From: Yamagishiella unicocca
Taxonomy: Eukaryota > Chlorophyta > Chlorophyceae > Chlamydomonadales > Volvocaceae
DNA length: 64,000 nucleotides
NCBI GenBank assembly: GCA_003116995.1
Contig: BDSL01000033.1
Coordinates: 310,001 to 374,000, forward strand
Direction: 5' to 3'
The notes below the pieces were generated by a model that worked only from the letters and a program-made list of their open reading frames with translations, was not told where the DNA came from and did not search any database. Positions 1 to 64,000 of the stretch are shown one piece after another. Both the position numbers and the translations under genes were made by a program. Positions within the stretch are counted from its first letter, which is position 1. Every line of letters begins with the position of its first letter.

Positions 1-525
1 ATACGTGGACCAAAAATGCAGTGAGGGTCCGTAAAATACAGCAACGCGACGTTTCGTGCAGTGGGCAAATAGCCGTGTCGTTGAAGCTCTCCCGCCTTGT
101 GACTGCAATACACGGCCTGAACCTACTGATAGTTGTCACTTTCATGCATGCCCACATTTAGGCAACGCGTGATGATTAATGTTGACACCAGGACAGCATG
201 GGCGGAACCTATGATCATCGTGCGAGGGTGTTTCGCTGTATATACTTTTTGACCACAAGCATAGTGCCAGTTTCCGGGCACCTAAGTCGGGAAGGTCGAA
301 GGTGCCATTGCTATTTCTCAAACTTAAGTTTGTCGGATTGCGAAAGCCAATCCCGTACTGCCGTATTGGCAAGGGCTATGTTCCTGTATTTGCTTCTAGC
401 AAGCTATATGTTAGCGCATGCTTTCACGTTGGATTTTATTGCTGAGACCGGTACATATCCGTAGTTCCACATTGCCGCTCCTCCAGTCCGTGCCCTCTTT
501 CTTGCGTCCGGTTTCGCAAAGAGCT
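1..525. other. non-coding flank, nothing recognised
   Basis: No coding exon, RNA gene or repeat array is recognisable here. The last ~100 bases are probably promoter and 5' UTR of the phosphatase gene that starts at 526. An in-frame upstream ATG at 418 exists but would add a segment without family resemblance. Confidence 0.5.
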
Positions 526-3268
526 ATGTCTGACCGTCCTAAACGTGCACCAAAACGTTCGCGGAAGTATGAGGAAGAGGAACTGGGCGACGAGGACCTA
601 AGTGATGAGGAGGTTCCTCTGGACGACAGCGAAGAGGAGGCCAAGCCCAAGAAGAAGCGAGCCCCGCCCCGGGCAAAGAAGCCGGCAGCAGCCTTCACAG
701 ATGACTACGGATGGTCCTTCCAGCCGCCGTCGCTGCTCCACAAGTAAGCGGCTTTGGAGGGATCTGGTCGCCATGTTCTTTTGTGGCAGCGTTGACCTGG
801 CAATCGATGGTACTTGACGCTCGCAGGGACTACGATGACCCGCAGCCTAACGGAAAAATTGCAGCTTTCGACCTGGTAAGAGTAGGCGTTAGTCTCCTAA
901 AGCGTTGACCGGGTCGGTTCTCTTCGCCTGCCGCTGACAGGGCATCCTTTGTACCAAATGTTGCAAAGACCCCCCTGATTGCGGCAGCCAGAGGCAACAG
1001 CTTGTGCTTTATGGGGTTTGGTTTTGTTGGCATGCTCGACGTCATGGTGTCGTTGCTGTACGCGTGCAATTTCTGCTTGCCTTCAGTATATAGCCGGCGT
1101 GAGCTTATTTGGCTCAACGTAATTGGCAGATTGGGAGGTTCGTATGGGCAGCCTCGCGGTTAGGGAGTGGAGACATGGTGACAATTTTGCCGTTACCATG
1201 AGACGTGGGTAATACTTTTGGTATTTACTCAACCCAGGTTACTGCCGCGTCGCTTTCCCAAGCAGGTGTTGGCATGCCGCATTTCCGCCCAGCGCCGTGT
1301 GCACTTGACTTGCAGAGAGTGCGCGCTTCTCGAAACCCAAAGCTTCAACCCTTTCTCCCCATTGCGCCCGGGCAATAGGATGGTACAATGGTTAACACAA
1401 AGAGCGGAGCGCAGTTCCCCAAGGACGAATCCGACTACAAGTGGTTCAACAAGCAAACCCTGGAGAAGATCAAATCGTATCACCACGGTGGCTACAAAGT
1501 TGTCATCTTCACGTAGGTGTAGTCCCTTGCCAAACCTGCATGGCGCGATTCTGTTGGGGCACGCATTCCCGTCAATCTGCAGGACTCTCCACACAGTTGC
1601 CGAAAACTTCCTTGCTTCAGACCTGCCCCCCGGCGTGTAAAGCAGCTGACTTCTTATGGTTGTCCCACATACGTCCCCGTGGCTCGCAGAAATCAAGGGT
1701 CTATCAAGAGCGCTATCACGGGGAAGGCAGCGGACAAGGTCAAAGGGCGAATCGACGCCGTCGTCGGCGAGGTGTGATGATGTGATGACTTTCTTTAGCC
1801 AGTTCGACAGTCCGTGTATGCATGCATCTGCCTGCAACTGCCTGCAAAGGGTTTCATGCCTCTCAATGCCGATTGCCACCTGCTTCACACCTGAATAACA
1901 GCTGGGAGTTCCTGCGCAAGTGTTCGTGGCAACGATGGATGACATGTACCGCAAGCCCGACATTGGCATGTGGGACTTCTTCACCCAGCGATGCAACGGC
2001 GGAATCCGGCCAGGTGAGCGTTGGGGATCACCCTCTGGTTTGGTTGGAGCCAGGTTATAAGCCTGTCCCCGATGCTGGTCCAATGCCCGTGTTTGCCGTG
2101 ACTTGTCCTCTGCAAACACCAATCATCCGGTTCATGTTGGATCAATCTTGCAGATACGTCTAAAAGCTTCTTCGTTGGCGATGCTGCTGGCCGGCCGGTC
2201 GATTTCGCGGATAGCGACAAGGCATTCGCGGAGGCGGTTGGCATATCTTTTCGCCTACCCGAGGAAGAGTTTGGGTGAGGATTTGGGGTTGTTCACGGCT
2301 TCAGCATTTGTGGGTTTGTAACGATGTCCTGTTTCACCTCCGACAGGGAGATGGAGGGCAAGCGGGCTGTGCCTACAGGCATGATGAAGAAGAAGGGCGA
2401 GGAGGGTTCACAGGTGAGGTGTGACGGGGCCCGCCGCCAGCCGCACAATGCCAGCCTCATGCATGGCGCTGAAAGCGTACCGAGTTTGACAATTGTTTCC
2501 TAAACGCACACACAATCCATGTCGGCTTGTAGTTTGACAATTGTTTCCTAAACGCACACACAATCCATGTCGGCTTGTTCCCTAAATGGGCGCACAATCC
2601 TGTGGGCTTCCACTGCGCCAATTACTTACCGGTATCTGTGTCCATCGTACATACACATTGCTTCACTTCGTAGGAACTTGCAAACTCAGAGAACGAGGGC
2701 CTGGTGAACATGTTCAACCAGCTCGCGGACAAGGCTTTCGAGGAGGCGAAAACGGGTGGGTGATAATCGGACCCCTAGCTACGACCAGCGGCATTGTAGC
2801 AACGGAACGGCCCGACATGTATATCTTTTGTTCCTGCGCAGACTCAAAGGCGAAGTTCAAGGCCATCTCTTGTAAGAAGGTGGCCGCTGTGCTTGCCAGC
2901 TACCCGATCACGGTACGTGTGTTGGGCAGTCCTCTGGTTGGCTAGCGCGTCGCCAATCAGTCTGCTGTTACATCTAACCCTCTCATGTCCTGTATAGGTT
3001 TCCCTGAACAACCTCAAGGAGGTCGGCAAGCTGCAGGGCGTCGGGAAGGGGTCCATCGCCAAGGTATGGCTGCTTACCCCCATCTTTAGGTTGTGTTTTG
3101 TGTGCCATCCCAACCACCCCCTTTTCTTCCTTGTCCATTCAGATTCAGGAGTTCCTGCAAACCGGCACCGTCGCTGAGTTGGCGGGTATCGACGACCTGG
3201 CCGGCGTCGGGCGGGCGGCACCAGAGATGAAGGACGCGGGCAAGGACATTGCCAACAAGTTCATGTAG
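526..3268 (+). CDS. polynucleotide 3'-phosphatase (PNKP family) with Pol beta-type HhH_8 domain
   Basis: Eleven exons: 526-743, 827-875, 1379-1512, 1690-1771, 1902-2013, 2154-2274, 2347-2413, 2674-2755, 2842-2912, 2998-3063, 3143-3268; about 375 aa, all phases close. Residues 1-70 are a Lys/Glu-rich, probably nuclear-targeting tail. Residues ~75-245 carry the HAD phosphatase motifs of PNKP: FDLDGT (nucleophile Asp88, Asp90), the TKSG segment, VIFTNQ (~131-136), KPDIGMW (Lys179) and FFVGDAAGR (Asp208). Such enzymes remove 3'-phosphates at DNA strand breaks so that repair can continue. There is no P-loop kinase domain, as in plant ZDP. Residues ~262-345 match the 8-kDa helix-hairpin-helix domain of DNA polymerase beta, including GVGKGSIAKIQEFLQTG. 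The lyase lysine of Pol beta (the Lys in IAKYP) appears to be Ser here (LASYP), so a DNA-binding rather than lyase role is inferred. The start at 526 is chosen because the basic tail begins there. The start of exon 8 (2674 or 2690) is uncertain; both are in frame. Confidence 0.92.
2483..2578. repeat. two-copy 48-bp tandem direct repeat in intron 7
   Basis: Copies at 2483-2530 and 2531-2578 appear identical by eye, followed by a degenerate partial third copy. It lies within the phosphatase intron between 2413 and 2674. Confidence 0.9.
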
Positions 3269-3545
3269 CACGTTAGAGCGGCCAGTTCAGGGCTGTTCGT
3301 CCGTTGTTGGGGTTTCGCATTTACCACAGTCGTTGTTTTGGACGCGTATTGCTAAGTTGGGACGGTTAAGTTGCATATAAATTGACGTCTGACCTCGGTT
3401 TGTGTTCGGCGTGAGGCGTCGCAACTCACAAGGACCTGATCAGCCGAGTGAACCACACACTCGAGCGCTTGGCCTTTGGACATCCTACCTATGTATAATG
3501 AAATTGGAAGGAAGGCCTTTCGTCTTGGCCCTAATACGTCTTGTC

Positions 3546-3550
3546 TGTAA
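3546..3550 (+). terminator. candidate TGTAA polyadenylation signal
   Basis: TGTAA, the usual volvocine poly(A) signal, lies 278 nt after the phosphatase stop codon. Confidence 0.55.
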
Positions 3551-3791
3551 CTATAATAAGTGTGGATACCTGCATTCGTGTATACGGTCAGTCCAGGACG
3601 CTGGGTTCGACACATTCCAGGCAGCTTTCCAGGCGTTTACCATATAGGGCTATATAATACAGTATCCTGAACATATCCACCCCTGCGCTTTCGATCCGGC
3701 TGCCTATCGAGCCTCCAATTTGCACGTTGAAGGAAGACTTAGCGAAGTCAGGAGGCGCGCGCTCGGACAACATCGGTTAATGAGTCAAAAG

Positions 3792-6259
3792 ATGTATGTG
3801 CTTCGCAATGGAGCGTCAACGGCGCTGGCGGGTTCAGCGAGGCGTGTCTCGCTTGCCGCGCTAGTAAGTGTGAGCTCTGGATGAACCGGGAACTGTCAGA
3901 CAGCCTGTCATTAATGCAACGGCAACGCAGTGACGCGTTGTGCCCTTGCAAAGCGATTGTTACCTCCACGGTGACGGTATAGACTCACTAGCTCCGTCGC
4001 ATTGCCGCCATCGTTTGGAAACAGGACTCTGGGCGCGACGCAGGAGGTCATCGAAGCGCCGCAAATGCAGCTTTGCCAGCGACGTATCACGTACCCAATC
4101 GGCGCAGCCTAGCACCTCCCCTAGCTGTAACACAGCCGGAGGTTGCAATCAGGGTGGCGATCACGACGACTGACTCCGCTCAAAGCGCGGCAGCTGCGGT
4201 GAAAGGAGGCTTACCACACGCGGCCACTGATCACCTTTTGTCATCGACTTCTATCTGGAGCCCCGCTTGTGCCGACACAGGGGTGCCAGTCCCGCGGGCT
4301 GCTGGACCTCCAACCGGCAGCCCCAGCACCCAACTGGATACACCCAAACTCGCCATCGACGTCACCAATAGCAGCAACGCCAGCTTTCGCCCCGTCAGCA
4401 ATAGCATCACGAGCAAAACGAGCGCCAACAAGCGCACCGGTCTGCCCCCCGATGCGATCGCTCCGCAGCTCGAGGACGACCTTCTGATCGACCCCTGGCG
4501 GAACTCGACCGCATTCACCGACACCTCCACGTCGGGTCGGGGCGCCCCCCACCACCATCTGAACCAGAAGCGCAGACCTCACAAACAGCACCACCAGAAG
4601 TCGAGCCAACAGCCCCCACTCCTCCCCCAGCCGCAAGTCGCGCCCCCGCACCATCCAACGCTGCGCCTCATCGCCTCGAGGATGCGTTCCGGCAGCCAGC
4701 CGGGTGCTCGACGGGATGGCGCGAAACTAGGACTGGTTGTGGAGGGCGGCGGCATGAGAGGGTGCATCAGCGGCGCTATGCTCATGGGGCTCCATGACCT
4801 TGGCTTGACGCAGGTGTTTGATGTGGTGTACGGCGCCTCAGCGGGTGCCATCAATGCAACGTATTTCCTAGCAGGCCAGCGTAACGGGCTGAGCATCTAC
4901 AACGAGGATCTGACGCAGGGAACCGCGTTTCTGGACTTCAGGTGCGGGCACCGGAGCGGAGCCGTCGGCGGGTGGACTCGGCGATGCTACTGAACGGCGC
5001 GGGCGAAAGCCTTCCCTGCTTTACTGCGTTTCGCACTGCAACTGTAACTTAAAAGGCGATAACTGTTGAGGCGTGTGAGGCTCGGTTCGGTCGGTCCGTC
5101 CTCCCACGACACGAAAAGCCCAATCCGATGTCCCGCTCAACGCCCTCGCCTCCCTCATCAACGCCCTCGTCTCCCTCATCAACGCCGGGCTTCACAGGAA
5201 CCTCTTTTCTGGATCCTCCCGCCCCGTTATGAACATCGACTTCCTCATCGACGAGGTCATGGCCTCCTCTAAACCGCTCGACTGGGACGCAGTGCTGGCC
5301 TCACCCGCGCCCCTCAAGGTGGTGGCGTCCTGCCTGGACTCGCTGCAGCCCGTGGTCCTGTCGAACTTCGCAGACCGCGCCGAGCTGGCGGAAGCTCTGA
5401 AGGCCACTGCAGCCGTGCCCAAGTTTGCAGGGCCGCCTCGCATCGTGCGGGGTCGCACGCTAGTGGATGCCGCCGTGTTCGAGCCGGTGCCCGTGCCCTC
5501 CGCCATCCGCGACGGCTGCAGCCATGTGCTGGTACTATGCACGAGGCCTGCGCCCACGCAGGACAACCCCTGGCTGAAGCGCGTGCACAACACGATCGAG
5601 GTACGTCGTTGGGCTAGTGGGTGCCGCGGAGTGGCAGCGCACGGGTGGCGGTCTGAGCATAACACCGCCGCGGATGGCATTGGTCCGGGCTCTTCCCGGC
5701 CCTTGAGTCACCTAATTCGGCCGCCCACAAATTGTTGGGGAGCGATCATCAGCACTCATATACTTTGGCATAGAGGGAGAAAGCAATGCGGTCGGGTGGG
5801 AGACCCGGGCCGGGCGCCTTTGGTTCCCTTAACATTTCGCACGCGCCCATTGTGCTGCAGGCGATCGCCAAAACTACGATCCTAAACGCGCCGTACATGA
5901 AGGAGGCCTGGCGCACAGCTCAGTCGCCCTCCTTCGCCAGCAGGGACGATGAGTTGGTGGCGGCGCTGCAGGCGTGCCCGCACGAGTTCCAGAAGACGAT
6001 GGGGGCGTACGTGCTCCCGCTGTACCCCGACCACACGGCGGGGTGCCACCCGCTGTGCCTGGACCCGACCACGTTGCTGGCGGCCTGTGATGTGGGTCGG
6101 GACACCCTGCTGCGACTGCTGGGGCCGATTGTGGCCGCGGCGGCAGGGTCAAGGGCGGAAGGAGAGCCGTTGGCCGATGTCGATGCCGGCAGCGAGGCAG
6201 CCAAGTTCGGCGACGCAGCGATCTACTCGGCAGATATGGACCTTCGCTACCGGCCGTGA
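3792..6259 (+). CDS. patatin-like phospholipase / acyl hydrolase
   Basis: Exons 3792-3863, 4025-4941, 5198-5600, 5861-6259; 596 aa. Exon 1 encodes MYVLRNGAST-type sequence rich in Arg, Ala and Ser, fitting an organelle transit peptide, and ends at a GTAAGT donor. It is joined to exon 2 by frame and splice-site quality only, so the N-terminus is tentative. Residues ~25-240 are a low-complexity Ser/Pro/His region. The patatin domain then shows the oxyanion loop GGGMRG (~265-270), the nucleophile elbow GASAG (Ser ~296) and the dyad Asp in VDAAVF (~419), where family members usually have DG[GA]. The exon 2-3 junction restores FLDFRNLFSG, typical for this family between elbow and dyad. The expected reaction is hydrolysis of acyl esters of lipids by a Ser-Asp dyad. 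The C-terminal ~130 residues have no recognised domain. Confidence 0.88.
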
Positions 6260-6278
6260 ACAAGGCATTCAATGCTCG

Positions 6279-6283
6279 TGTAA
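6279..6283 (+). terminator. TGTAA motif just after lipase stop
   Basis: TGTAA occurs only 20 nt after the stop codon. As a poly(A) signal this would give an unusually short 3' UTR, so it may be fortuitous. Confidence 0.25.
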
Positions 6284-7909
6284 TTATGAGGGATCATCAG
6301 GTCTATGGACGGATATGCCACGCAGGCATCGAGGCGGCTGGTGGGATGATGAATTGAAGGTTTGGGGTGAGGGGGAAGGAAAGGGCGAGGTTTCGTGCAA
6401 GCGTGACGGCGTCGCCAGGCCTGCGATGCGCCAAGAGGTCGCCTTTTGGGGTTGGCTCAGGGGGCTCAGGGGGCTGCTTGCTCGCAGCTGGGTGAGTTGG
6501 ATGATCTGTGATGGGTCCAACTGGCTCCGGGGGAGAGGCTGAGAGCCCATCGTCACGAGGTATCTTCGCTGGTACACGTGGTGCTCGAATCAGCCCATAG
6601 CGGCCAGCCAGGAGCCTGGCAATGCATGTTCATACACAGCTGCCCTACATATTGGAAACCTGAGGAAAAGGAAGAAAGATTTACTTGTATTGGATTTTTG
6701 CGTCCCGAGGACTGATTCGATTTTTGCGAAAAAATATTATTTGCGACAGCAGCGGCGGCAGGTTTGGGAGGTTTTATTGTATGGGGTTGCCATTGCTCGG
6801 CTCGTACTTTTGCGTATAATATTACACGGCGTAGCGGCGGAGGCCGTGCGGAGGGGCCCGTCCCCACGACATCGGATTGTTTTCCCGTTTTATTTGCTAG
6901 CAAATGACTGTCTGTCTCGAAAGACTCCCTGCGCGGCTCAGATCGTACGGCCCACGTTACCGTATTCGCCATCTACCACTGTATCCCACAAACTTCACGC
7001 TTCGTGCAACAAACGCTGGGCTATTATGCGGTTTGACTGCTTGTGTGCCCACCGCCTCATTAGTACGTTTTATCGTTATTCTCTCTGCAACCGGTGGGTA
7101 GGTACCCCGGCAGAGTGCTCTGTCCGCTGCTGGCGGCTGGCCGGTCATATGCCGCCGCCGCTGTGCACGTCTCCAGCGCCTGGCTAGGTGCCGGGCAACT
7201 GCGTTTCGCAGGATGCGTGTGTCGGTACCCGTCTTTGATGGTGGGAGAGTCAGAAGAAAGTGTGATTTGAATCGACATTTTACCTCCATCGCCGGCCACG
7301 GAGAAGGAGAGCATTACTTCGTTCTATCGAACTGAGGCGGCCGGAGGGAAGGGGCGCGTAGCCCTGGCTCGCATTGGCCCGGGGAGTTCTATTTAGGGTT
7401 TGAATGCATTGCAATTTTGTATTTCGTTGGGTTTACCTGCTGGAGGTGTGTGTAGCGGCCTCGCAGGCCTCGCACTGTCCGCCAGTGGTCTGGAGATTTC
7501 GGTCACGCCCGTATTCGGATGCAGGGCACTGTGATGTGAATTGTGGAGGGAGCATGTGCCTTTTGTGCCCCACCGTGCTTCGGTAAGTTTCTTTTTGCAC
7601 TCAGTGAAGGCCGTCTTGATAGGTACGGTACTTCCACACGTTATGTCAGCAGGGGTAGCGCAGGAGGTAACGTGTTGTTGTAAAGCCCTTGCGAGTCAGT
7701 AGTAATGAGTCAGCCAACCAGTCTTAAGTGCCGCTGATGCCCTGTGATCCCCCAAAGCTACTCGTCCGTGAGGTTCGTGTCCCAAACGACCGACCAAATG
7801 ATGCGTGGATGTGACTGAAAGAGGCGGTTCGACGACTATGTGCGTCTCCATCGACTCTGGGCATGATGTCCTTGACGTGCTACACCACCATGCAGGCCAT
7901 GGGCCCACC

Positions 7910-7914
7910 TTACA
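7910..7914 (-). terminator. candidate poly(A) signal (TGTAA on minus strand)
   Basis: TTACA on the plus strand lies 623 nt beyond the stop codon of the coiled-coil/LRR gene. It is the first such motif I see downstream of that gene. Confidence 0.4.
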
Positions 7915-8536
7915 CCTCAGCCGGCCCTAAATACGATGACGTTGCTTGCAAGGCGACTCCATGCTCGACATTTACCCCAGCGAACCACCGCTCACACGCG
8001 CAATCCCGCCAGTTCTGACCGCATGCGGCAGCTCCTTCCCCAGCCCAGCCCCGTAACCGCTCTCGTCATCCATACCACCAAACTCATCCGTGCCACCTGA
8101 GCTCGCAGGCCCGCACACAGCAGCCTGCCCCGTGCCCCATACCGCAACACCCCGGGGTTTAACTACGCTGCTAGCCATTTGACCCCAGCCACCGAAACTC
8201 TGCTGCACCATACGCCGTCAGCGCTGGCATTAAGGCATTGTAATATTAAGAGTTTGACAGCTGCCGCCTTCTGGAGTACACGTTCTGACCGGAACCTCAC
8301 TGGTAGTAATAACGGTTAGGTTGGAGGCTGCCACCTGCTGGAAGATGAATCCCTCCCTTCCCTCTACAGGACCTCTATTTGGCGACACCGGAGTCCCAAA
8401 TTGAACCCCTAAAACCTTGGACCGGCAGAGCCCGCGTACCATGATAGTGCTGAACGGACCATGTGAAACAGCACTGCGTATGCGCGGGCTGCTCTTCTAA
8501 CAGTCCCCATTCACCAGCGACTGCGTACGGACGCTC

Positions 8537-11500
8537 CTACAGACTCAGCGCCAACCCGGGCCGCTCAGCTGCCGCTGCCAGCAGCACCTTGGCCGTGGCG
8601 GCGTCGACGGCGTTTCCGGACAGTGCCAGTCTCCGGAGGGACCCGCCGCTGGAGCCGCTGCCGTCAGCCGGCGACGATACGCCGCCGGCGGGCGGCATGT
8701 GGCGGGCCGCGCCGGCAGCACGTATGGCGCCAGCGAAGCAGGCTGCCGCCGCTCCTGCCAGACCGCAGCTCGACAGGTTGATGTCCTCGACAGTCCTGTA
8801 ATTGTGGGGTGGGCGGCAAGGGGGCACGGGACAGGGCGTGGACGTGGGTGCTTGAGGGGATCGGGTGTAGATTTTGTGGTCCCCAGCGGCGGCCAGGGAG
8901 GGTGCGGTGCTGCGCGCACGGTGCACAGTTGGACCACACGCAGCCGCGGCCATCGTTTCGGCATAGGGCTCCCACGGTACACAGGGGGCTCCTACAGCGC
9001 ACAGAGGGCTCCTTGGGCGGGTAGCGGCGCCTTCGGCTGGTGACTAGCATGACTAGCAATTCCGCGGCCATGTCCGCAGGCGGCTGCCCCCGCAGCGGGG
9101 CCCCCGCCTCCGTAGCGCCATACTTGGCTACAGTCAACGTTGCCTATCACTACACCTCAGCCGTTCCTGCTCTTTGGCGCGCCGCTCCGCTGGACCGTCA
9201 CCTTCACCGCCCTCGGTTTGTCGGCCGTGGATTCGCGGATTCTCTTATCAACCCCCTGCCCCCCCCCCGCGCCGCACCTGTTGACCCTCAGCGCCTGCGC
9301 CACCGCCTCCGCTCCCGTGCTGCCAATCCCCTCCAGCCGCTGGCCCGACAGATCGAGGCGCAGCAGCGTGGAGTTGGAGCCCTCCAGGCAGCGAGCCAGG
9401 CTGCGAGCACCGGCGGCACGTATGCCGTTCCTGCGAGGGGCGTAGGGAGAGGGGTGCGGGAAGCGGCGCCGCTGGTGTTGGGAGGCTTGAGGGCTGGAGT
9501 GAGCTGGGCGGCGATGAGGGTTCCTGTCACCGTCGTTAGCTGCGCCCAAAGGAGCACAGGTTCGCAAGGATTGTACGAACAACGTACGATGTCGAGCTTT
9601 GTGGCACCGATAAGGAGAGTAGCCATACACTTGTCGCCTCCAACCAGGTCTCATATTGCTGCGGCCTGGTGATTGGCATGACTAGCAATGCGGCACGCAG
9701 CAGCCCCGCGGCGTTACCTGCTGAGGTGTAGCTCGCGCAGGCCGGTGTTGGCGGACAAGCCCAGCGCCAGCAGCGCCGCGCCGCCGTCGCCCAGCTTGTT
9801 TCCGTCCAGCCGCAGCCGGCGCAGCCTTGGGCACGTCAGCAGCACGGTCATGACGAGCACCATGTGGTGCGACTCCAGCGCCTCGGCCGACAGGTCGCAG
9901 TCCACAGCCGCAGACGCCGCAGCGGCGGAGTCCACGGAGGCGGCCGCTCCTGCGGCGCTGAAGGACGCAGCACCGAGGGTGCTAGCGGGGCGACGCAGGT
10001 CGTCCGAGGTGATGGACAGGGCGACGGAGGAGGCGGAGAGGCTGCTGCCGCAGGGGGGTCCGCTCCGCAGGCTGCCGCTGGCTACAGAGGAGGCTGCGGC
10101 GGTGCGCGGTGCTGGGCAAAGGGGTGCTGCTGCTGCGCCGCCTGGCTGCGGCTGGAGCAGCAGTGCGGCGCCGCCTGCTGGTGCGGGCCGGGGGGCCAGG
10201 AGCAGCATGTCCCGGTACCAGCCGTCCAGTCGCTCGTTGCCGCTGTACAGGCGGAGCGTGCCGTGGCCCTCGCCCAGCCGCTGGCTGCCCGCCTCCTCCT
10301 CCTCCTCGCCGCCTCCGCCGGTCGCCAGCTCCGCCAGGCCGGCTGCAAGCAGGTCCTTGAGCATGGCGGCCGCCTCCAGGTCAAACAGGTTGGTGGCCAG
10401 CTTGACGCTGCCGAGGGGGCCGGGCGGGGGGCGAGGGCGCGGAGGGGAACAAACCCGGGGAAGCTACATGAGTGCTGGGTGCGGAAGATGTGCCGGCGGG
10501 TCCCACAGGGAGCCCGCTGCGGATTCTGGAAATCGGTCAGTGCGATGAGACGCCCGTGCGATGAGACGCTCGTATGTTGTGTTAGTGGGAAGCGCGGCGG
10601 TTACACGGTGATGGGATCGGACCCACCTGCGCAACATGCCCCCCGCACCGCCGCTGCCGCCGCCCAGCGCCAGGAAGGGCAGCGCGGTGCCGTTGCCCAG
10701 CTCGCCCCACGTCCAGCCGCCCAGCTGCAGCGTCTGCAGGCTGTTGTTGAGGCCGATTGCGGCGGCCAGGCAGCAGATGCGCAGGCCGGCCTGCAAGGCA
10801 CCGAGCAAGGGAGCATCAAGGGGGAGGCAATGCGGGCAGTTAGGGAGTGAGCGGCGGTGGCAGCACTAGCATCTGCCTCGGCGCATGTCACCCCGGCTAA
10901 TCCAAAGGCACGCGACGGATTCAGGCGCTTTGCGAATGCTTGTGGCGCACCCGCACCCACACACGACGCACCCACACATGACGCGCGCACCTTCTCCCAG
11001 GTGACCTCCCGGGAGGTGTCCATGTCCAGAGCCAGGTGTCGCAGCCGTGAGGAGTCCATGATGCCCGCGGTCAGGGCGCCCAGCAGCGGCAGAGGGGACT
11101 CGCAGATCTTGAGCCGCAGCTGCTGCTCGCTGGTGACTGCGCCGTAGCCGTCGGCGGGGTCGGCAGCCTGCGGCGGGGGTAGCAGGACGGCGGGGAAGCA
11201 GCGCGGCGCGAGGAGTCAGTCGCAGTGCTCAGCGTGCGGATGGGAACGGCACGAGGAGGAAGGAGGCAACATCAAGAGAACGATCTTTAGACCACCCCAC
11301 AGTCGTTGGAGAACGGAGACGATGACGGGCCACGGGTCTAGGACTGCAGAGCGGGCCTGTACGTTCGCCCAGCGAGTATAAGAGGGTCAGCAGCGCATCG
11401 TATCGTCAGCACCCCCTGTCCTGGCGTCTGGTGCGCCGTGGCGCCTTCCGGTGGGGGCAACCGCTGCGCTTCGCGGGTGTCAGCGCCGGTGGTGGCGACT

Positions 11501-14500
11501 CACCTGGCCATCCCTGGAGCGCCCGCCGCCCGATGCCGCCTGGCCCTTGTCCGCCATGCGCGCGATGGCCGTCAGCAGCATGATCTTGCGGCGGAGGTCG
11601 GCGGAGGCGGTGTCGTACGCCACGCGCAGGCGCCGCACCTCCGCCGATGCGGTCTCCGCCGCCTCCCTCGCGTCGCGCGCCGCCACGCCGCTGGCTTCCG
11701 CCTGGGCTCGGAGCGTCGTCTCTACGTCGCGCACCGCCGCCAGCTGCTCCCGCATGGTCGCCGCCTCCGCCTCAAGCGCGTGCAGCTTGGCCAGAGCGGC
11801 CGAGTGGTCCTTGGCCATGCTGGCCAGCTGCTTGGCGGTGGAGATGACGCTCTGGGAGCAGGAGGGGAAGGCCGTGGGAGGGTAGAGAGGAGGATACGGA
11901 TGGACCAACAACCGGAGAGAAAATACGCATTACTAGCGGGTGGCTGGGTGGACGGACACTATAGCAGCCGCCGATCCAGCTGCTCACCCGCCTTCTTTTT
12001 GCTACTTTGGGCTTTGAGGCCATTGGGTACCTTCCTCCGCTCGTCCCGCAGCCTCCAGGGAGGGGTGGCCCTTCTCCAGCGCCCCTCCCTCTGGAGTAAC
12101 CACACCACCCACCTGCTTGGTACTGAGGTACTGTGTGCTGGCCTCAGCCAGCCGCGACTCGTTGCCTGCCAGCTCCTCCAGCGCGCGGTGCAGGCGCTCG
12201 CCGGTGGCAGCCAGGGCGGTGCGGCTCTCCTGTTGCACGGCGGGCGGGCGGGCAGCCGCGATCGCCATAACGACAAGGCCGGCAAGGCAAGGCAAGCGAG
12301 GGAGAAGAACACCAAGCGGAAAGTAATTGCGCGCAGTTACGCTCCAACGAAGACGTGGGCAACAACCGTCGCACAAGTCACGGGGAGAAAAACTGAGGTC
12401 AGCCAGTCAGAGCAGGCGCAGACCGGCCAAGGCCGAGCCTTCCCAGCGCTTCTTCCCAGGGTTCCCCTCGTGCACCCGACGCACCAGCAGCTGGGCTTGG
12501 GAGTCGGTCAGCGCCTGCGCCTGGGTTGCTGCCTGCTGCGCCGCCGCCGCCAGCTCCCGCTGCAGGTCGGCCACCTGGCTGCGGGCAGCCTCCAGCGCCT
12601 CCGTCGCGAGCCTCCCGGACTCGACCACCTCCCGCAGCTGCAATTGAGACGGCACACACACGGACGCACACACGGTCTCGTCGTCGTTGGTAACGTCGTT
12701 GGACAGGGCCGGGATTTCGTCCCTTTGTTTTATGTTACAACACGCGCGCGCCTAGAGCCGGCAGTGGGGCGAGTCCGCTAAGCCAGATCCTTCGACGCCA
12801 TGGCAACACCCGTATGTGTGATGTCGCAGCTGGCTGTTACCGAATCAAACCAAATACCCCACGCGCTTCGGTCCCCAGGAGGGTGTTCAGCAAGGCCCCG
12901 CGCCACCCCTCACCTCGGCGCCCTGCGCTTCGTACAACGCCTGCTGCTGCTCCGCCTGGGCCTGCAGCTGCCGCACCTCGCCGTGCGCCGCAGCTAGCTC
13001 CCCATCACGGGCAGCCAGCGCCAAGCCCGCGGCGTCCAGGGCGGCGGTCCGGGCAGCCACCTGCGCGGCATGACGTGGCATGACGTGGCATGACGTCGCA
13101 CCTGGGCTCAGGAACGGGCTCGGCTTGCGTTTGATGTTGTGCGCCAAGCACGTGAGCGCTCACCTGCTCTTGCATCTCGGTGACCTTTGCGCTCGCCTCC
13201 TGCACGCGCGAGCATGGTACATGCGATGCACGCAGAGCAGCAGCCGGGTTATTATTTACGGAGCTCAGCGTGGCAGCAAACGCTGGGCACAGCCTGCGAG
13301 TAGCTCAGCATAGCCTGCGAGTAGCATAGCCGTGCAAAGGGAGCCGAAACTGGATTTCCGTTCCGACACGCCTGTTAGTGCTCACCTGTGCCTGCGCTGC
13401 CGTGGCAGCCAGTTGCGTCTGCAGCGCGCGTACCTCCGCCTCCACCTCCCGCAGGCGACTGTTGGCGGATTCAAGATCAGTAGCCTGCTTTGCAAGCTGG
13501 GAATCACGAGGAAGGGGGCCGAGGCAACCGTGTGGACATTATATCGGTCAGATAGCGCCCTGCTCCTCGTCTGACACGGCGTTTTGTCGTCAGCTGTTGC
13601 AGGGGGTCTCGTTTAGGGGCATTGCGAGCATGTTGTGAGGAGGGATATCTCACCTGTGCCCCATCCGTGTTCCACTGCTTCTTTGCGGAGCTGAGGTCGC
13701 CTTCCGCGTTCTCCAGCCGCCGCTGCATCTCTTGATTCATGCCTGCATGGTCATGGAACGTAACAATTCGGCGACTCATCCCAGCGCGTGCAGGCACCAA
13801 CGCCTGCCGCCAACACAGAAGGGTTCAGGCCACCAAGAGACGGGCATGGCGCACCATTGCTGCTTGGGTAGCGCTGTGCGCCAGATGGCCGAGATGCATC
13901 TCGTCCTTTGTTACTATGGACCATGAACCCGCGAATAGACCACGAAAATTACCAGGCCTCCGTGTGACTTCCTTGCGCCGCTAAGCCTCGCCGGCGTTAC
14001 TTGGAAAAGGACATCCGATGTGTCCGTACGTTCCCAGCCTACCCGTCAATTGCTCGTTCTCCTGCTCCAGCGCCTCACACCGCAGCTGCAGCACCTGCTG
14101 CTGGTCGGTCGCGTTCGCCTCGGCCTGCTCCAGCCGCCGCCGTACTCCTGTCATGTCGGACCGCAGCGCTGCCTTGTCGCTGTCCGCCTGCCGCAGCTGC
14201 GACTGCAGCTGCAAAGCCTGCTGTACGACACGCTCGTGTTCCCTGGCAAGGACCTCCAGTTCGCGGTCCAGCTGCTGCTGCACAGACAGCTTCCGGCCGT
14301 CCGCGTCCGCCCCCGGCTCCAGCGCATCCTCGCAGCAGTCAGGGGCCAGAGATGCTCCTGTACGAGCCGCGCACACGGGTGCGGATGACGCCTCCGCAGC
14401 AGCGGCAGCAGCAGCTGCGGCGGCGGCTGCTTTCAACTCGAAGCCAGCCTCGCCGCTGTCCTGCTCGTCCTCTACGCAGTCAGGTTGTAGCACGTGCACA

Positions 14501-14825
14501 TTGGCCTTGTTGTTGATCGCCGCCTCCGCGTGCGGTTTCCCGTGGTCCTGTTGTGCTGAGCCTGCTGAGGGTGCTTGCTGGTCCAGCAGTTCGTGCAGCC
14601 GCGATGTGAAGGCGCTGCGGAGGCAGGTGACCTGCGTGAGCAGGTGGCTGGCGTGGGAGGACCGCCGCTGCAGCTGGGCCTCGAGCTCCATGCGCTGACT
14701 GCTGAGACCGTCACGCTCCTTGACTGCGCGTGCAGCGCTTTCCTGCATGTCTTTCAGCTTAACCCTGAGGTTGCCATTCTCTGCCTCCAGGCCCACCTTG
14801 GCCCGCTCCAGCTCCACAAGCACCA
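8537..14825 (-). CDS. coiled-coil and leucine-rich-repeat protein (5' end unresolved)
   Basis: Thirteen exons in gene order: 14825-14043, 13742-13654, 13496-13386, 13199-13164, 13060-12914, 12637-12485, 12229-12113, 11851-11504, 11167-10991, 10790-10627, 10407-9718, 9430-9278, 8795-8537; at least 1074 aa. The first listed exon begins with two bases of a split codon after a TGCAG acceptor, so an upstream exon is missing from the model; if it ends in A, the split codon would be the ATG. Exons 1-8 encode heptad-rich coiled coil with many Gln, Ala, Glu and Leu, interrupted by a poly-Ala tract in exon 1. Exons 9-13 encode RNI/NLRC-type leucine-rich repeats, for example LRRLRLDGNKLGDGG and LLRLDLSGQRLEG, plus an acidic insert. 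Every junction closes in phase, and I see no poly(A) motif or new start between the coil and LRR parts, so one gene is favoured over two. Function is unknown; a scaffold role is only a guess. Confidence 0.75.
9210..9254 (-). repeat. intron repeat, type D
   Basis: Shares the CCACGGCCGACAAACC core with 42030-42068 and 62231-62269. In the sense of the coiled-coil/LRR gene it lies ~25 bases after a donor. Confidence 0.75.
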
Positions 14826-15641
14826 CTGCAACATTCCAAGCACGTGTGACAGGGGTTTGTCGCTCACTTCCGCCGCGGGGGGCCAAATCAGGGCTTCCCT
14901 GTGAGAAATATAGCCCGAGGAGGAAGCTGTGCGCATTGTTCGGGCTGATGTTAGCAAGCAGGCCTGCAAAAGTCAGGCCATGACTTCGTGTGCTGACAAC
15001 ATCCGAAGGATGGTTTTCCGGTCGTTCTCCCTGTGCTTCGATTGCGGTGCAATCTTGGGGCTTAGGTTTGACATTATAGAGGTCATGGATGAGCTTTGGC
15101 CTTTGAGCGTGTCTGAATTGTAGCCTGGGATGCGGGGATGCAGGTCTTCCTGGCCAGCCATCAAGTCTACGGCCTTCACTTATTTAAGTACCCCGAGCAG
15201 GCAGCCTCACCTTTTTTACTGGGGACATCCTTCGGCTTGAAGCACATGTTGCCTGCCCTAAGTGGGCGTCGTGGTCTTAAACGTCGGGAGAACTCTGCCA
15301 ACTTCAGACACCCCCACGCTCTGTGATTTGAATTTTCGCTGTACAGGGTATAAGCATACCAAATATTGTCACCCACTGCATTGCATAGGAATGTGCTTTA
15401 CCATCTGACGAAAGGGACTTTGTGAATGTCAGCTTGGATCTTGCCGGATTCCACCGTTATGCAACTCCGTCCAACTCCATACTTCCCTTCCGCGCAACTC
15501 GCCTACTACAATAAACATAGGAACACAGGATCTTTGTAGTAAACCGTTATAACTTCGCCTCGAAGTTGTTTTGCTTTCTGGAGAACGTTAACACTTTTGG
15601 TGAAGCTTGGCTCTGCTCCTTAGTTCCAATCTGCTTGGAAA
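14826..15641. other. divergent intergenic region
   Basis: It lies between the minus-strand coiled-coil/LRR gene and the plus-strand unknown gene. It should contain the missing first exon(s) of the former and both promoters. I could not identify the exon with confidence. Confidence 0.5.
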
Positions 15642-16582
15642 ATGTTTCGAGGGTAAGGTTGCATAGGCTTAGGCATAGGTTTAGGCTTAGGTTTTCGGGC
15701 TTGCGGCTGTACTAATGTTCGCATGGTCGCCCACGTCAACTTTGCAGACTGCGCAAGGTGTTTAGCAAAGGACACTCATCTGAAGTGGAAAGCCTCGAAG
15801 GTAATGATCTGCGTGCGTTTTGCGGGTTTGCGGTAAGGCACCGGGGCTTAACGTAATGCCTATGCCAACTGCACATAACAGTTGACACGACGCAATTTGA
15901 TGAGCCAGTTGCCGTTAGACCCAAGGCCAAGACTGCGCAGCCAGTAGCGCCGTCGAACGACTTGCCTACCAGTAGTGGCGAGGCGGCACGCATCGCAGCT
16001 TCAGCCAGCAACCCCGGGCCTCAGGTCACAGCATCCAGCGGAGGCAAGACTGCTTGGAACTTCAGCGACCTGGGTGAACACAGCTCAGCACCTCGACCGC
16101 CGCCCAAAGCAGGCGCCTCGGCATTGTCGGCTTCACCGCCAATTCCCACACCAGGCGCGTCGTCCCAGAATAACCGGTCGGCTTCCAACCCATCTGCACC
16201 AGCGCACTCTCCGGTTTCCGGTGCGGCATGGGGAACTACGGCATCGCCGGAGAAGGAGCAGGCCAGGTCACCGCCGGAGAAGGAAGCAGCCAAGCACCAG
16301 TCGAAGCTCGGTGGGCTCTTCCGCTCAGGCAGCAAGAACGCGCGCTCATCAGCTGATGGGAACACGGCTGTGGAGGCGATGGGTAACCTACAGGACGACA
16401 AGCCCTCGGTCATGGGGGGCAACATGCATGCAAATTACCACGCATCGCCACCGTCTAAGGGGGGCCTGCTCGACGGTGACAATTTCCAGCCCGCTGGGCG
16501 CGGCGGAGCCTTGAGGGCCGGGACGTTTGTGGCCACGCCCATGACGGTTGAGACCCGGAGGGGCTCTGCAGTGCTTGGCTAG
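15642..16582 (+). CDS. unknown Ser/Pro/Gly-rich protein
   Basis: Exons 15642-15652 (11 nt), 15748-15800 and 15882-16582 give 254 aa with clean phases. The tiny first exon encodes the start of MFRGLRKVFSKGHSS, a basic N-terminus. The donors GTAAGG and GTAATG and acceptors TTTGCAG and AACAG are standard. The rest is low-complexity and rich in Ser, Pro, Ala and Gly, with a lysine-containing GGLFRSGSKN segment and a C-terminus rich in Gly, Arg and Thr. No domain, signal peptide or membrane segment is seen. It could be an intrinsically disordered regulatory protein; I do not recognise the family. Confidence 0.65.
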
Positions 16583-18527
16583 CCCCAACGCTCGCTGCGG
16601 CCTTCCGGTCGGGTTGCAGTTATCTATTTGTGTGCTTCTCAGTGACGATGTGGAGCATTGCGAACTGGAGATGGAGATGGAAACCCGCGTAGCCATTACA
16701 GTGCGAGGATGACAGTTTGAACTCTTGTTTTGTTGTTCGTGGTGCAAATAATGGCGTTGATTTAAGCCGCCGGTTACCTTCGTACGGAAGTTCCAACCGG
16801 TTGCAGCGCTGCAATGGCTGGTGGCGGGTAGGAAAATGCCATGTCTGCCTACTTGTGTGAGGGAGGGACGCTAAGTTTCGCCGGCGTCAACTGCACATTC
16901 GCGGAGGTTGTATTGCTGGTCGCCGCTGCACAGCGATGGCATGACGTACGGGGTGTACGCAAGTAAATAATTGCGAGACGCAGTTACTTTCGGTTTACTT
17001 TGTTTTTGCACGATCCCGCACGCCATACCTCTCGCTGCGAACCATCCCACCAGACCTATGGCAGGGGAAGACTCCAGGGGCGCGGGCCCCCTTCGGTCTC
17101 ACAAGATTGCGCGAAGCTTTAACGACCACCTTGACGTTGTATGTTGGGTTAATTGCTTGATTTGCTCTCTTCCTTTTCCCGCGAAGACCGCTTGAAAGTT
17201 GTTATGATCTCTGCAAATGGTCCGAAGACGCGGCGTCATTGGTTGTCGCTTGCGGCTTCGCCTTTTCGTCAGGGCGTGTCGTACGGATGTAGCCGCTTCG
17301 TGCTGCCGTCTCGCATCCCTAGGGCTCTTGTGTTGGCGCACGTGGAGCACGTGGTTTATGGTGGTCGCCGCCCGTGGCGTGGGCGGCGTACGTAGGACCA
17401 CACCACCTAGCAGCAGGTCGGAGCCTCTTTGGCCTATTGCGCACCAGCCTCGTGGCTCGAGCCACCGAGCCCTGGCTTGTAGTGTTGTAGATAGCAGCGC
17501 GTCTGCAAGGCTTCAAAGTTTGCCAGGCGGCGCTTGTGATGGTGATGCAACGGCGGTTGTCCCCCTCAGGAAAAGCTGTTGCGGTCAGCGGAGCGGTCGG
17601 TGCACCTCATGCTAGGAGATCTGGGTCGGAAGACTTAGAGCGGTTTCGCCCTCGTGGCTGTGTGGGAGTCTGCCTTTGCATTGTAACAAGACCTGGGGAG
17701 TGGGGACTGCACCGTAATGGTACGACATCATGCGGACCTCACAAGCAGGGTCCACTGCTCTCCTTGCATTGGAGATTGTCCTAAATGCTTCATGCCTCAG
17801 GAGATTTTGGTACAATGAGAGTATCGCCGGGAGATACGTTCCATAGGGTGGGTGGGCGGTGCAGCATATCGCCATGCATGATGAGGCTGGTGACCCAGGG
17901 GTCGGCACTTGGAGGTTCAGGGCCACGCCTATTGCGCTGAAGGATTTAAAGCTAACATGGCATACGAAGGGAGCCAGGCGTCGCCGGGGGCGGTCAGATG
18001 CGGCCAGGGGCGGTCGGAGCAGTTAACACATGGGCAGACAGGGCCAGTCGGTGCAGTCGTACTCCTTGGGGTACTTTGGCAGTCAGGAGAAATCAGGGGC
18101 AGTCGGAGCACTTCAGGCACACAGTCAGGGCAGTCAGATACGGTTAGGGACGGTCGGGGCGCAGGACTCAGCAGGAAGAAGCCCGCGACAGTGTTGCGGG
18201 TCGCAACCCGCAGTGGCCCAACGCGTACTCGCTTTTCCGGATATGCCACAAAAAAGCGTTGTTGGGAATGGATGCAAAGCGGGGGCTCGCAGGTTCTTGC
18301 GCCCACACCGGCCATCTTAAGATGGGCCTCGCAGGACAACGCCAACCGCCGTGAAGGCATGGAGCCCAGAAACGGCACTTCATACTTTCTATTATAATCT
18401 TTATATGAAAAGTCACGCAACGCCTACCGATATCCGTCCTCTATAGTCGCCCCGAAAAGTATTAATGCAGACGCGGGCTCCGCGTCGGCTCTTGAAGATG
18501 CCTGTACTGAGATAAAGTAATGGAGTC
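16583..18527. other. intergenic region
   Basis: No convincing exon is seen. An open frame at 17217-17615 (+) is Arg-rich and lacks a family match. The part 17975-18170 is imperfectly repetitive. Confidence 0.5.
17975..18170. repeat. imperfect short tandem repetition
   Basis: Degenerate GGGCGGTCRG / GGCAGTCRG units recur at roughly 10-30-base spacing. The array is too diverged to give a fixed period by eye. Confidence 0.5.
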
Positions 18528-21500
18528 ATGTCCTGCTCAAGAATATTGGTGTTTCTCTGGGTGGCGTTCGTGAGCGTCCCCCTCACACATTGTGCCCTCG
18601 TCACTACGACGTCCCAGCTTTTCGCGGCACTCTCGGACCCAGCTGTTACCACCGTGTTGTTAAATGATACTCTGGAGATTAACAGCGCGGAGTGGGGGGA
18701 AACTGTCAACATCACCCGCACGGTCCTGCTGTCAGCAACTTGGGAGCGCCTGGCCGCCAAGACGTACGTGCTATTGGACTTCAAAGGCCTTGCGATGATG
18801 TTCTGGATTCAACCAAGCTTCACGCTGAAGTTCGCTGGGCTGGAGGTGCGCCTGGCCTGAAGCAGTGGAGGTTGGATAGGCGGTGTGACCTGAACCCCTG
18901 AACGCAGACGGGCATGCTCCTCGCCAACCCAGCCCCCGCCTCATTTCCCTCTACCTGTTGAAAATCATCCTACATTGTGTGACCGGGGAAGGGATCCCAC
19001 CTCCGACGCTTGCGCTCCGCCCTTCGAGCACGCGCCTCGCCCCGCCTGTTTCCAAATGCACCGCAGCTGGTCAACCACTACGACACGGTTGGACCCACCT
19101 TTCGCCCCCTCCACCAATCTCTGGACGCGACTGTTGTTTTTGAGGACTGCGTCCTGCGCCGCCGCGCTGGGCTGCCCTACAAAGCCGCGCTGGTCAACAT
19201 GATCGCCGCAACCCGGCCTGTGGGCATGAATGGTCCACAGATATGCACTCTGCTGCCCAACCTAACATACCGCTCCACACGCAGCGCGTCTCCAATTTTC
19301 GTACCGGAAGTAATCAACATGTACGACTACGCCACCACGCTGCCTCCCGACAGGTAGCGGGGGGGCCTCGGTCGTCGGATTGCGGTTGAATCTGTGATGG
19401 CGGCGTGGGGACAGTGCTGTGCTGTGCGTGCGTGACACAGCGCATCACGGAAAAGCGGTTTTGCGCAGAGTGAAGCTAAACTAGGATCATATATCGCTTC
19501 GGCTGCACTCGCGCTAACGCATCATGCCAATGTCCTAGCAGTCTCGGACGACGGGGTGACAATCTGACGTGCTGCGTCGCCCAAGCTGCGGCCGACAACT
19601 GAAATTCACCCCCCCCCCCGGCGCTCTCCCGCCGTTGACCTGACCCAGCGCCCTGGCGTACCAGGGACTGTACTACGGCGGCTACACGTACGTCACCGTA
19701 CGTTCGTACTACTATGTGGATAACTTTGTATCCGACGAGTGCCTGAAGCAGCGGCCCGGCACGGAGTGCGTCACCCTGCTGCTGCAGCAGCTGGACGGTT
19801 TGACGGCGCCAGCCACCAACCAGGGCGACGGCGGTGGCTCGTCCAACACGAGAACAGTAAGCCGCCGCAACGCCCGAGGGGCATGGGGGAGGGTGCGGGG
19901 GCGGCCAGGGGGGTCCTGCCGTCGGGATCAGAGGCGGCGCTAGGTATGCAAGGCCCACCTGGCGGCGCTAGGTGATACCTAGGGGTGCTTCTACGCTGTC
20001 CAGGGAGGGCCGCTGCGGCCTGGATCATCATAAACCTCTGCAGCCGACACTTCTCCGCACCACCACCCCGCTGGTCCTCCTTCTCCTGTGTCGTGTAACC
20101 GGGCCTTGTGGAGTCGCCATCCCCCTGGTAGGAGAAGCGGGGTCTTTTAAAACCCTCTCACACCCCCCCGGTGGCCTGTGTGCTGCAGATCATCGTCGCT
20201 GTGGTCGTACCCGTCGTAGCTGTGTTGTTGATTCTGTCGGTGGTCGCCGTCGCAGTCGTCCGGCGCCGCCGGGCCAGAAGGGCGGCCAAAAGCATACAAG
20301 CGATGAAGCCCGGGGGCGATGTGGAGGCGCCCGGCAAGGGCCGCTCGCCCTCGTCTCTCGCTGCGGCCCACGACAGCGGCTGCGTGTTCATGGGGCTGGA
20401 GGAGAACCAGCAGCTGCCGGAGTGGTCGCCCCTGGCTGCTGACGTGGTGCGTGGGGTCGTCCCGAGGCGCGGGCGCCGGACACCTACCGCGCACGCTGCC
20501 TGAACCCATCACCACCACCACAGCCACTACAGCCACCACCGCGGCCACCACCACAGCCACCACCACCGCCACCACCACCACCACCACCGCGGTCACCACC
20601 ACCACCGCCACCACCACCACCACCACCACCACCACCGCGGTCACCACCACCACCGCCACCACCACCACCACCGCGGTCACCACCACCACCGCGGTCGCCA
20701 CCACCACCACCACCACGATGACGATGCAGGCGGATCCAGTAGCCCTCTGTCCGGGAATTGATTGTGCAAGTGGAGCATGGGCGCATCCCTTCCACCAGCT
20801 TAGACGTGCGCACACACGTACCTCGTTGCGCCGGCATGCATTCCCTCGCGTTGCCTAACTAAGCGCCGTACTCGCCTGCCTGCATGGTGGTGCCTGGTGG
20901 TGCTGTGGAGCGCAGGAGGAGTTCGAGGTGGACGACGACGAGCGGGTCCCGGACCACCTCACCCAGGGCGACGCGCGCGGCTTGACGGAGGCGGAGGTGC
21001 AGCTGCTGCAGACGCAGCAGGAGCAGCAGCAGCGGCGGATGGGCGCCTCGGCATCCGACGGGGCCTCATGCGCCCGCGGTTCGGGGCTGCTGAAGCCCGC
21101 GCTGTCCACCCAGTGCCTGGACGATACGGGCGGCGGGAACGACGCCAGCAGGCGAGGCAACCCCAATGAGGCGGCCGGGGGAAGGAGGAATCAGGCTGGA
21201 GCTGGAGGGGCGGCGGCGCTCGCGAGCCCTGCGGCTTCGGAGCGGCCGGCCGAGGGGCCCGACATGCTGGCGGAGCTGGGCCGCATGGCGCAGGAGCTGC
21301 GAGCCAATGTGAAGGACGAAGCCATCAAGCTGGAGGCGGTCATCGGGTGCGGCTCTTTTGGCACGGTGTATAAAGGTAAGTGGGCGCGCGGGGTGAGGCG
21401 AGGCGCCGTGGCGGGGCCGGGGGCGTCGCAGGAGGACGGGGCGCAGCCTTGCTCATCTTGCTCCTTTCGCTCCTCTTGCTGCTCTTGCTCCTCTTGCTCC

Positions 21501-24500
21501 TCTTGCTCCTTTCGCTCCTCTTGCTCCTGCTCCTGCCCTCGGCGAGCCGGCGGACGTGCTACTTCCCTCCCCTCCTCGCTCCCTCCCCCCTCCCCCCCCA
21601 GTGTACCAAACGTTTCGTAATAGGTTTACTTTTTTTAAGTGCCTACCAACGGGTCTCCTGTCAAGTCCCCCCTGCAGCTGCAGGGCCCCTTTTTCATCCA
21701 ATGCCCTTGCTGGGACCAAACCCCTCCGTCCCCGCTCTCGCCTCCTCTTCCGCTCACCGTCCACCGTGCCTGAACAGGCACCTGGCAGGGCCTGGCAGTG
21801 GCGGTCAAGACGCTGGTGTTCTCCGCCTCGGATGAGAGCCGTCGCCGGGCGCTCCAGGAGGCTGCGCTGTGCGCCTCCATCACCCATCCCAACGTGGTGG
21901 TGAGTGTCCTCTGGTCCGCGCCTCGACGTGGTCGTAGACACCGCCCACGTGCGTGTATTGTGTGTCTGTGTATGTGTGAACGTGCGCCGGGACACGCAGC
22001 TGGGCTTCCTCTCCCAACCCCGCCCCCAAATCCCAATCCTATCCATGTCGATAGTAACCGATTTTTATGCCACCCCACCCCCCAACCCCCAAACCCCCCA
22101 ATTGTTTTTTCGGGCATCCACGAGTCTTCTTCAAACCCCCCTGCACACTTCGGGACCCCCGCAGGCCACCTACTCGAGCGAGCTGCAGCCGCTGAGCACC
22201 ATGGGGGCGGCGCCGACCACAGCCGGCTCGGCGGAAACGCTCCGCGTCAGCAGCGGGCCCGCGGAGCGAGAGCTGTCGCAGATCCTGGTAGGTGACCTGG
22301 GGGCGGGCTACCTGAGGGCGCTGAGGGCACATGAGGAAGGGCCGGACGGGCGGGCGAGCTGAGGGCACATGAGGAAGGGCCGGACGGGCGGGCGAGCTGA
22401 GGGCACATGGGGAAGGGGTGGACGGGCGGGCGAGCTGAGGGCACATGGGGAAGGGGTGGACGGGCGGGCGAGCTGAGGGCACATGGGGAAGGGGTGGACG
22501 GGCGGGCGAGCTGAGGGCACATGGGGAAGGGCCGGACGGGCGGGCGAGCTGAGGGCACATGAGGAAGGGGTGGACGGGCGGGCGAGCTGAGGGCACATGG
22601 GGAAGGGCCGGACGGGCGGGCTAGCTGAGGGCGCTGAGGGCACATGAGGAAGGGGCGGACGGGTGGTGGTGGGGTTGTGGGGGTGGCGGCGGTGAAGGTC
22701 CAGGGATGGGTGGTTACTAATCAGGATGTGTCGATGATAGATACGAGTGGCGGCTCGGTGCACGGTGTGCCCTGCCTCCGGCTCCAGCGAGCTCCAGAAG
22801 GTCCGCGCATCCAGCAGCAGGTATTGAGAGCACAACCCCCCCCGGTGGCCCGCAGGAGTGGCGGCTGTACATCGTGCAGGAGTACGCCGACGGCGGGCCG
22901 CTGAGGAAGCTGTACGGCAATAAGGCCCTTTGGCCCTCTGCCGGCGTGGTCAACATGGTGGGTACCCGCAGCCGTGTCGCCGTGTGGTGGCGGTGGCGGC
23001 CGCAGTAGCGGTGTGCCTCTCTGCATGGACGCACAAGATGGGATAAGGTTGTGGCGATGTTTGCGGGGGCTTGCAAGGCTGTTTGTGGGGGCGGGGGACG
23101 GGACCAGAGCCATTTTGGGCTTTCCCGCCGAGTTGCATTTGCGGGGGGACGTCGCGTGCTGACGGGCCGCTGCGGGGAAGCAGCGGGAAGTTGCGCATGT
23201 CATTATGTTTCAGCTGCCCTCCGCTTTTCCTGCCATGCCGTGCCGTGTCGTTCTGCGGCGCGCCGTGCCAACCATGTTACGTGCCAACCATGTTACGTGC
23301 CGGCGCTGCGCCTCCCCTGCTCCTCCCCTCAGCCGGCCGTGGTGGGCCTAGCGCTGGGCATTGCCAGGGCGCTATCGCACCTGCACTCCAAGAGGATCAT
23401 CCACGGGGGTGAGTGGCGCCCGTGCGCTATGCTGTTTCCATCTGCCCTCGCCACGTCCCTCCGTTTGCGGTCACTCCAATTACCCGCGCACTCCCCAGAC
23501 TGGCTCGTGCTGCGCCTCCATTCTGCCTTCCCTCTCGCCGGCATCTGCCTTCCCTCTCGCCTGTATCTGCCTCCCCTCTCGCCTGTATCTGCCTCCCCTC
23601 TCACCGGCATCTGCCCGCGTCACCTGCGCCCTAAACGGCCCCGCCCCTCCCCACCCCGCCTCACCCCACCCCACTCCGCTCGCAGACCTCAACCCCAACA
23701 ACGTGCTGCTGAAGGCCGATGCGGCTGAGCCGTCGGGTTACGCCATCAAGGTCGGCGACTTCGGACTCAGGTACGGACGCTGCGGCCAGCTGCAAGAGCT
23801 GTGTCCTTCCTGCTGGCCCCGCAATGACGTGCTGAAGGCGCCGCTGGGACTCGCCCTACCTTGCTAGGTTGCTAGGTTGCTCTTTTGCGACCAGCGCGAT
23901 AAGCCCGACGCCGCTCCCCCTCCTCCAGCGTCCATCCAGCCGCCGGCCTGCCTCTCCCTTCCTCACTCCGGTTCTCCGGCCCGTCTCACCCCCACCTTGC
24001 CCCCCTCCCTACGCATACCGGCCCCCAGTGTGCTGCTTCCCCAGAACCGCACCCACCTGAGCAACCTGCGCATGGGGACCATGTTCTACATGTGCCCTGC
24101 AGTAGTCATGAAGGTACGGACACGGGGCTGGGCTGTACGACAAGTGCTAGATAGATACGTTGACGGCACGTTTCACCGCGTGGAGATGCCGCCGCTGCTG
24201 CCGTGCGCGCCTGCGAAAAATCGCCCGTTGTTGCGCTCTATGCTTAGGAGCGCCTCCTTTCGCCGCCTGCTATGTGGCTCCAAAGCGAGCGAGCGTGCCT
24301 TGGGGAGGAGAGGACCTGCTCGTCCCTTTTTTCCGACCGCATGTACGGCGGCCGCGATGAAGCCGTTTCCCCCCGTGTCCGCGCCCTGAATGGGCCACCC
24401 TGTCCCGCGCCGCCTTGTTCCCCATGTCGCAGGGACAAGTGGGTCCGCCTTCCGACGGTGAGTCGCAAGTCGCAGCAGCAACCATTCCGACGAGATGGGG

Positions 24501-25143
24501 GCTGTGGGTGTTTCCTAAACCCCACCCGCACGGCGGTGACGTCACCGCGATAGTCTGACGCACCGATGGTGTGCTGTGCCACACCGACGGCCCCCTGCGA
24601 CCTGCACGCAGCCATGCAGCCCGCACCGAATTCCTCTATTTGGTACCTTCACTTGGTACCTTCCGGTAGACACACAGCAAGCCATTGCGGCCCCCCAGCC
24701 GCGCCCCTCTCCCCCTGCCTCACCCCGGGGGTCTCCCGACCTGGTGCGCCCCGCCCTCCCCGTCGGTCCCCACAGTCTTCTCTCTCGGCGTCATGCTGTG
24801 GGAGCTCTACCACGGCCGCCGCGCCGGCATCCGCACGGAGCAGGGGCCGCGGTACAGCAGCATCTTCCCCGCCTTCCCGCCCGCCTGCCCGGAAAGCTAC
24901 CGCGCGGTTGCCCTGCACTGCCTGCAGCGCCAGCCGCAGAACCGCCCCACCGCAGCCCTAGTGGAGGCGCACCTGGAGAGCCTGCTGCTGCGCCTCTCGC
25001 GACCAGACAGCGGAGGCAATGCGGCGGCGGTCGGCGCCCCAGGCGGCGGAGCTCCAGGGGTGGCTGGGGGGGTAACCCCTACTGGAAGCGCTGACGTGAA
25101 AACGCCGTCCGGAACTGGGGTCGCTAGGACCCACATGAGCTGA
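18528..25143 (+). CDS. single-pass receptor-like protein kinase
   Basis: Thirteen exons: 18528-18845, 19067-19353, 19649-19856, 20189-20446, 20916-21375, 21778-21899, 22165-22287, 22856-22957, 23333-23408, 23686-23770, 24029-24113, 24433-24457, 24776-25143; 838 aa, phases all close. A signal peptide (MSCSRILVFLWVAFVSV, cleavage near 22) leads a ~250-residue ectodomain with several Cys and N-x-S/T sites and no named domain. Residues ~272-295 are the membrane span (IIVAVVVPVVAVLLILSVV), followed by RRRRARR as stop-transfer. The cytoplasmic kinase (~495-790) has the Gly loop GCGSFGTVYKG, VAVK (Lys521), a catalytic loop HGDLNPNN (Asp652), DFG (676-678) and DVFSLGVMLWE. Two positions deviate: the catalytic-loop Lys is Asn654, and the APE motif reads CPA. 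The kinase looks TKL-like and would act at the plasma membrane. Activity may be reduced. Confidence 0.9.
20083..20112 (+). repeat. intron repeat, type C
   Basis: TGTCGTGTAACCGGGCCTT in kinase intron 3, sense orientation, ~77 bases before the acceptor. Confidence 0.6.
20508..20717. repeat. (CCA/CCG) trinucleotide-rich array in kinase intron 4
   Basis: CCACCA and CCACCG units with interspersed GCGGTC run for about 210 bp inside the intron 20447-20915. Confidence 0.9.
21601..21662 (+). repeat. intron repeat, type B
   Basis: GTGTACC...TTTCGTAATAGG...ACGGGTCTCCT in kinase intron 5; resembles 62028-62091 and 63365-63430. Confidence 0.6.
22036..22080 (+). repeat. intron repeat, type C (diverged)
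   Basis: CCTATCCATGTCGATAGTAA then TATGCCACCCCACCC in kinase intron 6; the tail equals that of 42301-42340. Confidence 0.5.
22101..22140 (-). repeat. intron repeat, type A
   Basis: Reverse copy (TTTTTTCGGGCATCCACGAG) in kinase intron 6, ending ~24 bases before the acceptor. Confidence 0.7.
22321..22660. repeat. 38-bp minisatellite in kinase intron 7
   Basis: Eight units begin at 22321, 22359, 22397, 22435, 22473, 22511, 22549 and 22587, followed by a rearranged partial unit. Two unit types differ at GGCCGG versus GGGTGG and at GAGG versus GGGG, arranged in runs. Confidence 0.93.
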
Positions 25144-28100
25144 TGCGACGTGGGGCTCCGGGACAAGCAAAGTTATCTTTGGCGGCTTTAAACAACCCGG
25201 TGTTAGGAATGTGCCGGCCGCCACACCACCAACACAGCCTGGTGGTTCCGAAAGGGTACCGGAAGGGGGCGTCGGGGTTGCGGTCGCAATGTTACATCGG
25301 CTCGTGGCACTGAGGCGGCAGGAGGGGGGGGAGGAAACGGGATTGCGCATTGGTGGTGGTTGGTGTTGACTCGCAACTGGGCTGCTTTGGCCACGACAAT
25401 GTGTTTGTAGGGTTTTAGATTGGCGGTGGTTGGTGTGATGCACTTGTGCACTGGCGCCGGCAGGACGACCACACGCGGCCCGGCGCAAGGATTGGCTGCA
25501 GCAGCAGCTGAGGCCGGCAGAGGCCTTACGAGAGACGTGCGGGCACTGACTGCGACGTGCGTGCTTCCCTAACGCATGTGGGGTTCAGTTCTGATGTGCC
25601 TTATTGCGGCTGTCCCAATGCTCGGGCGTGGAGCAGCAGGATTGCTATACCTCACCCATGCCGAAATTGCAGCTTCTCCACGTTTGCATGCATGGTCGAG
25701 GTTTTCCTGAAGCCGACTGTCCCAACGCTGGGCGCGGCGAGCGGCAGACCTGAAAGCCCTCGTATCATTAGAACTGCGGCGTTTTCACACAGTGGCATTG
25801 ATTGCATGAATGGCTGCTGTCTGTCGATGACAGTGGCCGCGGAACCGCGGCGCAGCGAGCGTGTGTATCCATTGCGGCAAGGACCCTGTTGTCAGGGGCG
25901 AGGAACGGGCGATGGGGTTCCGGAGCTTTGTTGATGCTCCAAAAACAAAGCATGCTAGACGACCGGGAAGTCGTCTTGTCCTAATGTGCGGTAAGTTCAT
26001 GGTTGGCACCGGGTGCCGCGCCTCTGCAAGTCTGCATGTGGCGCTTTAGACGTCCGCGCTCGAACTACTGAAGTTATTCCCTGCATAGACACGAGGCTTT
26101 TTTGTTAGCCTCCTTGTTAATGAACGCGCCCCAGCGGCCCGAATCGAGAGCCGCGTCGATTAGGGTTTAGGAGCAGCGCAAGCCACCGATGGAGTTGCGC
26201 GAAATGAAGCTTGGTCTTCGCCGACAGCGCCACGGCCTGTTGCGGCGGGCCGACGAAGAGAATGTTATTGTACGACGGCGGCCTGGAAGTATCCCAGGCT
26301 TCGTACATCGATGTACGGTGTAGCCCGGGTGCTTTGCCCGGGTGCTTTGCGCCCGCGCGCTGTCTTGTTTAGGCAACGCGCTCTGCATGCGCCGTCACTG
26401 TCACCGCCGCGTGTCCTCCTGTTCGTTGCTAAGTACAATGGTGTGTCCGAACCATCGTCGCGTGCTTGGGGCTCACGTCAATGATGCACCTGTACCGGCG
26501 AGGGCGGAGGCTACAGTTTGATCTAGCCATCCAGCCAGCCAACCCTAGTTGCCTACGTCCTGAAACCTTGTTGTGAATCGGAATAAAGCTCCTCATGCGT
26601 GGGGTGTGAGTCTGTCACGATACGCGCCCCGCCCTGCCGAAGGATTGCGTGGAGTGCGCGTTTAGGCTATACTGGAGGGCGAGGGAAACCCGGTGTGAAA
26701 CTGCTTCCTTTCTTCTAATGCTTTGGAGCGCTGTGTCCCTGGGCGCCCCGTTATCGGGCAGCACCGCCAAGCCGCTGTTTGTTGGCCTGGAGCTGGCTAC
26801 GGTTTTACGTGGATGAATGGGTAGACAGATGGCATCTCATATGCGTGCCTTAAAGAATCATCCCATGACCTCGATCACCCTTTGCTTGGCAGCTGGTCTG
26901 GGCGGTTGGGTTCCGCCAGATCAGCGCGCCACCTAGTCGTGCAGTGAAGCGGCGAGCGCGCAGTGTGTGTGTGTGAGATTGTGTGCGCTGTTTTGCTAGA
27001 GGGCTGCTGCTGTGATGCAATGGGCGGTTCGTCGGCGCGCTTAGCGAGCGATACGGCGCCGTCCGGCAGGAGTTGGATACTATTTGGGTCGTTGGTGGAA
27101 CGCATTACTATGTCGAAGCCGAATTAAAAGCCGATAACATTCAGTAAACTTGTATGTATGCTTTCCGTCCAATTCTGTCTGCCGCCAGCTACCCCACACA
27201 GAGGCCACAGAGATGCGGCAGAGGTCCACGGCAGAGTCCACGGCCGCCGTGCTGCGTCTTCGGACACCACGGGGGCCATCACGCACGGCCATTAATCCAG
27301 GTGGTCAGCGGCAGGTTGGAGCTGCAACCGCCGCCAACACATAACTTCCCTCTCTGACCACAGCGTCTTCGTTCGGTAATCCAGTTGCCGCGCGAAGACT
27401 TGGCCAGTCCCTGCTTGCTTGTACCCGACATCCGCAGCTTGCGGATGGAATTATGTCATAGCATGTTCCTCATCGGCAGCACCGAGCACCCGTTCGTACG
27501 CTGGACATCAACCGCCTGCGTAACCAGAGACGCCCTGACAGCGCCCTGCTCCTGCCCTAGTAGTAGTATTTGTTACAGCGAGTAGTAGTATTTGTCCAGA
27601 CCTAAACACGCCCATGCACCTCACGAATCCGCATTCTGAGCATTCTGAGCATTCTGAGCATCGCAACACGAAACTCCATTTCCTTACACTCCTCCACTCG
27701 TTGCGGTTGGCCGCCATTTCGGCGGCCGCAGTGGGCCAGGGCTACCAACAAAGGCGTTCAAGGCGACAGGAATCGCGGGCGCTGACACCCGGCCAAAGCC
27801 CCACCCACGGCCCCCTGGCAAAGCCCCACCCACGGCCCCGCCGCCCACGTGGCATACATGCCGCAGCCTTCAGAGCCCAACTTTGATGTGCAAGTTCGAT
27901 GTGCAAGTTCGATGTGCAAGTTCGATGTGCAAGTTCGATGTGCAAGTTCGATGTGCAAGTTCAAAGTGCAAGCGCGCAGCTGGGGGGATGCATGACCCTA
28001 TTCAGCTAAAGAGTGCATGCGCCTCTCTCCCTCCGGTGCAGCGCTTTAATGTTGTGTTCCACACCAACAAGGTTTTAGGGTTCGGGCACGGGCGACCTGG

Positions 28101-28430
28101 ACATTGGTAACTGAAAAAACTGTAACGAGCTGGCGTACATCGGCGAACGAAATCATACTTGTAAACGGTAATGCGGACGCACGGCAGAACCCCCTCGGCT
28201 GAGGTGTAGCATCCAGGCTTCCCACTAAAACCCGTAAACCCTAACACTCAGTTGACGCCGCCCTTGCGGCTGCGGCCTTAGCCCTTTCTCTCCTGCTGGC
28301 TCTCGTTTACGAAAATCACCAGGTACGTTGGCTCCAACGGCAACGGTTGACTGCAACCGCTTTTGATTGCAACCGTTGGATCCTCACAACGCCGCGCAAA
28401 CAAACCCTGGTTACTCCACCGTCCGTTACT
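25144..28430. other. 3.3-kb intergenic region between convergent genes
   Basis: It holds the 3' ends of the kinase (+) and the MSS51-like gene (-). A minus-strand open frame at 26117-26308 lacks splice context or family resemblance. There is a 13-bp tandem array at 27885-27965 and a short (CATTCTGAG)n run near 27636. Nothing else was recognised. Confidence 0.5.
27885..27965. repeat. 13-bp tandem repeat, about six units
   Basis: GATGTGCAAGTTC is repeated head to tail six times and ends in a diverged unit. Confidence 0.92.
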
Positions 28431-31079
28431 CTAAGCGTTGTCAGCGCGGCCGCACCACCAGTGATAGTTCTGGTAGTAGAATGCGTCCACCTGGGACGGC
28501 TCCGCGATTGGCTCCAACGCCCGGAAGGGGTTTGGCTCCGGCCCTAGCGTCACCACCCCACCCGCCGCCTTCCACGCCGCACTGTCCGCCGCCGCCTCCT
28601 CGCCATTGTACGACGTGAACACCACGGGCACGCCGTGCCGTACAAGCAGCTCCAGGGCGGGCGCCCATAGCTTCTTCTCCGAGTCGGAGATGCCGCTGTT
28701 GAAGGCAACCGCCAGGTCCGGCCGCCGCCAGGTGCACTCCGCGTGTTTGCTCCCTGCGGCGGGAAGGCCGGGTGGCCGCCGGCCCCGCGCGAACTCTTGA
28801 TACGTGCACAGGTGGTAGGAGTAGAGCAGCTCGTGGCCCGGTGGTGGAGGCGGGGAGGACAGGGAGGTGCCCTGCGGCAGCACCCGCCCGTCTGACTCCT
28901 CCACGATGATCTCGCGCAGCTCCGGACCCACGAACGCCACGTGGAGGACACGTGGAGGAGCGGCTGACGTGACGTGACCGTTGCCGTTGGTGTTGCCGTT
29001 GGTGTTGCCGTGGCCGTGGCCGTGGCCGTTGCCGTAGGTGGCGGCGGGGGCAGCGTCATTGGCGGCGGCGGCGGCGGGGTCCCAGGGCGGCATGAGGTTG
29101 AGGATCTCCTCCCAGATGCGGTCCGCTGGTACTTCGAACGCCGAGGCGCCTATCACGTGGATCTCCAGATGCGATTTAGCAGCCAGGTGCGGGGGCGTGT
29201 AGTGGTGCTGCAGGGCCTGCTCGGGCGGGGCCGGTGTGGGCCGGAGCGGGGGGCCGGTGTTGTGTTAACCTACTCGGGAGGCGCTGCTGCCTGCTGTCCG
29301 CCGCCCCCTTCTGTCTCAGCCTCACCTCACCCCACCTCACCTCACCTCACCTCACCTCACCTCACCTCACCTCACCTCACCTCACCTCACCTCACCTCAC
29401 CTCACCTCACCTCACCTCAGCCTCCCATCACTGGCATTAGGCAGACCAGCCCCATCCGGTCCAGTACCCAGTCCCCGTCCGCCCACTCGACCCCCCTCAA
29501 CCTTCCCAACCCACGCCGCGACCGCGCACCTGCACCGCCGTCAGCGCCTGAGACACGCGCTTCGTGAGCACACACATCATGGCCTGGTCGAACGACGGCA
29601 TTGGCCGCCAGGCCTGGAAGGCCGCCCAGCCGGGAGGCACCGGCTCCCACGGACCCGCGGGTCGCAGCTTGTCGGGCACATAATTGGGCAGGCGGCCGGT
29701 GGCGGTCAGGTAGCGGTGCGTTAGCAGCTGGCTGTCGTTCATGTGCTGGTAGGACTGGCAGACGGCGACATGGGGCCCGGAGAGGTAGGCGTCGCGGTGC
29801 TCGGAGCAGACCCAGCCCCAGTTGCAATGCGGGCAGCAGGTGAGGGTGGCGGCGGCGGCTGCGGCGGGGCGGCTCTCTGGTGACGCCGACGGCGGCGGCG
29901 GCGCTGGGGCTAGCGACGAGGGCGCCGTGGCTGCGGCGGCTGCGGTGACGTTGGTTGGGATGCCGTCGGCGCTGGGCTGCACCGTTCCGAGTCCAGTCGT
30001 CTCTACTGCCGCTGCTTCTGCCGCTGCTTCTGCCGCTGCTGCTGGCGGGGGGGTGCTGCCAGGGGAAACTTGGAGAGCGGCGGCAGGCGGTGACTCATCT
30101 GCTGCTGAGGCAGTGGGTGCTACAGTGGGAGCGACAGCGGCAGCGGCAGCGGCCGCTGCCGCCGCCGCTGCGCCGCCTGGCAGCTGTCCCCGGGTGCGCA
30201 TACACACGCTGCAGTGGGCCTCCCCCAGCAGCGCCCGCATCTCCCCGCGGCTGAGCGACCGCCGCAGCATGGGCTCGAGGATCTGCTGGCAGTTGGTGCG
30301 CTTGAGTGCCGTACGCCGGTACGGATGGCGCACGGCGGCGGCGCCAATGGGGGTGCAAGGCGGGGAGGGGGGACTGTCAGGCCGGGGCGCTGAGGGGGGG
30401 GTCTGGGGAGGAGCGGCCGCGGTTGTGTCTGTGATGATGTGTGAGCTGAGGCAGGGTGGTGGCGACGGCAGCAGCAGTGAGCCTAACACGCGCGGCAAGG
30501 CTCAAGAGCACGCAGCAAGGTTGACCGGCACACAGCAACGTGAAACGACACGCGGAAGCCCTCACCTGCATGTAAAAGTCCCGAACGGTACGCGGCCATG
30601 ACGCAGGGGGTAAGTCGGCCTGCGCGGGGAGATGCGGGGCAGGGCCCGGGAGCATGACCATCGATGAGCACTTGGCGCTGGAACGGACTTCCGCTGGCCG
30701 GGGCGAGTGTGGCGACTGTGTGGGAGGCACATCCAGAGGTGTGGCGAAAGGCAGCGAGGATAGCAGGCACGATGTGGGTCATTGACTGCAATAGCAACGC
30801 GCCACCCGCGACCCCATATGTATTGCCAGGCGAGGCGCCATCAGGGCAACATGTGTCGCTCCGCAAGGGTAGACGCACCTGCAGCGCGTGGAAAAGCCGC
30901 AGCGCTCTGCAGAACGGCTTGTGCTCTTTGAAGTGCTTGCGCTGGCAGTCCTGGTTGCAGTACCAGGCGCTGTCGCAGGCACCGCAGCGCAGCAGCTTGC
31001 CCGGCGCGACTGTGCAGCAAGCCGTGCAAGCGACACCAGTATGCACCACGTGCGGCGGGTCCATCGTGATGGACGACAT
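28431..31079 (-). CDS. MYND zinc-finger protein with MSS51-like C-terminal domain
   Basis: Exons in gene order: 31079-30879, 30619-30566, 30300-29530, 29216-28431; 603 aa, all phase 0. The N-terminus holds a complete MYND finger: Cys18, 21, 32, 35, 41, 45, His53, Cys57. Exon 3 carries an Ala-rich insert and a second possible metal site (CCPHCNWGWVCSEH). Exon 4 matches the C-terminal domain of the MSS51 family: HLEIHVIGA, WEEIL, HVAFVGPEL, LAVAFNSGI, VPVVFTSYN, NPFRAL and a terminal FYYQNYHWW. Yeast Mss51 supports mitochondrial COX1 translation, and animal MSS51 is mitochondrial; the same role here is an inference from the family. A clear N-terminal presequence is not seen. The exon 3 acceptor (AAG at 30301-30302) is the weakest join. 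The gene shares a 414-bp divergent promoter with the G-patch gene. Confidence 0.85.
29321..29419. repeat. (CCTCA)n pentanucleotide array in MSS51-like intron 3
   Basis: About nineteen CCTCA units run for ~100 bp between exons 3 and 4. Confidence 0.95.
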
Positions 31080-31493
31080 TTTGGTATCTTGTGCTGATCT
31101 GGCCTGATGTGAGTCTGGAGTTCTGGCCTGGCTCGCTAAATAAGAAAGCGAGGGAGCTCGCTGCCTATCGCGTGTGTCTCTGCATTTTTATTATAATCCT
31201 TAAAATTATACAAGGCTTCGGGCTTCCACGTTATCCTCCCCTGCACCCGCCTCGCCTAGCTAGGCGCTTTCGGAGCGCTGCTAGCGTGGTACCAACATCC
31301 AGCTTCGTGTAGGCCGATGACTTCTGTATTAACATCTGGCTATTATTGATGATCAAAGAGTATTTTCCTTACTTTACCATCAAACTTCACCACGTCCATA
31401 GTCATCCATAGTCAAGTCCTTGTCGTCCATTCATTGATTGCCATCCTCCTTCAGTGCAAACTTTTGTTATTAGTCGGGCCCTAACTTCTCGCC
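31080..31493. promoter_or_regulatory. divergent promoter region, MSS51-like / G-patch genes
   Basis: The start codons at 31079 (-) and 31494 (+) are only 414 bp apart. An AT-rich stretch near 31185-31212 (TTTTATTATAATCC...) stands out from the GC-rich background. Shared control is inferred from the distance alone. Confidence 0.55.
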
Positions 31494-34400
31494 ATGGGGC
31501 GTAAGAAGAAGAAAGCCCCTACCTTCGTTGCGAGCGAAGCACAGGAGTTTCCAAAGCTGTCAGCGGAGCAGGTACGCTCTTTCATAACTTACGCTTATGG
31601 AACCCGTATGGCGCGTGCTTGGCCGGTCATCACATGCCGGACATGAGGTTGTGCGCCCAAGGGTCAGCCTTAACGTGCTGACCGATACAAGGCCTGCATG
31701 TTGCATCCCCACAGCGCCCGTGCTGCATTCCCTCTTGTGGCCATGCGTGTGTCGACACAATTGGCCGCAACGAGTCCCTTTGCGCCTGGCCCTGCCGCCA
31801 CCTCTCCACTGCACCCACCTAGGGCTTCGAGGACGCATACGTTCAGATCGGGGGCATCCGAATCACCAACCACGGCCTGAGCCCACCTCAGCGCTCTCCT
31901 TCCCAGCCGCGCCGGCGGCAGGGTCCAGGGGCTCGGCAGCAGCCGCAGCAACGACAGCGGCAGCCGGGGGGCCGCCGCTCTGCCGCCCGCAGCGACGGCG
32001 GCAGCGGTGAGGATGGCGACTTCGGCGGCAGACGCAGGGGCGACGACCTTGACGCTGACCTGGCGGACTACCTCCAGAACGTGATGGCCGGCAGCGGCAG
32101 TAGCAAGAAGGTTGCCGGCAGCAGCAGAGGTGGAGGCAGTAGCAGCAGGAAGCGCGGCGCCGCGAAAGGCCACCTGGCGGTCGGCGGTGAGGGGGTCGGC
32201 GAGCAGCGGCAGCTGGAGGGGCAGCTGGAGGAGCAGGTGGAGGAGCAGGTGGAGGAGCAGGTGGGGGGGGGTTGAATGAGCAGGTGGGGTTGCAAGAAAG
32301 GCTCGGTTACGCGACGCGAGCAATATAGTGTGTTGGGGGGGTGAGTGAGCGGGGGGGTTTGAGTGAGCAGGTGGGGGGGTGGGTGAGCAGGTGGGGGGGG
32401 GGGGTGAGTGAGCAGGTGGGGGGCCTTGGCGGGGCAGTGGGATGAAAGGAAATTGGCATGTGGCCTCCGCCGCTGATCCCATGTTGTGCAGAGGGGCGAG
32501 TGCGTAAGAGGTATGTAGCCACGGGTCACCTGGGACCAACGTAATGCCATCCATCCATCCATCCATCCATCCATCCATCCATCCATCCATCCATCCATCC
32601 ATCCATCCATCCATCCATCCATCCATCCATCCATCCATCCATCCATCCATCCAGCAAATGGCCGGTAAGGCTAGGGGTGTGTCCTCTTTAGGATGCGGGT
32701 AAGTGGTTGGGGGATACGGAAAGCGCTATGTGGGGCCGGCGATAGTGCACCCCTGCTGCCGTACCAGCTGCTTTACCACTCGTCGCCGCCGTCGCCTGCT
32801 GTGGGGTGCAGCTGACTGGCGGCGCCGACCGCTGTGGCGCCGGTGGCGGAGACGAGGCGGCGGAGGCTGGGGGCGGCGGTGGGGCCGAACAGGTCGACCA
32901 GCGGCAGCAGCAGCAGGAGGAGGTTGAGGTTGAAGAGGACGGCGAAGACGACGAGGAGGAAGAAGATGAAGAGGAGGACGAGGAGGAGGAGGAGAACGAG
33001 GAGGAGGAGGAGGAGCAGGTTCGGGGTGACACGGCGATGCTACGGCGGCTGCTGCGGGGCTTCTCATGTCGCGACCTGGATGAGGAGGAGGGCGAGGAGG
33101 AGGACGGCGGGAGAGGCAACCTGTACGAGGGTAGGCGCCGTACGCACGCACTACTACGCGCCGTACATGGAATCGCACGGCTACTGCTTGTGGCTGATTC
33201 ATGGCTGTCGTGAAAAGACTTAAATTCCTGCTGCTGTGTGTTTTCGCCCCTTGCCCGCGCAGCTCTGCTGGGGCCCTATCCGGGGGCCAGCGCAGGCGAG
33301 ACAGGCAGCAGCAGCAGCGGGGGCGGCAGTGTCGGGGACGACGACACGACTGGAGCTGTCGGGGACCACCGTCGGAGCCGCAGCCGCCGGGTCAGCACCG
33401 GCTACTACTACGAGATACGGACCGGCAAGGACGGCAGGGAGGAGGTGGTGGTGGTTTCGGAGCAGACCTGGCAGCCGGAGCGACAGCTCAGGGCAGCGGG
33501 CGGTAGCGGCGGCGCCGACGCGGGCGCTGATGTGGACATGGCGGCGGCGGAGCTGGGGACGGCGGCGGGGGCGGCGGCGGGAGATGGTGGGGACGGAGCA
33601 GGGGAGCAGCTGCAGCCCGGGCTGGGGCAGCAGGCGGGGGATGGGGCGGGGGAGCAGGCCGCCCCCCGGATGAACCGGTTTCCCTTCGTGATGAGGAGCC
33701 GGTGGCAGGTCCGGGAGGCGGCAGCGGCGGCGGTGATGGCGACGTCGGCCAGCGGTGCGTTTTGGGGGAGGGGAGGGGAGGAGGGGAGCTGGTGGTGGGG
33801 TGTTGGGCGTTGTGCCATGGCGTGCAGGGTGCAGGTGGAGAGGGCGTTGGGGCTTTAGGGCGGGTCACATGAGCGGTGCTGCATATGGCGCCGTGCTGTG
33901 TTGTCGTGCTGTGTTGACGTGCTGTGTTGGCGTGCTGTGTTGGTCCCCCGGCTGGCCTCGCTGCAGGGGGCGCCACGCCCGCCGCCCCCCGCTCCGGTCG
34001 CAACAACCAGCGCCAGCAGCAGCAGCAGCCGGGAGGGGGGGAGGAGCGGCAGCGGAGCGCGGCCAAGGGGGCCAAGCTGGGGGCGCTGAGGCCGGGTGAG
34101 AAGAAGAAGCTACGCAAGGAGAAGATCCTGGTGAGGGGGTGCGGGGCGGAGGGGAGGGGAGGGTGGTATAAAGACCGGTTACACGACATGGACAGGGTAG
34201 CTGGCGCATGGGGGTTGCGGTGTGTAGCCTGCGGTCTGGGTTGGCGGGGACTGCGGATAGAGCGAGCTGGGTGGCCGATGGAGGTAAGAAGGAACAAGCA
34301 GAAAGCGGTTGTGAAAGATGACCGTTATGGTAGTTGTTAGTTGCGGGCTGGTTACCGGCGTTGGCAGCCCCGGCAACCGGTGTCTGCTCGACATCGCCAA

Positions 34401-37400
34401 CTACTACCGGTGGCTCCGGTTCCCTCCCTGGCGGTACGACAGGCCAAGCGCTCCGCCCGCGAAGCCACCCGTGGTTTCGATGTCGTACGACTGGCCGAGC
34501 AGATCGCGGACTTCGTAGCTGGCGAGGGCGATGTGCTGGCACTGGATCCGCTGGGGTCGCTCGGTACGGCAGTGGCGCAGTCACTGGCTGGAGTGTACGG
34601 CCTCAGGCACTCCATGCAGGTGCGCTGCGGTTTTACCGTTAAACCCACGGTTGTCATTACAGTTACCGTTGCCGTGGCCGTTGCAGTGCCGTCATCATCT
34701 TCCCCTCTCCCGTCCCCCGGCGTGAACCCCCCTTTAAGCCCCCCTTCCCCCGCCTCTCGCGTGAACGAGTCGGTGTTTTTGCCAACCCTCCCCCCTTCCC
34801 CCCGCCTCTCACCCTCCGTCTCTCTTGCCCCTCTCCCCCTTCAGGGTAGTGCCAAGAAGAAATTCCTGTTGCTGCAGCCAACTGACCGCACTAAGGCCCC
34901 GGACGACAAGACACACGCCAAGGTAGCGGGGGCGGCTGGGGCCTGCACCTCGAGGCCACTGGCCCCTGCCTCCACCTCCGGCAGTCTACCCCTGCCTCCG
35001 GCTGTCTACCCTGCCTCACTGCATTTCGCGGCTGGGTGAAACCCCCCTCTGCCTTCCCCTTGCTGCTGCTTGCCAACCCACGCGGCGGCCCCCGGAAAGT
35101 TGTCGGGGGTTGTCGCCCCCTGCTTCATTGCCCCTCCTGTACGACCTGGACGTAACCGAACGCACCCATTCTACGTAACCGAGTGCGCCCGTTTTACGTA
35201 ACCGAATGCGCCGCAGGTGGCTAAGATTGTGGCGGCGGAGGTGGCGCGGCAGCAGCGGGGCGCGGCGGCTGGTGTCGGCGTGGGTCCCGCCGGCATGGCG
35301 CTGCAGGATGTGACGGTGGCGACGGTGGCGGCGGCGAGGCGGGGCCAACCTGCCAACAGGGGGGCCGCGAGGGCGCCTGGGGGCCCCGGCACCTCGGGGC
35401 TGGGACAGGGGCGGGGCAAGGTACGGCGGCGGCAGGCGGGTTTAGGAGGCCTGTGCTGCAGGGGCGCCCGCAGCGGCAGTGCGGCCGTGAGGCACCCTCA
35501 CTGGTGGGGGCGGGGGTTTGAGGGAAACCCGTGGACGTCCGAAAAAACGTTTAAAACAGAAGTTGGGGCGGGGGCGGAGGGGGGCGGGGGTTCGTGGATT
35601 CGTGCGTGTGTGTATCGCTGGTTGCTGCATGCGGGTCCTGATGCCGGGGGGGGGGGGTCCTGATGGCCGGTCGCGTTGGGGTACACGTACAGGTAGGTAG
35701 GGGCGTATGCGGGTCGGGTGGACTGAGGCTTGTCCCGGAGGCCCGGAGCCCCGGCGAGAGTCTCTCCTCCAACGTTTCCTCGCTGCCCCCTGCCCCTGCA
35801 GGCCGCCAGCTACAGCCAGCCGGTCGCCTTCGTCCGCAGCGGCGTGCAGCGGGACGGCGACGAGGACGACGAGGACGAGGATGATGGTGGCGAAGATGGT
35901 GGCGAAGATGGTGGCACTGGTGGAGACGAAGATAGCAGTGACGGCGATGAGGGGCTGGCTGGCGGCAGCGGCGAGGCTGCGGCGCTGGTCCGCAGCCGTG
36001 ATGCTTCTGGGCGGCGGCAGGCCACCACTCGGGCGGAAGCGGAAGCGGAGGCGGAGGCGGAGGGGCGGTTTGAGGCGGGATGTGTCGAGGAGGGTGAGGA
36101 GGAGGAGGCGGATGGCGAGGAGCTGCAGGCGCACCGGGGACTGGGGGTGATGGACGCGCAGAGGGAGTGGCTGGCGGCGGCGTTCGGAGGGCTGGGCTTC
36201 AGGTGCGGAGGGGGCTGGGTGGAGGGGCGGCTGGGTGGAGGGGCGGCTGGGTGGAGGGGCGGCTGGGTGGAGGGGCGGCTGGGTGGATGGGCGGCTGGGT
36301 GGAGGGGTGGCTGGGTGGAGGGGTGGAGGGGTGGAGGGGTGGCTGGGTGGAGGGCCCGGGGCAAGGGCGTTGGGAAGGGAGGGCAGCGGACCCGGAGCTA
36401 GCCGGTTGGGTAGTTGGGTAGTTCGTTAGGTCGGTATGGTTAAATTTCATCCGCTCCCTCACCCGCTGCCACCCTCCGCCCGCTCCCAGGGCCCAGCCCC
36501 ACACCCAGGAGCCGACCGGCCACAGCGGGGGAGGGCGGGGGGGGGACCCCCACGCGGCCGCCCCGCCGCTCGTTCCTGCCCCCGAGCCGCTGCTGGGGCC
36601 TTCAGACCGGCCAGCGCCAGCGGAGGAAGCAGAGGCCGCCGGCGACGAGTTGAGGCCGGTGGTCTCGGAGGGCGGTGTGTCGTACTTCCGGGCGCACTTT
36701 TGCCTTGGCCCAGGATACGCCGCGGAGGAGCCGCAGATCCAGATCTGTACGACGGGGGAGATCTTGGCGCCTCGGCGCCTCGCGGCGCAGACCGGCCTGG
36801 ATGCGGAGATGGAGGAGGAGGGAAGGGAGGCGTACGACACGGACGGGAGATGTGGCGCCGTACATGAGGAGGCGGCGGCGGAGGGGCTGGGTGGCGACGA
36901 TGGCGGCGAGGGAGCATGGATTGCTGACCGGCGGCGGGGGAGGGGGGGCCGGAAGGGGAAGGGCCGCGGCGCAGCGGGCGGTGCTGGCGGCAGCGGCGGC
37001 GGCGGCGGGAGAGGACGGCAGGGACCCGTGTCGGTGGCCCCCGGGGGCCTCCCTGGAGGCATGGGGTCGGCGGCCTCCGCGAGCGGCGAGCTGGGCAAGA
37101 CGTGTCAGCAGGTACGACATCATACTCGGGGTCGTCCTTCTAACCGCCCCAACCGCCCCCAACCGCCCAACCGCCCGGGGAGCCTGCCGAGCGCGGGTTC
37201 CAACCTCCTCGGGACACAGCGCTCCGTGAACCATCTTGAGCTCAGCTGCCGTACCACCTCCGCCCGCACCCTCATCACGTGATGTCCACCCTTACTGCTA
37301 GACACCACCAGCACCAGCACCATGCCCCCCCCCTGATCAGGTCAAGGCAGCAGGCAAGAGGGCCGCAAAGGAGGCGCGGCGGCAGGAGCGGCTGCAGCAG

Positions 37401-38102
37401 CAGCACGGTCATCCACTCCGGCAGCAGCAGCCGCAGCAGCCCGCGGTGGAACACGAGGGCAGCATGGGGGGGCAGCAGCAGGGTCATAAGGCCCTCACGG
37501 AGCAGCAGCAGGGCCAGGTAGTCGCGCCCGCCAACCTCAGCTACGAGTACGGCACATTTGAGCGCTTCGGCTCCGGTAGGCTGGCGGGGCTGGCAGGGGG
37601 CGAGTGCGGGGGCGGGTACGGAGGGGGGTGCAAGGAAGACCGGAGGGGTACGAAGGGGTAGGGAGGGGGTGGGGGGGGGTACGGAGGGGGTTGCGTCGGC
37701 GCGAGGAGTGTGCGGGGCCGCTGTGGGGCCGGTGCGGCTGGTACCCATACTGTGTGTATACATCCGTGCCGGTTGGCTGGCTGGCTGACTGGCTGGCTGG
37801 CTGGCTGCCTTTCATTCCTCTTGCTGCTGCATCCCCCCTGCCCCCACACCTCCTCCCTGACTGGAGCTGGCTGGCTGGCTGGCTGGCTGGCTGCCTCGAC
37901 TTCCTCTTGCTACTGAGTTCCTCTCGCCCCCGCACTTACGTTTCATTTCATCCCCCTACGTGTCGCAGGTATCGGGTCGCGGCTGATGGCGCGGATGGGC
38001 TGGGCGCAGGGGGACGGGCTGGGGAGGGCGAGGCAGGGGCGGGCGGAGCCGCTGAGGGCGTTTGTGCGACCCAAGAGCCTGGGGCTGGGGGCGGACGGCT
38101 GA
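31494..38102 (+). CDS. R3H and G-patch domain protein (SQS1-like)
   Basis: Twelve exons: 31494-31571, 31823-32186, 32768-33130, 33263-33754, 33967-34130, 34368-34619, 34845-34922, 35217-35420, 35802-36202, 36490-37111, 37341-37575, 37969-38102; 1128 aa, phases close. It starts MGRKKKKAP. Residues ~150-270 include a long Glu/Asp tract. An R3H domain lies near 505-600: [34 protein letters not shown] and a KKKFLLLQP strand. Acidic, Gly- and Gln-rich linkers follow. The G-patch is at the extreme C-terminus ([30 protein letters not shown]). R3H plus G-patch is the architecture of yeast Sqs1/Pfa1, which stimulates the helicase Prp43 in splicing and ribosome assembly. A nuclear RNA-helicase cofactor role is inferred from this. 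Confidence 0.9.
32547..32652. repeat. (CCAT)n tetranucleotide array in G-patch intron 2
   Basis: About 26 perfect CCAT units lie in the intron 32187-32767, beside G-rich GAGCAGGTGG repetition at 32220-32420. Confidence 0.96.
35511..35570 (+). repeat. intron repeat, type A
   Basis: GGGAAACCCGTGGACGTCCG then AAAAAACGTTTAAAACAGA in G-patch intron 8, sense orientation, ~90 bases after the donor. Confidence 0.7.
36215..36352. repeat. 16-bp minisatellite in G-patch intron 9
   Basis: CTGGGTGGAGGGGCGG and close variants are repeated about eight times just after the donor at 36203. Confidence 0.92.
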
Positions 38103-38614
38103 GACCCGTGGGTCGGGGGGCTGGATAGCAGGTGCCGGTGGTGCTCACGGTTGCCATCAGCGACCATTGGCTGCTGCAAGGCGGGGCAGCCTAGTGTACG
38201 GCCGTCTGACATTGCGCTCTAGGCAGAGAGGAACTGAAATCCTACTGGGCCGAAGGGCCGAATGGATATGCTGCTGCTGGCGACCGGGGCGATTCCGAAC
38301 ACCCTGGCAGCTGAGGGTTTCTGCGCAACTCGCATTGCACCGTGTGTACTATATTGAATTGTAGACGTTTCAGGGTTCGCGTGTTGCTTTTCGAGCTGGG
38401 CTGTCGTACATAACGCGCTCCGATCCGTCGGCTTGTTGGCAGGAAATTGCAGATATTTTTGTGCAAGCAGCGTCCAGTGATTACATAAAGGAAATCGAAG
38501 CGGCGAGCTTGAACGGATACTCGTGTACGCGGGCAGCTCTGCAACAATACCGCAAAACGCGTTGTCACCACACATTTGGCGCGACTTTTAAAAGGCTTTT
38601 AGTCTCCTTGTGTG
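38103..38614. other. short intergenic region
   Basis: It holds the 3' UTR of the G-patch gene and the promoter and 5' UTR of the dioxygenase. An ACCCGTGGGTCGG string at 38106-38118 equals the core of the intron repeat family described below. No other element is seen. Confidence 0.5.
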
Positions 38615-41600
38615 ATGTCAGGGATGAAACAGCAATGCAAAAGCGGCTGTTTCAGTCGCGCCGAGGCTCCAACTGTAAAGTCGCTGCGCCCTTGTGCTTT
38701 TGGCCAGCTGCCTAACGTCAGGGCACCAGTCCATGCGACGGCAACAAACTCCAGGACGCTACTGCGACCATTGGCTGCAGCGAGCGTTGCTGTTAGCACA
38801 GAGGTCGGCAGCTATGTGACACAGGAGGCTCGGCGAGCGGTCTTCGAGCGGGCCAAAGAACAGGTACGATGTGAAGTGGTTTTAATGGAACCGCTTGTTT
38901 ACACCGCAAAAATGGGATGCTGAAAAAGTCCGTTTGGTAGTTCGGATTGTCATCCTCCGCGCTACGCACATACGCGCGCGCACCAGGGAAATCAACCACG
39001 CCAACAAAATTGCTGAATGCCCACATGAGGAATACTACGATGCCCCACGACCTGGCTCAATGCACGTGCATGCGCTTCGTATCGCCAAACCTCCAACCAT
39101 CACCGGTATCCACCTGGTGCCACATCACTCGGTATCAGCACGTCCAGCGGGATAGCACAAGGCCTAGCTGCACTCGGCCCCCCCTACGGATCTCCACTCA
39201 CCCCTGAAAGGTTGCCTCGCACCTCTGCCTCCTCGCCCGGGGCAACTCGTCACCATCGCACACACGTCACCAGGCGCCCCACCAAATCCACCACCACCCA
39301 ACTCTTCCCCCCGCTCCCGAATCTCCCCCCTCCACCTACCCGCCCCCCTCTCCCCCTCCTGAACGTGTCCTTCTCAGTCTTACTTTTCAGAGTCGACCTA
39401 TAGATTCCCTCTGACCCCCTTCCTGCCGTACAGTATCCCGAGGCCGAGGCTAGTCTTCTCTCCGGCCGGCTGCCCTCGTGGCTGCGCGGCTCGCTGCTGC
39501 TCAACGGCTGCGGGGACTACAGCGGCATGCAGCACCTCTTCGACGGTTACGCCTGCGTCACCCGGCTGGCGCTGGACGGGTCGCAAGGGCGGGGCCGGGT
39601 GGCGGCCAGCCAGCGGTTCCTGGACACCGACGCGTACGGGTGGGTTCGTGTCGGTATCATTGAGGTCGCCTCTCTTCCCACAGGGCCGGTGTCCTCTCCC
39701 CCGCCTCGTCCCTCCCCGGTCTTCCCGCATACACACCGCCCTTCTTCCCCGCTCTGCCTACCCCTCCACTCCCTCTCTCCACCCCCTCTCGCCCTCACGC
39801 CCTGCCGTACCGGCCCCGCAGGAGCTTCTGCAGCACCGGCCGTATGAAGTACCGCGAGTTCCAGACGCCGGTGCCCGCGGATGGACCGCTGGCACGGGCG
39901 GTGGCGGTGGTGGAGAACCTGCTCACGCTGGTGGGGCTGGTGGGCTTGAGGGGGCCCTGGTGGGGCTGAGGGGGGGCTGAGGGGCCTGGCGTACTCCTCG
40001 GGGGGGCTGGGGGGCGGTGGGGGTGTACATGGAGTCAGGTGCTGTTTGGGCGCTGGGCCGCGCTGCGCACGTGGAGCCTCCCGGATGTCAGCCACCAGCC
40101 ACCAGGCAGCTGACTCCGCCCCTCGCGGCTGTCCTGGTCAACGCCTGCAAGCCTCATCACCCCCGCCTGCAAGCCTCATCAGCCCCGGCACGCCCTCAAG
40201 GTAACCACCACAACCACCACCACCATAACCACCATAACCACCACTGTCCCGGCCCCCGCGCAGCTGAGCAAGGGCCGCGCCTTCACGGACAACGCCTCCG
40301 TCAGCCTCACACCGCTGCCCGGGGGCAAGCTGCTGGCGCTCAGCGGTAAGAGGCTGAGCGTACGGCAGGGCGTACGACAGGGTGTACGGGAGACACCCTT
40401 CCACGGGATAAAACAGAGCGCGCGCACCCGCCGCTTTTTTCCCTCTCCCCTCTGCGGCGGGTACATGTCGGCCCAAGGGCTTCCGTTGAACCCCCCCCGC
40501 CTCCATCATCAGGCCTTCACTCTCCCCTTCCCTCCCCCCCTGTCAACGGTTCTTTTACCGGTTCTTTTATTGTAACCCCCCCCGTCAACGGTTTTACGCC
40601 TCCCTCGCCCCCGCCTTTACCCCTCCCCTCCCTCCCCCCTGTCTCCCCCCGCCCCTCCCCCCCCGACCATGCGCCCACTATCCTGTCTTTTTCGTGTCAA
40701 CGGTTTTCACGCCGCCCCTCCCCTCCCCTCCCTCGCCCCCCCAGAGGCCCGCACCGCCGCCTACCTGGTAGACCCCACCACGCTGGCCACGGGGCCCCAC
40801 GTGGAGTACGGCGACGGCCTGCCGGGCGACCTGACCACGGCGCACCCCAAGATGGCCCCGGACGGCTCGCTCATCAACTTCACCCGCAGCCTGCCCGCGG
40901 GGGGATACCACGTCTTCCGACAGGACCCGGTCAGCCTGCAGCGCCAACAGATCGCATTCATACGGTGCGCCTGGGGCCGGGAGGGGCCGGGTGGCTGCGG
41001 AGGTGCAGGGGGGCTGTTGTGGCGTGATTTTGGCCTAAGCGAATTTCCTGCAGAACTTCTTGCTTGCAAAGGCAACGGGTCGGCCGTCTTGAAAAAAGAC
41101 TCATTAAAAGACTTGGAGGGGGGATGAGGGTGCCGGGGGGGAAGAGCGGTGCGGACTGGGTTGGCTGCTGCTGCGGGTGGCGGTGCGGTCGCTGCCCCCC
41201 CGACTAAGGCGCCACCTCGTGTGAGTGTACGCTTTCACCTGGAACACCTACAAGCCAAACCAGCAGGCCTCAACCCCCTCTTCTTCCAGTTTCCTGATCG
41301 GATGACGTGTCCACTGTCGACCCACGGGGTTTCCTCTGATAAGCCCATGATAAGCCCTTCTCGCCCCCCCCCCTCCTGCCCCCCCCCTCCTGCCGCCCCC
41401 CCTCCTGCCGCGCCCCCTCCCCCTGCCGGCCCCCCCTCCTGCCCCCCTCAGCGACCGCGACCCCCTGGCTCCCTGCTGGGTCCACGACATGACCATCACG
41501 TCCTCGCACCTGATCATCGTAGAGCCACCCATTTTCATCAACATGCAGTCGCTGGTGCTGGGCAGCCCCAGCCCCTTCGCCTTCATGGACTGGCGGCCGG

Positions 41601-43678
41601 AGGTAGCGGGGGATTACAAAAATATCGGGGGAGGGGGTTTGATAAGAGAAGGGCGGATAGCGGGGGAGGGGGGAGGGAAGGGGGAGGGGGATTTGAGGGG
41701 AAACCGTAGCTCGGCACTGGAAAAATGAAAGTTGGACCGCCGGGGACACATGCCCTGGGGGCGGGTATTAGAGGGGTCCCGGCGCATGTTCCGCCTCCGT
41801 GTGGAGCCGTTGCAATGACACGCTGGAGCAACTCCCTTGTCCCTTGGGTTTTGCTCTTCCCGCCACTCCCTAACCGCTCTCCTCGTTCCCCCTCGCTCCC
41901 CCTCCCTCCCCCTCGCTCCCTCTCGCTCCCCCGCCCTTCAGGCGGGTACGCGGGTGCACGTTGTGGCTCTCGACGGCTCCGGGGTGAGTGCTTGGGGGGG
42001 GGAGGGGGCTTGGGGGAGGAGGGTTTTTATATAAGATAATCCAAGAACCCACGGCCGATAAACCGAGGAGGGGGGCCGTCACTTGCTGGGCGGGGTTACA
42101 GGGCGTTCGGGAGCTCACGGGGGCCGACCGGGCTGATCCTCGAGGGGGCCTTCCAGCGCTGCTTCGGCGGGGAGGTCGCGGCACCTGCCGCCACCTACCC
42201 GCGTCCATCCAGCAGCCAAACCCAAACCAACCCGTCAGCGCCAGCGGCCCACCTCCTCCTGACCCACCTCCTCCTGCCCCACCTCCTGGCTCCCAGATAC
42301 TGTACCCATGTCGTGTGACCGGGTCCTTATGCCACCCCACCCCCGCCTCACGTCCTCGCAGGCGGTCACTCACACGGCGCCCACGCTCTTCACGTTCCAC
42401 TTCTGCAACGCCTTCGAGCGCGCCGCTGCGGCCGGCGACTCCGGAACCGAGATCTGCGTGGACTTCAGCGTGTACGATGATCCGGAGGTCATCAACGACC
42501 TCTCCCTGGAGCGCCTTAACGCCTTCCCGGGCAAGGGTGAGACCATAGGGCCCCCCTCCACGCCACATTACGTCATCCTTCAGATCTCGTTAGCTCATCA
42601 CGCTCACGCCTCCGCCGCCTTCCCTCCCCCGCTCCCCACCCCCCGCAGACATCTCCCCTAGCTGGCTGCGGCGGCTGACCATCCCCCTCAAGGACGCCGC
42701 CGGCCGACCCGTGGGTCCATCCTCCCTGGCCGCCCCCGCGCCGCTGCTGAAGGACGAGGACGCGTACGGCAATTTCATTGAGTTCCCGGCGTACAACCCC
42801 AGGTGAGTACGGCACTGTAGTGACACACGCCGGGGCCCTTGCTTTGTGATGTAAACCCGTAGCCGGCGGGCATTCGAGATCCGTGGATCTTGGACCAGGA
42901 CAATGCCTCTTTGACTTCCTGGCTGACGTGGCTGCTTGCTAAGCAGCACGCACCGCTGCAGCAATTGCAGTTGTTTGGGAGGGAGACGCAACGTCACGAG
43001 GCAAGCTACCCAGTGCCAAACCCCCAGTCTCCCTCCGGCCCCCAAACCCCGCATGACGCCCCGCGCCTTCCGTGATGACAGGTTCCGCGGACAGCCGTAC
43101 CGGTACGCGTACGGCACTGCCGCCGTACGACCGACCAACATGGGCAACGCGCTGGCTCGTCACGACCTGCAGGAGGGCACCAGCAAGCTCTGGCACCAGC
43201 CGGGAGGCATGCCGGGTAGGCAGGGAGGGGGCAGGGGAGGGCAGGGAGGGGGAAGTGGAGGGAGGGCAGGGGGCAGGGCAGGGCAGGGAGGGGGAAGGCC
43301 AGGGCAGGGTGTGCCCTGTTGTATGTTGCGGTGCTTGTCTGAGGGGTTACCGCGACCCTCCTCTTCTCCTCTTTCCCTCCGCATCTGTCCGCCGGCCACC
43401 CACTCTTCCGCCATCACGCCCCTCCCCTCCCCTCTCCTGTGTATGCCCCTCCCCCTCCCCCGCTCCCCCGCTCTCCCCTCCCAGCTGAGCCCGTCTTCGT
43501 GCCGCGCCCCGGCGGTACGGCAGAGGACGACGGAGTGCTTCTGGCCACAGTGGCCCAGGCGGACGGCAGCAGCGCGTTGGTCGTGCTGGACGGGGCCAGC
43601 ATGGAGGAGGCGGCGCGGGTGGCGCTGCCGTTCCAGGTGCCGTACCGCTTCCACGGCACGTTTGTGGCGGCCGAGTAG
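38615..43678 (+). CDS. carotenoid cleavage dioxygenase family protein
   Basis: Eleven exons: 38615-38863, 39434-39639, 39822-39930, 40264-40345, 40745-40964, 41452-41602, 41942-41983, 42362-42536, 42649-42802, 43082-43215, 43485-43678; 571 aa, phases close. The N-terminal ~60 residues are Ser/Arg/Ala-rich and lack acids, fitting a plastid transit peptide. The family core follows, including the early WLRGSLLLNGCGDYSGMQHLFDG block. All four iron-binding histidines are visible: TAHPK (~250), WVHDM (~300), FTFHFCNAF (~366) and RFHGTF near the C-terminus. The enzyme should use Fe(II) and O2 to cut a carotenoid or apocarotenoid double bond. The subclass (CCD1, CCD7, CCD8 or NCED) cannot be fixed by eye; the compact length and divergent sequence are compatible with a CCD8-like algal member. 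Confidence 0.9.
41690..41740 (+). repeat. intron repeat, type A (diverged)
   Basis: GAGGGGAAACCGTAGCTCGG in dioxygenase intron 6, sense orientation, ~90 bases after the donor. Confidence 0.45.
42030..42068 (+). repeat. intron repeat, type D
   Basis: AAGATAATCC...CCACGGCCGATAAACC in dioxygenase intron 7, sense orientation, ~45 bases after the donor. Confidence 0.8.
42301..42340 (+). repeat. intron repeat, type C
   Basis: ATGTCGTGTGACCGGGTCC in dioxygenase intron 7, ending ~21 bases before the acceptor; the same intron begins with a type D copy. Confidence 0.7.
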
Positions 43679-45100
43679 GGAGCCGCGGAAGGCAGGGGAG
43701 GGTAGTGTCGGTGCGCAGTGCAAAGGAGGGTAAAAGGAAGTCCCGTGCAAAGGAGGGGGGAGGCCGAGCAGGAGGCACCTGGGGAGGTGGGCCAGGCGGC
43801 ACTGGGTAGGGCTGGAGGCATTCGGTAGGGTGGGTGGGAACACTGGGAAGGGGGGTTGGGGGAAATGGGTGCTGTGCTGGGCTACAGATTCATCCTTGCA
43901 TGAGGGGCAGGGTGTGTGCGGTCCGCGTGGGTGACAAGCGCAGCACCAGCATAGCTAAGTGTGTCGGGAGTGTGTCTTGATCAGGGAATATTTTGATGCA
44001 TTCGGTCTGAAGACAAAATATCGTGTCTGCCAAAAAATATGGCAAGTGGTGAGGCTGTGAGAACCCAGCCGCCGAGAGTAAGCGCCCGCAGTGTACAATT
44101 TTGGAGGGTGAGAGAATGAACGGGAGTTCTGTTCTAATGGCTATTGTAACGGAGGGGCGGCCGCTCCTCCCCTGGAGATGTGACGCAAGGATTTTGAACA
44201 AGCAAGCAAGCTACCGGTATTGAGGGGCGTACCAGAGCGACCGTTTCGGCAGAGCGGTGTCGGGTCAAAGAGGGGATGGGAGGCCTGGAGCCTTGGGTGG
44301 TGCAGGGGGCACGTAGGGTGGGGGACGGGAAGGGTTGGGAGCCGTGGAATGCGTATTTGACGCAAGGCCGGAAAGGTGGCCCTTTGCCTTTTGCGAATGT
44401 GTGGATTGGCTTGCATCTTGCGTCCCTCTAGATTCTTAATTCGTAAGTCGTCAGTTTGGTACGTACCGTATGTGTTCCCTTGCTGCCGGCAACATGTCGA
44501 ACCCAGCCTGACCCGGCACCTCGTGTCGCTGCCCACACAAACGACTATCTATGGAGACAGCCGATGTAGTTCTGGTGTATAGACACGATTATAGTCACGT
44601 ATTGTAACTATTGTAAAACCAAGTGTAGTATTCCAGCCCGACTCCAATTTACATAGCATCACCAATTCAGCATCTAGCGAGGAGATTTTATGAGGATGCG
44701 TCAACTGCTGATGGACAGATAGACGAGGGCCTACGCCGTTGACGAGCTGTCTGCGGCAAGCTGACGATGCCGTGGAATGAGCTCCTACTACTGCCTGACT
44801 ATCAGGCGCATGCACCCACCGCCCATCGAGGAGCAGCTAGACCGTCACCGTTGGTTCCGTTAGCGAACACATGTGCAGCTTTGCTTCATTTTTTTTATCG
44901 ATAAAAGACGGGTACCGTCTTCTTCGTGAAGCAGATGGTCGTGTAAATAATAGCGTTGTGTGGTGAAGTGTGCGATGTCCGAAAGCGAGTGGAGGAGCAA
45001 GCGTATTGTTTGTGATGTAGTCCCGTATGGAGAGTAGTATTGCATAGTCTTACAAGATGAAGTACGCTGAGGCCGTACTATCCTAGCGAATAACAAGGAA
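43679..45100. other. intergenic region before the inverted duplication
   Basis: It contains the dioxygenase 3' UTR with a TGTAA at 44145, then sequence of lower GC content without a recognisable exon. Confidence 0.5.
44145..44149 (+). terminator. candidate TGTAA polyadenylation signal
   Basis: TGTAA lies 467 nt after the dioxygenase stop codon, the first such motif seen downstream. Confidence 0.5.
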
Positions 45101-45988
45101 CGGGGAAGCATCTGGCGGTGGCGGCGCACCTGTCTTCGGAAAGGCAGGACGAACACTCACAGGTGAGTGTAGATTACTGAAGTTCACGGAGACATGGCCG
45201 AAACGCAGCACAGTAGCCATGCTTAAAGATAGCTGCACTACATGTCAGCACTTGACATCTGGCTTGCATGGCCACATTGCAAATACTTCTTACTTTCGTA
45301 TTGTGCGTGAATATAGCGCTTTATAGGTTGCTGTCGAAATGGAGGCACAGTTGCCACGGTGGCGTTGGCCGCAGGTTCCTTAAATGACGCTGCACTTCAT
45401 GTTCACCTAGTTCTGCCACGTTCCACGTCATGCAATAGTTCATAACTTTACTGCATTACTTTAAACACATGTTGCAAGCCAAACTGATATCATCGTTCTG
45501 CATACATACCACATACAACTGCATCAATGGCGCAATCGACTACTGCTGCTATGCTCGCCATCAAGCGCCGCCGTAAGTGTGGTTCCTGTGACTGGGATAC
45601 ATATATAACACCAACCAATGCCCACCCAAACACCGGCTTCATAACGAACAAGGATGCTACGCCAACCCTGACTGCTCCTCGCATGACAACCAACAAACTG
45701 CCCCCGCCGACCAACAACACCGTCGTTGTCTGCCTTCCCCACGCCCACATCGATCCTCACAGGCATCGCGGAGCCAGCAGCCGGCCTGAGCATGGCAGAG
45801 GTCAGGCGTGTCCGTGCAGAGGCACCACGCAACAAGGCGATGTGCGTCCAATCGCTGGCTGCTTCCGATCGGATGCCATCCGGAGCGCAGCTCACCGAGG
45901 TGGCGTCGGACATCCGGCCCAACAGCGGCGCCATCGGATCCTACCTGTCAAACCTCAGCGAAAGCATGCCTCCAGGCGCTGTCCTGGA
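45101..45988 (+). repeat. left arm of a long inverted repeat
   Basis: This ~888-bp arm is the near-identical reverse complement of ~46099-46985, with only scattered single-base differences. It starts abruptly inside what is an exon in the right arm's context (see 46924-47180). No flanking direct repeat is visible at 45101 or 46985. Confidence 0.95.
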
Positions 45989-46139
45989 CGCCAAAGAAGC
46001 CATCGTGGATACCCTCCACGGTGCTGTATACGACGTCTGTCGTGACCAGGAAACACAGGAGCACAAGATCGCGCTCCCATGCCTGGACCTTCTCACGCTG
46101 GAGGACAGCACCTGGAGGCATGCTTTCGCCGAGGTTTGA
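45527..46139 (+). CDS. unknown small protein, left copy in inverted duplication
   Basis: Exons 45527-45572 and 45763-46139 give 140 aa, beginning MAQSTTAAMLAIKRR and continuing into IAEPAAGLSMAEVRRVRAE. The split codon closes in phase and the splice sites are GTAAGT and TCACAG. Residues up to about 120 include the loop-encoded segment DAKEAIVDTLHGAVYDV, which reads like normal coding sequence. The last ~11 residues before the stop come from the antisense strand of the other copy, so the native C-terminus is lost. No domain is recognised. It could be a host gene or part of an unrecognised mobile element. Confidence 0.5.
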
Positions 46140-46560
46140 CAGGTAGGATCCGATGGCGCCGCTGTTGGGCCGGATGTCCGACGCCACCTCGGTGAGCTGC
46201 GCTCCGGATGGCATCCGATCGGAAGCAGCCAGCGATTGGACGCACATCGCCTTGTTGCGTGGTGCCTCTGCACGGACACGCCTGACCTCTGCCATGCTCA
46301 GGCCGGCTGCTGGCTCCGCGATGCCTGTGAGGATCGATGTGGGCGTGGGGAAGGCAGACAACGACGGTGTTGTTGGTCGGCGGGGGCAGTTTGTTGGTTG
46401 TCATGCGAGGAGCAGTCAGGGTTGGCGTAGCATCCTTGTTCGTTATGAAGCCGGTGTTTGGGTGGGCATTGGTTGGTGTTATATATGTATCCCAGTCACA
46501 GGAACCACACTTACGGCGGCGCTTGATGGCGAGCGTAGCAGCAGTAGTCGATTGCGCCAT
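45948..46560 (-). pseudogene. unknown small protein, right copy, read through the loop
   Basis: Exons 46560-46515 and 46324-45948 mirror the left copy with the same intron. After SESMPPGAVL-like sequence the frame runs through the loop in antisense and stops inside the opposite arm. The C-terminal third is therefore probably not native protein, and the copy is best seen as broken. Confidence 0.5.
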
Positions 46561-46985
46561 TGATGCAGTTGTATGTGGTATGTATGCAGAACGATGATAT
46601 CAGTTTGGCTTGCAACATGTGTTTAAAGTAATGCAGTAAAGTTATGAACTATTGCATAACGTGGAACGTGGCAGAACTAGGTGAACATGAAGTGCAGCGT
46701 CATTAAGGAACCTGCGGCCAACGCCACCGTGGCAACTGTGCCTCCATTTCGACAGCAACCTATAAAGCGCTATATTCACGCACAATACGAAAGTAAGAAG
46801 TATTTGCAATGTGGCCATGCAAGCCAGATGTCAAGTGCTGACATGTAGTGTAGCTATCTTTAAGCATGGCTAATGTGCTGCGTTTCGGCCATGTCTCCGT
46901 GAACTTCAGTAATCTACACTCACCTGTGAGTGTTCGTCCTGCCTTTCCGAAGACAGGTGCGCCGCCACCGCCAGATGCTTCCCCG
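46099..46985 (-). repeat. right arm of a long inverted repeat
   Basis: It mirrors the left arm. The ~110-bp loop 45989-46098 is unique. Outside 46985 the coding-like minus-strand sequence continues, so this arm appears to sit in the longer, ancestral context at its outer end. Confidence 0.95.
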
Positions 46986-47180
46986 GCTGAACCCGACGCC
47001 GATGAGAACAAAGCCGCTACTGAGGTTCCAGCGGTCGAGCTCCAGAACTCCGTCAGCGCTGTAGCGTCTGTGATTAGGACGTTCACGACCGTAGTAAGAG
47101 CACCATGGACTCTGGATCCTGCATAATGAAAGCTTACCCGTGGAGCACACATGGCATATGAGGCGCTCGACGTCGTCCAT
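46924..47180 (-). CDS. exon pair of an unknown minus-strand gene, partial
   Basis: Exons 47180-47138 and 47118-46924 are joined in phase by a GTAAGC donor and a TATGCAG acceptor. They read MDDVERLICHVCSTG then a Ser/Ala/Gly-rich segment ending before GTGAGT. The frame is also open upstream of 47180 (to ~47240). The left arm holds only the 3' part of the second exon (45101-45162). The continuation after 46924 is not identified. It may be the upstream part of the same unknown locus or an adjacent gene. Confidence 0.35.
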
Positions 47181-47586
47181 GGTCCGCACCACGAACTTTG
47201 GCCTCCCTCGTGACCCCAGCGATGATGTGCCTAGCCGCAATACGTGCGCATTATTCCTTAGGTACTACCTACGCTGCGCAGGGTTCAGATCCCAACGAAT
47301 TGCAGCTACGATGTCACTAGCTGCAATGGCTTGGTGGGCAGCAAAAGTAGTGTGAAAGGTGTCCATGCTTGCGGAGCTTTCACCGAAGAGTCGCCATTAC
47401 ACGCTGCCTGTCGAAAGTGGGCTCAACTTCCTCTCAGCGTACAATACTAAAACCATACTGCAGGTATACAGTTTTGTCAACCTATGTCCTCGCATTAGCC
47501 TCATGCAATTATAAGACATCTCTGGTGTACCCCTTTGTGACCGCATCGGCGGTACAGTCTACGGCCTCGGCACTCTGCATGCACAG
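47181..47586. other. flank between duplication and retrotransposon
   Basis: No clear exon, apart from a possible extension of the minus-strand exon to ~47240. It is the sequence into which the retrotransposon inserted. Confidence 0.45.
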
Positions 47587-47606
47587 CCTTGTAATACTCG
47601 CATTCT
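47587..47606 (+). repeat. target-site duplication, left copy
   Basis: CCTTGTAATACTCGCATTCT, identical over all 20 bases to 49555-49574. Confidence 0.9.
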
Positions 47607-49554
47607 TTCACGTACGGGCTCGGCGTTTTTAAGCAGGGATTGGCATGACGAGCATTCTTCGCGCGACTTCTCGACGTTCGCTTGTATTTTTGTCTATTAG
47701 GGGTCTTCATTTTGCTTTGGGTCATGTGGATTTGCGCTCCGTGTGAGGTGCTCGTCCGACCCGTGTACATAGTCTTTATTCGGCATCGGCGGTAGTTTCA
47801 TACGGTCTCGTCTGGGGAAAATCTCGCTACAATGGTGTGCCTCCTGCCCCTCCACGGCGACGCCCGCTCCACCGCCGCCCCGCTGGTGCTCGGCCGGCCC
47901 CTCCCACGGGGTTCCCCGGCCCTCGCCCAGCTGATTACGGCGCTCGCCCATCTCCCGCCCGTCACCATCCTGGATCCCACGCTGGCCACCCCGGGACCCT
48001 GGTGCTTCTCGGCGCCCCTCTGGGGCAACCCCCTCCTGGTCGACGCCACCGGCCGGGGCCTGGAGGCCGACTTCCCCGACCTCGCCCAGCTGCGTGGGCT
48101 TGATACGGTGGGTGTCGCCGTCCAGTGCTACAATGCCCTGGGCCGGGTCCGGACGGCCCTCGCTGTCGCCGCTGCCGGGGGGCCCCCCGCCCTGCGCTGT
48201 ACCGAGTACCTGCGGCTCGACGTCCTCCGCGACGTCCTCCGCCTCTCCCCCGCCCACCCCGTCCCGGCCTCGATGCGGGATGGGGCCACGGGCCTGGCCC
48301 GCGTCGACGCCCTCGTTGGCCGCATTCCCGCCACCTGGGCCCTCGCGGCCCTCCTCGTTCTGGCGGCCCCGGGGGGCGCGGCTGCCGCCCCCCCCGCTGC
48401 GGACGCCTGGGGCCGCCTGGCCCGCTGTGTCGGCTGGCGGGTGGGCCCCGCGGCCATTCCCCTTGTCTCCCTCACCGTCAAGTCGGCTACCATCCTGCAG
48501 CTGGGCCCAGCCTTCGCTGCGCTGGCGGCTAAGCATACGGCCTTCCTTCAGAAGGCCTGGGAGGCTCCCCTTCCCCCGGCAGCCCTGGCCTCCACCCTCC
48601 GGGAATTTCAGGCCACTCTGGTGCGCCTCTGGCGTCTTCGCTGGGACAACACGCACAAGGAGCCCCTCTGGCGGCTCGCCATGAACGGGTTCCATGGCTT
48701 CCCCATGCACGCGGCCCTCCTGGCGCGGGGGTCGCCCACGACCCCCTGCCCGTGTGGAGCGTCCATGGCCACGGGCCGCCGGCGCCACCACTTCTGGGAG
48801 TGTGTGGTGGCCTTATCCCTGCGCGACGAGCTTGTGGAGGCGATGGGGGGCGCGGTTGTCCTGCTCCCGCAGCATTTGTGGCTGGGTCGGCCCCCTTTGG
48901 GGGGTGCACCCGCTTGTTTGGGATGTGGTGTGCTTGGCGGCCGTCGCGGCGTTGGGTTTGGGGCTCCGCCTCCTGTTTCGGGTGCAGGCTGGGGCCCCCG
49001 GGAGGCGCACGCCGGTGGTGCGGGTGTGTGCAGCGGTGACGGCCGACTTCTTGGCCCGCCTCAGTGCGTTTGCCGAGCTGGGGCTGGCCCCCCGCGGATG
49101 GGGGGCCGTCCCGTCCGATCACCCCTTCCTCGCCGCCTCGCCCGCGGGGGAGGTGGTCTTCACGGGCCGCCCGGGTGCCGAGGAGTGGCCCGACGGTTGA
49201 CTCGGGTGCGGTTTTCTGGGCGTGTTTGGGTTATGGGGCCTTCGGCCCCCGCTCTGCTGTCTTTTGTGGGTGCTTTTGGGGTCTGGGGCTTGGGGCCCCC
49301 GTTTTGCCGGGACGCGTTCCTTGCGTCTCGCTGCTGGCTTGGTGCAGGTGGTTCGTGTTTTCTGGACGCGCTTGTTCTCCTCCCCGTGCTTTGAGTTGTG
49401 CGTGCTGCCTTCTCCGTGTCCTCGTGTTTGGCTGCCTTCGGCTTTTGCCCCTTCCCGGCCGGTGAGGGCGGGCTCTTTTGCCCAGTGACCTGTGTCGTGG
49501 TCTGGCCCATCAAGCCCGCCTGGTTGCGCTTCCGCGCTTGAGCCGTTCTGGCTC
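47607..49554 (+). mobile_element. non-LTR retrotransposon 3' fragment
   Basis: The 1,948-bp insert is bounded by a perfect 20-bp direct repeat, the length expected for target-primed reverse transcription. It has no terminal repeats or poly(A) tail. The GC content and codon use (Pro/Ala/Gly-rich) differ sharply from the AT-richer flanks. Only the C-terminal part of an ORF2-like protein remains; no reverse transcriptase or endonuclease domain is present. The first ~225 bp are not in frame with the ORF and may be rearranged. Confidence 0.8.
47832..49200 (+). pseudogene. C-terminal fragment of a retrotransposon ORF2-like protein, frameshifted
   Basis: The frame from 47832 runs to about 48890, then the coding continues in the next forward frame to the stop at 49198-49200 (..GAEEWPDG). 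One frameshift lies near 48880-48900. Near the end there is a zinc-knuckle-like CPCG-x10-HHFWEC preceded by LWRLAMNGF, typical of the region after the reverse transcriptase in non-LTR elements. A TAG lies 39 bases before the ATG in frame, so the 5' part of the original ORF is missing. Confidence 0.7.
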
Positions 49555-49574
49555 CCTTGTAATACTCGCATTCT
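49555..49574 (+). repeat. target-site duplication, right copy
   Basis: Perfect 20-base copy of 47587-47606, directly after the retrotransposon 3' end. Confidence 0.9.
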
Positions 49575-49724
49575 GCTTAACCAATCAATGAGTTATGCAA
49601 GACCTGGGAGTTAGCCTAATTATGGCATGAACTCGGGCTGCAAGTCCCGTCACAAGCTTCTGTGCAAACCACGTGTGAAGTCTTTCACTTGAGCTCCATA
49701 GATTCTACTTTACTTCTCTAATTT

Positions 49725-52700
49725 ATGGTCAACGCTTTGCTGTTGCGGCTGCCAGCGGACGGAGCTCCGTCGGCAGCACGCCATGAGCAGGATGCTCGCA
49801 ACGCCGGAGACGGCAACCTTCTGCCTGCAGAGATATGCGCCAGCTCTTTTGCTAGGGCGTGTGCAGCCCGTCGCTCCCTAATAGCCTCCGCGTCCTCCTC
49901 CCTCTCCGGCGTTGCAAAAAAGCCGCGCCCCGACATCGCCCATGACTCCGCAGCCGCGCCCCTGGAGACTGCAGCCCCCCTCGCGGGACCGTCCCCGCCT
50001 CAGGAGCTGCCGCTGCTCCTCATCAACTGCCGCGTGCTAGACCCCGCTGCGGGCGCCTACCTGAGGGGGCTGCAGCGCGTGATGCTGCGGGGGGGCGTTA
50101 TTTCCTCTGTGGAGGCCATGCCGGGGGGAGACGACGGCGACGGCGGCGCTGCTGGGAGCTCAGCGGCTGGCGCTGGTCCAAGGGCGGAGGAGCAAGTCCC
50201 TGCGGCAGCGGCAGGGGCAGCGGCGGCGGCAGCGGCGGCAGCGACGGAGGCAGCGGCGGTGGCAGTGGAAGCGGCGGCAGCGACGGCAGCGGTGGTGGTG
50301 GACTGCGGCGGCGCCGTCTTGATGCCGGGTGTGTTTGTGTCGTCAAGCCAGGCGCTTGGGAAGTGGCGGCCCTTCGCGTCGCTTGTGTCGCCACCGCTAC
50401 CTAGCAGCCTAAGCGATTGGTGCTTTCTGCAACTCTCCGTGCATGAATACGCACGAGGCATCGGGGTCGCGTCTCCGCCGCGGTTTCCCATGCCCGAACT
50501 ACCGCCATGCCGTCCTGGTCCAACCCAGACCACCCGCTGTGCCCACCCACCCACCCGCCCGCCCGCTCGCGCGCGCCAGGCCTCTGCGACGCGCACGTGC
50601 ATTGTACCGCGGTGACGGCCAACCTGGCGGGCCTTATGTCGCTGCCCGAGTCGTACGTGGCAGCCAAGTCGGCGCACATCCTGGCTGGCATGCTTGCGAG
50701 GGGCTTCACAACCGTAAGGGACGCGGGTGAGCGCTGCCGGCGGCCACGTCGTACGGCGTTAGGGGGCTTGGGGGTTGCCGTACGGTGGCCAGGCGTGTTG
50801 GCGGCGGCATGTAGGCGCCTGACGCGCGCTGTCGTACTCACATTACCGCACCCTGCTGCCCACTGGCCTAGTGCTTGGTTGGACGTATGACATCACACTC
50901 CGTTATGCGCCTTATGGAACCCCGCGTGTAGATCATTGCCCCACAATGCAAATTCGAAACAAGGGACTTCCATCCTAAACACAGGCGGTGCGGACTTCGG
51001 GCTGGCGCAGGCGGTGGAGGAGGGGCTGGTGCTGGGGCCCAAGATTCTGTTCACGGGTAGGTGGTTGGGCGGTTAGGTGTACGGGCGGTTACCGTACAAG
51101 GGTTCTGGGGATGCGGAACCCAGCAGGTGTGGGTGTCACCAGGCCTCTGGGTGGGAAACCGATGGGTGCGTGACGTGAATGGGCGGATGTACAACGGATG
51201 TACGGCGCAAACAACCAACTAACCAACCAACCAATCTCACCGGACCTCGCCTTTCGACGGCATGCCGCTCTGCCCCCCGACTCCTTACCCCCAGGTCACG
51301 CTCTGAGCCAGACCGGCGGCCATGGCGACTTCCGGGGCCGAGGCGAGGACCTGTGCGCGTGTGGGGTGGCGCTGCGAGGCATCGGAAGGGTGTGCGATGG
51401 CGATGCGGAGGTGGGTGCGGTGGTGGTGGTGCTGGTGCTGGTGCTGGTGCCGGTGGTGGTGGTGCTGGTGTTAATACAGTTGTTGGCTGCATGTATGCTG
51501 GCAGCTGCTGTGGCTTGACTGGCGCAACGTGGGGCTGCATCTTGGCTCGCCCGCCACCCATCTGTCCGCTCGTCCATGCTCGTACGCTCGGCCATGTTTG
51601 TACGGCGCCGTATTTGTCGTTGCAGGTCCGCCGCGCCGCGCGGGACGAGCTTCGTCGCGGCGCCCACTGCATCAAGATCATGGCCTCGGGGGGGGTGGCG
51701 TCACCCACCGACAGGTAATACGGCAGCTGTGCAGTGAGTGACTTAGCCGTACCCACTCCAAGCCGCCGCGCCGGATACCGCTAGTACGAAAAAATAATAT
51801 ATTTAAATCGGCCGACAGACCCTATCGCGAGCCCATACAGGCAGTTGCAGTTACAGACGTGCCTCTGCATTACCGGTTCTCTGCGCCGCCCCTGGAGCCT
51901 AGGTTGCTAAAGAAGCCTGCCCCACGAACCGCGCTCCTGGCGGCTGCCGCCGCTGGCGCTGCTGGTCTTCCTGTCCTGCTGTGCAAACAAAGGATGCACA
52001 TCAATACTTAATGCACATCAATACTTAATGCACATTAATACTTATTACGACGCGGCAATGAAATGGTGCCCGGCTGCCACCCGCCAGGCTCACCAACACG
52101 CAGTTCTCAGAGTCGGAGCTGAGGGCCATCACGGAGGAGGCGCAGGCTGCGGGCACGTACGTGTGCGCTCATGCCTACACGCCGCCGGCCATTCGGAGGG
52201 CGGTGCAGTGCGGCGCGCGCTCCATAGAGCACGGCAACTACCTGGACGAGCCAACGGCGCAGCTCATGGCCGAAAAGGTGCGACGCGCGCGTGTCGTACC
52301 GTCGTACTGGTGTCATGTGTGCTTGAGCGCGCGCATGGGGCGGGATGAGATTTGCTCTCGTCGCTTTCCCGGATCCGCTCTGGGTGAGGTCAACCGGAGC
52401 GGGATCCGGAGCGGGATCCGGAGCGGGATCCGGAGCGGGATCCGGCGCGGGATCCGGTGGGCGGTCATCTCTTTCCAGGGGTAACCCCAATCAGCTCACC
52501 ACGATTATGAAAACCCGGTCTCCCTTCCTCGCCCTGCGAAGCCCTAAAACCCGAATGCTCCATTTCGCAACCCGCACACGCGGCCTCACTCACCCCCTCC
52601 CCAGGGGGCCTACTTTCTGCCCTCCGTTTCCTATGTCGTGAAACCGGGTCTTCTCGCCACCTCTCCCCCCACAGGGGGTGTTCCTGGTGCCCACCCTAGT

Positions 52701-54173
52701 GACCTACCAGGAGCTAGCCCGAGGTGGCGCAGCGGCCGGCATGCCGCAGGTGGGTGGGGGGTGGGGAAGACCCGTGGGTCGGCACTGACTAGGAAACCGC
52801 TTTGAGGAAGCTGGTAGCTGGCTGGCCGGCATGCAGCCGGAAGCAGTGGAGACGTGCCGCGCCCACTCGTCGCGCCAGCAGGCAGACTCCCTGCCCTCCT
52901 TCCCCCCCTAGCCACCTGCTGCGTGTGAGCCCTGCCTCCGCCTTCACCTCTGGGCCTCCTTCACACCCGTGCAGGAGCTGGTGGCCAAGGTCGGGGATGC
53001 AGTGGAGGCGGTGAGTAAGCGGCTACCTACCTACCTACCTACCTACCTACCTACCTACCTACCTACCTACCTACCTACCTACCTACCTACCTACCTACCT
53101 ACCTACCTACCTACCTACCTACCTACCTACCTACCTACCTACCTACCTACCTACCTGCTGCTGAGCGTCCCGCTCCAGGGCAGTCACTGCCCGCCCCTCA
53201 ACCCCCCACATTCTTCCTGACCCGGTGCCGTCAACCTCCTGGTTTCGACTTTCCCAGCGCAGCCAAAATGCCAACCCGGGCCCATCCACCGCCGCGCCGT
53301 CGTACCCGTCGTACCTGTCGTACAAACCCGCAGGGCCTCAAGTCGCTGGCTGTGGCTCAGGCCGCGGGTGTGGTCATGTGCTTCGGCAGCGACCTGCTGG
53401 GGGAACTGCACCCGGCGCAGGTGGGCAGGGAGGCAACTTGTGAGGCCATAAGAAGCCCTACCGTTCTGCCTGCTGCTTCCAGCATTCCTCTCTCCGCTCT
53501 CCCCTCTTTCTGCACGGGCTTCCCTTCCCAAACCCTCCTTCTGCCTACTTGCCCCCGCCCCCCCCCCCGGCCACCAGGCTGCCGAGTTCGAGCTTCGGTC
53601 TCGGGTGCTGCCGCCAGCGGACATCCTGCGCTCCGCCACCACCAACTGCGCTGCGCTGTTCGGCCTCGAGGTGCGTATGCCGGGCTGGTGGCTGGTGCCA
53701 CTTACTTGTCGCCGTCGCTGCTCTGCTGACCAGGCAATACACATGCTTCGTCACCGCACCGGCCCCACCCACCGACCTGCCTCCCTGCACCTCGCGCGCA
53801 TATACACACCATCCTCGCGCAGTTCACGCTGGGGCGGGTGCGACCCGGCTACCGGGCCGACCTGCTACTGCTGAGCCCGGGGGTGGACCCGTTGGCGGAC
53901 TCAGCGGCGCTGGCGGCCCCGGGGGGTGCCGCGGTGGCGGCGGTGTTCAAGGAGGGGCTGCTGGCGAAGGCGCCCCGGCCGCCCAAGACGAGCTCGCGGG
54001 CAGCGGTTGGAGCAGCTGGAGTCGCACCGGGGGGCGGCAGTAGCAGCGGCAGCGGCAGCGGCAGCAGGGCAGATGGCGCTTTGGGAGAGGGGCGGGGCTT
54101 GAGGCCGGCGGGGGACTGGGGGATGCTCAACGAGAGGTTGTTCCCCTCGGGGTTTTGGCTGTCAGCGTCATGA
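49725..54173 (+). CDS. metal-dependent amidohydrolase
   Basis: Eleven exons: 49725-50328, 50580-50726, 50985-51056, 51295-51410, 51626-51714, 52088-52277, 52675-52749, 52975-53010, 53334-53420, 53578-53670, 53823-54173; 619 aa, phases close. After an ~85-residue Ala/Ser/Arg N-terminus (possible transit peptide) comes LLLINCRVLDPAAG, the start of the amidohydrolase beta-sandwich, with a poly-Ala insert near 155-190. Metal ligands of the TIM barrel are visible: DAHVH (His207, His209), Lys330 in HCIKIMASGG, His371 in CAHAYT, His391 in SIEHG and Asp463 in GSDLL. The sandwich closes with RPGYRADLLLL. The lysine suggests a binuclear, carboxylated-Lys centre as in imidazolonepropionase/prolidase-like members. 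The substrate cannot be told; a C-N hydrolase acting on a cyclic amide or dipeptide is expected. Confidence 0.9.
52395..52460. repeat. 12-bp tandem repeat in amidohydrolase intron 6
   Basis: GGAGCGGGATCC units, about five copies, shortly after the donor at 52278. Confidence 0.9.
52621..52660 (+). repeat. intron repeat, type C
   Basis: CCTATGTCGTGAAACCGGGT in amidohydrolase intron 6, sense orientation, ending ~14 bases before the acceptor. Confidence 0.7.
52757..52790 (+). repeat. intron repeat, type A
   Basis: GGGGAAGACCCGTGGGTCGG in amidohydrolase intron 7, starting ~8 bases after the donor. Confidence 0.6.
53022..53156. repeat. (CTAC)n tetranucleotide array in amidohydrolase intron 8
   Basis: About 33 perfect CTAC units begin ~12 bases after the donor at 53011. 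Confidence 0.96.
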
Positions 54174-55654
54174 TGAGTGGAATGATGGTACGGTGCATCG
54201 AAGGTTGATCGACGACGATGCGAGATTAACTGAACCGAATTAGTACAGGTTACTGTCATCTTGCCAAGGTCGTTTACGTGCGACGTTATGACTTTGCCGT
54301 CGTGAAGCACGTGACTGCGGATAATCGCTTTTACATGCCTGCCGCCGCTAACGCGGCCAGGTTGTCGTACGACACGACAAAGGGCTCGATTAACCCCCTC
54401 GTACTGCTGCACGTCCTGGCAGCAGCGATGGACTCTTGTTTCAGCACCAACTGCAACATCGCGTCCTTAATAATAACAACGTCTACTTACAACGACTCCG
54501 CAACCAACAACCTGTACCTGCATCTAAACCTACAACTTGGGCGTGGGTTGCCGAAGCCTCCGTGCCTGTGTAGCCCACATCGACCTAGCTAAGCTTGATG
54601 ACGCATCCGAACGCCCTTCCTTTGCATCCAAGTACATTGGCATACACACCAGCATACACGTCAGCATACACATCAGCATAAATCATCCAGTCAGTGCAGC
54701 CGAGCAGCAAGCATAACATACAGGTAATCACACGCAGACACCAATCTCCAAACGGCCCGCATATGACCCTGCAGCCCTCGCGGCTGCAAGGTACTTTCGG
54801 AATGCTGTTCGCGGCAAACTGAGCTGTGCCCAGTATAACACATGCATGCCAACAGGCGGCCGTTTCCAGAGGCCCCCCCCACCAGTTGAAGCTCATGTGC
54901 TCACAAATTGCAGCTTCATTACCATGAATTGTCCGCATTGCTCATCACGTGAGCGAGACCCTTGACAGCTGCTGCATGGGTATCCTTGGGATCAAGCCGG
55001 GACCCCCAAGTGGGGCGCCGAGACGCAGGGGGGGTAAGGACGCAGCGACTCCTCGAGCCGCGGTAATACCGGTAATACCGGTAGCTAGTTGGTTGGCTAC
55101 CCGTGCGCTGCGTCCCTACCCTATGTCGTTACTCATATTCCCCAATCCATTCCATGAAAATCGCGCCTGCTTTCGATATTACGGCACGTTTTAGAACCTA
55201 CACGACAACTGCAACCGCAACCGCCATAACGAGTTAACGACACCGCTAGCCCACCGACGGGGCCATCGCGCACGATACACCCCTCCCCTGCGCCGAGCTT
55301 GCGCTGCCAACCGCTAACGACTACCGGATAACCAACTACAGCCACCACGGCAGACGGATTGGACACTGCCCATCAGCTGTGTGGGCTACCACGCCTCACC
55401 ACCCGCTTCCCGCAGCGTCTGATCTTCGTCGTAAGAGGCATCAAGAAGTGGAGCCGGCACCCGTCCGTCGCATGCGAACACGCTTCCACACTTCAGCCCA
55501 CTCCAAAAGCCCCTCCCGAGCATCTCATGCTTCTGCCTTCTAGGCTCCCACTTCTACGCATTACCCTCCCAACGCCCCATGGTGAAGAGATTGCGCGACC
55601 GAGCCAGATCAGTACCTCCTACGCTGCACCCAGGCCACAACCGCAAGTCGTGGC
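54174..55654. other. intergenic region between convergent genes
   Basis: It holds the 3' UTRs of the amidohydrolase (+) and the ASH-like gene (-). Short CATACAC(AT)CAGCATACAC repetition is present at 54640-54680. No exon or RNA gene is recognised. Confidence 0.5.
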
Positions 55655-58600
55655 CTACATGTTTGATGCCGTGAGGAAGGTCGACCCCGGGCCCCCCTCC
55701 TCCTCCTCCTCCTCCTCGTCTCCATGCCCCTCCTCCTGCTCCAGACTGCTCTCTCGGCCAGCACCCTCCTCCGCAGCAAGACCCCACTGCCCCGGCTCCG
55801 GAACCAGCGCCTCCGCTTCCGCCGACCCCTCCTCCTCCGCTGCCTCCTCCGCTGCTGCCTCCGCTCCCACCGATGCCCCAGTCACTGCTGCCGCCGCCAC
55901 AGCCACTGCCTCCCCCTGTGCTGCCGCACCCGCGTCCTCCTCCGCCTGTGTCTCTGCCGCTGCAGCTTCCTCCGCCGCTCCCTCCGCTTCTCCTGCAACT
56001 GCCCCGGACGCCTCTCTTGATGCCGGTGATGGCCCGCCCGCCTCCGTCACACAACCAGACGCGTCCGCCTCCGAGGATTCAGGTGTCGCCGCCGCTGCTG
56101 CTGCGGAGGAGGAGGCGGAGGCATCTGGCAGCGCGCTGCTGCTGCTGCTGCTGCTGCCGTGCCCTCCGCTGCCGTCCACCTTTAAGCCATCGCCCGTGCT
56201 GCCAGCCGCCCGGATTGCACCGCCGCCGCCGCCGCCACCCACGCCACCGCCGGCGGCGGCAGTGGTGGTGCCAGTGGTGGTGCCGGTGGCGGTGCCGGTG
56301 GCGGTACCGGTGGTGGTGGTGGTGCTGGGCGGGGTCCACGCCCACCGGATGCTCGTGTGAGACTGCTGCGGGGTTGCAGCCCCAACAGACGAACCCGCTC
56401 CTCCGCCCGCTGTAGAAACCGCACCGATGCTGCTGCTGCTGCTCCTCCTCGACGATACCTGCCGCGGCCCGCAGTGCCCCAGCGGCGCCGCGGCAAGTGC
56501 CCCCCGCACCACTGCCGGCACCACCACCTCCCTCGTCGCCTTGGCCGCCATCGCCGACCGCTCCGAAGCCGACACCGGCCGGTTCCGCCCCGCGGTGGCG
56601 CTGCCGCTCGGCGGGCACACCATGCCGTACACCGGTACGACGACCTCCCTCTCCCGCCGGTCCTGACTCGAGCTGTAGTACAGTCGTAACTCCCCGACCA
56701 CCTCCCCCAGATCCGCCAGCCGCACCGCCACGTCGACGCGCAGCGGCATGCCGGGGGGCAGCGAGTGCAGCCCCATGTGGGAGCACCTGCAGAACGGCGC
56801 CGCCGAGCCGTCGATCCTCACCTCCAGCGTGTGAGGCCCTCGGCTGTGTAGCATGACGCGGCACTGGCGCAGCTCCCCCGGTTGCAGCACCCCTAGCTCC
56901 AGAGCCACTGACCCAAACTCCCGCCACATCGGCTGGTACTCCTCCTCCTCGCTCTGGTCCTCCTCCGCCAGTACGGCGAGAAGGTACGACGGTGCCGGCG
57001 TCGCCGCCAGCACGCCCCATGGCGGCGCGGGGCGGCTGGGGCGCGCGGTGGGCGGCGGCGGAGCCGCCGCCGCCGCCACCGTGACGTCTTGGGCGGCGGC
57101 GACTGGCGAAGGGACGCCCACGTAGCGACGCTTGTTGGCTTGGGCGCGGGCGTGGTGGTCGGAGGACCAGCGGGCCAACCGCTCCAACCGCTGCTTCAGG
57201 CCCCGGACATCGCAGCGCTCCAGGTGCATAAGCCCCAGCAGCCGCCGCACGCCCGCCAGTGCGTCGGCGCCCGACAGGGTACGGCCCCAGCCGTACGACA
57301 CGGGGGACACGCCGCCCATCGACGAGGCGCGCGCCGCCGCCGCCGCCGCCGCTGCAGTCGCTGGGGTCGTCGTCGTCGCCGCCGCCGCCGCCGCGGCTAT
57401 GGAAGAGGACGTCCAGGACGGCTCACTGCACGCTAACGCCACCGCCAGCCGCACTAGAATGTCTTTGAACACGGGGAAGCGGACCTCCTCGGGATGCGGC
57501 TGCGGTCGGGGGATGGACCCGGCGGCGGCGGCGGCGGCGGCGCCAACAGCGGAGGTGGGTCGGCAGGCGCGCGGCGCGGAGGAGGGCCGCGCCTTGCGGC
57601 TAGGGCTGCTGCTGCGGCCGGCGGCGGAGGCCGCCCCATGGGTCAGTTTCGTCGCTGTGGAGGCGCCAAAAGTGGCGCCTGCGCGCAGCGACTGCTGCTG
57701 TTTGGGGTCTCCGCCGGGGGCTGAGGAGGCCGCCGCCGCCGCCACGGCGGCGGCGTGCCGAGCGGCGTTGAAGAGCTTTGTGATGTCTAGCCGTGAGGCG
57801 CGCTGGGGCACCACCTAGCGGTGGGAGGCACAGAGAGGTACCAACACGCATGATGCTTGGTTAGGAAACAGGAGGAAACAGGTGGGCGAGGCGGCGGCCC
57901 AATCAGTCGGACCAGTGGCGCTGCACAAGGGAGGCCGCAGCCCCCCCACGGCGGCCGTCCGCTCCCACCTCCCACCTCCCACCTCCCACCTCCCACCTCC
58001 CACCTCCCACCTCCCACCTCCCACCTCCCGCTCACCCCCACCCCTCACCTCCTGCTCACCTGTAAGTCCTCCAACAGGTCCACGACCTCGCTGAGGCTGA
58101 TGACCGGATCCAAGCTTAAGTTCAAACGCCGCCCGCTGCTGCCGCCGCCGCCGCTGTTGCCGCCGGCAGCGGTGGTGCTGATCTCCCGCCGAGCGCTAGA
58201 CGAGGCGCCGGCGCCGGCGGCGCCGGCGGTGCTGCCGCTGCCGGCGCTGGTAGCATGGCGGAGCCACAAGGCGGCGGATGCGCCGCCGCCCACACCGCCG
58301 CCGTTGGCGGCGGCGGCGGCGGCAGCGGCGCCGCTGCCGCTGCTGGCGGCTCGGCCGCTGCGTGTTCCCCCGCTACCGGCGGCGCCGCCGCCAGCGGCTG
58401 CTGCACGCTTCCACGGCTCCTCCTGCGGCGGCGGCATCGTGGGCGCGTCCAGCAGGTCCGCGGGGCCGGGCTGGCTCCGAAACTGCGTCGCACGCTTGCA
58501 GTACCACCTGCAGTTTTGTCGGTGACAGATGTCAATCTGTTGCACGTTTGCTTTGCCTCTCACTTGGTGGACGTGGCCTGAGGTGTCCTAGAGGCGATGG

Positions 58601-60056
58601 ACGCCCAGCCGCCTTGGCGGTAGATGGCAACGATGGGGGCAACAGCTCCGACCCACGGGTCGCCCCTCCTTCCCCCAACCGCTCCTGCGCACCTGTAGAG
58701 GTACGAGATGGGCCCTATCTGCGGCGTGCGTGCCGCCAACCGCAGCGGTATGCCCTGCTGCCCCTGGCGGTTGGCGGTTTGGAAGTTGCAGTCGTACAAA
58801 CAGACGACCTGGGGTGGCCACAGCGGCACGAGAGGGGTCGTCACACGTCAGACACCCAGGCAGCTAGCTCGATGCTACGCCCTCACACCCACACCGACAT
58901 GCTCCTGGCATGATACGTATCGTTGTACCGTATCGTTGCCCGCAGCAAGCCCCAGCGCCCTCGCCTCTCCGCCACCGCGCGCCCCTCCCCTCCACGCCCC
59001 TTGGTCCCCAGCCCACCAGCTCCGAAACCCTAAACCCCCACCTCCAGCTCCGAGCCCTCCCACGGCGTCAGCGACTTCGCGACCACCGCCGGCCGAACGA
59101 TCGACCGCGGAGGTCGTTCCAGCCCCAGCCCACTCGCTGCTCCTGCCGCTGCCGCCGCCGCTACTGTGGCTGCGGCTGCGCCGCCGCCGCTGCTACTGCC
59201 ACCTCCACCGGCGGTTCCGGAGCGGCGGGCGCTGGCGCTGCGGCCCGCTGCGCCCGAAGGGCCCGATGGCTCGTTCCCAACCGAGACGCTGCTCGTCCAG
59301 TACGACGCACCCAGTGCCTCAGACGGCTGCGCGCCCAGTCTTGAGGGGGTGGGGGAGGCGCCCCGCTGGTACGACACGGACCTCTTGGGCCCGGGTGCGG
59401 GGCCGGGGGGGGTTGCGGGGCCCACAGCCGAGGACTCGCCCCAAGCATACACAGCAGTGGAGGAGTGGCCGCCGCTGGCGCTGGAGGGGGACTGTGAGGG
59501 CGGGGGGCCGCCCTGCTGGCTAGATCCCGATACGCGCCAGTTGAACAGCGAGTAGGCGTACGTGGGGGGGTGCAGGACTTTGCGGTTCTCGTAGCTGCGG
59601 TATGGGGATGGACGGAGGCGGGCGGGTGCGTTGGCCGCGGGGGAAGCCGAGTTAAGTTGGTAAACGGAGGGGAGCATCTGCGCGGGGGAGGGGGGGGGCT
59701 TGCGGGCCGGGTAGGGCTGACTTGTGAGCCCTCAGACTTGCTGGACGGCTTCTAAACCGAAAACTGTGGTATCTACCTAGCCACCGGGGTTCGAACCAAA
59801 TAGACGGTGCGTAATGTTGCTCAAAGTTAAAGACGCTTACGACCCTGCCGTGGAAAGGTGCTAACCTGCGATGCGCTGCGTCCACAAGCAGGTTTAACAT
59901 CTCTGGTAGCGGCCGGTCCGATTGCTTCGCTCCGCCCTCCAGCCCCAGTATGGCTGAACGGTCAGTAAAATATGATATGGTAGATCCATTAGCTGCAGTG
60001 CTGTTGCTGGTCGTGGATGTGGCCGAAACCGGCCGAGGACGCGGCGGAGGCGCCAT
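55655..60056 (-). CDS. unknown Ala-rich protein with Ig-like (ASH-type) segment
   Basis: Exons in gene order: 60056-59866, 59594-59042, 58808-58693, 58507-58060, 57814-55655; 1155 aa, phases close. The joins restore natural sequence, for example VDAAHRSYENRKV and ISYLYRWYCKRATQF. Long Ala/Ser/Gly tracts separate conserved-looking islands. Around residues 720-830 a beta-rich island reads FGSVALELGVLQPGE, HTLEVRIDG, LPPGMPLRVDVAVR and GELRLYYSS, the pattern of ASPM-SPD2-Hydin (ASH) or MSP-type Ig folds found in ciliary and centrosomal proteins. The C-terminus is a Glu-rich acidic tail. A flagellar or basal-body role is an inference from the fold only. Confidence 0.72.
57964..58029. repeat. (CCCACCT)n heptamer array in intron 4 of the ASH-like gene
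   Basis: About nine CCCACCT units lie between exons 57814 and 58060. Confidence 0.93.
58640..58670 (-). repeat. intron repeat, core only
   Basis: CCGACCCACGGGTCG in intron 3 of the ASH-like gene; matches the core at 52766-52781. Confidence 0.4.
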
Positions 60057-61271
60057 GCAGCTTGATAACGCGTCCTTCCGCTAGTGCAGCGAGTTTGCGG
60101 CTGTTTGGAATAATTAAAGCTCCTTCGACTGGAAGCTCGCAGGACTCATTTTTATTTAGACTCTACGAATGCAACAGCGCTTCAATGCGGACATGGCATT
60201 CTACGCTGTAAAACTGTGCCACAAGCAATTAACAGCAGTGCATCAAGTCTTCGATGCCGTTACAGGGACCGTGAGTAAGAGTGATACCTAAAGCTGAGGA
60301 CAACGTAGCTGGACCGACATCGTAGGCCGCGGCACATGACATAGCTGTACGGCTCGGGAAGCACGAAATAGCCGTCACGAACATGTAGTTACAAGCATTA
60401 GACATGAGACGAATATCCCTGGTGGGGAACGGTTGCGATGAAGACGAGATGTAGATAGGTTAGTGGCTCAGTTGCAGCGGTTGAACGGCACGCAAGGACG
60501 ACTGCCAAGCTTTTTCGCGTAACATATCCTTGCCATGACTCCCTATTCCAAGTGTATCCGTTAAGCCGTCAATTGCAGACCGGCTGATACAGACGCTACT
60601 CGCTAGTATGCGACGGACTGCATACATGTGTAACGCTGCGCATAACCTATTGGCTTTATTGCCATACCTTCACATCGTCAACATAATATTCAGCCACTTG
60701 TTGCAGGTTGCAGGTTGGGTGACGCACGGGACCGTGTGTGCCGCGCATCGTTGAGTACGCAATTACATACGTCCCCGCCAACACATTACCAGGCCGAACA
60801 ACAACGCTGAACCTCATGCGGCCTGTTCCCTCCACCCCACTCTGCGCCCGGACAGGCGGCATCCCCACTGCCCCCACGCGTTCTGGCCGCCCATCCACTT
60901 AATTCCACTTGTCTCTCGCTACTTCATTTGTGGATCCCCATGAACCGCCCGCGCCGCACCAAGGCTCCTCCAGTCCTCCTCCTGCTGCTTGCTGCGAACG
61001 ATCTGGGTCGCAGAAGCCTGCAGTCGCGCTCGCGCAGTAGCTTCCCGCTACAGCCATTTCAATTGCTCGGAAGTTCGCAACAATGCTGCCGATGCCGTAT
61101 GACGGCTCAGAAAGCCAACGGGTCCGACCTGCTACGTGACGTCATCCACGACACGTGCACGTGTACGAGCGAACCACACCGCGTCAGGCGCCTTTAACCG
61201 CCTTAGCGGTGCTTCCGACATGCAGATACTACCAGCAGCCTCACCCTCACGCCGCCCTCACAGCCCACAGC
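60057..61271. other. intergenic region between two minus-strand genes
   Basis: It contains the promoter of the ASH-like gene and the 3' UTR of HslU. No exon or RNA gene was recognised. Confidence 0.5.
60763..60767 (-). terminator. candidate poly(A) signal (TGTAA on minus strand)
   Basis: TTACA on the plus strand is 505 nt beyond the HslU stop codon, the first such motif downstream. Confidence 0.5.
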
Positions 61272-64000
61272 TCACAGCACGTATCGTGACAAGTCCTGCT
61301 TCTTCAACAGGTCGTCCAGCTTGCGGTGCACCAGCTGCTCGTCCACAACGTACTCGTACCTGCAGTACGACGTCGCGGCAGCGGGGGAAGCGGGACCGCG
61401 AGGGGAAAGCAGGTTGGGTACTCCGCAACACAGCGAGCCAGCAGGCGAAGCCCCCTCCCCTACAACCGCCAGTCCCAACCACCAACCACCAACTGCCACC
61501 CCGTGTCCCCCCGTGCCCTTACGTGTCCTTGCCCTCCGCGCGCGCCTCCGCCACCCTCTCCGGCGCTCCGAAGCTGATGTCCCCCAGCACCCTCTCCAGA
61601 ATGGTGTGCAGCCTTCGCGCCCCGATGTTGTCCAGCAGCCGGTTGGCCTGCTCCGCTAGGGAGGAGGCGGCGCGGATGGCGCCGTCGGTGAACACCAGGG
61701 ACACGCCCTCGGTCGCCATCAGCTCCTGGGGGGGGCCGCACCGCAGGGTTTCAGTACTTCAGGGTTTAGAATTTTAGCGGGGGAGAGAGGACCGCGGGTG
61801 CGGGGGGCACAGAGGGGCTCACTAGCGGCAGCAGTGGCAGGAGAGGGGGAGACACGAGGGGGCCTCCCAGGTGGGGACGACGGAAGCGAGAGCGCGGAGG
61901 AGAGCAGGGCCCTTGACATCAGGCGACGAGGGGACGCAGCCGGCGGCGGAGAGGGGCGGTGCAGCCCGCCGCGGGCGACATCACCGCGCACCATCGCCCC
62001 CACCGCCCCCGCCCCCCAAACCCCAACGAGTGTACGAAACATCTCCTACTTAGTTTTACGTTTGAGTGCCGACCTGCGGGTTTCCTCCCATACTCCCCCT
62101 CCCATTCGCGCCGCACCTGCTGCTGCTTGATCATGTTGTTGTCCGGCTCCGTGAGGATGCGGTAAAAGTCGTCGGCGGTGAGGCCCTTGAGCTCGACACG
62201 AATGGGCAGGCGACCCTGGGGGCGGGGGGTAAAGGATAATCCGCGAATCCACGGCCGACAAACCAAGGGCGAGGAAGGTGGGGGCGGGGGGCGGACAGTG
62301 GCGGGGGAGGGCGGCGTCAGGAGGGGCGACACGGCGCAAATGGGAGGAGGCGGCAGTGCGGGAGGTGGGGGAGCTGGCGGCCCGTCTGTCCCATGCAAGT
62401 CGCAAGACGCCAGCGACAAGCATTGTGAAATGTGAATCCTCCGTCACCCCCACATGGCCCCATCCCCGTATCCCAGCACCGCCACCCAGCTCTCCGTGCC
62501 GCCCCTCCCCCACCACCGCCTGCTTTAAACGGTTTTTTCGGGCATCCACGGGTCTTCCTCGAATCCCCCACCACCTCCAGTTTCTGTCCTCCGTCTCCTA
62601 TATCGTGTAAGCGGGCCTTCTGGGCCCCTCACCACCACCATCCGGGGCTTCCTTGCAGCCACCATCCGGCCCACCACTACCATCCAGCCAGCGATCTCCA
62701 CCCCCCTCCCACCTGCAGCTCCGCCAGCATGTCCGAGGGCTTGGCGGTGTGGAAGGCCCCCGAGCAGATGAACAGCACGTGCTCCGTAGACACGTTGCCG
62801 TGCTTGGTGGGCACCACAGAGCCCTCGATGATCGGCAGCAGGTCCCGCTGGACGCCCTCGCTGCTCACGCCGCCGCCGCTCACCATGCGGCCACTGCTGG
62901 GCTCCACGATCTTGTCGATCTGGGGTTTTAAGGAAGACCCGTCGATGCGAGCAAAAACCGTTTAGAACAGACGTTTTGGGGTGGGGGTGAGGGAGGGAGG
63001 GAGGGAGGGAGGGCGCGTGCTTCGCCAACGTGTGTGTATTACTTTGCCTTGTGGGGTTTCGAGGAAGACCCGTGGATGCAAGAAAAAACCGTTTAGAACA
63101 GACGTTTTGAGGTGCATGCTGGGAAGGGGGGGGAAGCCGAGGGGAGGGCACACACAACTGGAAGACCCGCCCCGCAGCCGCCAAGATGCCTCTGGCCCCG
63201 GCAGCGCCACCCACGGCACCCGTCCACTTGCCACCCGTCCACCCGGCACACACATACACACCTTTTCGCCTGCTTTTCCTTTTAGGCTATTTATTAGAAA
63301 ATACACGCCCCTCCCCCCGGGGGACCACGGGTCGTCCTCGAACGCGCCGGGGGACAACTTCAAGCGAGTGTACCCTGCGACGTTTCCTACTCGGTCTCGC
63401 CCTGCCGCGCCGACCTGCGTGTTTCATGCCACACAACCTACGGTCTCCCCCCATGCCCCCAGGATCGACCTACGGGTTCCCCCCATGCCCCCAGGATCGA
63501 CCTACGGGTTCCCCCCATGCCCCCAGGATCGACCTGCGTGTTTCCTGCCCCCCCCTTTAGGCTCACCTCGTCGATGAACACGATGCCGTCCTGCTCCGCC
63601 GCCCGAATGGCCTCCCGAGTCACCTGATCGCTGCTGAGCAGCTTCTCGGACTCAGCCTCCGCCAGCCGGGAGCGGGCCTCGGACACCTGGGGGGGGGGGG
63701 ACGCGGCGGGGCGGGGCGGTGGAGGGGAGAGCGGGGGGAAGAGGGACGAAGAAGAAAAACAGCAGCAGCAGGGAAACGTCCACGCCGCGAGACAGGGAGT
63801 CAGATAGAGGAGTCGCACTCAGCGGTCCATCACGTCCGCAGTCCAAACAGCCCGCCACGATGCCCACGTGGTGCACCGTAGCCGGTACCCCGCCCCACCG
63901 TGAGGCTCTTCTTGCTGCCCTGCCCGCCGCGGCCTCCGGCGCCGCTCCCGCCCCCGGAGGGTCCGAAGGGGCGGTCGGGCCGCGCAAAGAGCTTGTCTAG
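61272..64000 (-). CDS. HSLU: HslU (ClpY) ATPase subunit of the HslUV protease, 5' part outside window
   Basis: Exons in gene order: 64000(partial)-63899, 63686-63567, 62919-62713, 62215-62117, 61725-61523, 61359-61272; 272 residues in the window, phases close. Visible blocks are the Walker B box GIVFIDE followed after splicing by [50 protein letters not shown], a sensor-2 region [14 protein letters not shown], and the diagnostic terminus DLSRYVL. The C-terminal tail of HslU docks into HslV. Walker A and the targeting peptide must lie beyond 64000. HslU unfolds substrates with ATP and feeds them to HslV; in protists it is mitochondrial, and that location is inferred here. The first exon (Gly/Ser-rich DRPFGPSGG) is probably part of the I-domain. 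Confidence 0.93.
62028..62091 (+). repeat. intron repeat, type B
   Basis: GAGTGTACGAAAC...GCCGACCTGCGGGTTTCCTC in an HslU intron; antisense to the gene, ending ~25 bases from the donor. Confidence 0.65.
62231..62269 (+). repeat. intron repeat, type D
   Basis: AAGGATAATCCGCGAATCC then ACGGCCGACAAACC in an HslU intron; antisense to the gene, ~15 bases from the acceptor. Confidence 0.8.
62521..62570 (-). repeat. intron repeat, type A
   Basis: Reverse copy (GGGCATCCACGGGTCTTCCT) in the same HslU intron as 62231-62269. Confidence 0.8.
62587..62625 (+). repeat. intron repeat, type C
   Basis: CCTATATCGTGTAAGCGGGC in the same HslU intron, directly after the type A copy. Confidence 0.65.
62921..62986 (+). 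repeat. intron repeat, type A
   Basis: GGAAGACCCGTCGATGCGAG then AAAAACCGTTTAGAACAGA in an HslU intron; antisense to the gene and flush with the acceptor CCCCAG at 62920. Confidence 0.85.
63052..63114 (+). repeat. intron repeat, type A
   Basis: Second copy in the same intron and orientation as 62921-62986, sharing the CCGTTTAGAACAGACGTTTT string exactly. Confidence 0.85.
63318..63350 (-). repeat. intron repeat, type A
   Basis: Reverse core GACCACGGGTCGTCCTCGAA in the same HslU intron. Confidence 0.55.
63365..63430 (+). repeat. intron repeat, type B
   Basis: GAGTGTACCCTGCGACGTTT and CGACCTGCGTGTTTCATGCC in the same HslU intron; its tail resembles the 31-bp tandem array that follows. Confidence 0.65.
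63448..63545. repeat. 31-bp tandem repeat, three units, in HslU intron
   Basis: AGGATCGACCTACGGGTTCC units separated by CCCCATGCCCCC; the last unit ends like the type B repeat (CGACCTGCGTGTTTC). Confidence 0.88.

Follow-up and report, generated by a model that had tools for sequence, protein, structure and literature searches.

What do the short repeats that recur in the introns of this locus represent, and why do they lie in a fixed orientation towards the nearest splice site? The preliminary description of the locus distinguished four types of repeat (A-D) and proposed a mobile family, possibly introner-like, that either makes introns or colonises them. We analysed the whole stretch of 64 kb (hereafter the window: positions 310001-374000 of contig C33, in an assembly of 133.4 Mb and 1,415 contigs) together with further loci of the same assembly. 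The G+C content of the DNA under study is 63%, which, together with RT relatives in Chlamydomonas reinhardtii and Tetrabaena socialis, suggests a green alga of chlamydomonadalean affinity.

Repeats of types A-D in predicted introns

Genes were called with a purpose-built small HMM without transcript input, trained first on the window plus 50 kb of contig C2 and later on the window plus 140 kb from other stretches. Since this HMM scores introns and intergenic DNA alike, the repeats cannot bias its gene calls. Copies were located by profile search (nhmmer), and those matched at E<1e-3 are referred to as strong. Copies are oriented so that the G-run end is on the left, and the strand of each listed copy refers to this orientation.

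The window contains 15 profile matches, 13 of them strong, and all 15 are located in predicted introns, on both strands (Table 1). The type B copy is the seed of its own profile, and window copies helped to build the profiles of types A, C and D. About 20 related copies in the introns of seven genes had been described previously; their existence, intronic location and presence on both strands are confirmed, whereas the count is 15 and the predicted host genes are five. The gene finder probably merges some neighbouring genes, which bears on the latter difference. A core match at 38106, previously considered intergenic, lies in a predicted intron of 717 nt (38064-38780).

Table 1. Profile matches of types A-D in the window. 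Orientation is that of the strand with the G-run end on the left, relative to the host gene; E, E value of the profile match.
Type	Position	Strand	Orientation	Host intron	Distance to splice site	E
D	9215..9246	-	sense	8796-9277	31 nt from donor	1.5e-10
C (weak match, not strong)	20084..20102	-		19834-20255		0.059
C	22036..22070	-	antisense	21900-22164		5.3e-4
A (short)	22100..22138	-	antisense	21900-22164	26 nt from acceptor	2.5e-7
C	34167..34209	+	sense	34131-34442	36 nt from donor	1.1e-12
A	35514..35564	+	sense	35504-35801	10 nt from donor	
C	40669..40712	-	antisense	40346-40744	32 nt from acceptor	2.9e-9
D	42033..42064	+	sense	41984-42361	49 nt from donor	2.7e-6
C	42293..42332	-	antisense	41984-42361	29 nt from acceptor	1.1e-5
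C (weak match)	52627..52652	-	antisense	52278-52674	22 nt from acceptor	0.0049
B (profile seed)	52765..52802	+	sense	52750-52974	15 nt from donor	
D	62233..62264	+	antisense	62216-62712 (HslU-like gene)	17 nt from acceptor	4.7e-10
A	62517..62566	-	sense	62216-62712		
A	62923..62983	+	antisense	62920-63566	3 nt from acceptor	1.2e-16
A	63054..63122	+	antisense	62920-63566		5e-23

As a check on four element-bearing introns of the window, the spliced proteins were aligned to solved structures; no gap was observed at any of the four junctions. These were the junctions of introns 62920-63566 (host of copy 62923..62983) and 62216-62712, both spanned by the alignment of the HslU-like protein, and those of introns 52278-52674 and 52750-52974 in an amidohydrolase-like protein aligned to structure 3feq. 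In the region 55655-64000, the gene model fuses the HslU-like protease ATPase with a long low-complexity protein, probably two neighbouring genes.

When the elements were N-masked before gene calling, 124 of 144 matches kept the same call and 20 changed. The masked calls placed 100 matches in introns of at most 900 nt (89 of which obey the orientation rule described below); longer introns and exons received 15 each, and 14 lay outside genes. We take the loss of stop codons through N masking to be a partial cause of the 20 changes.

Abundance and location in the genome

The 13-base type A core is present in 3,876 exact copies (1950+1926) in the 133-Mb assembly, compared to 6 (4+2) for the reversed control. 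For the type D core, 1,222 exact copies (596+626) were found genome-wide and for the type C pattern 112 (61+51), with none for either control. An exact type A 77-mer occurs five times in the assembly.

Location was assessed on a set of 204 kb picked without regard to the elements (the unbiased set), composed of the 64-kb window, where the repeats had already been noticed by a reader, and of 140 kb from elsewhere. Among its 57 matches, 47 are located in introns of at most 900 nt, 7 in longer introns, 2 in exons and 1 outside genes, the last three all being weak (E 0.002-0.009). The 44 strong matches (13 in the window) are distributed between introns of at most 900 nt (37) and longer ones (7, of which five form one tandem array), with none in exons or outside genes. 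In 37 loci chosen around a type A copy, this copy was in an intron 28 times, in an intron of more than 900 nt 7 times, in an exon once and outside once. Over all loci, 113 of 143 strong matches lie in introns, 16 in longer introns, 13 outside genes and 1 in an exon. In one set of calls with 18 matches outside called genes, 15 of these were, as counted by eye, at most 300 nt from the end of a 3-kb locus. Locus L009, a duplicate of the window, was dropped before the profile-search, location and orientation counts, and L053-L057, which repeat other regions, were excluded from the profile data.

The previously reported absence of copies from intergenic DNA holds for the strong copies of the unbiased set, with 0 of 44 outside genes, but its evidential weight is low. 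Indeed, the 736 non-exon G-runs of at least 5 in the unbiased set fall in introns of at most 900 nt (612), longer introns (63) and outside genes (61), so that only 3.6 of the 44 strong copies would be expected outside genes from G-run supply (Poisson p 0.026). In exons, 12.0 strong copies would be expected when 276 exon G-runs are counted, against none observed (p 6e-6). Selection against exonic copies is therefore likely, and some avoidance of intergenic DNA beyond target choice is possible.

One fixed end, one truncated end and target-site duplications

Alignments show that each type has one fixed end, located at a G-run, and another end that is variable. In the 54 type A copies that were placed, the variable end lies at 36-110 nt in 50, at 233 nt in one and at 470 nt or more (the flank limit) in three; this length distribution is not unbiased, because loci L010-L038 were picked as best matches to a 63-mer. 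Near-identical type A copies are dispersed over the genome. By eye, types A and C share the stretch GCATGCTGGAG, positioned further inside type A, which suggests that the two are akin. Types B, C and D, alike in anatomy, are probably the 3′ ends of families that we infer to be related.

To score target-site duplications, the left flank as far as the GGG was compared with the sequence past the truncated end, and flanks shuffled among copies served as control. The fixed end could be placed in 72 of 96 copies (54 A, 13 C and 5 D). Scores of at least 8 were obtained for 29 of these 72 copies compared to 4.7 with shuffled flanks, and scores of at least 11 for 12 copies compared to 0.3. No duplication scoring at least 8 was found in the other 43 copies, and G-rich flanks raise the background. 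Duplications are exemplified by CAACTGGCTGGGT in L037 and GGAGGTGGGCGGGGG in C2a. In the window, copy 35514..35564 carries a likely duplication (GTGGGGGCGGGGG / GTTGGGGCGGGGG) starting at the donor GT, and copy 62517..62566 is flanked by GGAGGTGGTGGGGGA / GGCGGTGGTGGGGGA, both halves of which are within the intron. Three other duplications (C2a 31349, L003 and C60a 22527) extend across the exon-intron boundary at the donor. A fixed 3′ end, 5′ truncation and target-site duplications are thus all present, as expected of a target-primed retroelement.

At L026 (1330-1564), type A units form a tandem array with a 57-nt period, joined by CAGCT, which could reflect repeated target use or unit slippage.

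Type A as the 3′ end of a reverse transcriptase-coding element

Long type A copies have 825-837 bp in common at 94-99%, and four have about 1.5 kb in common. At three of seven fetched loci (L058, L059 and L061), type A runs unbroken into the C-terminus of a reverse transcriptase (RT) ORF on the opposite strand (...LLADIHRHL*). L062 also continues to the RT C-terminus, with a nested type A copy in between, while the sequence stops short of it at L060, L063 and L064. A search of the assembly with protein P0001 gave at least 57 RT matches (43 of 584 candidates scored). At least 8 of the 40 type A interior copies listed adjoin an oppositely oriented RT match; the distance is 640-689 bp for seven of them and 744 bp for the one on C154. 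Four of the eight are loci L058, L059, L061 and L062. The nested copy, of about 48 nt, is inserted in a G-run of L062 and accounts for the extra length at C154, and the corresponding site is empty in the three related sequences L058, L059 and L061. On the 3′ side of five further RT loci, a type A end was found in four (L066, L067, L068 and L070). For L065, which belongs to a more distant RT family, none was found within 2 kb of this side.

Since type A runs into or adjoins RT ORFs, it corresponds to the RNA 3′ end of RT-coding elements, and the short type A copies are best read as 5′-truncated insertions of these elements. Their near-identity and dispersion, the duplications, the RT-coding source and a nested insertion with related empty sites support the earlier proposal of a mobile family colonising introns. 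At the single locus L062, type A units flank one RT copy on both sides, suggesting a pseudo-LTR organisation. No RT ORF was linked to the B, C or D ends among the loci traced. A weak type D match (E 7e-4) was observed at 1572-1590 of L068, in the 3′ region of an RT-coding copy.

The encoded protein

The closest relative, P0001, shows 64% over the searched region, and homologues include three Chlamydomonas reinhardtii proteins named reverse transcriptase (47-52%). P0010 of Tetrabaena socialis, named ubiquitin-protein ligase E3A in the public source, contains an RT match (47%), and its annotation may therefore include element sequence. The AlphaFold model of P0001 has a mean pLDDT of 58; it is of low confidence up to residue 241, and 37 of the 40 ten-residue blocks of residues 671-1070 are at 69-94. 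Foldseek with this model returned telomerases at all of ranks 1-11, with low TM-scores (0.20-0.29 by query length). As judged by this predicted fold, the enzyme would be related to telomerase RT.

N-terminal to the RT, P0001 and L069 share 54% over 312 residues, in a block where the motif GVVY...VYVGHT...R...E...N was recognised by eye. The top Pfam match of this N-terminal block is GIY-YIG, at an E of 0.15, below the cut-off. In P0001 and at C110:221859-225223, such an endonuclease (EN)-like block lies ahead of the RT. Provided that the GIY-YIG-like block is the endonuclease, the latter would thus be N-terminal to the RT. A possible CxC linker was seen by eye only, as CAC in P0001 and CCC in an L062 frame.

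When residues 1-240 of P0001 served as query, P0001 itself was the sole match. With Pfam, no family was found at the thresholds used for three L062 frames and P0001-P0003; below the cut-off were RVT_1 in P0006 (E 0.002) and DUF4714 in P0013 (E 0.0044). A sequence search of solved structures with an L062 frame gave no RT and one match at E 0.31. The identification as an RT therefore rests on homologue names, fold match and motifs. The element most likely fits the Chlamys-type Penelope-like elements as characterised below.

Orientation of the copies and G-run asymmetry of introns

With the G-run end placed on the left, a single rule is common to types A-D: this strand is the sense strand in copies close to donors and the antisense strand in those close to acceptors. 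The strong intronic copies comprise 52 sense copies in the donor half and 49 antisense in the acceptor half; the exceptions are 8 sense copies located on the acceptor side and 4 antisense ones on the donor side. The rule is therefore obeyed by 101 of 113 copies, or 84 of 92 after collapsing per intron and orientation. The orientation first described for types A and D holds, whereas type C, described as their mirror pattern, obeys the same rule once its G-run end is set left.

In the introns of this genome, the sequence downstream of donors is rich in G and that upstream of acceptors in C. In masked introns, G-runs of at least 5 are found 227 times sense in the donor half, 269 times antisense in the acceptor half and 46 and 70 times otherwise (496 of 612 fit the rule), and 222 of 257 G-runs of at least 6 fit as well. 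The elements follow the rule slightly better than G-runs of at least 5 (101:12 versus 496:116, Fisher p 0.03; collapsed per intron, p 0.018), but no better than G-runs of at least 6 (222:35, p 0.50; collapsed, p 0.27). Of 140 strong copies, 74 have GGGG at their left edge, compared to 429 of 2,660 random positions matched for intron half and strand; the remaining 66 copies lack it in the interval tested, partly since the C and D profiles begin inside the element. Counts of GGGGTTTCGAGG (383) and of a non-G before TTTCGAGG (112) do not form a like-for-like ratio and were left unused. Thus, the orientation rule can be explained by insertion at G-runs together with the G/C asymmetry of introns and, the fit being close to that of bare G-runs, target choice explains most of the pattern.

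Alternative explanations

If introns themselves were the target, for instance via R-loops or intermediates of splicing, G-runs would be just a by-product; such targeting would be consistent with the slight excess of concordance over G-runs of at least 5 and with the lack of strong copies outside called genes in the unbiased set. However, sense copies at donors (52) and antisense copies at acceptors (49) are about equally frequent, which leaves no link to the transcript strand, and the nested insertion occurred in the G-run of another element, be the setting of that host element intronic or otherwise. We therefore regard intron targeting as improbable. Very improbable, in our opinion, is that the motifs are kept as splicing signals, or that sense and antisense copies pair across the intron and bring its splice sites together. 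One could expect this from their clear orientation, G-rich near donors and C-rich near acceptors, but bare G-runs show almost equal asymmetry, 263 of the 299 introns of at most 900 nt in the unbiased set are without a recognised element, and the copies bear duplications and are truncated to various lengths, as is typical of insertions. A sense copy on the donor side occurs together with an antisense copy on the acceptor side in 3 of 299 introns, against 1.15 expected, too few for pairing; an intron hairpin was rejected on this count.

The introner reading, according to which the host introns arose by exonic insertion of elements that bring or recruit splice sites, is less probable still. The repeats do resemble introners in being mobile, intron-enriched and often 2-20 nt from a splice site. 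The three duplications over a donor resemble splice-site recruitment, and L038 harbours a sense copy near the donor together with an antisense copy near the acceptor. Nevertheless, the host introns are too large: the 36 element-bearing introns among the 299 have a median of 396 nt, and of 371 nt without the element letters, compared to 257 nt for the other 263. Over all loci, the leftover after element removal was never below 69 nt in 92 element-bearing introns, and thus each element resides in an intron that would be of sufficient size on its own. The distance from element edge to splice site varies continuously, from 2 to several hundred nt, and inspection of 24 introns by eye revealed no second end common to the copies at the opposite splice site. 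Copy 62517 has both duplications inside its intron. On leftover length, the lack of a common second end and duplication position, and with the orientation accounted for by G/C asymmetry, we abandoned the idea of introner-like repeats that make introns. Least probable of all are short MITE-like DNA transposons with terminal inverted repeats and a preference for introns. These would likewise be short, multicopy and flanked by target-site duplications, but the repeats have a single fixed end, the other being cut at many positions, and their long copies run into an RT ORF. A unit whose two inverted ends are the donor sense and the acceptor antisense copy was also rejected, both being present in 3 of 299 introns only.

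Proposed mechanism and comparison with known systems

We consider it very probable that the type A repeats are 5′-truncated insertions of the 3′ end of a Penelope-like element, most likely of Chlamys type, at the G-runs of intron ends. The element RNA would end in ...CCTCGAAACCC(C). Its protein would nick DNA at a G-run, and the exposed ...GGG-3′ end would pair with the C-rich RNA 3′ end and prime reverse transcription. Synthesis would often halt after 40-110 nt, leaving a duplication of about 7-15 bp that ends in GGG. With G-runs concentrated sense after donors and antisense before acceptors, insertions would come to lie near intron ends in the orientation observed. Those in coding exons would presumably be purged by selection, while those duplicating a donor may stay spliceable. 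One may further imagine that the element uses introns as a standing safe site, its primer-pairing 3′ end matching G-rich donors and C-rich acceptor tracts, and that its 40-110 nt copies, in their thousands, have given rise, unrecognised, to long introns in core-Reinhardtinia algae; we find this extension rather doubtful.

Chlamys elements, which Craig, Yushenova, Rodriguez and Arkhipova reportedly described in 2021, are said to be green-algal Penelope-like elements with an N-terminal GIY-YIG and a CxC linker before the RT. The type A element resembles them in its telomerase-like RT fold, N-terminal EN-like block, C. reinhardtii relatives (47-52%), duplications and strong 5′ truncation. A further likeness is the lack of a hammerhead in L062, as judged by an Rfam search that found no structured RNA family there; on the same result, a structured RNA family was rejected as a candidate. 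It differs from Chlamys elements in inserting at G-runs and in leaving many 3′ copies of tens of nt at intron ends. LINE copies also have a fixed 3′ end, a truncated 5′ end and target-site duplications. In contrast to a 5′-truncated LINE, the type A element shows a C-rich 3′ end with no A-tail seen, a G-run target and an RT fold nearest to telomerase.

Canonical Penelope elements show short target-site duplications, 5′ truncation, a GIY-YIG domain and copies side by side (PMC3846280, PMC11167929). The duplications, the 5′ truncation and the type A units on either side of one RT copy in L062 are similar. However, canonical Penelope has a C-terminal endonuclease and pseudo-LTRs, whereas the EN-like block of the type A element is N-terminal. 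Introners, as presented by Gozashti et al. 2022 (PMC9860276), create introns, are mobile and intron-enriched, lie near splice sites and sometimes show splice-site duplication. Type A-D copies sit inside larger introns, and the source of type A is an RT element. The Chlamys group of Penelope-like elements is mentioned in PMC12477816. Titles and abstract openings in the literature searched contained nothing on a G-run-targeting Penelope in algal introns; the paper defining Chlamys was outside this coverage, and a prior description is possible.

These results suggest that a retroelement target rule combined with intron base asymmetry can mimic introners, producing insertions that are intron-enriched, oriented and near splice sites. 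G-run/C-run asymmetry is therefore a control needed in introner screens. In six core-Reinhardtinia species, introns are exceptionally long (median 198-343 bp) and lack the usual peak at short lengths (PMC8226300), and we infer that the genome studied belongs to this group. The insertions are a candidate cause of long algal introns, although the recognisable copies amount to about 2% of intron sequence here (1,805 of 86,498 nt), so that a large contribution would be conjectural. Insertions that duplicate a donor could also seed alternative donors.

Other repeats of the window

The window carries several other repeats. A near-perfect inverted repeat of 1.9 kb (45101-46985) is composed of 603-nt arms around a 116-nt spacer, and of outer arms of 283 nt that are 99% complementary. 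A tandem array with a 38-nt unit (22320-22666) is located in a predicted intron of a kinase-like gene. Long, mostly perfect microsatellites are found at 53023-53160 (CCTA), 32547-32654 (CCAT) and 29320-29424 (CCTCA).
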